From the NCBI GenBank assembly GCA_028288485.1, contig JAQBNO010000186.1, forward strand, positions 1 through 36,287: a stretch of DNA of 36,287 bases. Direction: 5' to 3'. The notes below the pieces were generated by a model, which did not search any database, was not told the DNA's origin, and saw only the letters and a list, made by a program, of their open reading frames with translations. Origin of the DNA: Segetibacter sp. (GTDB lineage Bacteria > Bacteroidota > Bacteroidia > Chitinophagales > Chitinophagaceae). A program made the translations under genes and the position numbers. Below are positions 1 through 36,287 of the stretch, piece after piece. The stretch's first letter is position 1, and each line of letters opens with the position of its first letter.

Positions 1-2
1 TA

Positions 3-2078
3 TTTTTTCACATTGATGAAAAAAACAATTCTGTTGACCTTACCGATATGGGTATTCAAATGATTACGAAAGGTGGTGAAGATCCCAACTTCTTTATTCT
101 TCCCGATATTAGCGTTCAGCTTAATGCAATTGATACCGATCCGGCTTTAACTCCCGATGAAAAATTGCACCAGAAAGAGGCTATTTTAAACGAATATTCT
201 TTAAAGGCCGATCGCATTCATACTGTTCAACAACTGCTGAAAGCTTATACGTTATTTGAAAAAGACGTAGAGTACGTAGTAATTGAAGGAGCAGTTAAAA
301 TAGTGGATGAGCAAACAGGCCGTATTATGGAAGGTCGTAGGTACAGTGATGGCTTACACCAGGCAATTGAAGCTAAGGAAAGTGTAAAGATTGAGGCTGC
401 AACACAAACGTATGCAACCGTTACTTTACAAAACTACTTCCGTATGTATCACAAGCTGGCAGGTATGACCGGTACGGCCGAAACAGAAGCATCGGAGTTT
501 TGGGATATCTATAAGCTGGATGTGGTGAATGTTCCTACCAACCTTCCGCTTACGCGTAAAGATGAGCAGGATCTGGTGTTTAAAACAAAAAGAGAAAAAT
601 ACAAGGCTGTAATTGAGGAAATAGAAAAAAATCGCGACGCCGGTCGTCCTTGCCTGGTTGGTACTACTAGTGTAGAGGTGAGTGAATTGCTAAGCCGTAT
701 GCTGAAGCAAAAACAAATTGCGCACAATGTATTAAATGCGAAGCAGCACGCAAGGGAAGCCCAGGTGGTTGCCGAGGCAGGTTTGGCAGGAAACATAACC
801 ATAGCAACAAACATGGCCGGTCGTGGTACCGATATCAAACTGGGGCCCGGGGTTAAAGAAGCTGGTGGTCTTGCAATTTTGGGTACCGAACGCCACGAAA
901 GCCGTCGTGTAGACAGGCAGTTACGCGGTCGTGCAGGTAGGCAGGGAGATCCGGGATCATCTATATTCTTTGTTTCTCTGGAAGATGATTTGATGCGTAT
1001 GTTCGGTAGCGAACGCATTGCCAAGGTGATGGACTTTGCCGGTTATAAAGAAGGTGAGGTTATCCAGCACAGTATGATCACTAAGAGTATAGAAAGAGCC
1101 CAGCGTAAAGTGGAGGAAAACAACTTTGGAATTCGTAAACGCTTGCTCGAGTATGACGATGTGATGAACAAGCAGCGTACAGTTATCTATTCTAAACGTA
1201 GTCACGCGCTATTTGGAGAAAGGCTTGCTTTAGACCTTGATAATGGTTTTTATTCAGTTGCCGAAGGATTAATCAGCGGCTTCAGGGAGCAATCCGACTT
1301 TGAGGGCTTCCGTATGGCAGTGATTGTAAACTTTGGAATTGATACCACAATTACTGAAGAAGAACTTACAAAAACAAATGAGAAGCAACTGGCTGAAAGG
1401 TTGTACCAGGAAGCGATTACCCATTACCAGCATAAGAAAGCGGAAATAGCGCAAAATGCACTTCCTGTCTTTACTAATATCCGTAAAGAGCAAGGCGGTC
1501 ATATAGAAAATGTAGTAGTTCCATTTACCGATGGTCGTCGTGGCATGCAGGTACTTGCCAACCTTGATAAAACAGTTCAAAGCCAGGGTTACGAGTTAAC
1601 ACAGGCGCTTGAGCGCAACGTTGCATTGAGCCTGATCGACGATGCCTGGAAAGAACACCTGAGAGCAATGGACGATTTGAAACAAAGTGTTCAGACCGCC
1701 TCTTACGAACAAAAAGATCCGTTGGTAATTTATAAAATGGAAGCGTTTGGCCTGTTTAAAAAATTAGACGAGCAGGTAAACCGCGATATTGTATCATTCC
1801 TCTGTCATGCGGGTATTCCTATTGAGCAGGAGCAACCTGAAAGGATAATTCACGAAGGAAGGCAGCAGAAGACCGACATGAGCAAAATGAGCATTAATAA
1901 AGAGGATGTGGATGCAAGAGGTGATGACTATGCTGCAAATGAAAATGATTATTTCGACCCTACTCCTACTGCGGTAAAACAACAACCAATTGTTGTAGGA
2001 CCAAAAATCGGAAGAAATGATCCTTGTCCTTGCGGCAGTGGTAAGAAGTTTAAAAATTGTCATGGAAAGGATTTGTAA
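3..2078 (+). CDS. secA: Preprotein translocase ATPase SecA, 5' end outside the window
   Basis: SecA is the cytoplasmic ATPase that pushes preproteins through SecYEG. The frame is open to the left edge (first full codon at base 3), so the first visible ATG at base 48 is internal and the N-terminal Walker A region lies outside. Visible in order: the [20 protein letters not shown] segment, the [20 protein letters not shown] segment, the second nucleotide-binding fold with GTTSVEVSE and [12 protein letters not shown], the arginine-rich [13 protein letters not shown] motif, the helical wing/scaffold region, and a C-terminal SEC-C zinc motif ([14 protein letters not shown]) in the last 25 residues. 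The last 690 or so residues are present and intact. An intrinsic terminator follows 12 bases after the stop, so SecA appears to end its transcription unit. Confidence 0.98.
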
Positions 2079-2090
2079 GAAATAAATTAG

Positions 2091-2120
2091 AAACCGTAGC
2101 ATATGCTGCGGTTTTTTTTG
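2091..2120 (+). terminator. Intrinsic terminator of secA
   Basis: A 10-bp stem (AAACCGTAGC with GCTGCGGTTT, one G-T pair) with a four-base loop ATAT runs straight into eight or more T. It begins 12 bases after the secA stop. Confidence 0.9.
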
Positions 2121-2173
2121 TTACCAGGCTATATTTCTTTGTTGTATCGGTCGTTGCGTCGCACCCTTGTACT
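2121..2173 (+). repeat. Dispersed intergenic repeat, copy 1
   Basis: A GTTACCAGGC left box directly after the secA T-run is followed 31 bases later by the core CGTTGCGTCGCACCCTTG (from 2152) and TACT. The same arrangement recurs at 5119/5149, 18177/18208 and 29778/29808. No coding potential is seen. Confidence 0.7.
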
Positions 2174-2269
2174 CTAACGTTAAAATCGACTTGCATTACC
2201 TAGACTTCGTCAGTAGTCTTTATAGAGTTGATATAAATTTATGATATAAAAAAACTAATTTTGATAGTG

Positions 2270-2532
2270 ATGTCTTCAATACCATAGAATTATATAACCT
2301 CCTCCAGAACAAAGTCGGAGAAAAAGAAGCGCAGGACATTACAGAATATATTTCCGGGCAGGTGGGAGAAAAACTTGCAGAAAAAAAAGACGTTCTTGCA
2401 ACTAAAGAAGATATATACAGGTTACAAGTAGAAATGAAGGAACAGAAAGCAGACATTCTTAAATGGATGATTGTTCTGTTTGCGCCGTTTTATATAGGTA
2501 TGATAGTTTTTTTAATAAAGCAATTTCTATAG
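2270..2532 (+). pseudogene. Broken small coiled-coil protein with C-terminal membrane helix (DUF1640-like)
   Basis: From about 2284 to the stop at 2530-2532 the + strand encodes a typical short Bacteroidota protein: IELYNLLQNKVGEKEA, then a charged coiled-coil stretch containing KKDVLATKEDIYRLQ, then one hydrophobic C-terminal helix (about 20 residues) ending IKQFL. The frame stays open up to a TGA at 2242 but has no ATG, GTG or TTG before the coiled coil. The ATG at 2270 is in another frame and stops after five codons (MSSIP). One indel near 2283 would join it to the rest. A TAATTTTG promoter-like box lies at 2256-2263, just ahead of that ATG. The resemblance to DUF1640-type proteins is by pattern memory. 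The gene is probably dead, though a non-standard start cannot be excluded. Confidence 0.5.
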
Positions 2533-2655
2533 ACTCAATTGCTTCTTCCGCCTGGAACATTAATCAATCATTTTCCTAATAAGTAATAAATAACATTGCG
2601 GGAGGCCATATTATGCCGCATGAGAATCCTCTCATTTCCTAATTCCTAATTCAAT

Positions 2656-3327
2656 ATGCAGCTTAACCATTATATAGATCACACAATCCTTAAACCAACG
2701 ACACTTCTTTCAGACATAGAAAAAGTATGCGCCGAGGCTAAAGAGTATGGGTTTGCAGCAGTTTGCATTCCGCCCCCGTTTATTAAGATATGTAAAGAGA
2801 TTTTACAAGGAACTTCTGTTAAAGTAGCAACGGTAATTGGCTTTCCTTTTGGGTATTCTGCTGTTGAGGCAAAGCTGGCCGAAATATTGTTAGCGATGGT
2901 CGACGGCGTTGACGAATTGGATGTTGTAGTAAATATCATGGCTATAAAAAACAATGACTGGTTGTACGTTTCCAATGAGATTAATCACATAATACCCGTG
3001 GTTAAAAGCAAAGGAAAAACAATTAAGGTCATCATCGAAAGCGGCGTTTTAACGCAAGATGAATTATTAAGATGTTGCGAACTGTATGGAGCAGCAGGCA
3101 TTGATTACTTAAAAACGTCAACAGGGTATGCAGAAAAAGGGGCAACTGTTGAAGCAGTAAGAACGATGCGTAAAAACTTGCCGCCAGGTGTCCAAATAAA
3201 AGCTTCGGGGGGAATTAGAACATACGAATTTGCGAAAGAACTGGTTGATGCAGGAGCAACAAGATTAGGATGCAGTGCAAGTGTAGCCATTGTAAACCAG
3301 CAACCATTAACAGGAACAGGTTATTAA
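2656..3327 (+). CDS. deoC: Deoxyribose-phosphate aldolase
   Basis: Class I aldolase that splits 2-deoxyribose 5-phosphate into glyceraldehyde 3-phosphate and acetaldehyde in deoxynucleoside breakdown; cytoplasmic. The 223 residues match the usual length (about 215-260). Visible catalytic residues are Asp89 in DELDVVVN, the Schiff-base Lys153 in YLKTSTG, and Lys182 in IKASGGIR, which lowers the pKa of Lys153. The N-terminus IDHTILKP is characteristic and fixes the start. The gene is followed 16 bases later by the SPOR protein gene on the same strand, so the two may be co-transcribed, with no obvious functional link. No pyrimidine-nucleoside phosphorylase or other deo gene is in the window. Confidence 0.95.
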   Translation: MQLNHYIDHTILKPTTLLSDIEKVCAEAKEYGFAAVCIPPPFIKICKEILQGTSVKVATVIGFPFGYSAVEAKLAEILLAMVDGVDELDVVVNIMAIKNNDWLYVSNEINHIIPVVKSKGKTIKVIIESGVLTQDELLRCCELYGAAGIDYLKTSTGYAEKGATVEAVRTMRKNLPPGVQIKASGGIRTYEFAKELVDAGATRLGCSASVAIVNQQPLTGTGY

Positions 3328-3343
3328 ATTATTATCAGCCAAC

Positions 3344-3802
3344 ATGAGACTTTTATTTGCAGTTATTACCTTGTTTTCAGTTCCTGGCGCTTTTGCCCAG
3401 GGGCAAAATCCTCGTCCCGACACTTTTGAAACGGTTATCGTACGTAAAGACCCGAGGTTCGATGAACTGGCGGCAAAACAGGCAGAGATCAACAAACGAT
3501 CGCTTAACACTGGTCCACGGCGGGTACAAGGTTTCAGAATCCAGGCCGCTAATACACAAAACAGGGATGATGCGAATGCTGTTAAAGCCGAACTGCTTCG
3601 TCGTTTCCCTGAGGAAAAATCTTACCTGTTATACCAGGCGCCGAACTTCAGGGTCAGGATCGGTAATTTTCTGACACAGAAAGACGCTTTTCGACTTCGT
3701 AAAATGATCACCGCTTTATATCCCGACCGTGGAGTGTACATTGTGCCCGATATTGTTGAATATACGCCTCCGGCAGAAGAAGAGATCGTACCGGAGAAAT
3801 AG
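3344..3802 (+). CDS. Secreted SPOR-domain protein
   Basis: A 152-residue exported protein. Residues 1-19 form a signal peptide (MRLLFAVITLFSVPGAFAQ, cleavage probably after Ala18 of the AFA box). Residues about 60-140 form a SPOR-like fold: GFRIQAANTQNRDDANAVKA, then a spacer, then NFRVRIGNFLTQKDAFRLRK, then GVYIVPDIVEY. SPOR domains bind peptidoglycan stripped of stem peptides and often localise proteins to the division site, so a periplasmic, envelope-linked role is inferred. The link to deoC, 16 bases upstream, is probably only transcriptional. The exact role is unknown. The extra + frame at 3357-3674 is a shadow. Confidence 0.85.
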   Translation: MRLLFAVITLFSVPGAFAQGQNPRPDTFETVIVRKDPRFDELAAKQAEINKRSLNTGPRRVQGFRIQAANTQNRDDANAVKAELLRRFPEEKSYLLYQAPNFRVRIGNFLTQKDAFRLRKMITALYPDRGVYIVPDIVEYTPPAEEEIVPEK

Positions 3803-3811
3803 GTCTTTCCC

Positions 3812-3872
3812 TTATAAGTTGCAAGATGGCAGTTACAAGTTGCCGGTTCGAGGTTATAGTTGCCGGTTTTTA
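3812..3872 (+). repeat. Short degenerate tandem repeat
   Basis: Three imperfect units around AGTTGCCGG: an AGTTGCAAGATGG unit, then AGTTACAAGTTGCCGGTT, then TTATAGTTGCCGGTTTTT, between the SPOR gene and the amidohydrolase. It is not clearly related to the core repeat found elsewhere in the window. No function is assigned. Confidence 0.5.
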
Positions 3873-3916
3873 AGCTACATAAGGTAGGCTAAGTTTTCAG
3901 CTTTCGCTCACACCAT

Positions 3917-3924
3917 TACCTTTG
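3917..3924 (+). promoter_or_regulatory. Bacteroidota -7 box of the M20 gene
   Basis: TACCTTTG matches TAnnTTTG exactly, with a TTTTC run about 18 bases upstream as a weak -33 element. Transcription would begin about five bases after the box, which is at the ATG (3929). The mRNA may therefore be leaderless. Confidence 0.5.
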
Positions 3925-3928
3925 TTGA

Positions 3929-5110
3929 ATGCTACGAGAGAAAATAAGATCGCTTTCAGAACAATATCAGCAGGAGTTTATACAGGCAAGGAGGCATATT
4001 CATACTCATCCCGAATTAAGTTACCAGGAGTTTGAAACTTCGCAATTCATCCAGCAAAAGCTCAACGATTGGAATATCCCTTTTGAAGTAAAGGCAACCA
4101 CTGGTGTTGTTGGCTTAATTGAAGGCAAAAATCCTGCGAGCCGTATAATTGCATTACGGGCCGACATCGATGCGTTACCCATCCACGAAGAAAACGAAGT
4201 GGATTATAAATCTGTAAACGAAGGAGTAATGCATGCATGCGGACATGATGTACATACTACCTGCCTCCTCGGCGCTGCCAAAATTTTACAGGAGTTAAAA
4301 GATGAGTGGGAAGGAACAGTAAAACTTATTTTTCAACCTGGTGAAGAAAAAAATCCCGGCGGTGCAAGCCTGATGATCAAAGATGGCGCTTTAGAAAACC
4401 CAAAACCGCAGGGAATTTTCGGGTTACACGTTCATCCCGGCCTACCCCTTGGAAAACTGAGCTTTCGTAAAGGTCGGGTAATGGCAAGTGCCGATGAAAT
4501 TTACATCACCATAAAAAGCAAAGGCGGCCACGCTGCTGCTCCACATCTTACCGCCGATACCATCCTGATCGCGTCACAGTTAATTGTTAGCCTGCAACAA
4601 ATTATCAGCCGTAACAACGATCCATTTTCACCCTCTGTTTTGTCGATTTGTTCTATCCAGGGCGGTCATACAACCAATGTTATCCCCAGTGAAGTGAAGC
4701 TGAAAGGTACTTTCAGGGCGATGGACGAACAATGGCGACGCAAGGCGCATGGATTAATTAAAAAGCAATCGGAAGAACTTGTACATGCCATGGGTGCAGA
4801 AGCAGATGTGCTTATAGATGTGGGCTACCCTTTTGTTGACAACGATTCGAAATTAACCGAAGTGGCGTGGCAACTGGCCAACGAATACTGGGGTAAAGAA
4901 AATGTAGAGGAAACCGAGATCAGGATGGGTGCAGAGGACTTTGGATACTATACGCATCTTGTTCCCGGCTGCTTCTATCGTTTAGGCGTTCGCAACGAAG
5001 AAAAAGGGATTATTCATAACGTACATACGCCAAAGTTTAATGTTGATGAAGGCGCTATTACCAACGGAATACAAATGATGGCGTGGCTTGGAGCTAAGGC
5101 TGCTGTTTAA
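3929..5110 (+). CDS. M20 family metallo-amidohydrolase (N-acyl amino acid / hippurate hydrolase type)
   Basis: A 393-residue di-metal hydrolase of the AmhX/hippuricase/IAA-amino-acid hydrolase branch, which removes acyl groups from N-acyl amino acids. Metal ligands are visible: Cys104 and His106 in MHACGHDVHT, Glu139-Glu140 in QPGEE, His167/His169 in GLHVHP, and a C-terminal NVHTPKF histidine. The lid (dimerisation) domain lies about residues 180-290 (KGGHAAAPH). There is no signal peptide, so it is probably cytoplasmic. The start at 3929 sits only four bases after a TACCTTTG promoter box. The gene is isolated and converges with the homoserine dehydrogenase gene. The substrate cannot be told from sequence; N-acetyl-diaminopimelate deacetylase is a family alternative. 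Confidence 0.9.
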   Translation: MLREKIRSLSEQYQQEFIQARRHIHTHPELSYQEFETSQFIQQKLNDWNIPFEVKATTGVVGLIEGKNPASRIIALRADIDALPIHEENEVDYKSVNEGVMHACGHDVHTTCLLGAAKILQELKDEWEGTVKLIFQPGEEKNPGGASLMIKDGALENPKPQGIFGLHVHPGLPLGKLSFRKGRVMASADEIYITIKSKGGHAAAPHLTADTILIASQLIVSLQQIISRNNDPFSPSVLSICSIQGGHTTNVIPSEVKLKGTFRAMDEQWRRKAHGLIKKQSEELVHAMGAEADVLIDVGYPFVDNDSKLTEVAWQLANEYWGKENVEETEIRMGAEDFGYYTHLVPGCFYRLGVRNEEKGIIHNVHTPKFNVDEGAITNGIQMMAWLGAKAAV

Positions 5111-5111
5111 T

Positions 5112-5165
5112 TTTTTTGGTTACCGGCATTTATATTTTATGGCGTCATCGTTGTGTCACTCACTT
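5112..5165 (+). repeat. Dispersed intergenic repeat, copy 2
   Basis: A T-run, then GGTTACCGGC at 5118-5127, then 30 bases to the core CGTTGTGTCACTCACTT (5149-5165). It faces an inverted copy at 5279-5300, with a strong hairpin between them. Confidence 0.7.
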
Positions 5166-5193
5166 CAACTTTTTTATCATTGCTTTTCCTGGC

Positions 5194-5248
5194 AAAGAAA
5201 AAGGCTCAAAGACAAGAAAGGGAAAATTTCTTTGTGTCTTTGAGCCTT
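5194..5248 (-). terminator. Terminator between M20 gene and homoserine dehydrogenase gene
   Basis: A 14-bp perfect stem (AAGGCTCAAAGACA at 5201-5214 with its complement at 5235-5248). Read on the - strand it runs into TTTTTCTTT, so it best serves the homoserine dehydrogenase transcript. It lies inside the inverted pair of dispersed repeats. Confidence 0.75.
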
Positions 5249-5278
5249 CGATGAAATATTGCTGAAAAAAGTTCTATC

Positions 5279-5310
5279 AGTACAAGAGTGCGACGCAACG
5301 GAAGCTTAAT
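5279..5310 (-). repeat. Dispersed intergenic repeat, copy 3 (inverted)
   Basis: The complement of the core: AGTACAAGAGTGCGACGCAA at 5279-5298, followed by CGGAAGCTTAATAG. The same right flank recurs at 21059 (CAAAGTCCAATAG), 24850 (CTAAAGTTCAATTA) and, interrupted, at 29643. Confidence 0.7.
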
Positions 5311-5345
5311 AGGTATACAACTTTCTGGTCCAAAAAACCTTCTAA

Positions 5346-6602
5346 CTAAATGATTCCTGCAAGTTCAAGGCTTCTTTTTTTCAATTTAATTACATCAAAA
5401 TCTTCAATAATAGGATCTGAGGCAAGGATTAGAGAAGTCTTATTGTCTTTCCACCAGTTGTTTTGCATTAGCTCCGAAACGTGTAAAACACCCACGAGGT
5501 ATTTTCTTTGCGCTTCTGCGTGCCACTCTTCGATCCATTCGAATTTTTCCTTTGGAATATAGGCCCACTCTTCGAAACTGACGTAAACCTTTATATAAAA
5601 ATCGTTCGTTAACTCATTCGGCTTGTGGTGATATAACTTTTTGTATTCGTATTTATAATCGTATCGCAGAGCCGAAAGATCGCTTAAGACTGCCGAAGCT
5701 GTAGGAAAACTTCCGGCACCTTTTCCATAGAAAAACTGTTTGTCAGCAAAGCCGCTTTCTATTACAACCCCATTATACTGGTATTTTACAAAGGCAAGGG
5801 GATCGTCGTGTTTAATGAATTGAGGTAATACAAAAGCCGCAACCTTGCCATTTTTTAATTTTTTAGCCTGTGCAACCAATTTAATATCCACTTGCTTTTC
5901 TCTGGCAACCATTGCGTCGCTCAACTGTATATTCTGGATACCACTAAATAAAATATTATCAGGATGTTCAACAATACCGTACGCATGATTTAATAAAATG
6001 CTCCACTTGTTAACAGCATCGCAGCCCTCAACATCCAGGGCAGGATTACTTTCAGCAAAGCCGAGTTGCTGCGCCAGCATTAATGCCTGGTTGAAGTCGA
6101 GACGGTCTTCAAACATCTTTGAAAGAATGAAGTTCGTAGAACCGTTTATGATCCCTTTTATGGAATGAAGTAGGTCGTTGTCGTAATATTCCTCCAGGTT
6201 ACGAATAACAGGGATACTTGCACATGCGGCAGCTTCATAAAGAAAGGATAAGCCGGTTTCCTGTTGTAACTGGAGTATTTCGGTTAAATGATCGGCTATC
6301 ATTTTTTTACTTGCGCTTACAACGGCCTTTCCGTTACGTAATGCAGTTGATACAATTTGGAAGGCGGCATCAGGGTCGTCAATTACTTCAACAATTACAT
6401 TTATTTCTTCATCGAAGAGTAACTCTTCCTTGTTTGTTGTAAAAAGTTCTGCAGGTGCATTCCTTTTTTTGCCGGGATGTTTAATACAAACTTTTTTTAT
6501 CCGGGCCTTCAACGAGGGTGTTTGATTTAGAACTTTATATAATCCTTCTCCAACTACTCCAAAACCGAAGATCCCGATCGTAAGACTCTTATGTGCTTCC
6601 AT
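5346..6602 (-). CDS. hom: Homoserine dehydrogenase
   Basis: Reduces aspartate semialdehyde to homoserine, the branch point to threonine and methionine; cytoplasmic. The 418 residues begin with a Rossmann fold, GFGVVG at 13-18. The catalytic domain carries GIINGSTNFILSKM and ESNPALDVEGCDAVNKW. The C-terminal part (about 330-418) is the family's variable region; no clear ACT repeat can be called by eye. The start MEAHKSLTIG places the nucleotide fold at the usual distance. The gene stands alone on its strand behind a SAM-I riboswitch and attenuator, which implies repression when S-adenosylmethionine is high, so this copy is tuned mainly to methionine demand. Aspartate kinase is not fused to it. 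Confidence 0.95.
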   Translation of the reverse strand: MEAHKSLTIGIFGFGVVGEGLYKVLNQTPSLKARIKKVCIKHPGKKRNAPAELFTTNKEELLFDEEINVIVEVIDDPDAAFQIVSTALRNGKAVVSASKKMIADHLTEILQLQQETGLSFLYEAAACASIPVIRNLEEYYDNDLLHSIKGIINGSTNFILSKMFEDRLDFNQALMLAQQLGFAESNPALDVEGCDAVNKWSILLNHAYGIVEHPDNILFSGIQNIQLSDAMVAREKQVDIKLVAQAKKLKNGKVAAFVLPQFIKHDDPLAFVKYQYNGVVIESGFADKQFFYGKGAGSFPTASAVLSDLSALRYDYKYEYKKLYHHKPNELTNDFYIKVYVSFEEWAYIPKEKFEWIEEWHAEAQRKYLVGVLHVSELMQNNWWKDNKTSLILASDPIIEDFDVIKLKKRSLELAGII

Positions 6603-6670
6603 TATTAGTTTTAAGTTTAAATAATTTCTTATAACTACTGTTACACAGGATTAACAAGTAAAGCACTGAC

Positions 6671-6703
6671 AATAAAAAAGCCCACCTTACAGTCAGGTGA
6701 GCT
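6671..6703 (-). terminator. Attenuator terminator of the SAM riboswitch
   Basis: On the - strand AGCTCACCT pairs with AGGTGGGCT (9 bp, one wobble) around a seven-base loop and is followed by six T. It lies between the SAM-I aptamer and the hom start, as expected for transcriptional attenuation. Confidence 0.88.
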
Positions 6704-6750
6704 TATATATTTTCGTGTTTATCGGGCTAAATAAATAAAACTTACTCTGA

Positions 6751-6863
6751 CTTATCTCTCCCGATATCATCGGGATGGAGTTGGCACCTTCTTACAATTG
6801 AGTAATTTGTAAGGGTTGCCAAGGCTTCAAAGGGCCAGCACCCTCTGCCTTTCTTGATAAGAG
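6751..6863 (-). promoter_or_regulatory. SAM-I (S-box) riboswitch aptamer upstream of hom
   Basis: Read on the - strand, the element has P1 strands CTTATC and GATAAG at its two ends, then the hallmark AAGAAAGGCAGAGGG, GCTGGCCC, TTTGAAGCC and TTGGCAACCC segments. P3 is a perfect CTTACAA/TTGTAAG hairpin, GGTGCCAACTCC follows, and P4 is a perfect CCCGAT/ATCGGG hairpin. This matches the SAM-I consensus in order and content. SAM binding stabilises P1 and should let the downstream terminator form, switching hom off. Confidence 0.95.
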
Positions 6864-6881
6864 TTTTTATAAGAACTGGTG

Positions 6882-6913
6882 CAAATGTACTATCAGCAGG
6901 CTTTAATTCCAAA
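6882..6913 (-). promoter_or_regulatory. Promoter of the SAM riboswitch-hom transcript
   Basis: On the - strand TTTG (6913-6910), a 20-base spacer, then TACATTTG (6889-6882) match the Bacteroidota -33/-7 consensus exactly. The predicted start near 6876 lies about 12 bases before the P1 helix of the riboswitch. Confidence 0.8.
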
Positions 6914-7640
6914 GTATTTAAGAAGCAGGAGTGTTAACGAAAATTAAAGAGACAGACGATTCAATAGTTTAAGATGCATTTTTTCTTTTATAAGTACTTT
7001 TATTTCAATTACATAAGAAGTGTTTAACAAACCGTTAACATAGCGAGGAAAATTTTCTACTGTTTTCTTTTACTATAGCCCTTTTTGCTTCTTTTCCATT
7101 GAGAATCAAAATGGTATCAAAATTGAATTTTAATACGGAATATTAAACTAAAAATGGGAATTAATTTGCAAAGAGAACCTAAACTAACGTTAACTTTTAA
7201 TCATCTACACAACTTTTGTTTTACCTGGTACTCCGCTGCTAATTCCTACAGAAAAAATGAACAGGTTTTTGGTCTCTGTAAATTTAATAATTCTGCAACC
7301 AATGATTTACGCCTGCCGTCATTCTCGTTAAAAGAGAAACTTTTTTTGTCCTGTAATTATCTTGCCCTGGCTCGGCAAGTTAAGCGCAAGTTGACATCTG
7401 TTATTTGCGGTAAAAAAAGCCCGAAAACTCCTGCGTTCCAGGTCCAAACCGGGACCTTCCAATATTCCAAATTAAGCTTAGGTGGGTTTGTAATTGCTTT
7501 ATACTCAAACTATAAACATTTCTTTCCCCATAGGTGTAAAAATATATTTGTTCACTTCTCGGAAAAAACTAATTTGTTGTGAAGATTGGAAAATAATACA
7601 GGATTTTACGCATAAATAAATCCTGCAAACAACTACCTAT
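6914..7640. other. Long intergenic region between divergent hom and glycan genes
   Basis: About 730 A+T-rich bases. An open frame at 7154-7582 (142 codons, +) has no recognisable domain, starts far from any promoter box and looks random in composition, so it is not called. TTTG (7583) and TACAGG about 20 bases later (7600) are a weak promoter candidate for the glycosyltransferase at 7641. No RNA gene was recognised. Confidence 0.4.
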
Positions 7641-8930
7641 ATGAAAAGAAAGATAGCCTTCATAAGCGAACATGCATCTCCCCTTGCTTCACTTGGGGGA
7701 GTTGATAGTGGTGGACAGAATGTGTATGTAGCAGAACTAGCAAAACACCTTGCTTCGGCAGGGCACCAGGTAGATATTTTTACACGATGGGACGATCCCA
7801 AACTGCCGAAAGTTATCGATTGGGAAAATAATATAAGGGTCATTCATGTGAAGGCAGGTCCGGTTGCATTATTTCCAAAGGAAGAACTTCTTCCTTTTAT
7901 GCCTGCTTTTAAAGATGACATGGTTGAATTTATTATGTCGGAAAAGATCAATTATAGTCTTATTCATGCCAATTTCTTCATGTCGGGTCTCGTAGCTATG
8001 TGGCTGAAAGAAGCTTTAAATATTCCATTTGTCATTACTTTTCATGCATTAGGATATGTGAGACAGATCCACCAGGGTAAGAGTGATAAGTTTCCACCAG
8101 AAAGAATAGAAATTGAAAGGCTGATCGTTCAAAATGCAGATGCAGTAATAGCTGAATGTCCACAGGACAAAAGCGATTTAATTGAATATTATGATGCTCC
8201 TGTTGAAAAGATAACCATTATTCCTTGTGGTTTCAGCGCAAAAGAATTCTACCAGATGAACAAGGAGATAGCGTGTACGGTGGTAGGATTGAAAACAGAT
8301 GAAAAGATCCTTTTACAATTGGGTAGAATGGTTCCAAGAAAAGGAGTAGATAATGTTGTTCGTTCTTTAGGCCGACTAAAAGATACCGGAGTTGCTTACA
8401 GGCTTGTGGTAGTTGGCGGTGAAACCGACGATCCGAACCCCATGGCCTGCCCTGAAATAGCCAGATTACAAAAAATTGCAAGGGAAGAAGGTGTAGAAGA
8501 TAAAGTGACATTTGTTGGAAGAAAGAACAGGGAAATGCTTAAATATTATTATTGTGCAGCTGACGTCTTTATTTCAACTCCATGGTATGAACCATTCGGC
8601 ATAACTCCGCTTGAGTCAATGGCCTGCGGAACACCCGTTATTGGTGCAAACGTGGGTGGAATTAAATATAGCGTTCTTGATGGGAAAACCGGTTTCCTTG
8701 TTCCACCAAATGATCCTGATGCATTGGCTTTAAAAGTCCACCTGCTTATTTCAAATCCTGCATTACACCAGCAAATGAAACGTGCTTCTGTACAAAGGGT
8801 TAAGGAAAATTTTACATGGCAAAAAGTAGCAACTCTGGTATCAGAACTTTACAAACAAATTCAAGTACCCGCACTGGTTTCCAAATCAAGATCACAGGAA
8901 ACAATTAATAAAAAGAGCCAGGCAGCATAG
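7641..8930 (+). CDS. GT4 family glycosyltransferase (sucrose-phosphate-synthase/MshA-like fold)
   Basis: A 429-residue GT-B glycosyltransferase that transfers a sugar from a nucleotide-sugar donor with retention. The N-terminal acceptor domain has the glycine-rich SLGGVDSGGQNVYVAELA loop (18-34), typical of the sucrose synthase/MshA branch. The C-terminal donor domain has LLQLGRMVPRKGVD (Arg and Lys contact the diphosphate) and the EX7E motif EPFGITPLE, followed by SMACGTPVIGANVGG. There is no signal peptide or membrane segment. It begins the + arm of the glycan locus, with the phosphatase gene two bases after its stop, so both are surely co-transcribed. The acceptor is unknown; a surface-glycan role is inferred from the neighbours. 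Confidence 0.88.
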   Translation: MKRKIAFISEHASPLASLGGVDSGGQNVYVAELAKHLASAGHQVDIFTRWDDPKLPKVIDWENNIRVIHVKAGPVALFPKEELLPFMPAFKDDMVEFIMSEKINYSLIHANFFMSGLVAMWLKEALNIPFVITFHALGYVRQIHQGKSDKFPPERIEIERLIVQNADAVIAECPQDKSDLIEYYDAPVEKITIIPCGFSAKEFYQMNKEIACTVVGLKTDEKILLQLGRMVPRKGVDNVVRSLGRLKDTGVAYRLVVVGGETDDPNPMACPEIARLQKIAREEGVEDKVTFVGRKNREMLKYYYCAADVFISTPWYEPFGITPLESMACGTPVIGANVGGIKYSVLDGKTGFLVPPNDPDALALKVHLLISNPALHQQMKRASVQRVKENFTWQKVATLVSELYKQIQVPALVSKSRSQETINKKSQAA

Positions 8931-8932
8931 GT

Positions 8933-9538
8933 ATGACGGAGAAAAGAAAAGCCGTTTTCCTTGACAAAGATGGAACCCTTATTCCTGATGTTCCTTACAA
9001 TGTTAATCCTGACCTGATTACCCTTGAAGACGGTGTAATTGAAGGACTTCGGTTGTTGAAGAAGGACGGATTTTGTTTTGTCATAATTTCAAACCAGGCT
9101 GGGGTAGCTAAGGGCTATTTCAACTATCATCAATTGAATCAAGTTGAACAAAAGATTAATTTATTATTACAGCCAGCAGGGATTAAAATAGAAAAATATC
9201 TTTTTTGTCCGCATCATCCCGAGGGGAAAGTTAAAGAATACTCGACCGATTGCAGTTGCCGTAAACCAAAACCCGGAATGATATTGCAAGCCGCGAAAGA
9301 CCTGGAAATCAATCTTGAACAGTCGTGGATGATTGGAGATATCTTAAACGATGCAGAAGCAGGAAACCGGGCAGGCTGCAAAACAATTTTGATAAATAAT
9401 GGAAACGAAACAGAATGGGTTAACGGACTCTACCGCGAACCAACTTTCGTAGCTGCTAACTTTTTAGAAGCTGTTAATTTCATAAGAAGTAACCCTTATA
9501 CCTTTCAAGTGAATGATAACAAATTGGCAGCAGTGTAA
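8933..9538 (+). CDS. gmhB: D-glycero-D-manno-heptose 1,7-bisphosphate 7-phosphatase-like HAD enzyme
   Basis: A 201-residue HAD-IIIA (HisB-N type) phosphatase. The nucleophile and acid are Asp11 and Asp13 in FLDKDGTL; motif II is IISNQAG; motif III/IV is the KPKPG lysine and GDILNDAEAG. A zinc site is visible as Cys92-x-His94 and Cys107-x-Cys109, the layout that separates GmhB from other HAD enzymes. GmhB removes the C7 phosphate of heptose bisphosphate on the way to ADP- or GDP-heptose. The GT9 gene overlaps its 3' end by 26 bases, which fits heptose synthesis followed by transfer. The kinase, isomerase and nucleotidyltransferase of the pathway are not in the window. Confidence 0.88.
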   Translation: MTEKRKAVFLDKDGTLIPDVPYNVNPDLITLEDGVIEGLRLLKKDGFCFVIISNQAGVAKGYFNYHQLNQVEQKINLLLQPAGIKIEKYLFCPHHPEGKVKEYSTDCSCRKPKPGMILQAAKDLEINLEQSWMIGDILNDAEAGNRAGCKTILINNGNETEWVNGLYREPTFVAANFLEAVNFIRSNPYTFQVNDNKLAAV

Positions 9539-10634
9539 AAATATTTTAATAATAAGGGCCGACAATATGGGTGACCTGATTATGTCGGCTCCTGCAGTCA
9601 ACGCTCTAAAAGAAACTTTTTCTTCTAAAATTACCGTTCTCACTTCTTCGATGGCTGCCGGAATTACCCCTTACCTTCCCGGCATAGATGAGGTAATCGT
9701 TTTCGACCTGCCATGGATAAAGGCAAAGGAAGTAATTTCAAGCAATGAGATATTTAGCCTGGTAGAACAACTGAAACAAAAAAGGTTTGATGCTGCAGTA
9801 ATCTTCACTGTATTTAGCCAAAATCCCCTTCCTGCTGCCATGATCGCTTACATGGCTGGCATTCCCTTACGTTTAGCTTATTGCCGCGAAAATCCATATG
9901 AATTATTAACAGATTGGGTTCCTGATAAAGAGCCTTATTCCTTTATTCAGCACCAGGTTAAACGCGACCTTGAACTGGTGCGTTCTATTGGCGCAGTTAC
10001 CGGTGATGAGCAATTAAATCTGAATATAACAAAGGAGGCATTTACAGTCGTTCAAAGTAAATTAGTAGATGCCGGAGTAGATGTTTCGAAGCCGTGGCTC
10101 ATTTGCCATGCGGGTGTAAGTGAAAAAAAAAGAGAATACCCGCCAGAACTATGGGTAGAAACAGCAAAAAAACTAATAAGCCAAAAAGATTTTCAAATAT
10201 TATTTACCGGTTCAGGTTCTGAAAAAAGTCTTTGTGAACAATTAGCAGAGCAAACAGGTGAAAAATCTTTTTCTGTCGCAGGCTTGTTTAAACTGGATGA
10301 ATTTATTGCATTGGTTAAAGAAGCCCCGGTAATTGTTTCAGTAAATACGGGAACAGTTCATATTGCGGCAGCGGTAGGTACTCCGGTTGTTGTTTTATAT
10401 GCCCAAACCAATCCTCAACATGCCCCGTGGATGGTGCTGAATAAAGTGTTAGAATTTGAAGTGCCGGAAACGAACCGCAGCAAAAATGAAGTAATTCAGT
10501 TTTTGTATAAAGAAAGCTATTCTACGCCTGCCCCTATGCCCCAGGCTAATGATATTTACGACGCAGTAATTTCTTTATTAGTTGACGCCTCCTTCAAAAA
10601 GGAAAAGCCTTTACACCTTAATACTACTCAGTAA
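9513..10634 (+). CDS. GT9 family glycosyltransferase (heptosyltransferase type)
   Basis: A 373-residue GT-B enzyme of the WaaC/WaaF/WaaQ family, which adds heptose to lipopolysaccharide core at the inner membrane. The N-terminal motif is ILIIRADNMGDLIMSAPAV. The donor-site motifs are the CHAGVSEKKREYPPELW segment, LFTGSGSE, and the VSVNTGTVHIAAAVGTPVV signature with the family's conserved His. The ATG at 9513 is the only in-frame start before the fold begins, so it overlaps the phosphatase gene by 26 bases and is probably translationally coupled. Its last 24 bases overlap the tail of the opposite-strand GT9 gene. Confidence 0.88.
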   Translation: MITNWQQCKNILIIRADNMGDLIMSAPAVNALKETFSSKITVLTSSMAAGITPYLPGIDEVIVFDLPWIKAKEVISSNEIFSLVEQLKQKRFDAAVIFTVFSQNPLPAAMIAYMAGIPLRLAYCRENPYELLTDWVPDKEPYSFIQHQVKRDLELVRSIGAVTGDEQLNLNITKEAFTVVQSKLVDAGVDVSKPWLICHAGVSEKKREYPPELWVETAKKLISQKDFQILFTGSGSEKSLCEQLAEQTGEKSFSVAGLFKLDEFIALVKEAPVIVSVNTGTVHIAAAVGTPVVVLYAQTNPQHAPWMVLNKVLEFEVPETNRSKNEVIQFLYKESYSTPAPMPQANDIYDAVISLLVDASFKKEKPLHLNTTQ

Positions 10635-11606
10635 TAAAGAATCAACTTCTTCACGTACAAGATCAAGGCGAGGAGTTGTTGTCCAGTCAATTGTGCGATG
10701 AAGTTTATGATTTAATGGTCCCCATCTATGTGGTTCTCCATCGAGGCTTAGTACTATACTTTTTGTTTTAAGCGCAGCTGCAATATGAGAAACGCCGGTG
10801 CAATTAGAAACCAATGCAGCAGCATTTTTTATTAAAACAGCTACAGCGCCAAGAGTAGTTTTCCCTGCAGCAACTATGGGCTCGTGTTTCATGTGCTGTC
10901 TTACATTTTCAACTATATCCATTTCATCAGGTGTTCCGGTAATAACCACCTGCAGCCCTTTCTTATAACACTGGTCTCCTATTGCAGCAAAGTTGGCCGG
11001 ATGCCATTGTCTGCTAACTCCCCTTGAACCTGGATGAATAATGACATATCTGCCAGTGTGAACCGGTATTGCAGCCTGTTCAAAATCTTCCTTATCTTTT
11101 TTTAAAATCGGGAATTCAAGGTCTGAAGATAATGTTGGTATTTCCAACATTTCAATAAGCTTCAAATGCCTCTTTATTTCATGGAGGTTACCAGGATAGT
11201 TTATAAAAAGTTCTTTATTTGGACAATAGTTGTTCTCTGTATAAAAACCAGCTATGTTCCTTGCAGCAAATAAATCTACCAAAGGGTTTGAAATAATACC
11301 GCTGCCGTGCATTTGCAAAGCCAAATCAAAATTTTGGTCCTGCACCGTTTTTAAAAATGCGGGGAAAGCTAACTTGTCAATAGCTTGTTCGGGAAATCCA
11401 GGGTAACCGGGAAACGTAATTAATGATTGAAAATAATGAGGAAACCGTTCTATCAGCATTTTTGCCCATGGCAATCCTACCAAAGTAATTTCTGCATCAG
11501 GGTATGCATGCTTCAAAGCCCGTATTGCCGGTATTGAACAAAGCATATCCCCAATTTGCAAGGCGCGAAAAACAACAATCTTCTTTATATTCTGCAACTT
11601 CATCAA
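10611..11606 (-). CDS. GT9 family glycosyltransferase (second heptosyltransferase-like enzyme)
   Basis: A 331-residue GT-B enzyme. The N-terminal VVFRALQIGDMLCSIPAI is the family signature. The donor domain has IIHPGSRGVSRQWHPANFA, VVITGTPDE and VSNCTGVSHIAAALKT, with Asp and His in the usual places. It diverges strongly from the other GT9 protein encoded tail to tail with it, so the two are not a recent duplication. It lies downstream of the carbamoyltransferase and GT2 genes on the same strand, but with a 166-base gap, so it may have its own promoter. No signal peptide. The acceptor is inferred to be lipopolysaccharide or a related surface glycan. Confidence 0.87.
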   Translation of the reverse strand: MMKLQNIKKIVVFRALQIGDMLCSIPAIRALKHAYPDAEITLVGLPWAKMLIERFPHYFQSLITFPGYPGFPEQAIDKLAFPAFLKTVQDQNFDLALQMHGSGIISNPLVDLFAARNIAGFYTENNYCPNKELFINYPGNLHEIKRHLKLIEMLEIPTLSSDLEFPILKKDKEDFEQAAIPVHTGRYVIIHPGSRGVSRQWHPANFAAIGDQCYKKGLQVVITGTPDEMDIVENVRQHMKHEPIVAAGKTTLGAVAVLIKNAAALVSNCTGVSHIAAALKTKSIVLSLDGEPHRWGPLNHKLHRTIDWTTTPRLDLVREEVDSLLLSSIKV

Positions 11607-11772
11607 TTCTTTATTTGGCTATTCTTTATTTTATTTTGGTTCAAACATTTCTTCCTGATGAAACTTTTGTTGCGACGCTCCGTTCAGCTTTTACAACATT
11701 ATTGATCGTTTTTAATTAAATGGTTTACCTGTTTTACTAAACGCTTAGTCGGGCACAAGCGAATTGGGGTCT

Positions 11773-12744
11773 TCAAAAAAACAATACCCGATATTTCACC
11801 GCTCCATAAATCGTCCAGTAAACAGATAAAAATGGAATTACAAAAGACGTAAAAATCATTTCAAGTATATGACTGCGGGTTTTTCTTGTTGCTGACAATC
11901 TTTTCATAATAAAATCTACGGTGGATGCAATCCAACATACTACCGAAAGAAGAACCATGTCCTCCAGTTTAAATATTGCTGAAAAGATAATTGACAAAAA
12001 AGATAAGACGATAAAATAGTATCTCAGGGACGGGCGTTTTTTTATCCGCTGCCTGTACAAGCCGGGATATTTTTTAAAAAGCAAAGCATTGAACATTGTT
12101 TTCTTTTGTTCTTTTATACTTACTCCCCATGGCGCTATCCTTACCGGGTGAACCACTACAGCATCCTCCAATTTAAATATGGGAACGTTGCGGTTCAATA
12201 GTTTAAATTCCAGGTCGCTGTCCTCTCTCCAGGCTGTCGAAAATTCTTCATCAAAACCTCCGATTGCTTCTAACGTTATTTTCGTGCAAACACAGTTGGC
12301 AGTCACAAAATCCCCTGTTTCCAAACCCTTTGTATTCAACTCAAAATCTGTCGGCTCTTCCGAAACCGGTACCACTACTTTTCCTGTATAAGCAATTTCT
12401 ACTTCCTGTTCATAATGCTTCCAGATGTTTTCAAGCCAAGTCGCATCAGGCAAACAATCATCATCCGTAAAAGCTATTAAAATACCATGGGCATTTTTCC
12501 ATCCCATGTTTCTTGCGGCTGCAGGACCTTTTTTAGCAGGTAACGAAAGAAAGCGAATATTTGTATTTCCAGCTTGCTCATATTCATTAACTACTTCCCT
12601 GCTTTCATCATCGGGTCCATCGCTTACAATAATCACTTCATAATTTTCTTTGTTGAGCGTTTGGTGACAAAGGTTCCAAAGGCAATTTCTTAACAATCCT
12701 GATCGCTTGTAGGTAGGGACTACTACCGATATCTTTATTTCCAT
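11773..12744 (-). CDS. GT2 family glycosyltransferase with C-terminal membrane helices
   Basis: A 323-residue GT-A enzyme. The start at 12744 (MEIKISVVVPTYKRSG) is preferred over an upstream ATG, because the fold begins there and it lies two bases after the carbamoyltransferase stop. Visible: VVVPTYKR, the IVSDGPDDES nucleotide loop, the AFTDDDCLPDATWL metal-binding DxD region, and the TAWREDSDLEFKLL acceptor (ED) motif. Residues about 240-320 contain three to four hydrophobic helices, placing it at the inner membrane facing the cytoplasm. It is translationally coupled with the carbamoyltransferase and probably builds the carbamoylated glycan. Confidence 0.87.
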   Translation of the reverse strand: MEIKISVVVPTYKRSGLLRNCLWNLCHQTLNKENYEVIIVSDGPDDESREVVNEYEQAGNTNIRFLSLPAKKGPAAARNMGWKNAHGILIAFTDDDCLPDATWLENIWKHYEQEVEIAYTGKVVVPVSEEPTDFELNTKGLETGDFVTANCVCTKITLEAIGGFDEEFSTAWREDSDLEFKLLNRNVPIFKLEDAVVVHPVRIAPWGVSIKEQKKTMFNALLFKKYPGLYRQRIKKRPSLRYYFIVLSFLSIIFSAIFKLEDMVLLSVVCWIASTVDFIMKRLSATRKTRSHILEMIFTSFVIPFLSVYWTIYGAVKYRVLFF

Positions 12745-12746
12745 GT

Positions 12747-14462
12747 TTACTTTTCCAATAAAAATGAACCAATAACCAACGCATCGAAAGGTGAACTCCA
12801 AAAGCATTCAAGGGCATCGCGAGGAGTACAAACAATCGGTTTGCCTAAAGTATTAAAAGATGTATTCACCAAAACAGGAACACCGGTTTTATTTTTAAAT
12901 GCTTTAATAAGCCTATGGTATAAGGGATGCTGCCCCTCGTTTATTGTTTGAATTCTTGCGGTTCCGTCCACATGCCTTACGGCTGGTATTTTATCTGCTT
13001 TTGCCGCGTTTACATTATAAACAAAAAGCATAAAAGGAGAATATTTTGCATTAACAAACCACTCCTCCGCATCTTCCTCCAAGACTACCGGCGCTACCGG
13101 CCTGAAGTCTTCCCGGTCTTTTACTTCATTTAACCGGCTTTGCATAGTCGGATTTATCGGGCTTGCAAGTATCGACCGGCTTCCCAATGCCCTTGGTCCA
13201 AATTCCATTCGCCCCTGGAACCAGCCGATTATTTTATCCTGTGCAAGAACTTCTGCTGTTTCTTCCGCAACGTTTTCCAGCTTTCGATATTTGGCTTTTG
13301 TCCATTTTAAAAACTTCTCTATTTCATCATCTGAATACGCAGGTCCCCAATAAGCATGATCCATGATGAAATCTTTGGAGCTGCTTTTTCTTTCCTGCTG
13401 GTCCACCCAAATGGCAGCGCCTAAAGCTGTACCAGAATCACCCGCTGCTGGCTGAACCCATACATTTTTAAAATGACCTTTGTCTTTTATTACTGCATTC
13501 ATCACACAGTTCAATGCAACTCCGCCGGCCATGCAAAGGTTTTCTTCTTTGGTTTCTTTATATAGCCAGTCGCATATTTCCACAGCAGTTTCTTGTAACA
13601 CTAACTGCAACGAATGTGCAATGTTGAAATGATGAGCCGTAAATTCTTCATCACGTAATCGTGCCGGCCCAAACCGTTCTTCAAACCTTTCATCTTTTAT
13701 CGTATACTGTCCGTTTGCTCCTATTTGAATCATTTCCCTGAAATCTTTCATAAACACCGGTTTTCCATAAGATGCCAGTGCCATCACCTTATACTCATCA
13801 GAGCTATGTAAAAACCCAAGATAGGAAGTAACTTTCTCATATAGCAGCCCTAACGAAGAAGGCATATTAACCTGGCCGATCCTGGTCAGTTCATTGCCGT
13901 TGCCGACGTTATAGGTGGTAGTAGCAATTTCGCCTCTGCCATCGAGAGTAAGAACTGCCGCAGAAGAATAAGGCGAAGGATGATATGCACTTACAGCATG
14001 TGAAATATGATGTTCTACAAAATGCCATTGCTCGTCCCTGATTTTTGAACCTTTAAATCTCTTTTGTAAATGATGAGGATATCCTGAACCTAGTTGCAAG
14101 GGAGCATTTACTATATAAGACAAAAACAACGGATCCCAGGGAGACAGCCACTCTTCATTTTTAGGTGCTTTACTTGGTTGTAATGGAATATTTAAAGAAG
14201 CGTCGTTTGCGCGTTTTTCCAACAACATATAAGGGTCAAAAGAATAGGCAAAATGGTCAATATCATTTATATGTAAACCAGCAACTTCAAGACAATAATT
14301 AATAGCATGAAAAGGAAGTTCCCAGGTGCTGAAAGGAACAGGTCTTTTACCATGTTTTATATGTGTAAATCTTTCATCTTCGGCGGCAGCTAATAACTTT
14401 CCATCTTTTAAAATACAGGCAGCAGAATCGTGAAAAACAGCGTTAATTCCTAATGTGTACAT
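12747..14462 (-). CDS. Carbamoyltransferase, NodU/CmcH (TobZ) family
   Basis: A 571-residue O-carbamoyltransferase that moves a carbamoyl group from carbamoyl phosphate, via carbamoyl-adenylate, to a hydroxyl. The N-terminal Kae1-like domain has LGINAVFHDSAACIL, the AAAEDERFTHIKHGKRP segment, the metal-binding HHISHAVSAYHPSP, TLDGRGE and GGVALNCVMNA. The C-terminal YrdC-like domain carries GRMEFGPRALGSRSIL, KDREDFRPVAPV, VRHVDGTARIQTI and the LVNTSFNTLGKPIV segment. All expected blocks are present and the length is normal. It is first in the - arm, followed two bases later by GT2. The acceptor is inferred to be a sugar of the surface glycan made by this locus; antibiotic tailoring is unlikely because no such genes are near. 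Confidence 0.92.
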   Translation of the reverse strand: MYTLGINAVFHDSAACILKDGKLLAAAEDERFTHIKHGKRPVPFSTWELPFHAINYCLEVAGLHINDIDHFAYSFDPYMLLEKRANDASLNIPLQPSKAPKNEEWLSPWDPLFLSYIVNAPLQLGSGYPHHLQKRFKGSKIRDEQWHFVEHHISHAVSAYHPSPYSSAAVLTLDGRGEIATTTYNVGNGNELTRIGQVNMPSSLGLLYEKVTSYLGFLHSSDEYKVMALASYGKPVFMKDFREMIQIGANGQYTIKDERFEERFGPARLRDEEFTAHHFNIAHSLQLVLQETAVEICDWLYKETKEENLCMAGGVALNCVMNAVIKDKGHFKNVWVQPAAGDSGTALGAAIWVDQQERKSSSKDFIMDHAYWGPAYSDDEIEKFLKWTKAKYRKLENVAEETAEVLAQDKIIGWFQGRMEFGPRALGSRSILASPINPTMQSRLNEVKDREDFRPVAPVVLEEDAEEWFVNAKYSPFMLFVYNVNAAKADKIPAVRHVDGTARIQTINEGQHPLYHRLIKAFKNKTGVPVLVNTSFNTLGKPIVCTPRDALECFWSSPFDALVIGSFLLEK

Positions 14463-14682
14463 CCTGGTTTTTTAGTATTCTTTTTACTAAAAAAAGTGTT
14501 CCACTTTTTTGTAACTGTCGCATTTGTAAATTTTCTCACGAGATTTTTATTTCCACGTCTATTTAAACTCGCCAGGTATACAACCGAAACATGCAAAGAA
14601 ATTGCTGCCTGAACGTTTAAATGAACAGAATTATTTTTTAATTAAATACTATTACTCAGTAGTTTTAATTGTATCAAGAGAG

Positions 14683-14927
14683 AATGCGAATAGTGATATT
14701 AGAAGTGCGTTACACAAGCTTATAGATGAGATTGATGACCAAGAAGCACTTAATTTGCTTAGAGAAGATGCTGCTGCATATGCGGTAAAAAAGAAAGTTC
14801 AGGTGACTTTACTGTGGGCCAGCTTAATGAATTGCAGGAGGCATTGAGGGAGGCCGATAAAGGTGACCTCATCTCGTATGACGAATTTAAAAAGCATACG
14901 ACGGAATGGATAAAAAAGTTATCCTAA
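14683..14927 (+). pseudogene. Frameshifted antitoxin of a ParE/RelE-type pair
   Basis: One frame reads NANSDIRSALHKLIDEID and continues through EALNLLREDAAAYAVKKKV. A one-base shift near 14800 then gives GDFTVGQLNELQEALREA and onward to a stop at 14925-14927. Joined, it resembles the short antitoxins encoded before ParE toxins in Bacteroidota. No in-frame ATG precedes the conserved part; only a TTG at 14602 and an out-of-frame ATG at 14684 exist. Its 3' end overlaps the toxin relic by 22 bases, the usual operon arrangement. Confidence 0.6.
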
Positions 14928-15214
14928 CAAAACGTTTCCAACAACATCTTTATAAGAAAATAGAATATTTAAGTAAAGAGTGGTGAACTGCGTCTCCTTT
15001 TAAGTTTATCGAAAAGGTTCACGTTAAAATAGCTGACATAAGGAAAAATCCTTCTATAGGAAAACCTTCGCAGCAGGTAAAGATGTCGGAAGCGTTCGGG
15101 TTAAAACCCATAATAGGTTGTATTAACCCGGAAGTAGCCATATCAATACCTTGCATTAATAGGTCATAGAACAAGCAGGAACAGATACAAATAGAGTTAA
15201 ATAGATTAGATTAG
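14906..15214 (+). pseudogene. Degenerate ParE/RelE-family toxin
   Basis: Starts MDKKVILTKRFQQHLYKKIE and continues to KEW, then hits TGA at 14984-14986. The same frame resumes with FKFIEKVHVKIADIRKNPSI and GKPSQQ. A frameshift near 15075 then gives KDVGSVRVKTHNRLY, the family's VRSxxxxKHNRLYY motif, followed by more stops up to 15214. Order and spacing match the ParE fold, so it is a dead toxin with at least three lesions. These toxins bind gyrase or cleave mRNA; this copy can do neither. Confidence 0.7.
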
Positions 15215-15542
15215 AAAGACAGCAGTTTTACAAAAATTGAGCAAGCCTCAATAGAATTACGGCAGATGAACTTACTGCCACCCTTCGGCTTTGCTCAGGG
15301 TAAAAACTGCTACGCTCATTTCAATTATTAACAAAAAGTTGAACTGAGCGTAGCAACGATGTTTCATAGCAGCAATACAGCCTGGAACAAAAAAGATCTT
15401 ATTTTTTCCTTATAAATAATGAAACAGCAGGCTTTCAACCTAATCGATTTCCATCTTCAATCCATTTTTGTAGATGATAACCTGCATTTCGTCGCAAGAT
15501 TCGGTTAAACTAAGCATTTGATTTTATTCATAGTACTTTGGT
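15215..15542 (+). other. Intergenic region with a long hairpin
   Basis: No gene is seen. At 15309-15324 and 15339-15354 there is a 16-bp inverted repeat with 15 matches (GCTACGCTCATTTCAA and TTGAACTGAGCGTAGC) around a 14-base A+T loop. There is no T-run after it, so it is not a standard terminator. A TAGTACTTTG segment (15531-15540) two bases before the kinase ATG resembles a degenerate -7 box. Confidence 0.6.
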
Positions 15543-16580
15543 ATGATGAAAATTTTTTGGGTCCAGAAGAAGTGGTTTACGGTACTGCTTCACATACTGT
15601 TTTGGGTAGTGTTGTTTTCGTTGCCTTCGTTATTGCGACCCACCGATGAGAGCCATTCGAGGCCAAGTGTACCTGCCGGTTTCTTTTACCAGTATATAAT
15701 TAATTGCAGTACGTGGATAGCACTTTTTTATATTAACGCATATATCTTATTTCCACGTTTAATTTACCAGAAGAAATACGCGTTGTACGCGCTAACCGTT
15801 ATCGTCGTCTTTATATTCTTATTCCTGGTTAACTGGCTAAGCTTTGAATTACTTATACCTGAACGAACATTCCAGTTTGCAGGGTTTGTATTCTTTTATA
15901 TTTTCCCGAGCCTTTTTATTCTTGCCTCCAGTATCGCATTTACAATGTTCAGAGACAGGTTGATCTCTGAACGGCTGGCTAAAGAGAAAGAAAACGAAAA
16001 TCTGAAAACAGAACTTGCATTTCTCCGGTCGCAGGTGAGCCCGCATTTTATGTTTAATGTGATGAATAATATGGTGGCGCTTGCCCGTAAAAAATCTGAT
16101 GCACTGGAACCTTCGCTTATCAAACTTTCATCGTTGCTGCGGTATATGCTATATGAAACCGATGAGGACAAGGTTTTGCTGGAAAAAGAAGTTGAATACC
16201 TGCAGAGCTACATCGACTTGCAGGTTCAACGATTTGGAAAAAAGGTGAAAGTAAATGTACAGATGGAAGAAATTGATGCATCTTATTTTATTGAACCGAT
16301 GCTGTTAATTCCGTTTGTTGAGAATGCTTTTAAACATGGGACGGGCCTTATTGAAAATGCTGAAATAAATATAGAATTAAAGGCAAAACATAATGTGTTG
16401 CAGTTTACTGTTGGCAATAAATACAATAACCAGGAGGGGGAAATAAAAGATAAAACTTCGGGAATAGGGTTGCAGAATGTTAGAAGACGATTAAATTTAC
16501 TGTACCGGAAAGCACATACGTTGTTAATAACCAACAAGGAAAACAGGTATATCGTTTCGCTTCAATTAAACCTTCATTAA
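15543..16580 (+). CDS. LytS/YehU-type membrane sensor histidine kinase
   Basis: A 345-residue sensor kinase of the His_kinase family (PF06580). Four hydrophobic helices (about 12-30, 47-70, 79-102 and 113-135) with almost no periplasmic domain are followed by a short coiled coil. The phospho-accepting His168 lies in LRSQVSPHFMFNVMNNM; the family norm is NPHFLFN, so two positions differ while His, Phe and Asn are kept. The N box is LLIPFVENAFKHG (Asn261), and the GIGLQNVRRRL G box follows. The stop overlaps the response-regulator start by one base (TAATG), so the two form a coupled two-component system. The signal is unknown. Confidence 0.93.
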   Translation: MMKIFWVQKKWFTVLLHILFWVVLFSLPSLLRPTDESHSRPSVPAGFFYQYIINCSTWIALFYINAYILFPRLIYQKKYALYALTVIVVFIFLFLVNWLSFELLIPERTFQFAGFVFFYIFPSLFILASSIAFTMFRDRLISERLAKEKENENLKTELAFLRSQVSPHFMFNVMNNMVALARKKSDALEPSLIKLSSLLRYMLYETDEDKVLLEKEVEYLQSYIDLQVQRFGKKVKVNVQMEEIDASYFIEPMLLIPFVENAFKHGTGLIENAEINIELKAKHNVLQFTVGNKYNNQEGEIKDKTSGIGLQNVRRRLNLLYRKAHTLLITNKENRYIVSLQLNLH

Positions 16581-17296
16581 TGCTGAAATGTCTTGCAATA
16601 GATGACGAAGAACTTGCTCTTGAGCTGTTGGAGGATAATATTTCCAAAGTTCCATTTTTAGAGTTGGTTGCTACATCTGGAAACCCTATCGATGCGATAA
16701 ACATTCTTCAGCAACAACAAATTGACCTGGTATTTCTCGACATCCAGATGCCGGGCCTTACCGGGTTACAACTTATTCAAAGCCTTTCGAATAAACCAAT
16801 GTTTATTCTCGTAACTGCATACGAGAAGTACGCATTGGAAGGTTTCAATCTTAATGTAGTGGACTATCTTGTAAAACCGGTCTCACTTGACCGGTTTATT
16901 AAGGCATGCAATAAAGCGTGGGAATTGCACCAGCTAAAGGGCAAGGCTGCAGTACCGGTAAAGGAAGACGAACCGGGTTACTTTTTTATTAATGTTGATT
17001 ACAGTCACTTAAAAGTTGTCTTCACCGATATTTTGTGGGTTGAAGGATTAAAAGATTACATCAAAATTCATTTAAAAAGCAGTACTAAACCGATTGTAGC
17101 CAGGATAAGCATGAAAAGTATTGAAGACCTGCTCCCCTCTTCTAAATTCATCAGGATCCAAAAATCGTATATCGTATCAAAAGATCACATCGTAGCCCTT
17201 AGAAAAAACAGTGTTTTTATTGGTGCGACCGAACTTCCGGTTGGTGAAAATTATAAAGACGCGGTAGTAGCCCTCATTGGCAAACAGCCTGACTAA
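16580..17296 (+). CDS. LytTR-type response regulator
   Basis: A 238-residue regulator. Receiver domain 1-118: acidic pocket IDDEE (Asp8-Asp9), phosphorylated Asp54 in LVFLDIQMPG, TAYEKYALEGF switch region and conserved Lys in VKPVSLDRF. LytTR DNA-binding domain about 130-235: ILWVEGLKDYIKIHL, then SMKSIEDLLPSSKFIRIQKS with YIVS, and the ELPVGENYKD tail. It is the partner of the kinase encoded just before it. LytTR proteins bind imperfect direct repeats upstream of targets; the nearest candidate target is the YceI gene 143 bases downstream, but this is inference only. Confidence 0.94.
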   Translation: MLKCLAIDDEELALELLEDNISKVPFLELVATSGNPIDAINILQQQQIDLVFLDIQMPGLTGLQLIQSLSNKPMFILVTAYEKYALEGFNLNVVDYLVKPVSLDRFIKACNKAWELHQLKGKAAVPVKEDEPGYFFINVDYSHLKVVFTDILWVEGLKDYIKIHLKSSTKPIVARISMKSIEDLLPSSKFIRIQKSYIVSKDHIVALRKNSVFIGATELPVGENYKDAVVALIGKQPD

Positions 17297-17390
17297 TTAT
17301 AATTTATTTCTTAAGCTGCTTAAAATTCCCGTTTCGTCGCATTCTTTTACCTTTTTGTCTCTTAACCCGGCTATTAAAAATTTCATTAGA

Positions 17391-17398
17391 TACATTTG
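17391..17398 (+). promoter_or_regulatory. Bacteroidota -7 box of the YceI gene
   Basis: TACATTTG matches TAnnTTTG. It would start transcription about 36 bases before the ATG at 17440. No clear TTTG is seen 19-21 bases upstream, so an activator may be needed. Confidence 0.55.
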
Positions 17399-17439
17399 TT
17401 TCAAATAATTATACATCTCTATTAAACCCTTGATCTTTT

Positions 17440-18084
17440 ATGAAACGTATTCTTCTATCGTCTGTTGCTGTTGCAGCAGTTGCTATTGCCTCTTCGGCTT
17501 TCATCCCTTCAAACAAGTCTGTTGCAGCCGAGGAAAAAACCATATGCTCCCTTGCAGATGAAGCCACTAAATGGTCGATCGACAAAGCGCATTCAAACGT
17601 AAAATTTAACGTAACTCACCTGGTAGTTTCAGAAGTTGAAGGAAGCTTTAAACTTTTTGATGGTTCAATGGAGAATACAAAAGGCGATTTTTCCGATGCA
17701 ACGATCAACTTCACTGTCGATGTAAATTCTATCAACACTGATAATGATATGCGCGACAAACACCTGAAGGGTGACGATTTTTTTAATGCAGAAAAATTTC
17801 CTGCTATGAAATTTCAAAGCACCTCTTTTAAGCCTGCTGGCGGCAAAAATTATAAACTTGCCGGTAATCTAACTATCCGTGATGTAACCAAACCGGTTGT
17901 TTTCGACGTTACTTTCGGAGGCACAGCAGTGGCGAATGGTAAAACAAAAGCCGGGTTCAAAGCAAAAACTTCGATTAACCGTTTCGATTACAATTTAAAG
18001 TGGGATAAAGCGACTGAAGCAGGTGGTCTTGTAGTTAGCAAAGACGTAGAGTTGATTGTAAATGTTGAAATGAATAAAGGATAG
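17440..18084 (+). CDS. Secreted YceI-family lipocalin-like protein
   Basis: A 214-residue exported protein. Residues 1-29 form a signal peptide (MKRILLSSVAVAAVAIASSA, cleavage near SVAA). The YceI domain (about 43-213) starts WSIDKAHSNVKFNVTHLVVS and includes NTDNDMRDKHLKGDDFFNAE, FPAMKFQSTSFK, LTIRDVTKPV and INRFDYNLKW. The family folds as a beta-barrel that binds polyisoprenoid or amphiphilic ligands in the periplasm; the physiological role is mostly unclear and often stress-related. The gene lies alone between a LytTR regulator and a strong terminator. Confidence 0.93.
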   Translation: MKRILLSSVAVAAVAIASSAFIPSNKSVAAEEKTICSLADEATKWSIDKAHSNVKFNVTHLVVSEVEGSFKLFDGSMENTKGDFSDATINFTVDVNSINTDNDMRDKHLKGDDFFNAEKFPAMKFQSTSFKPAGGKNYKLAGNLTIRDVTKPVVFDVTFGGTAVANGKTKAGFKAKTSINRFDYNLKWDKATEAGGLVVSKDVELIVNVEMNKG

Positions 18085-18103
18085 TCTTCAATAGATAAAT
18101 CGG

Positions 18104-18135
18104 AAAAGCCGGAACTTTAATGTCCCGGCTTTTTT
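18104..18135 (+). terminator. Intrinsic terminator of the YceI gene
   Basis: AAAAGCCGG and CCGGCTTTT form a perfect 9-bp stem around an 11-base loop and end in a T-run. It begins 20 bases after the stop codon. Confidence 0.92.
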
Positions 18136-18171
18136 ATGCCTATAATTTCTAACCTTGGTGTTCGAATGGCC

Positions 18172-18240
18172 TTTTTTGGTACCGGCTTTTCCACCCTGCT
18201 TTATCATCGTTGCGTCGCATTCCGTTCATCTGTCGTACTT
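18172..18240 (+). repeat. Dispersed intergenic repeat, copy 4
   Basis: A T-run, GGTACCGGC (18177-18185), then 31 bases from the box start to the core CGTTGCGTCGCAT (18208-18220). The 3' half of the core is separated: GTACTT follows only at 18235, so this copy carries about 15 extra bases in the middle. Confidence 0.6.
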
Positions 18241-18272
18241 CGATTCTACTTTTTATGTGTTTTGCTGTGCGC

Positions 18273-20873
18273 TTATTTTATTCTAAATCTCATACCAGCA
18301 TAAAACATTCTTCCCGTTATTGGCCCCCAGATCATCGACGCATCAAAGTATTCGCTGAACGGTTGGGTTGCTGCAATGATAGCATTCTTTTGATAATAGT
18401 TGGAGAGGTTTTCACCACCTAAGTAAATGTCAAATAGATTCTTTTTACCCAGGGTCTTACTTACCTGTGCATTCATTGTAGCAAATGAAGGGGAATAAGA
18501 CGGCTGTTGATATTGTACAGGATTTACTGCAGTAGAAGGCAATCTTTTCCTGCTACTATAACTTACTGTATAATCAAACTTCCATCCATTGGTTTCGTAA
18601 GCAAGGTTTGCGAAAGCCCTATCCTGGGCTGTTAACGGCTTTTGTAAAAGCTGCTCGTTATAAGTTGTCTTTACATCAAATAAACGGTAAGCCAACTTAA
18701 CATCGAACTGTTGTACAGGTATAAAAGTTAACTCTGCCTGGAAGCTGTTTGAATATGATTTGCCCTGGAGATTATAGAACTTTATGGCTCTCGCATCTTC
18801 CAAATCGACAACTACCTGGTTGGTGAAGTCGTTCCTGAAAAAGTCTACACCTAATGAAGCTGCCCTGCTGAATAATTTAAACTTCTGGTCTATCGAGATT
18901 CCTTTGTTCCAGGCTACTTCAGGTTTCAGACCGTAGGCACCACTTGCTGATGAAGCAATAATATTTACCTGTCTTGAGCTTGCAAATACTCCGTTGTTCT
19001 CAGCAAAGATGTTTGCTGTTCGCTGACCTCTGCCTGCACTTGCCCTGATGATTGTTCCTTTAATTGGTTCATATCGTACGTTTAAACGAGGTGTTGTAAA
19101 AAAGCCATACAAACTATTATGGTCTTCACGAATACCAGCTACCAGGTCGAATTTTTCAGAAGGTGTATAGGTATATTCGAAAAATGCTCCCGGCACTACT
19201 TCTTTCCTTTGATAATTGTTTGCCTTAAAGTCTTCGTTGTACTTATCGTAAACAAAACTTAACCCGGTTCTGAACTTATGAATAGTTGAATTGATGATCG
19301 ATTGATAAATCAGGTTCGAATAAAAATTCTGCTGTTGAGCATTGTAATTCGTCATTCCGAAGTAGGAGTTCTGCTGATGGTTGAATGCCGACAATTGTAA
19401 ACCGATGCTTTGATATTTCTTCTGCGGGAAAACATAACCGATCTTACCAAAGCCTTCTACCCTTCTTGTATTGATCTGTAAACCATAGTGGTGATTTGGA
19501 ACCATATCTTTTGAAGGTTCAAAATGAACTTGTCCTCCCGTCTTTTTATCATCCAGGAACTTGATTCCAAACTGCGACATCACGCCTTTGCTGTTGTCGT
19601 AACTCCACCTGTTAACTGCACTGAACAAATTACCTGTCGGCAAATCTCTAAACCCGTCTTTGTTGAAGTCTAACATCTTGTTCCTGAAATAATCATTATG
19701 CAGCAAAAGGGTCGTTGCCCATTTATTATTTAATTGATGCGTCAGGTTTAAGTTTACATCTGTTCTGCCAAAATCGTTTACATACATGTTTGCATACAAA
19801 CGCTCACTCGTTGCCGGCTTTTTTAATTCTACGTTTATCTGTCCCGCTATGCTTTCAAAACCATTGGCTACTGAACCTGTACCCTTGTTGAGTTGCATGC
19901 TTTCTATCCACGTGCCTGGTATTGAGTTTAACCCTAACGAAGTGGCCAATCCTCTCGGACCCGGTAAGTTTTCTACTGTTAATTGAGTATAAATACCCGC
20001 CAGTCCTAACAATTGTATTTGTTTTGAACCTGTTACTGCATCACTGTAAGAAACGTCGACTGAAGGGTTGGTTTCAAAACTTTCACTCAGGTTACAGCAG
20101 GCGGCTTTAAACAACTCCTTTTGTGTAATGTTACTTGTTCTAAACGGATCATTGGCATTGATGTAAGTAGCTGCTCTTGAAGAGGTAACTTTCACTTCAT
20201 TCAACTGCTTGCCTGTAGCCAAAATTATCTTCAATTCTTTCTGCGGAAAAACAGAAATAGTATCGGGACGGTAACCGGCATAACTTACCACCAATCTCTC
20301 GCCATTGCTTTTAATATTGAAAACGCCGTTTTCATCGGTAGTTGTGCCTGAAGTTGTATTTAACCACATAATACTGGCACCAGCCAGTGGCTTAAATGCG
20401 CCTTTGCTATCTTCCGCTAATACAACTCCATTTACGGTAACCTCTTCTGTGCGGGAGCCGCTCGCCGTTGTAGTATCTTTTGCCGGTTCGTCGGAAGAAG
20501 TTGTGTGATCTACCATATCAGCCATGCTTTTAATTTCCCGGAATCGGCAGCATTTAGGTAAGGTGTTATAAGCAACATCATTTCCTTTTTTCATATACGT
20601 ATCATGACCAACTGATGTGATCTTATTATGAATTTTATCGAGGGAAATGCGGGCAGGATCGTACGCAACAGAAAGCATTTTTGTATCTACATTCCAATCG
20701 GCCGATGTGATGCCTTTAACCTTTAGTGCGCCTTCGATTCTGTTCTTGCACATTTCACAAACACCAAATACTTCAAATGATGCCGAAGTATCTTTTAATA
20801 ATGCTTTATTATTTTGTGGATAAGCTGTTATGCCTGAAATGAGCAAGCACAACAACGTGATATATTGTTTCAT
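18273..20873 (-). CDS. TonB-dependent outer-membrane receptor with N-terminal HMA metal-binding domain
   Basis: An 866-residue receptor, taking the start at 20873 (MKQYITLLCLLISGITAYPQ signal peptide). The open frame continues upstream to 21077 but that part is not signal-like and runs into a dispersed repeat. Order: HMA-like domain (about 31-93) with GVCEMC (Cys39, Cys42) and further Cys pair at 108-109; carboxypeptidase-regulatory-like domain (about 145-215) ending RLVVSYAGYRPDTI; TonB plug with SSRAATYINANDPFRTSNIT and CCNLSESFETNPSVD; then a beta-barrel ending with the aromatic-rich MFYAGMRFRIK. The fused HMA domain points to copper or another soft metal, as cargo or as a sensor of it. 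Upstream on the same strand are a metal-domain relic and a HYC_CC_PP protein gene, supporting a metal locus. Confidence 0.92.
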   Translation of the reverse strand: MKQYITLLCLLISGITAYPQNNKALLKDTSASFEVFGVCEMCKNRIEGALKVKGITSADWNVDTKMLSVAYDPARISLDKIHNKITSVGHDTYMKKGNDVAYNTLPKCCRFREIKSMADMVDHTTSSDEPAKDTTTASGSRTEEVTVNGVVLAEDSKGAFKPLAGASIMWLNTTSGTTTDENGVFNIKSNGERLVVSYAGYRPDTISVFPQKELKIILATGKQLNEVKVTSSRAATYINANDPFRTSNITQKELFKAACCNLSESFETNPSVDVSYSDAVTGSKQIQLLGLAGIYTQLTVENLPGPRGLATSLGLNSIPGTWIESMQLNKGTGSVANGFESIAGQINVELKKPATSERLYANMYVNDFGRTDVNLNLTHQLNNKWATTLLLHNDYFRNKMLDFNKDGFRDLPTGNLFSAVNRWSYDNSKGVMSQFGIKFLDDKKTGGQVHFEPSKDMVPNHHYGLQINTRRVEGFGKIGYVFPQKKYQSIGLQLSAFNHQQNSYFGMTNYNAQQQNFYSNLIYQSIINSTIHKFRTGLSFVYDKYNEDFKANNYQRKEVVPGAFFEYTYTPSEKFDLVAGIREDHNSLYGFFTTPRLNVRYEPIKGTIIRASAGRGQRTANIFAENNGVFASSRQVNIIASSASGAYGLKPEVAWNKGISIDQKFKLFSRAASLGVDFFRNDFTNQVVVDLEDARAIKFYNLQGKSYSNSFQAELTFIPVQQFDVKLAYRLFDVKTTYNEQLLQKPLTAQDRAFANLAYETNGWKFDYTVSYSSRKRLPSTAVNPVQYQQPSYSPSFATMNAQVSKTLGKKNLFDIYLGGENLSNYYQKNAIIAATQPFSEYFDASMIWGPITGRMFYAGMRFRIK

Positions 20874-20993
20874 TTTATTGCTATATTTTACATGTGCTAT
20901 GTTAGCGTTAAGTATAATTTGACTAGAAGGATTATTATTTGACGATCTGAAATTGGTTGCGCAACTTCTGGTGTCCGAATGGATCCCATTGGT

Positions 20994-21090
20994 GATGTCA
21001 CTCACTTGTCCCGTAGCTTTTCCTGGCACCTTTTTCCAGGAGAATACTGAATCAACAAGTACAAGAGTGCGACGCAAGCAAAGTCCAATA
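20994..21090. repeat. Head-to-head pair of dispersed repeats around a hairpin (copies 5 and 6)
   Basis: A forward core-like GATGTCACTCACTTGTCC (20994-21011) and an inverted core GTACAAGAGTGCGACGCAA (21059-21077) face each other over about 50 bases. Between them is a small hairpin (TCCTGG and CCAGGA). The inner GCTTTTCCTGGCA also occurs between copies 2 and 3 near 5182. The unit overlaps the non-coding upstream extension of the TonB receptor frame. Confidence 0.65.
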
Positions 21091-21185
21091 GTAGCATTCC
21101 GCCGGCCTGAAAAAAATTTTTCTTCCTCAAACCTTAACCTCCAAAGCTTTTAAGAATCACCCTATTTTGTTTTTGATTTTTGGTT

Positions 21186-21464
21186 TTACCTCTGTAAGTC
21201 CATTTCACGCTTAGCGCACTTACCCGGTTTATTGCTCATTACATCCGATTGCAGTGGGCTGGTAAACGTACTTACACTGGTTACATCCGTATGCATTCCG
21301 AACACCTGGCTGGTTTACTTCTAACAACATCCGGTTGCATTGCAGAAGTATTTTTTGCCTTGTACGAGCTATACGCCTTTGTGTGGTTGTTTTGCTTTTG
21401 CTTTCGGTGCGAAAAGCTGCGAGCGTGAAAATGTTGCAACTAAGCGTATGAAGACCGCTTTCAT
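21186..21464 (-). pseudogene. Frameshifted heavy-metal-binding-domain (HMBD) protein relic
   Basis: No single frame is open, but the - strand spells out two decayed copies of the HMBD motif (YTCPMHPxVxSxKPGKCPKCGMDL in intact proteins). Copy A: KKYFC, a small shift, MQPDVVRSKPARCSEC. Copy B: KYVYQP, a shift, LQSDVMSNKPGKCAKREMDL, then QR and a stop at 21188-21186. A degenerate leader starting MKAVFIRLVATFS begins at 21464 and hits a stop after 31 codons. The relic lies between the HYC_CC_PP gene and the HMA-TonB receptor, where an intact copper-binding protein would be expected. At DNA level it appears as three ACATCCGnnTGCA-type repeats 42-44 bases apart. Confidence 0.65.
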
Positions 21465-21577
21465 TTAATTAAGTCTCTTCTGCCGGGAAAATTAGTTTGA
21501 AAGCAGAATACTGCTTTAGAATCATTGAAACAGCGAACTGAGGCTAATAAAATAAGCGGCAGACGGTGAGATACGAA

Positions 21578-21964
21578 TCAAACTCTGAAAACGCAGTTGG
21601 AAATATAAACAGGAACCCCCGAATATCGCGGCGGAGCATTGCTACCATTCGTAACAATTATTACCCCGGGGACAAATGAAATTGGCTTGCGGGAAGTAAA
21701 GAAAAGATTTAACGCAACAAAGTGTTTTACCGGTGTTGTTACATCAGCCGATACCAGATGCTTATCTTTTACTTTAAAGAGTTGATATTTGGTTTTACAA
21801 CAATCATCATTGTTATCGCCAATACCACATTTATCTTTCCCATTGCGGGTTAGGGTAAGGGACACCGATTTCAATTTGCCACAACAATAAAACTCTTTAA
21901 GGCTTACACCGAATGTAGATGCGGAGTAAATGCAGATAAGTAATATGAGGGCAATTCTTTTCAT
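21578..21964 (-). CDS. HYC_CC_PP family exported protein
   Basis: A 128-residue small Cys-rich protein with a signal peptide (MKRIALILLICIYSASTFGV). The three features that name the family are present in variant form: FYC in LKEFYCCGKL, CC in DDCCKTKY, and PP in NAPPRYSGVPVYI. The FYC in place of HYC is a small deviation. Function is not established in the family; such genes often sit next to TonB-dependent receptors and metal-handling genes, as here. It is first in the - strand metal locus. A TACTTTTG box lies ten bases before the ATG, so the leader would be only about five bases long. Confidence 0.75.
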   Translation of the reverse strand: MKRIALILLICIYSASTFGVSLKEFYCCGKLKSVSLTLTRNGKDKCGIGDNNDDCCKTKYQLFKVKDKHLVSADVTTPVKHFVALNLFFTSRKPISFVPGVIIVTNGSNAPPRYSGVPVYISNCVFRV

Positions 21965-21974
21965 GATGATGCTA

Positions 21975-21982
21975 CAAAAGTA
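21975..21982 (-). promoter_or_regulatory. Bacteroidota -7 box of the HYC_CC_PP gene
   Basis: On the - strand TACTTTTG matches TAnnTTTG. No TTTG is seen at the -33 position, so the promoter may depend on an activator. The start of transcription would fall within about five bases of the ATG. Confidence 0.5.
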
Positions 21983-22108
21983 AGGCTGTTTTAGAAGGGT
22001 TTGTTATATAATTTTTGTTATGATTTACAAAACCATTCGATTATCGATTGTTTTATAAGAGGCCTACTGTACGCATTTTATATTTTTTGGGAACAAGAAC
22101 ATAACGTT

Positions 22109-23092
22109 TTAGACATCCCAAACTTTGCCGGCAGACAGGGAAACATAAACAGTATCGCCATTCGAAATATTGCCGTCAACGGTCTTAACGGTAATAATAG
22201 TAGCTGAAATCAGGACCTGGAGTTCGAAGTAACTACCGAAAAAATTTACGTCAACTACAATTCCACTAACTGTATTGGCTCCTTCAGTAACTATTTTAAA
22301 ATTTTCTGGTCGCACGAATAATTTTTTTCCATTTGCTTTTATTTCGGATGATGCAGTAAAGGCTTTAGTTGTCGCCGGGTCTATTAGATTATATCTTCCA
22401 AATAAACCTGCTGAATATTCATTTACGGGTTCATTATAAATTTGTTTTGGGGTTCCTTCCTGTATGATCTGCCCATTTTTCATTACAAAAATCTTGTTGG
22501 CCCATGAAAGGGTATCGAGGGGATCGTGAGAGACCAGGATGCAGGTAACATTGAGGTCAGCTGTGATGTCATGAATAACAGATTTTAAAATGCTTTTATG
22601 AAACATGTCGAGGTTCGAGTATGGTTCATCAAGCAACAAAAGGCGCGGTGAAGAGATCAGCAACCGGGCGGTAGCGATGCGTTGTTTTTCTCCCCCTGAT
22701 AACTGGTCGGTTCTGCGGTTTAGTAAATGAGTTATCCTGCATACTTCATAAATAGCAGAAGAGTCTGTTTCCGGGAGCTTGTTTGCCATCTCTAAAACTT
22801 CTATCACTCTATAATTGTTCCGAAGCTCAAAATGTTGTGATAAATAAGCGATACGGGGATGACCAGGAATCAGTTTTTCGAGCGGCCCGAGAAGTCTTTC
22901 ATTCTCAAAATATACCTGGCCTGAAGCTGGTTGAATGAGCCCTGCAATAATTTTAAGCAAGGTACTTTTACCTGAGCCAGTTTCTCCCGCAATAGCAATT
23001 TTCTGAAATCTTTCCTGCCTGAAGCTGATACCTGTCAATACATGATTTCCTTCTACCTGTTTACTAATTCCTGATACAGTTAAAAAACTCAT
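22109..23092 (-). CDS. ABC transporter ATPase with C-terminal TOBE-like domain, orphan
   Basis: A 327-residue ATP-binding subunit of the PotA/FbpC/MalK-like type. Walker A GETGSGKST (36-44), Q-loop LSQHFELR (about 84-91), signature LSGGEKQR (131-138), Walker B LLLLDEP (151-157) and switch His189 in SHD are all intact. Residues about 245-327 form a TOBE-like beta domain (KKLFVRPENFKIV, then VNFFGSYFELQVLI), usual in importer ATPases for spermidine, iron or sugars. No permease or binding-protein gene is within the window on either side, so the partner must be encoded elsewhere or the ATPase serves several permeases. The substrate cannot be inferred. Confidence 0.88.
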   Translation of the reverse strand: MSFLTVSGISKQVEGNHVLTGISFRQERFQKIAIAGETGSGKSTLLKIIAGLIQPASGQVYFENERLLGPLEKLIPGHPRIAYLSQHFELRNNYRVIEVLEMANKLPETDSSAIYEVCRITHLLNRRTDQLSGGEKQRIATARLLISSPRLLLLDEPYSNLDMFHKSILKSVIHDITADLNVTCILVSHDPLDTLSWANKIFVMKNGQIIQEGTPKQIYNEPVNEYSAGLFGRYNLIDPATTKAFTASSEIKANGKKLFVRPENFKIVTEGANTVSGIVVDVNFFGSYFELQVLISATIITVKTVDGNISNGDTVYVSLSAGKVWDV

Positions 23093-23268
23093 TTAGTAAG
23101 AAGACGACCAGGAGGTCGAATGATGATGTTTAAAGTGCAATGTTAGATAAATGTTGTGTAGTAATAGTTTTCCAGGCTCACTGATTTTGTATATAAAGGT
23201 ACGGCGTCATAGATACTCATTGCCTACGATCGGAAGTTTTCCTGCCAGTAGTGAGGTGCAACCTCCAA

Positions 23269-23320
23269 GTGAAACGTGAGAAAGTTTGCGGCACTTCACG
23301 TTTGACATTTCACGTTTCAC
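23269..23320. repeat. Inverted repeat between DUF3037 and ABC ATPase genes
   Basis: GTGAAACGTGA (23269-23279) and its exact complement TCACGTTTCAC (23310-23320), with a further half copy TTCACGTTT in the loop at 23295. There is no T-run. It could form an mRNA hairpin; the role is unknown. Confidence 0.6.
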
Positions 23321-23334
23321 CACCAACCAAACAG

Positions 23335-23718
23335 CTATTGAACAAGTTGTGCATACAGCCTGGCAAGTGTTTCCCCTGCGTTAATACACATACCGGGGTG
23401 AACGGGGGATGTTTGCACAATAGTACTGCGGGCAGCAGTGAGCCAACGAAAACGTGATGCTATAGGCAGTTTACCGATTGTTCCTCCCTCTTCGGAACCG
23501 ATACAGATTAGTTTGAAAGCATTCAGTCGTTTTTCCAGTTCTTCGGTATCTGTATCTCCTGACAGAGCAGATAACCTGCGGTTGTCGAGTTGAAATAGGG
23601 TTTGTAAAAAACGTTGACTGGAACAATAGAGAATCACCCCCACATTCAGAAATTCTTCGCGTTCTACGCGAGGAACCACGCGAATAACTGCGTACTCAAA
23701 TAAGTGCTTCTCTTGCAT
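23335..23718 (-). CDS. DUF3037 family protein
   Basis: A 127-residue cytoplasmic protein. The start at 23718 (MQEKHLFEYAVIRVVPRVER) is chosen over the longer frame from 23820 because the family begins with this motif and the extension lies inside the preceding gene. Visible: AVIRVVPRVEREEFLNVGVI and a conserved C-terminal RFRWLTAARSTIVQTSPVHP segment. The molecular function is unknown. It overlaps the HipA-like kinase gene by 23 bases; this gene pair is conserved in many bacteria, so the two products probably act together, but no activity is established. Confidence 0.88.
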   Translation of the reverse strand: MQEKHLFEYAVIRVVPRVEREEFLNVGVILYCSSQRFLQTLFQLDNRRLSALSGDTDTEELEKRLNAFKLICIGSEEGGTIGKLPIASRFRWLTAARSTIVQTSPVHPGMCINAGETLARLYAQLVQ

Positions 23719-24493
23719 ACTTCGCTTCTTTGACAAAAATTTCTGATATAGAAAGGCGCGCCTCCAAAAACTGAACGTAAACCTGTCTTTTTTCTTCCGC
23801 TGATTCACTTTCAGAATCATTCATAAGCCAATTGCCGGGAATTAAGGAAGCAATTGAACGGATACGTTCCGGGATAAGTACCTGCCGAAATTCAGCATCA
23901 ACTGAATCAAGTTCAGACGCCAGTGGAAGCAGTACGTGGTCTTTTATCTGGGTAAACGGCCGCCTGGCTTGTTCCTCCACGTTTTGAATAGAATGATGAA
24001 AGTAAAGTGCGGCACCGTGGTCGATCAGCCACAATTGTCTGTTCCACATCAGCATATTTGTATTTCGGGCCGTTCGATCCACATTTGTAATGAGGCTATC
24101 GAGCCAAACTATTTGGGAAGCAAGCCTTGCATCGATCTTGGTAACCACCGGATCGAATGTGATTGAGCCGGTAAGATAATGAAGGCCAAGATTAAGACCG
24201 ACACTTGCTTTCAGCAGATCCTGGATCTCCTCATCGGGTTCTGTGCGGCCGAAATCGGGTTCGAGATTAGAGAAGACTATCTCGGGCAATCGCAGGCCAA
24301 GCGCACGGGCAATTTCACCGCCTATAAGTTCGGCAATCAGCGCCTTTTCGCCTTGTCCCGCGCCTTTAAACTTAAGAACATATAAAAACCCGTCGTCTGC
24401 CTCCGCAATGGCTGGCAACGAGCCTCCTTCACGAAGTGGAGTAACATACCGCGTTACATTCACTGTTCTTATCTCGGGCGGACTATAAATCAT
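23696..24493 (-). CDS. HipA-like (HipA_2) kinase-fold protein
   Basis: A 265-residue protein taking the start at 24493 (MIYSPPEIRTVNVTRYV); a longer frame from 24565 adds a poorly conserved leader. It resembles the HipA/PI4K-like kinase fold: a lysine in LYVLKFKGAGQGEKALIAEL (ATP-binding position), the catalytic-loop-like SLITNVDRTARNTNM (Asp and Asn), and IDHGAALYFHH in the place of the metal-binding DFG-type motif. No HipB antitoxin gene is present; instead DUF3037 follows with a 23-base overlap. HipA proteins phosphorylate glutamyl-tRNA synthetase, but that target should not be assumed here. Function unknown. Confidence 0.8.
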   Translation of the reverse strand: MIYSPPEIRTVNVTRYVTPLREGGSLPAIAEADDGFLYVLKFKGAGQGEKALIAELIGGEIARALGLRLPEIVFSNLEPDFGRTEPDEEIQDLLKASVGLNLGLHYLTGSITFDPVVTKIDARLASQIVWLDSLITNVDRTARNTNMLMWNRQLWLIDHGAALYFHHSIQNVEEQARRPFTQIKDHVLLPLASELDSVDAEFRQVLIPERIRSIASLIPGNWLMNDSESESAEEKRQVYVQFLEARLSISEIFVKEAKYAREALI

Positions 24494-24934
24494 AACTACA
24501 TCCAATTGTGTTTCTACACATTTAAAATTCCGGCCGAAAGTAGAACGTTTTTTTACTATAATCAAATTACACAGAAGTTGTTTACGCCCTTCCCGGTCGG
24601 AACTTTATTGCACGTCTGTTAAACCTTGATAAATTTCTTTTGTCTAATATTTAACACTGGCACAATTAGTGGAACAAAAGATGGTTGAAATAAATCTATT
24701 GGCACCGGCACTACTTCTTTTAATAAGGACATAGGCCGGTGCTATCTATTTGTAGCTATACCTCTTTGGGAATTCCTGTTGCTTTTCGGGAACAATTGAG
24801 ATTAAAGGCCGGTTATTGTTTCTTAAAAAAAGCAGCGAATTGGTGTAGAGCACAAGAGTGCGACGCAACTAAAGTTCAATTAAAGTATCTTCTGTTGGGT
24901 GCATAAAATAAATACTATACAAACTTTTGCTGCA
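24494..24934. other. Intergenic region with hairpin and dispersed repeat copy 7
   Basis: No gene is seen. GCACCGGC (24702-24709) and GCCGGTGC (24735-24742) form a perfect 8-bp stem with a 25-base loop. The inverted core GCACAAGAGTGCGACGCAAC occupies 24850-24869, followed by the shared right flank TAAAGTTCAATTA. The repeat lies 66 bases after the stop of the downstream-facing cytochrome gene (24935). A TACTTTCG segment near 24538 (- strand) may be the HipA-like gene's -7 box. Confidence 0.6.
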
Positions 24935-27067
24935 TCAATTCACTAAAACCTCATCAATAAATATCCACGCTTTTTCACCTTTTCCGGGATGCCATTTCGG
25001 CAACTTAGCTAAGGGTTTTGCTACTATTTTTATAAACTTAACCTCGGTTGGAGCAAATTTACAGGTAACCGGGAGGTTATCATTTGGATCGCCTTTCTTA
25101 GCTTGAATTGGAGAAACGTGACTCAGCAATTTCATCTTGTTCTTATCGATACCGCCCCAAACTTCAACATCGGTTGGAGGAAGAATAAAACCGCCTATAT
25201 CGCGAAGCATACTCAATGTTACGGAAGTTACCTGCACGGGTTGCTGGTACAAAAGCAGCCCTTCAAAATTATTGTTCCTGAAACCAAGCCATTTACCGCT
25301 TCCCCTGCCGGCATCACTCTTTTCAAGATCTGCGATAGTTCGCCCACCTTTTGCTTTGTATTTCTCGTCTGCAGGCTTTAACAATACCGCGCTGTCTGGC
25401 TTATAATTGCTGGTAAAAAAATACCGGGACGTGACGTCGCTGCTATACCAACCCGGCTTTACTGCGCGGGCCTTCAACTGGAAAATCTTCTGAACCTGCA
25501 GGTTGTTCGCGTAAACGGGCGACGAAGTGCTGTCAGGATCAGTACCATCGGTTGTATAACGAATTGTGGTGCCTTTAATGTAATGTTTTAGCTCAACCGG
25601 AACAGGCTTGTCAATGATCTTTTCTTCGTTCAACACTACTGGCGGTGTAAGTTTCATGATGATGGTATCGCCATTGTACCCGGTTTCGAAACGTATTTTA
25701 CTTTGTTTACTGATACCAGCAATAGAAGCGGCCGTAACTCCCGTATTCCAGGCAAATACTGACCGGAGTTTTGGAAATTCCTGCAGTACCGCTACCTGCT
25801 TCGGATTTACAGATGTGCCTGTAACTGATAAGCTCTTCAACAGGGGCAGCTTCTTTAACTCGCCTAAAGTGCTGCCTGTTATGGCCGAGTAATTGAGATT
25901 AAGTATTCTTACATTTTGGAAGCCTGCAATGATTTTTAAATCCTCATCCTTTACGGGCATTTTACTTAGGTTCAATTCAACAATTTGCTGTTTAACCTGG
26001 TCCAGTTCCTGTAATTGCTTGCTGTTGAAATAGGGACTATTATAAAAGTTAACTACAAGAGCGGGTGAGTTTAGAGCAACGGGGTAGATAACACGATTTG
26101 TGTTGTTCAGCTTTTGTATTTTGCTTTCGTCTGCTGCTGCAAAATCATACTTTTCCTCTGCAGATGCTTTTAATCTTTTGTACGCCAAAACACGAAGTGT
26201 ATCTGTTGGAGGAAGGTCAGTTACTTTTTTATTGATGTCCGATCCCGATTTAATCCATGCGTGGAGGATGGCGACTTCTTCATCTGAAAGTTGCGGCTTA
26301 CCCGAAGGTGGCATATGTTCTTTTTCATCTTCCGGTAAATGAATACGCTTCATGAGTAAGCCGAGATCAGCTTGTGCGGTGTCCCAAAGTTTACCATTTT
26401 TCCCCCCTTTCAATAACAGGTCGGGGGTTTCCATGATCAGCTGGCCTTTGGCCTTTTTACTGTTGTGGCACGAGATACATTTGTCCTCCAATACTGGCTG
26501 AACAAGATCGGCATAAACAACAGCGTCTTCAAATAACACGGCCCGCTTTTGTTTTCCAGGTGTTACCGGCGCCATTATAAAGTTTTCTCCATGGGTAATA
26601 TCGGCACCCAAATCACCGGCAACGGTTACTATTAATAACAGGATAAATGAGGCGGAAATATTATACCACCTGCCTGTATTTTTCTCAGAACTGATCCAAT
26701 ACCAGAACAGCAATAAAAACGCAGTTACAGAACCGGACCATTTGTGGGTTTGTAAAGAATCCTGGTCATATCCCGGCTCTTTAGATAAGAGTAAACCACA
26801 CAATGCTGTTACGACCGCGGTAGCCGATGACAACAGCAATAACTTTTCGGCAATTTCTGTATAATGACTGTTGCTGCGTGCAAACAACAACCACATAACA
26901 TACAGCACAATAATTACAATAGGAAAGTGAAGCAGTAATGGGTGCATGCGCCCACCTACCTGCAACCAGGCCGGAACAACCAGCTTATCGCTCAGCAATA
27001 ACAAAAAAGCAAGTAAACAATTAAGTGCGAAGCTAATATTAAAAGTAAGGTTCTTCCAACGGATCAT
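24935..27067 (-). CDS. Membrane-anchored planctomycete-type cytochrome c with LRR and FN3/chitobiase-like C-terminal domains
   Basis: A 710-residue multi-domain protein. Residues about 10-155 hold four to five membrane helices with conserved histidines (MHPLLLHFPI, THKW, DITHG), like DUF2231-type membrane heme proteins. A PSCyt1 heme domain follows with CISCH (Cys197, Cys200, His201) and a downstream HMPPSGKPQLSDEE segment (possible axial Met). Residues about 340-470 form leucine-rich repeats (NVRILNLNYSAITG, LPLLKSLSVTGTSV). About 490-560 is a chitobiase/FN3-like module (IRYTTDGTDPDSTSSPVYA), and the rest resembles a discoidin-like beta-sandwich. It is third in a tight operon after DUF1501 and NHL genes (9- and 24-base gaps). 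It may pass electrons at the inner membrane during extracellular substrate breakdown; this is inference. Confidence 0.85.
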   Translation of the reverse strand: MIRWKNLTFNISFALNCLLAFLLLLSDKLVVPAWLQVGGRMHPLLLHFPIVIIVLYVMWLLFARSNSHYTEIAEKLLLLSSATAVVTALCGLLLSKEPGYDQDSLQTHKWSGSVTAFLLLFWYWISSEKNTGRWYNISASFILLLIVTVAGDLGADITHGENFIMAPVTPGKQKRAVLFEDAVVYADLVQPVLEDKCISCHNSKKAKGQLIMETPDLLLKGGKNGKLWDTAQADLGLLMKRIHLPEDEKEHMPPSGKPQLSDEEVAILHAWIKSGSDINKKVTDLPPTDTLRVLAYKRLKASAEEKYDFAAADESKIQKLNNTNRVIYPVALNSPALVVNFYNSPYFNSKQLQELDQVKQQIVELNLSKMPVKDEDLKIIAGFQNVRILNLNYSAITGSTLGELKKLPLLKSLSVTGTSVNPKQVAVLQEFPKLRSVFAWNTGVTAASIAGISKQSKIRFETGYNGDTIIMKLTPPVVLNEEKIIDKPVPVELKHYIKGTTIRYTTDGTDPDSTSSPVYANNLQVQKIFQLKARAVKPGWYSSDVTSRYFFTSNYKPDSAVLLKPADEKYKAKGGRTIADLEKSDAGRGSGKWLGFRNNNFEGLLLYQQPVQVTSVTLSMLRDIGGFILPPTDVEVWGGIDKNKMKLLSHVSPIQAKKGDPNDNLPVTCKFAPTEVKFIKIVAKPLAKLPKWHPGKGEKAWIFIDEVLVN

Positions 27068-27091
27068 TTATTTCGGGGGCTTTTAAAATAA

Positions 27092-28129
27092 TCAAACTAG
27101 CGGTTCTAATTTATAGGGATATACATGACCTGAATTCCATTGAGCAACATAGATATTTTGCTCATCGTCGATGCATACATCGTGCGGGTATTGAAATACG
27201 TTGCTGGCCTGGTGCATTTCCTGCGGCTGCCCGTTTTCATAAACTGCAGGCGTACCTCCTAAATTGGAAACGATTTTGAAATTTTTATCCAATACTGTTA
27301 CCCAGCCGGAAGGTCTGTTAGGATCAGCATTGCTTTTTAGAACAGCAGCATATAGGTAGTTTCCCTGAATTACCGGCCGGCAAACCCAGGCCCCTGGTAA
27401 AGGGATTGTGTTGATATATTTACCTTCTAATGTATATCGCTTAAATGCATGCTGTTGCCTCGATGTTACAATGAGCGTTGGCCGTCCCTTATCTCTTTTG
27501 TCTATACAAATTCCGTGGGCATTCAAGAGGTTTTCTTCTTTATCTCCTCTTCCTCCAAAGTGTCTTATATACTTTCCTGAATGATCATATTGAATAATAA
27601 AATCCTTTCCATAACCATCTGCTACATACACATCGCCGTTGTCTGCTATTGCTGTTTCTGTTGGAATGTATTCTTCTACTTTTGTGTATTGCCCGGTTTC
27701 TTTGGGGTAATCTAAGGTCATCAGAACAGTTCCCTTCAGATCTGTTTTAATTACCTGGTGCCTGTTGTTATCGCAAATGAACAGCACATCCTTACCGTTC
27801 TCATTAAATAAAGTGAGGCCATGCCCCCCGGGATAATCGTGTCCCCACGTTTCAACCAGGTTACCTTTTTTATCGTAAATGATGATGTTATTTTTTACCT
27901 CATTGGTAAGAAGTATGATGCGGCCTTTTTTATCCTGCACCATTTCGTGGCAATCTTTCACCGGGTATTTGCCAAAATTCAATTGTCCCCACATTGCATT
28001 CAGCCGGTAACGCTTATTTCCCTGGCCCAGGATAGATTCATCATATTTCCCGGCTTTTAAAATAGCCGGGGCACAAAACATACCGGCGGCAGCCAGACTT
28101 GTATTTTGTAAAAATGTTCTTCTTTTCAT
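27092..28129 (-). CDS. Tat-exported NHL/6-bladed beta-propeller protein
   Basis: A 345-residue exported protein. The leader MKRRTFLQNTSLAAAGMFCA is a twin-arginine type signal (KRRTFLQ). The body contains about six repeats of the NHL/propeller kind: GRIILLTNEVKNNIIIYDKK, GNLVETWG, GHGLTLF, DNGDVYVADGYGKDFIIQYD, HSGKYIRHFGG, NAHGICIDKRDKGRPTLIV, and the final blade FQYPHDVCIDDEQNIYVAQW. Such propellers bind ligands or act as lyases (peptidyl-hydroxyglycine lyase is the closest enzyme type by pattern), but no catalytic residues can be assigned here. It lies between DUF1501 and cytochrome genes and is probably part of the same exported module. Confidence 0.85.
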   Translation of the reverse strand: MKRRTFLQNTSLAAAGMFCAPAILKAGKYDESILGQGNKRYRLNAMWGQLNFGKYPVKDCHEMVQDKKGRIILLTNEVKNNIIIYDKKGNLVETWGHDYPGGHGLTLFNENGKDVLFICDNNRHQVIKTDLKGTVLMTLDYPKETGQYTKVEEYIPTETAIADNGDVYVADGYGKDFIIQYDHSGKYIRHFGGRGDKEENLLNAHGICIDKRDKGRPTLIVTSRQQHAFKRYTLEGKYINTIPLPGAWVCRPVIQGNYLYAAVLKSNADPNRPSGWVTVLDKNFKIVSNLGGTPAVYENGQPQEMHQASNVFQYPHDVCIDDEQNIYVAQWNSGHVYPYKLEPLV

Positions 28130-28138
28130 TAAAAGTAT

Positions 28139-29587
28139 TTAAGCTATTAAGTCCTTTATTACTTTACCCGCTACGTCGGTGAGCCTGTACCTTCGGCCTA
28201 AATGTTTGAAGACCAACTTCTCATGATCGAGCCCCATTTGGTGCAGGATGGTTGCATGAAAATCATTTACATGAACAGGATTTTTTACAATGTTGTAGCC
28301 GAACTCATCTGTTTCACCATATACCATTCCGGGCTTTACGCCGCCGCCTGCCATCCAGATTGTAAAACAGCGTGGATGGTGATCCCGACCGTAATTGTCT
28401 TTGGTTAGCGTTCCCTGGCAATAGTTTGTTCTTCCAAATTCTCCACCCCAAATTACCAGTGTCTCGTCTAATAATCCACGTTGTTTCAGGTCGGTGATCA
28501 GTGCGGCAGAAGATTGGTCAACATCTTTACACTGACCCTTAATTTGCCCCGGTAAATTATCATGGGCGTCCCATCCCTGGTGGTATAGCTGCACAAAGCG
28601 AACGCCATTCTCACTTAGTTTTCTTGCTAGCAAACAGTTGGCGGCAAAGGTGCCGGGAACCAAACAGTCGGCTCCATACATCTTTATGATTGATTCAGGT
28701 TCCTTGCTCATGTCGGTAATATCCGGAACTGCGGTCTGCATCCGGTAAGCCATTTCGTACTGCTGAATTTTTGCACTGATCTCGGGGTCGCCAAAGGCAG
28801 CATAATTTTCTTCATTCAATTCGGCCAGTTTATCGAGCATTCTTCTCCTGTCGGCCTTATCCATTCCTTCAGGATTGTTCAGGTACAATACAGGGTTTTC
28901 GCCGCTGCTGAATTGTACGCCCTGGTGTAAAGAATCCAAAAAGCCGTTCGACCACAACTTCGAATAAACGCCTTGCCCGTTGCCCTTGCCTTTACTTAAT
29001 AGAACACAAAAGGCTGGGAGGTTTTTGTTCTCGCTGCCCAAACCATAACTCAGCCACGAGCCCATACTTGGCCTGTTACCCACCTGTGCACCCGTTTGAA
29101 AAAAAGTTAAAGCCGGATCATGATTGATGGCTTCGGTAAACATACTTTTTACGATACACAGGTCATCCACAACGCTTGCGGTGTAGGGCAACAATTCGCT
29201 AATTGTTGCTCTCGCTTCGCCGTACTCATTAAATTTAAAGGCGGTGCCTGCCAAAGGGAACTTCTTCTGATCAGCAGTCATGCCTGTTAATCTTTGTCCC
29301 ATACGGATAGATGCCGGCAAGTCCTTACCGTGCATATTCTGCAGCAAAGGCTTATAGTCGAACAAGTCGAGTTGTGATGGGGCGCCGTTCTGAAATAAAT
29401 AAATGATGCGTTTTGCTTTGGGGGCAAAATCAGGCAAACCGGTAATGATGGCTTCTTCCTCTTTGCCACTAAACAAATCAGGAATAAGCAACGAACCGAG
29501 GGCAACACTTCCTACACCAAGACTTAGTCTTGATAAAAATCGTCGCCGGTTCATGTTCAACCTGTGCTCTAAAAATTCTTTGCTCAT
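28139..29587 (-). CDS. DUF1501 protein, Tat-exported
   Basis: A 482-residue protein of the DUF1501 family, related to the alkaline phosphatase/sulfatase superfamily. The leader contains NRRRFLSRLSLGVGSVALGS, a twin-arginine type signal; Met12 (29554) is an equally good start to Met1. Family landmarks: IYLFQNGAPSQLDLFDYKP near the N-terminus, INHDPALTFFQTG, QLYHQGWDAHDNLPGQIKG, the WGGEFGRTNYC motif, and GRDHHPRCFTIWMAGGGVKP. DUF1501 genes are nearly always paired with PSD1 genes; here the PSD1 gene lies upstream on the same strand, 286 bases away. The activity is not experimentally established; a hydrolase role on extracellular polymers is inferred. Confidence 0.92.
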   Translation of the reverse strand: MSKEFLEHRLNMNRRRFLSRLSLGVGSVALGSLLIPDLFSGKEEEAIITGLPDFAPKAKRIIYLFQNGAPSQLDLFDYKPLLQNMHGKDLPASIRMGQRLTGMTADQKKFPLAGTAFKFNEYGEARATISELLPYTASVVDDLCIVKSMFTEAINHDPALTFFQTGAQVGNRPSMGSWLSYGLGSENKNLPAFCVLLSKGKGNGQGVYSKLWSNGFLDSLHQGVQFSSGENPVLYLNNPEGMDKADRRRMLDKLAELNEENYAAFGDPEISAKIQQYEMAYRMQTAVPDITDMSKEPESIIKMYGADCLVPGTFAANCLLARKLSENGVRFVQLYHQGWDAHDNLPGQIKGQCKDVDQSSAALITDLKQRGLLDETLVIWGGEFGRTNYCQGTLTKDNYGRDHHPRCFTIWMAGGGVKPGMVYGETDEFGYNIVKNPVHVNDFHATILHQMGLDHEKLVFKHLGRRYRLTDVAGKVIKDLIA

Positions 29588-29642
29588 GTAATTAATTTAT
29601 GAGAACTCATTCTATCATCAATGCGAAATACCTGTAACTATT

Positions 29643-29702
29643 GAAGAGTGCGACGTGCGCCCGGCTACTACCATTCCTACAGGCAACGAAAGCTTTATAG
29701 TT
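29643..29702 (-). repeat. Dispersed intergenic repeat, copy 8, interrupted
   Basis: GAAGAGTGCGAC (29643-29654) and GCAACGAAAGCTTTATAG (29683-29700) are the two parts of the inverted core and right flank that are contiguous at 5279-5310. They are separated here by 28 extra bases (29655-29682). Confidence 0.55.
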
Positions 29703-29767
29703 TCTTAGACCCGTCAAAAAAAACATCCCAAACTCCCTTTGCCACAAATAAGTGTAAAGACGTTAGC

Positions 29768-29828
29768 TGTTTTTTTTGTGACCACCTTTAGCCTTTCATG
29801 GCATCACCGTTGTGTCACTCACTTGTAC
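29768..29828 (+). repeat. Dispersed intergenic repeat, copy 9
   Basis: A run of eight T, a GTGACCACC left box (29778) and, 30 bases on, the core CGTTGTGTCACTCACTTG (29808-29825) and TAC. It lies just behind the 3' end of the PSD1 gene. Confidence 0.7.
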
Positions 29829-29873
29829 CGAAAATCAATTTTCATCGTTTCAATTCAAATAATGCAACGCTTG

Positions 29874-32198
29874 CTAGGTCTTTGTAATTGTTTCTTCCAG
29901 GTTGTATATGGTCTGAATTGTCTTCATCAAAGCAGCAGTTTTTTGGGTATCAACCTTTTCGTTAGCCGGTAATTCTCCAATGGTTATCGTTGCTTTCGCA
30001 TCGAGTTTCTTTTGCTGGTATAGTTGCAGTTCTTCGTTATAAAACCCTTCCAGGATTTTCATTTCCTTATCCGACGGCTTGCGGCAAACAATAAGGCGAA
30101 ATGCCTGGTAAATATTATTCTTCGCGTTGTCTGACTTCATTAATAAATTTTGCGACAATACTCTCGATGCCTCTAAAACAGTCGGGTCGTTCATCATTAC
30201 AAGAGCCTGCAAAGGAGTATTTGTCTTCGACCTTTTTACCTCGCACTGGTCCCGGTTGCTTGCATCAAAGATGCCCATAACGGGCGGCGGAACGGTAAGC
30301 TTTATGAAAGTGTACATGCCTCTCCGGTACAGATCTTCACCATGATCCTGTTCATATTTCGCCAGTACTCCCCGGCCAGAGGTAGCACTTTCCCATAAGC
30401 CTTTTGGCTGGTAGGGTTTCACACTAGGACCGCCGATGGCATTATTGAGCAAACCACTGCTAGAAAGAACAATATCGCGAACAAATTCTGCCGGCACCCG
30501 GTACCGCGGACCTCTTGCCAGTAGTACATTTTCAGGGTCTTCCTTCAATTTGTCAGGAGAAACTTTTGTCGATTGCCGGTAAGTGGCAGACATCATGATC
30601 GTCTTCATCAATCGTTTAATATCCCATCCGTGCTGCATAAAGTCCACTGCTAGCCAATCCAGCAATTCAGGATGAGAAGGAAGTTCGCCCTGCATGCCAA
30701 AATCACCGCTTGTTCTTACGATCCCTCGTCCAAATAATTCCTGCCACATTTGATTAACAAATACACGGGCAGTTAACGGGTTATTTTTATTAGTGGTCCA
30801 TAAAGCAAGGCCGAGGCGGTTGCGTTGCAATTTGGTTGTATCAAAAGGCATAACAGCAGGGATGGCTTGTGGCATTACCTCATCTGTCGGCTTATCATAT
30901 GCTCCTCTTCCCAGAACAAACGTTTTACGCAACGTATCTCGTTCGCCCATCACTGATACCATTAGTTTGCCCGTATCTTTTTTATTGATGTAAGTAAGAA
31001 TATTATGAACATCGCTGTCAGAGATACTTAGCAGCGGATTTTTCGCGGGCTTTGAAACAGACACATCTCCTTCATATCCAATCTCCTTCGTATTGTTGAA
31101 AAAAGCAAATAACCTGAAATAATCTTTCTGGCTGAAAGGGTCATACTTATGATCGTGACATTGGGCACATTCAATGGTTACGCCCATGATGCCTTTACCA
31201 TAAGTTTTCGTTTTATCGAGTATGTATTCAATCCGGTATTCTTCGGGTACCACTCCACCCTCTTCAGTGTACTTATGATTGCGGAAAAATGCAGTTGCGA
31301 GTATTTGTTCTTTACTTGCATTTGGCAACATGTCGCCCGCAATTTGCCAGGTGAGGAACTGGTCGTAAGAAAGGTTTTTATTGAAGGCGTGAATCAGCCA
31401 ATCGCGCCACGGCCACTGCGTCCTGATATTATCATCCTGGTAACCATAAGAATCAGAATAACGGGCGACATCCAGCCAATGCACCGCCATCTTCTCACCG
31501 TACCGGGGCGACTGTAAAAGCTCATCCACTATTTTTTCATAAGCATTTGCACTATTATCTGCAAGAAACCTATCCATCATTTCAACAGCAGGTGGGAGGC
31601 CGGTAAGGTCAAAGGAGGCTCTTTTAAGTAAGCGTTCTTTATCTGCTTCTTCATTCGGTTTAAGATCCAGTTTTTCTAATTTGTTCAACACAAAAAAGTC
31701 GATCTCGTTTTTGCACCAGTCTTTATTTTCAACGGCAGGTACTGCAGCTTTTTGAGGAGGTGTAAAGGCCCAGTGTTTTTCATATTTCGCACCTTGTTCG
31801 ATCCATTTTTTTACCAGTGCAATCTCATGTTCACTTAAAGTGCCCAGGTGCGATTCTGGCGAAGGCATCAGGTAAGATGGATCAGTAGACGTGATGCGTT
31901 TAAACAATTCAGACTCTGCCGGCTTGCCTCTTACAATTGCCCACGCACCTTTGGTTTCTTTAAGAGGCGCAAATGCAGAATCTTCTATATCGAGCCTGAA
32001 ATTCGCTTTACGCTTATTCGCATCAGGACCATGACAGGCAAAACATTTATCAGAGAGAATTGGGCGGATGTGAAAATTATAACTGATGACTTCGGGCAGC
32101 GATTCTTTACTGCTTCCTTCCTTATCACTACAGGATAAAACGAAGACTGTAACAATAGTTACCAGCGTAGATATAACCAGGATAATCCTTTTGTTCAT
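29874..32198 (-). CDS. PSD1 and planctomycete cytochrome c domain lipoprotein
   Basis: A 774-residue exported protein, taking the start at 32198: MNKRIILVISTLVTIVTVFV then LSC gives a lipoprotein signal with Cys23; the frame extends upstream to 32354 but that part is not signal-like. Domains: PSCyt1 with CFACH (Cys52, Cys55, His56) and LMPSPESH (possible axial Met111); PSCyt2 (about 162-370) with EIDFFVLNKLEKLDLKPNEE, LLKRASFDLTGLPP and a second heme motif CAQCH (Cys344, Cys347, His348); PSD1 (about 500-750) with NPLTARVFVNQMWQELFG, SHPELLDWLA and TNTPLQALVMMNDP. The family is abundant in Planctomycetes and some Bacteroidota; its substrate is unknown. It is co-oriented with DUF1501, propeller and cytochrome genes and forms with them an exported redox module. 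Confidence 0.93.
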   Translation of the reverse strand: MNKRIILVISTLVTIVTVFVLSCSDKEGSSKESLPEVISYNFHIRPILSDKCFACHGPDANKRKANFRLDIEDSAFAPLKETKGAWAIVRGKPAESELFKRITSTDPSYLMPSPESHLGTLSEHEIALVKKWIEQGAKYEKHWAFTPPQKAAVPAVENKDWCKNEIDFFVLNKLEKLDLKPNEEADKERLLKRASFDLTGLPPAVEMMDRFLADNSANAYEKIVDELLQSPRYGEKMAVHWLDVARYSDSYGYQDDNIRTQWPWRDWLIHAFNKNLSYDQFLTWQIAGDMLPNASKEQILATAFFRNHKYTEEGGVVPEEYRIEYILDKTKTYGKGIMGVTIECAQCHDHKYDPFSQKDYFRLFAFFNNTKEIGYEGDVSVSKPAKNPLLSISDSDVHNILTYINKKDTGKLMVSVMGERDTLRKTFVLGRGAYDKPTDEVMPQAIPAVMPFDTTKLQRNRLGLALWTTNKNNPLTARVFVNQMWQELFGRGIVRTSGDFGMQGELPSHPELLDWLAVDFMQHGWDIKRLMKTIMMSATYRQSTKVSPDKLKEDPENVLLARGPRYRVPAEFVRDIVLSSSGLLNNAIGGPSVKPYQPKGLWESATSGRGVLAKYEQDHGEDLYRRGMYTFIKLTVPPPVMGIFDASNRDQCEVKRSKTNTPLQALVMMNDPTVLEASRVLSQNLLMKSDNAKNNIYQAFRLIVCRKPSDKEMKILEGFYNEELQLYQQKKLDAKATITIGELPANEKVDTQKTAALMKTIQTIYNLEETITKT

Positions 32199-32501
32199 TA
32201 TGGGGGCAAATCGTGTTTTGAAGTAGGGGCGTTCCAAATACACTGAAAAAGTACGACAAAAAAGGAAAACAATTTTGACAGACAAAGAATTTGACATACA
32301 ATTTGACTTTTCACAAACAAAAATCGTTGCTAGTCTTTGTCCTGCGAGCCCCAACTTTCAAATTTGATCTTACCCGGCAAGATTAACATTGGTATCAAGC
32401 CGGATTTATGAGATTACCGGCCGTCTTGCGGGTGTCCTCATTAACCCTCAGTTTGATACGTCGTAGCTCTACAACACCTGCCCAAACAAAAATAAAGCAG
32501 C
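32199..32501. other. Intergenic region upstream of the PSD1 gene
   Basis: No gene is seen. Three copies of AATTT(T)GACA-like sequence lie at 32271, 32288 and 32300, spaced 17 and 12 bases; on the - strand they read TGTCAAATT and lie 70-110 bases before the PSD1 start, where an activator could bind. TACTTTTT (- strand, near 32253) is a one-mismatch -7 box. A weak GCCGG/CCGGC stem lies near 32399-32422, after the amylase-side region. Confidence 0.4.
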
Positions 32502-34025
32502 TTAGTTTCCGGAGGAAAGCCACTCATCAGGAATTGTTATTCGTGTTGCTTTTTTAAATGATGGAATTGGTAATGCCGGCTTTAATTGCACTTGTTGCAC
32601 CTCCGGATTACCGGCAACTTTTACCCATACCTTCCAACCTGATCCTGCTGCATACTCCCTGTAGTTATTATAGTTGGAAAATGATGGTTGCCACTCGTTA
32701 TCACTGCCACCAATGCGAACATATAGTTCACCTCTTTTACCCTCAATCATAGCTGCATACACTTGTTTTGCTTTGGCGTTGTCCTGCATGTTTATTTTAC
32801 TTCCCGAGTGCACCCCCGCTATTTTCCTTGCGTTGATCATTGCTTTTATTTTAGCTTGCAGGTTGCCACCCCAATCAAAATAATGTTTCCAATAAACGGT
32901 AGGCACACCGGGGTGCGTTAATATATAAGCATAAGCTTGCTCCACCTCCCAATCATTTTTAAAGCTATCAAAATCATGGTGCTCCTCCGGTTTGCCGTCT
33001 TCGCCGGTACGAAAGCCTGTGTCGTGGTTTTCTAAAAAAGTTACTGCCCGTTGCTTCCATTGCACCGCGTCGGTATTGTCGCCAATCATACCTATGCCAT
33101 TGCCTACTCCGTATAAGGGCAGGTAATTTCCCTTGTTCGCTTTTAAGGTAAACATGGTAGTGAAATCAAACACATCACTGGATTTTTCGGGCTGACCGGC
33201 AGTGGTTGAGGTAGCCAGGATCCAGCCCCTTTGCTCATTGTGTTTATCCCAATCGTATTCGCCAACAGAAAAGGTTGGTTGTGTTCTTTTGTTATACAAA
33301 CTGATCCAGCGTGCATGGTAACCATGAACCATATCGTATCGCCAGCCCCTGTAACCGGCCGATTTTAGCTCTAAAAGGTATTTAAAAATATCGCGCTCCA
33401 CCTGCTTATTTGTGTGATCTACGTCCCTGAATGACTCGTACGCAAAAGTACCGGTTCGTGTTGGTGCATAAGGCAGCGGCTTTTCTTCAAACGCGCCTCT
33501 CTGGTCAATGGGTGTATTTGCAACTCCCGATTCCTGCTTGCTGAAAGCCTCGTCATCAGCACACACTGTTTTCAGATCCCACACCGGGTTAGTAAAGCCA
33601 ACCCAGCCCGTAGTGCCGTCCCTGTGGTTGATCACGATGTCGGCGACAGGCTCAATACCTTTTTTTAAAAGTTCCTTCAACATTTTATGGTGCTGATTGA
33701 AACTGCCATAACTGTTGCTTAAGTTCCAATATTCTTTTGGATTATAACCGGCACTGAATGTACCGGCAAAAGATGGAGGGGGAAGCCAGATAAGATCAAA
33801 ATGCGCCTCTCTTATTGCAGCGGCGTTATCCTTTACAATCGTGTACCATTTTTTTGTGCCGAATGCAGGAAACTTTTCCGGGTGGCCGTGGCGATACGAC
33901 TCCCAGTAAAAACCTTGTAACATTACCCGCTCGTCGTTGAAGGGAGCCTGGGCATAAGTAGAAAACGAGCTTATCCATTGCAGTACAATAACAATTACAA
34001 AGACCAGGTTGAACTTTGGTTTCAT
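32502..34025 (-). CDS. Secreted GH13 alpha-amylase
   Basis: A 507-residue exported enzyme hydrolysing internal alpha-1,4-glucan bonds. The signal peptide covers about residues 1-26 (ending STYAQA). The GH13 conserved regions are all present: region I ADIVINHR (Asp129, His134), region II GWRYDMVHG with nucleophile Asp231, region III SVGEYDW with acid/base Glu256, and region IV FLENHDTG with His334-Asp335. The pattern resembles the plant-like alpha-amylase subfamily. The C-terminal part (about 400-500) is the usual beta-sandwich domain (VYAAMIEGKRGELYVRIGG). No SusC/SusD or other starch gene adjoins, so it seems to act as a single exported enzyme. It is co-oriented with the PSD1 module but 303 bases upstream of it. 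Confidence 0.95.
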   Translation of the reverse strand: MKPKFNLVFVIVIVLQWISSFSTYAQAPFNDERVMLQGFYWESYRHGHPEKFPAFGTKKWYTIVKDNAAAIREAHFDLIWLPPPSFAGTFSAGYNPKEYWNLSNSYGSFNQHHKMLKELLKKGIEPVADIVINHRDGTTGWVGFTNPVWDLKTVCADDEAFSKQESGVANTPIDQRGAFEEKPLPYAPTRTGTFAYESFRDVDHTNKQVERDIFKYLLELKSAGYRGWRYDMVHGYHARWISLYNKRTQPTFSVGEYDWDKHNEQRGWILATSTTAGQPEKSSDVFDFTTMFTLKANKGNYLPLYGVGNGIGMIGDNTDAVQWKQRAVTFLENHDTGFRTGEDGKPEEHHDFDSFKNDWEVEQAYAYILTHPGVPTVYWKHYFDWGGNLQAKIKAMINARKIAGVHSGSKINMQDNAKAKQVYAAMIEGKRGELYVRIGGSDNEWQPSFSNYNNYREYAAGSGWKVWVKVAGNPEVQQVQLKPALPIPSFKKATRITIPDEWLSSGN

Positions 34026-34190
34026 AGCAGTAGAATTTATAAAAACCCTCGTGCTACTATAAGTTAGCGGAAGATTTTTAGATTATACAAGAAAGTGAAG
34101 GAGGTTTAAAAAAGGCAGGCAATTGGATAGTTGCAATGAACTATAACTTAAAGATAACCGGAAGGTATTGCTTTGTCAAGTGGAGGTAAG

Positions 34191-34558
34191 CTATTCTTTT
34201 ATTTTGACTACACCATTGTTATACAAATTTATCGCTTGTTGCAGAAGTGTTTCGATTGTAGTTATTGGCAGGTCGTTGTTTGGATCAAAGCGTAATATCT
34301 TAATTCTTGACCGGTTCTCAATAACCAGGTCGGGGTGGTCAAGCCATTTGCCTTCTATAAATCCAACATAAGGGAATTTAAGTTTTTTATCGACCCATAG
34401 GTAACACAAGATTTTTCCTTTATAGCAGAAAAAAGGCATCCTATATTTCCATCAGCAGAAACATTTTTGTCCTGTGACAGTATAATTTCCCTTAATGCAA
34501 GTAAACATCCTTTTATGGGTTCGTCTTGTTGCAGGTAAAAATCATCTAATTCTCGCAT
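34191..34558 (-). pseudogene. DUF1801-type protein gene with one frameshift
   Basis: The first part, from 34558, reads MRELDDFYLQQDEPIKGCLL and continues ALREIILSQDKNVSAD. After one lost base near 34452 the second part reads WKYRMPFFCYKGKILCYLWV and continues through FPYVGFIEGKWLDHPDLV to a stop at 34193-34191 (ending NNGVVKIKE). Joined, it is a complete, well conserved DUF1801 protein of about 122 residues. GCTGATGG most likely stood as GCTGAATGG. With no other lesion, it is either a very recent mutation or a sequencing error. The family is small and cytoplasmic, of unknown function. Confidence 0.78.
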
Positions 34559-34574
34559 GGTTATTTCACTGCCG

Positions 34575-34582
34575 CAAATATA
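34575..34582 (-). promoter_or_regulatory. Bacteroidota -7 box of the DUF1801 gene
   Basis: On the - strand TATATTTG matches TAnnTTTG, 16 bases before the ATG. No -33 TTTG is seen at the right distance. Confidence 0.45.
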
Positions 34583-34653
34583 TTAATTTGTTGATCCCGG
34601 GTTTTTACTCATTATACTTTGAAGGGTGTTCTTATGTTTTTCGAAATTCGCTT

Positions 34654-34702
34654 GACCAACATTAGGGCGTCATTCAACATCGTTGTGTCGCTCCCTTGTA
34701 CT
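34654..34702 (+). repeat. Dispersed intergenic repeat, copy 10
   Basis: A weak left box TGACCAACATT, then GGGCGTCATT (like GGCGTCAT of copy 2), then the core CGTTGTGTCGCTCCCTTG (34681-34698) and TACT. This lies in a 371-base gap before the nuclease gene, in which nothing else is recognised except a weak promoter (TTG at 34876, TACATTG at 34899). Confidence 0.65.
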
Positions 34703-34929
34703 TCCACACAGTTATGCAGCTATTGGTGAAAGTTGGGCTTTGAGCGATTTTGGGAATGAGTGTCAGCGGTTGTTGTCTGTTTTGACTAATAACTGAAGCG
34801 TTTATCATTCAACCGAAATTTAGAATCCATAAAACATCATTAAGCCCTCGAGATTTATATCGACCGAAAAATTTATTGGCTATATTAAAATCAATTTATA
34901 CATTGTTGTTTAAAGCTAAATAACTTGTC

Positions 34930-36012
34930 ATGGACTTTAAAGATCAAATAAAGCAACTTGGAGATAGAGTTGCAAAAATGAAGGATAAGATACAAACAGA
35001 AGAAGCGACGAAAAACGCATTTATAATGCCTTTTATTCAATGCTTAGGTTATGATGTTTTCAATCCTATGGAGGTTGTACCCGAATTTATAGCCGATATT
35101 GGTATTAAAAAGGGAGAAAAGGTTGATTATGCCATTTTAAAAGAAGATGAACCGATAATACTAATTGAGTGCAAACATTGGTCTGCTGATCTTAACCCAC
35201 ACAATAGTCAACTTTTTAGATATTTTCATACAACAACAGCTAAATTTGGCATCCTCACAAATGGTATAATATTCCGTTTTTATACTGACATGGTTGAAGC
35301 AAATAAGATGGACGAAAAACCGTTCTTTGAATTTAGAATTGATGATATAAAAGATGCACACGTAGAAAAACTGAAAGAATTTCATAAGAGTTACTTTAAT
35401 CTTGAAAGCATTATCAATACTGCAAGCGAATTGAAGTACATGTCGGATTTAAGAACTTTTCTTATCAAAGAAATGAGTGAACCTTCTGATGAATTTACGA
35501 GGTTTTTTGCAAAAGCCGTTTATCAATCTACCGTTACATCAAAAGTTTTGGAACAGTTCCGAGGGCTTGTTAAAAGATCTTTTCAGCAATATATCAATGA
35601 TGCAATAAGTGAAAGACTAAAATCAGCATTAGCGACTGACGAGCAAAAAGCCGAAGAAATTGCAAAAGAAGAATTAGTTACAACTGGACCTGAAGAGAAC
35701 AAGGTACAAACAACTGCAGAAGAGATGGAAGGTTTCTATATCATAAGAGCAATTCTTTGTGCTAAAGTGAATGTTTCAAGAATTATACATCGCGATCAGC
35801 AAAGTTATTTCGGTATCCTTTTAGATAACAATAACCGGAAACCAATTTCCCGATTGAACTACAATGGTAGAAAAAAGTACGTTTCTTTCTTTGACAATGG
35901 CAAAGAAGAAAAAGTGGAAATTGAAAATAATAGCCAGTTGTATGAATATTCGTCGCGTTTTGTAAAAGTAGTAGACCAGTATGAGAAGAAAGGTGCAATT
36001 GTAGAAAGCTAA
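34930..36012 (+). CDS. Solitary type I restriction HsdR-N-like nuclease
   Basis: A 360-residue protein with the N-terminal nuclease domain of type I restriction R subunits but no helicase domains. PD-(D/E)XK core: Glu25 in QTEEATKNAF, Asp67 in KVDYAIL, Glu80-x-Lys82 in IILIECKHW, and the type I QxxxY motif Gln94/Tyr98 in SQLFRYF. All catalytic residues are intact. Residues about 150-290 are helical and charged; the C-terminal 80 residues (IIRAILCAKVNVSRIIHRDQ) form a small conserved-looking domain of unknown role. No hsdM or hsdS gene adjoins. The gene is visibly richer in A+T than its neighbours, suggesting transfer. It may be a stand-alone defence or DNA-repair nuclease; this is inference. 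Confidence 0.85.
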   Translation: MDFKDQIKQLGDRVAKMKDKIQTEEATKNAFIMPFIQCLGYDVFNPMEVVPEFIADIGIKKGEKVDYAILKEDEPIILIECKHWSADLNPHNSQLFRYFHTTTAKFGILTNGIIFRFYTDMVEANKMDEKPFFEFRIDDIKDAHVEKLKEFHKSYFNLESIINTASELKYMSDLRTFLIKEMSEPSDEFTRFFAKAVYQSTVTSKVLEQFRGLVKRSFQQYINDAISERLKSALATDEQKAEEIAKEELVTTGPEENKVQTTAEEMEGFYIIRAILCAKVNVSRIIHRDQQSYFGILLDNNNRKPISRLNYNGRKKYVSFFDNGKEEKVEIENNSQLYEYSSRFVKVVDQYEKKGAIVES

Positions 36013-36069
36013 TTATAGGATGATCTTTCTATTTTCCGGTATGAGCTATCCACCTCTTAGCTTTATTTT

Positions 36070-36130
36070 AGCGGTACCGGCATTACAGACTCCCAAAGAA
36101 TCCACAGGCCGACGTGAGTGACACAACGAT
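36070..36130 (-). repeat. Dispersed intergenic repeat, copy 11
   Basis: GCGGTACCGGC (36070-36080) is the left box in forward orientation, but the core behind it is inverted: GTGAGTGACACAACGAT (36114-36130). This copy therefore combines a forward box with a reversed core. Confidence 0.6.
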
Positions 36131-36177
36131 GGCGAACAGCATTACCACCGCCGGCTCCCAAAAAAAGGCAGCATAAA

Positions 36178-36203
36178 AAAAACCACTCCAAAGAGTGGTT
36201 TTT
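36178..36203. terminator. Bidirectional terminator
   Basis: AAAAACCACTC and GAGTGGTTTTT form a perfect 11-bp stem with loop CAAA. T-runs lie on both strands, so it can end the nuclease transcript and the - strand gene that enters from the right edge. Confidence 0.88.
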
Positions 36204-36266
36204 AAATAATGGGAAAGAACCAAAAACTGCATTGCCACATGAAAGACTATGGTTCCTCATCAACCA

Positions 36267-36287
36267 TTATTGTACTACTATTTTCTT
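36267..36287 (-). CDS. Last codons of a gene entering from the right, possible T9SS-sorted protein
   Basis: On the - strand the final 21 bases read KKIVVQ and a TAA stop. The motif is typical of the end of type IX secretion C-terminal sorting domains (type A), and a terminator in the right orientation follows about 65 bases later. With only six codons visible this is a suggestion. Confidence 0.35.
   Translation of the reverse strand, partial: KKIVVQ

What the first reader, a model, noticed from the sequence alone, without database searches (positions are those of the whole stretch)
2121..36130. Family of about eleven short intergenic repeats with a fixed architecture
The core CGTTGYGTCRCWCNCTTG plus TACT, or its complement, occurs at 2152, 5149, 5279, 18208, 20994, 21059, 24850, 29643, 29808, 34681 and 36114, always outside genes. 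Forward copies are preceded at 27-31 bases by a GGTTACCGGC-like box, and several boxes follow a run of six to eight T. A weaker relative may lie at 11669 (TTGCGACGCTCCGTTCA). The density, about one per 3 kb, and the strict intergenic placement suggest a REP-like or MITE-like family that is mobilised or maintained by the host. It does not match a repeat family I can name.
Basis: seen in the sequence. Interest (0 to 1): 0.72.

Follow-up and report, generated by a model that had tools for sequence, protein, structure and literature searches.

The report
Paired intergenic repeats of Chitinophagaceae
This soil bacterium and many of its relatives carry up to about two thousand copies of a short DNA element between their genes, often as facing pairs and rarely in the same direction close together, and it looks like a long-resident mobile element that does not depend on the transposase usually tied to such repeats.

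Summary
The repeats are real. Nine of the 11 listed positions match the core (12 window hits, 0.25 expected); the other two are variants, and I add two more. The window's genome holds 1,090 copies against 2 for the reversed pattern. The ungapped ~80-bp frame is T-run, G..ACCGGC-like box, spacer, core CGTTGYGTCRCWCNCTTGTAC, short tail. It recurs in other genera; 78 of 147 Chitinophagaceae genomes match, with up to 2,194 copies.

It is not a REP in the strict sense: no fold signal, and the 2,194-copy genome has no Y1 transposase hit. Organisation is REPIN-like: convergent pairs, T-runs outside. Some copies share non-core sequence but not flanks. At eight of nine conserved intergenic sites Segetibacter aerophilus also has a copy, while hairpin inserts differ at one core point.

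Unexplained: same-direction pairs within 3 kb are depleted about ten-fold, inverted pairs are near chance in total; gene orientation does not explain it.

Verdict: long-resident, non-autonomous, paired mobile repeat not dependent on RAYT; mobiliser unknown.

The parts
2114..2194 (+). element copy, short form, core 2152-2172
5111..5191 (+). element copy, short form, core 5149-5169; convergent with the next
5258..5338 (-). element copy, short form, core 5280-5300
11630..11710 (+). variant copy, GCGACGCTC core at 11668-11688
15300..15396 (-). variant copy, GCTACGCTC core at 15338-15358 with T-run, followed by an inverted arm at 15308-15329
18170..18250 (+). variant copy, GCGTCGCATTC core at 18208-18228
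20991..21011 (+). right half of a degenerate copy (long-form type: GTCCGAATGGATCCC..GGTGAT before GTCACTCACTTG); convergent with the next
21037..21117 (-). element copy, short form, core 21059-21079
24828..24908 (-). element copy, short form, core 24850-24870
29643..29726 (-). element copy whose core is split by a ~28-nt insert after CGTTGC
29770..29850 (+). element copy, short form, core 29808-29828; with the previous one it fills a 286-bp gap that is 14 bp in Segetibacter aerophilus
34643..34723 (+). element copy, short form without T-run, core 34681-34701; faces the next across one gene
36086..36166 (-). element copy, short form, core 36108-36128

Best explanation
A family of small non-autonomous mobile elements found in Chitinophagaceae. 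The half-element is about 60-80 bp, asymmetric and not palindromic: T-run, box, spacer, CGTTG...CTTGTAC core, short tail. The fullest form is an inverted pair with cores facing inward and T-runs outside, sharing or flanking a short centre; single halves would be derivatives. A trans-acting factor that is not a Y1/RAYT transposase, and that I could not identify, copied the elements into intergenic DNA. Copies then persist vertically, gain or lose hairpin inserts at one point of the core, and same-direction copies close together are lost, most simply by deletion between direct repeats. Shown: architecture, copy number, intergenic placement, relatedness of some copies with unrelated flanks, pairing, presence/absence at orthologous sites, abundance without Y1_Tnp. 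Inferred: the transposition step, the mobiliser, that single halves derive from pairs, and the deletion explanation.
For: 1,090 copies vs 2 reversed-pattern controls. Fixed ungapped frame, same in G009, G013, G033, G034 and G158. Best non-core match >=70% in 17 of 187 own copies, 4 of 16 in G013, 3 of 47 in G034, 6 of 23 in G033, never in column shuffles, and flanks upstream of the T-run unrelated in the pairs printed. Convergent 26, divergent 6, direct 1 at 60-400 bp; 12 of 13 close neighbours convergent in G158. Copy number 0-2,194 in the family and 0 vs 345, 1 vs 136, 0 vs 77 within genera. Presence/absence at orthologous gaps. Abundance without Y1_Tnp in G158, G033, G006.
Against: No autonomous partner, no target duplication and no identical copies found: no pair reaches 90% outside the core, and none of 117 S. 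aerophilus copies reaches 70%. Eight of nine conserved sites hold a copy in both species, so movement is slow or old. Several high-copy genomes do have intact Y1_Tnp genes (G162, G085, G097, G090, G095, G126). The loss of direct pairs depends little on core identity, which plain homology-driven deletion would not predict.
Confidence: 0.6

Rival explanations
1. Host-maintained functional DNA site: an asymmetric, multi-part binding site for a nucleoid, boundary or transcription-related protein, kept between genes in alternating orientation.
For: Orthologous copies with the same orientation at 14 gene sides vs 3.6 in shuffles; orthologous pairs keep the core (mean identity 0.85) while left module (0.43), tail (0.42) and flanks (0.30-0.33) diverge; orientation rule spans core variants.
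Against: Copy number swings from 0 to hundreds within a genus; 27 gene sides have a copy only here and 8 only in S. aerophilus; inserts of about 20-86 nt inside the core are common; the core identity is biased because partners are found by their core.
Confidence: 0.2
2. A REP/REPIN family moved by RAYT (Y1 transposase).
For: Convergent pairs, extragenic location, high copy number; Y1_Tnp genes are common in the family (44 of 59 genomes) and present in several high-copy genomes, e.g. G126 with 345 copies has four hits and G012 with none has one weak hit.
Against: No palindrome or fold; G158 2,194 copies and no Y1_Tnp hit; G033 299 and G006 154 copies and no hit; G007 6 copies and seven hits; the intact own Y1_Tnp lies near other palindromes.
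Confidence: 0.07
3. Transcription terminator or processed 3'-UTR RNA element.
For: Between co-directional genes 146 copies point with the genes and 102 against; the copy at 2152 follows a terminator-like hairpin and T-run (by eye).
Against: Stems before the T-run 6.4% vs 4.0% in control, no fold signal on either strand; no Rfam family in the window other than a SAM riboswitch; orientation to genes nearly free.
Confidence: 0.06
4. DNA uptake sequence amplified by biased transformation.
For: Hundreds to thousands of copies with a fixed core and conserved positions in related species.
Against: Frame of ~80 bp is far longer than known uptake motifs (recalled), copies share non-core sequence by descent, inserts split the core, and copies are almost absent from genes.
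Confidence: 0.05

Closest known systems
REPINs (inverted pairs of REP sequences replicated by RAYT)
   Same: Extragenic, high copy number, inverted pairs with single remnants, persistence over long times (PMC8049555, passages).
   Different: The half-element is not palindromic and does not fold; abundant where no Y1_Tnp is found.
CGTC-tagged REPs
   Same: No dedicated transposase found; head-to-tail dimers negligible; the letters CGTC stand in one core subtype, and in a long form follow a hairpin (PMC3733652, passages and section 7; own copies).
   Different: Those are 20-40 bp palindromes; here the frame is ~80 bp and the short form has no stem.
MITEs
   Same: Small, non-coding, dispersed, inverted-pair units.
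   Different: No target duplication or parent transposase found; most copies in the window's genome are single.
DNA uptake sequences
   Same: Very many copies of a conserved core; hundreds to thousands per genome (PMC2346458, abstract start in the listing).
   Different: Much longer, almost excluded from genes, with a modular insert in the core.

Membership tests
REP / REPIN | palindromic (hairpin) unit | tested here: not met
   short form: no fold z-score on either strand in 187 copies; long forms carry hairpin inserts
REP / REPIN | inverted pairs, direct pairs rare | tested here: met
   26 convergent, 6 divergent, 1 direct at 60-400 bp in five genomes; 12 of 13 in G158
REP / REPIN | associated RAYT (Y1) gene flanked by the repeat | tested here: not met
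   own intact Y1_Tnp locus has no copy; G158, G033, G006 have copies and no Y1_Tnp hit; flanks of Y1 genes in other genomes not examined
REP / REPIN | extragenic placement | tested here: met
   79 of 87 intergenic
CGTC-tagged REP | palindrome with an unpaired CGTC at one end | tested here: inconclusive
   CGTC is inside one core subtype but the short form has no palindrome; at C11:83737 a hairpin insert is followed by (C)GTC
MITE | terminal inverted repeats | tested here: inconclusive
   paired units have inverted halves, most copies in the window's genome are single halves
MITE | target-site duplication and related transposase | tested here: inconclusive
   737 joined-flank queries gave one usable empty site, too diverged to show a duplication; only Y1_Tnp was searched as transposase family
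DNA uptake sequence | biased uptake of DNA carrying the motif | not testable with these tools
   needs transformation assays
Structured RNA / terminator | conserved stem or terminator hairpin | tested here: not met
   no Rfam match at these positions; the only covarying distant pair is positions 5-9 of the core

The most novel reading that the evidence does not exclude
The elements are live, orientation-sensitive interaction sites: a dedicated recombinase or DNA-pairing protein acts between copies up to about 3 kb apart, removing the DNA between direct copies and leaving or flipping it between inverted ones, so the orientation pattern along the chromosome is written by this activity across all core variants. 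That would be a genome-wide site system of a kind not described in the papers I searched.
Probability: 0.1. Interest if true: 0.88.

Novelty: new variant of a known kind. Interest (0 to 1): 0.62.

Why it matters
A very abundant repeat family of a widespread bacterial family, for which my four literature searches returned no description in the rows listed. It separates REPIN-like behaviour (paired, intergenic, long-lived) from the palindrome and the RAYT transposase usually taken to explain it. The loss of same-direction pairs within about 3 kb is a measurable signature that can be tested in other Chitinophagaceae genomes and bears on how repeats shape gene order.

Tried and rejected
RAYT mobilisation. 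Terminator or folded RNA. Flanking palindromic target: no excess of inverted arms around 187 copies. Gene-cassette reading of '-> gene <-' units: enclosed genes include ordinary ones that read as ffh- and gcvH-like (by eye, not scanned). Gene orientation as the cause of the orientation pattern. Survival of direct pairs only around essential genes: the genes between the 25 surviving direct pairs do not look essential as a set (by eye). Replichore polarity: a listing for G158 showed only + copies, but fetched DNA has 24 + and 18 -, so the listing was cut by strand. Preference for mixed-subtype pairs: 32 mixed and 20 alike among convergent pairs under 320 bp, about 49% mixed expected from the subtype counts; not clear. 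Eight viral contigs hold the core; not studied.

Caveats. Gene calls are my own ORF and codon scoring. One search includes overlapping named loci; searches use non-overlapping stretches. In one search inverted pairs match chance in total but not in every bin: at 400-1000 bp the window's genome has 1 where 11.4 are expected. In one search the 0.4-1 kb bin (2 direct of 7) is not below the permutations. In G158 4 of 19 neighbour pairs at 400-3000 bp are direct. The nine shared sites come from two overlapping runs, and several were settled by reading sequences by eye; at one of the eight (C13, 18225) a second copy is present only here. In one search sides of one gap can count twice. For T-runs of variant cores the figures quoted are from the window's genome; in G009 and G034 they are lower (11 of 18 and 7 of 12 for GCGACGCTC).
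Full report
OBSERVATION. The motif search in the window gives 12 hits with up to three mismatches against 0.25 expected. The hits at 5910 and 30917 are three-mismatch matches inside genes, and 17330 is doubtful. In the whole genome (6,375,045 bases, 220 contigs) the 21-nt core with up to three mismatches occurs 545 times on each strand, against 2 and 0 for the reversed pattern. Contigs C1 and C2 of G009 have the lengths of Segetibacter aerophilus NBRC 106135 records, and G009 is in the window's genus, so the host is a Segetibacter or close relative.

ARCHITECTURE. In 1,097,698 fetched bases (17% of the genome) there are 187 copies. Aligned without gaps on the core (positions 0-20), conservation runs from -38 to about +40: T-run at -38 to -31, box G...CCGGC at -30 to -22, a variable stretch, mostly CAT at -3 to -1, the core, then a weakly conserved tail. 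Positions 5 and 9 are C-G (100) or T-A (84) with 3 exceptions of 187, giving two main subtypes, CGTTGCGTCGCAC and CGTTGTGTCACTC. No segment tested folds better than shuffled sequence on either strand, and stems before the T-run are hardly commoner than in control DNA, 6.4% vs 4.0%. The same frame appears in G009, G013, G033, G034 and G158. Other right halves share the left frame: in the window's genome 53 of 57, 51 of 57 and 25 of 26 matches to GCGACGCTC, GCTACGCTC and GCCACGCTC cores (overlapping pattern sets, one mismatch) have a T-run at the right distance, against 11% background; in G009 and G034 the GCGACGCTC figures are 11 of 18 and 7 of 12.

A VARIABLE POINT. Some copies carry extra DNA at one point, between CGTTG and GTCRC: about 19-31 nt, often hairpin-like, or 47-86 nt that include CCCTGAGC...GAAGG repeats. 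The two halves of the core stay recognisable on either side. Four orthologous sites have a long form in the window's species and a short form in S. aerophilus (by eye).

PLACEMENT. In 424 kb 79 of 87 hits (<=4 mm) were intergenic, 6 in ORF calls and 2 at edges, with 69-77% of the DNA called coding. Between co-directional genes 146 copies (all variants, two genomes) point with the genes and 102 against.

DISTRIBUTION. 33 of 59 genomes searched (own included) match at three mismatches. In the window's genus all nine other genomes match (6 to 1,382 copies). Of 23 genomes from other families of the order, three have one match each, similar to the reversed control. Across 147 family genomes of at least 90% completeness (own included, two mismatches) 78 match, in 57 of 92 genera. 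Copy number reaches 2,194 (G158), 1,875 (G162) and 1,430 (G085), and differs within genera: G012 0 and G126 345; G013 136 and G127 1; G015 0 and G129 77. Eight viral contigs hold a match.

COPYING BY DESCENT. Over 60 positions outside the core, the best match of a copy reaches 70% or more in 17 of 187 own copies, 4 of 16 in G013, 3 of 47 in G034, 6 of 23 in G033 and 0 of 117 in G009; column-shuffled sets never reach it. The maximum is 83%. In the pairs printed, the sequence upstream of the T-run is unrelated, which marks a left boundary. No pair reaches 90%, so no very recent copying is seen in the stretches sampled.

ORTHOLOGOUS SITES. I compared 1.10 Mb of the window's genome with 1.04 Mb of S. 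aerophilus. Nine conserved intergenic gaps carry an element in at least one species (18 gaps, 38, overlapping sets). Eight carry one in both at a matching place, one of them decayed by a one-base loss, and one of them with a second copy only here; one gap, the window's own 29588-29873, is 286 bp here and 14 bp in S. aerophilus. With single-side orthology (189 gene sides), 14 sides have same-orientation copies in both against 3.6 in shuffles, 4 have opposite ones against 2.6, 27 have a copy only here and 8 only in S. aerophilus; many of the last two lack conserved synteny on the other side. Where absent, the best match is mostly at background level. A second empty site is seen between Segetibacter RYN_279 and S. 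aerophilus, whose gap is about 80 bp shorter. In seven orthologous pairs the core averages 0.85 identity, the left module 0.43, the tail 0.42 and flanks 0.30-0.33; random same-subtype pairs give 0.88, 0.38, 0.32 and 0.27. The core figure is biased because partners are found by their core. The picture is long vertical persistence with slow gain and loss.

PAIRS AND ORIENTATION. At 60-400 bp, 26 of 33 pairs are convergent, 6 divergent and 1 direct (five genomes, 390 copies). In 80 kb of G158, 12 of 13 neighbour pairs under 400 bp are convergent. The T-runs lie outside. At 45-bp spacing the two tails overlap, as if one centre were shared (by eye). This resembles a REPIN. More surprising is the longer range: direct pairs are 10 of 108 below 3 kb, 21 of 54 at 3-4 kb, 114 of 220 at 4-8 kb and 214 of 399 at 8-16 kb. 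Against random intergenic placement, the window's genome has 5 direct pairs below 3 kb where 52.5 are expected and 50 inverted where 52.5 are expected; S. aerophilus has 2 against 28.6, and 28 against 27.7. In single bins inverted pairs deviate too (1 against 11.4 at 400-1000 bp in the window's genome). With all core variants, direct pairs in these two genomes are 25 of 164 below 3 kb, against about 81 when orientations are permuted within gene contexts (300 permutations; below all of them in three of four bins). Variants exclude each other too: 23 of 119 different-variant and 12 of 91 same-variant pairs are direct (five genomes).

MECHANISM. Relatedness of copies, pairing and copy-number swings point to a non-autonomous mobile element. 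Dependence on RAYT is unlikely: G158 has 2,194 copies and no Y1_Tnp hit; G033 (299 copies) and G006 (154) have no hit; G007 has 6 copies and seven hits. Against this, several high-copy genomes do have intact Y1_Tnp genes, and in one genus the 345-copy species has four hits and the zero-copy species one weak hit. The intact Y1_Tnp of this genome lies in a 2,040-base locus without the element, beside different palindromes. The mobiliser remains unknown; I searched for no other transposase family. Missing direct pairs could result from deletion between direct repeats: in E. coli and B. subtilis RecA-independent recombination falls sharply with distance, though not in Deinococcus (PMC4627823, passages read). 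The weak dependence on core identity and the near-complete loss even across whole genes leave room for a dedicated activity.

KNOWN RELATIVES. REPINs share pairing, extragenic location and persistence (PMC8049555, passages). CGTC-tagged REPs share the lack of a dedicated transposase, the rarity of head-to-tail dimers and, in one subtype, the CGTC letters (PMC3733652, passages and section 7). Both are defined by palindromes, which the short form lacks. A search for core letters returned 39 papers; the 10 listed match only through a 12-mer and are unrelated biomedical papers, and the other 29 were not seen. Three further searches gave no description of such a family in the rows listed. I file it as working like a REPIN, not as a REP.

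Noticed in passing
window 6749-6863 (-): SAM riboswitch (RF00162, 87.5 bits) upstream of a homoserine dehydrogenase gene at 5346-6602 (-).
   Followed up: no
window 24935-32354 (-): Cluster with PSCyt1/DUF2231, NHL-repeat, DUF1501 and DUF1549/DUF1553 proteins, families named after planctomycete cytochromes.
   Followed up: no
window 34930-36012 (+): Single gene with a type I restriction HSDR_N domain (360 aa), enclosed by two facing element copies.
   Followed up: partly
window 23335-24565 (-): DUF3037 and HipA-like kinase genes side by side.
   Followed up: no
window 5190-5255: Between the facing copies 5149 and 5280 lies another inverted repeat, AAGGCTCAAAGACA ... TGTCTTTGAGCCTT.
   Followed up: no
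L051 1953-2040: Palindromes GTTGGGCTCTGCCCAAC and GTTGAGCTCTGCTCAAC directly after the intact Y1 transposase gene, likely that gene's own repeat family.
   Followed up: no
C54:97904-98213 of the window's genome (L046-L070): A facing pair of copies encloses what reads like a tRNA gene (by eye, not checked with a tRNA finder).
   Followed up: no
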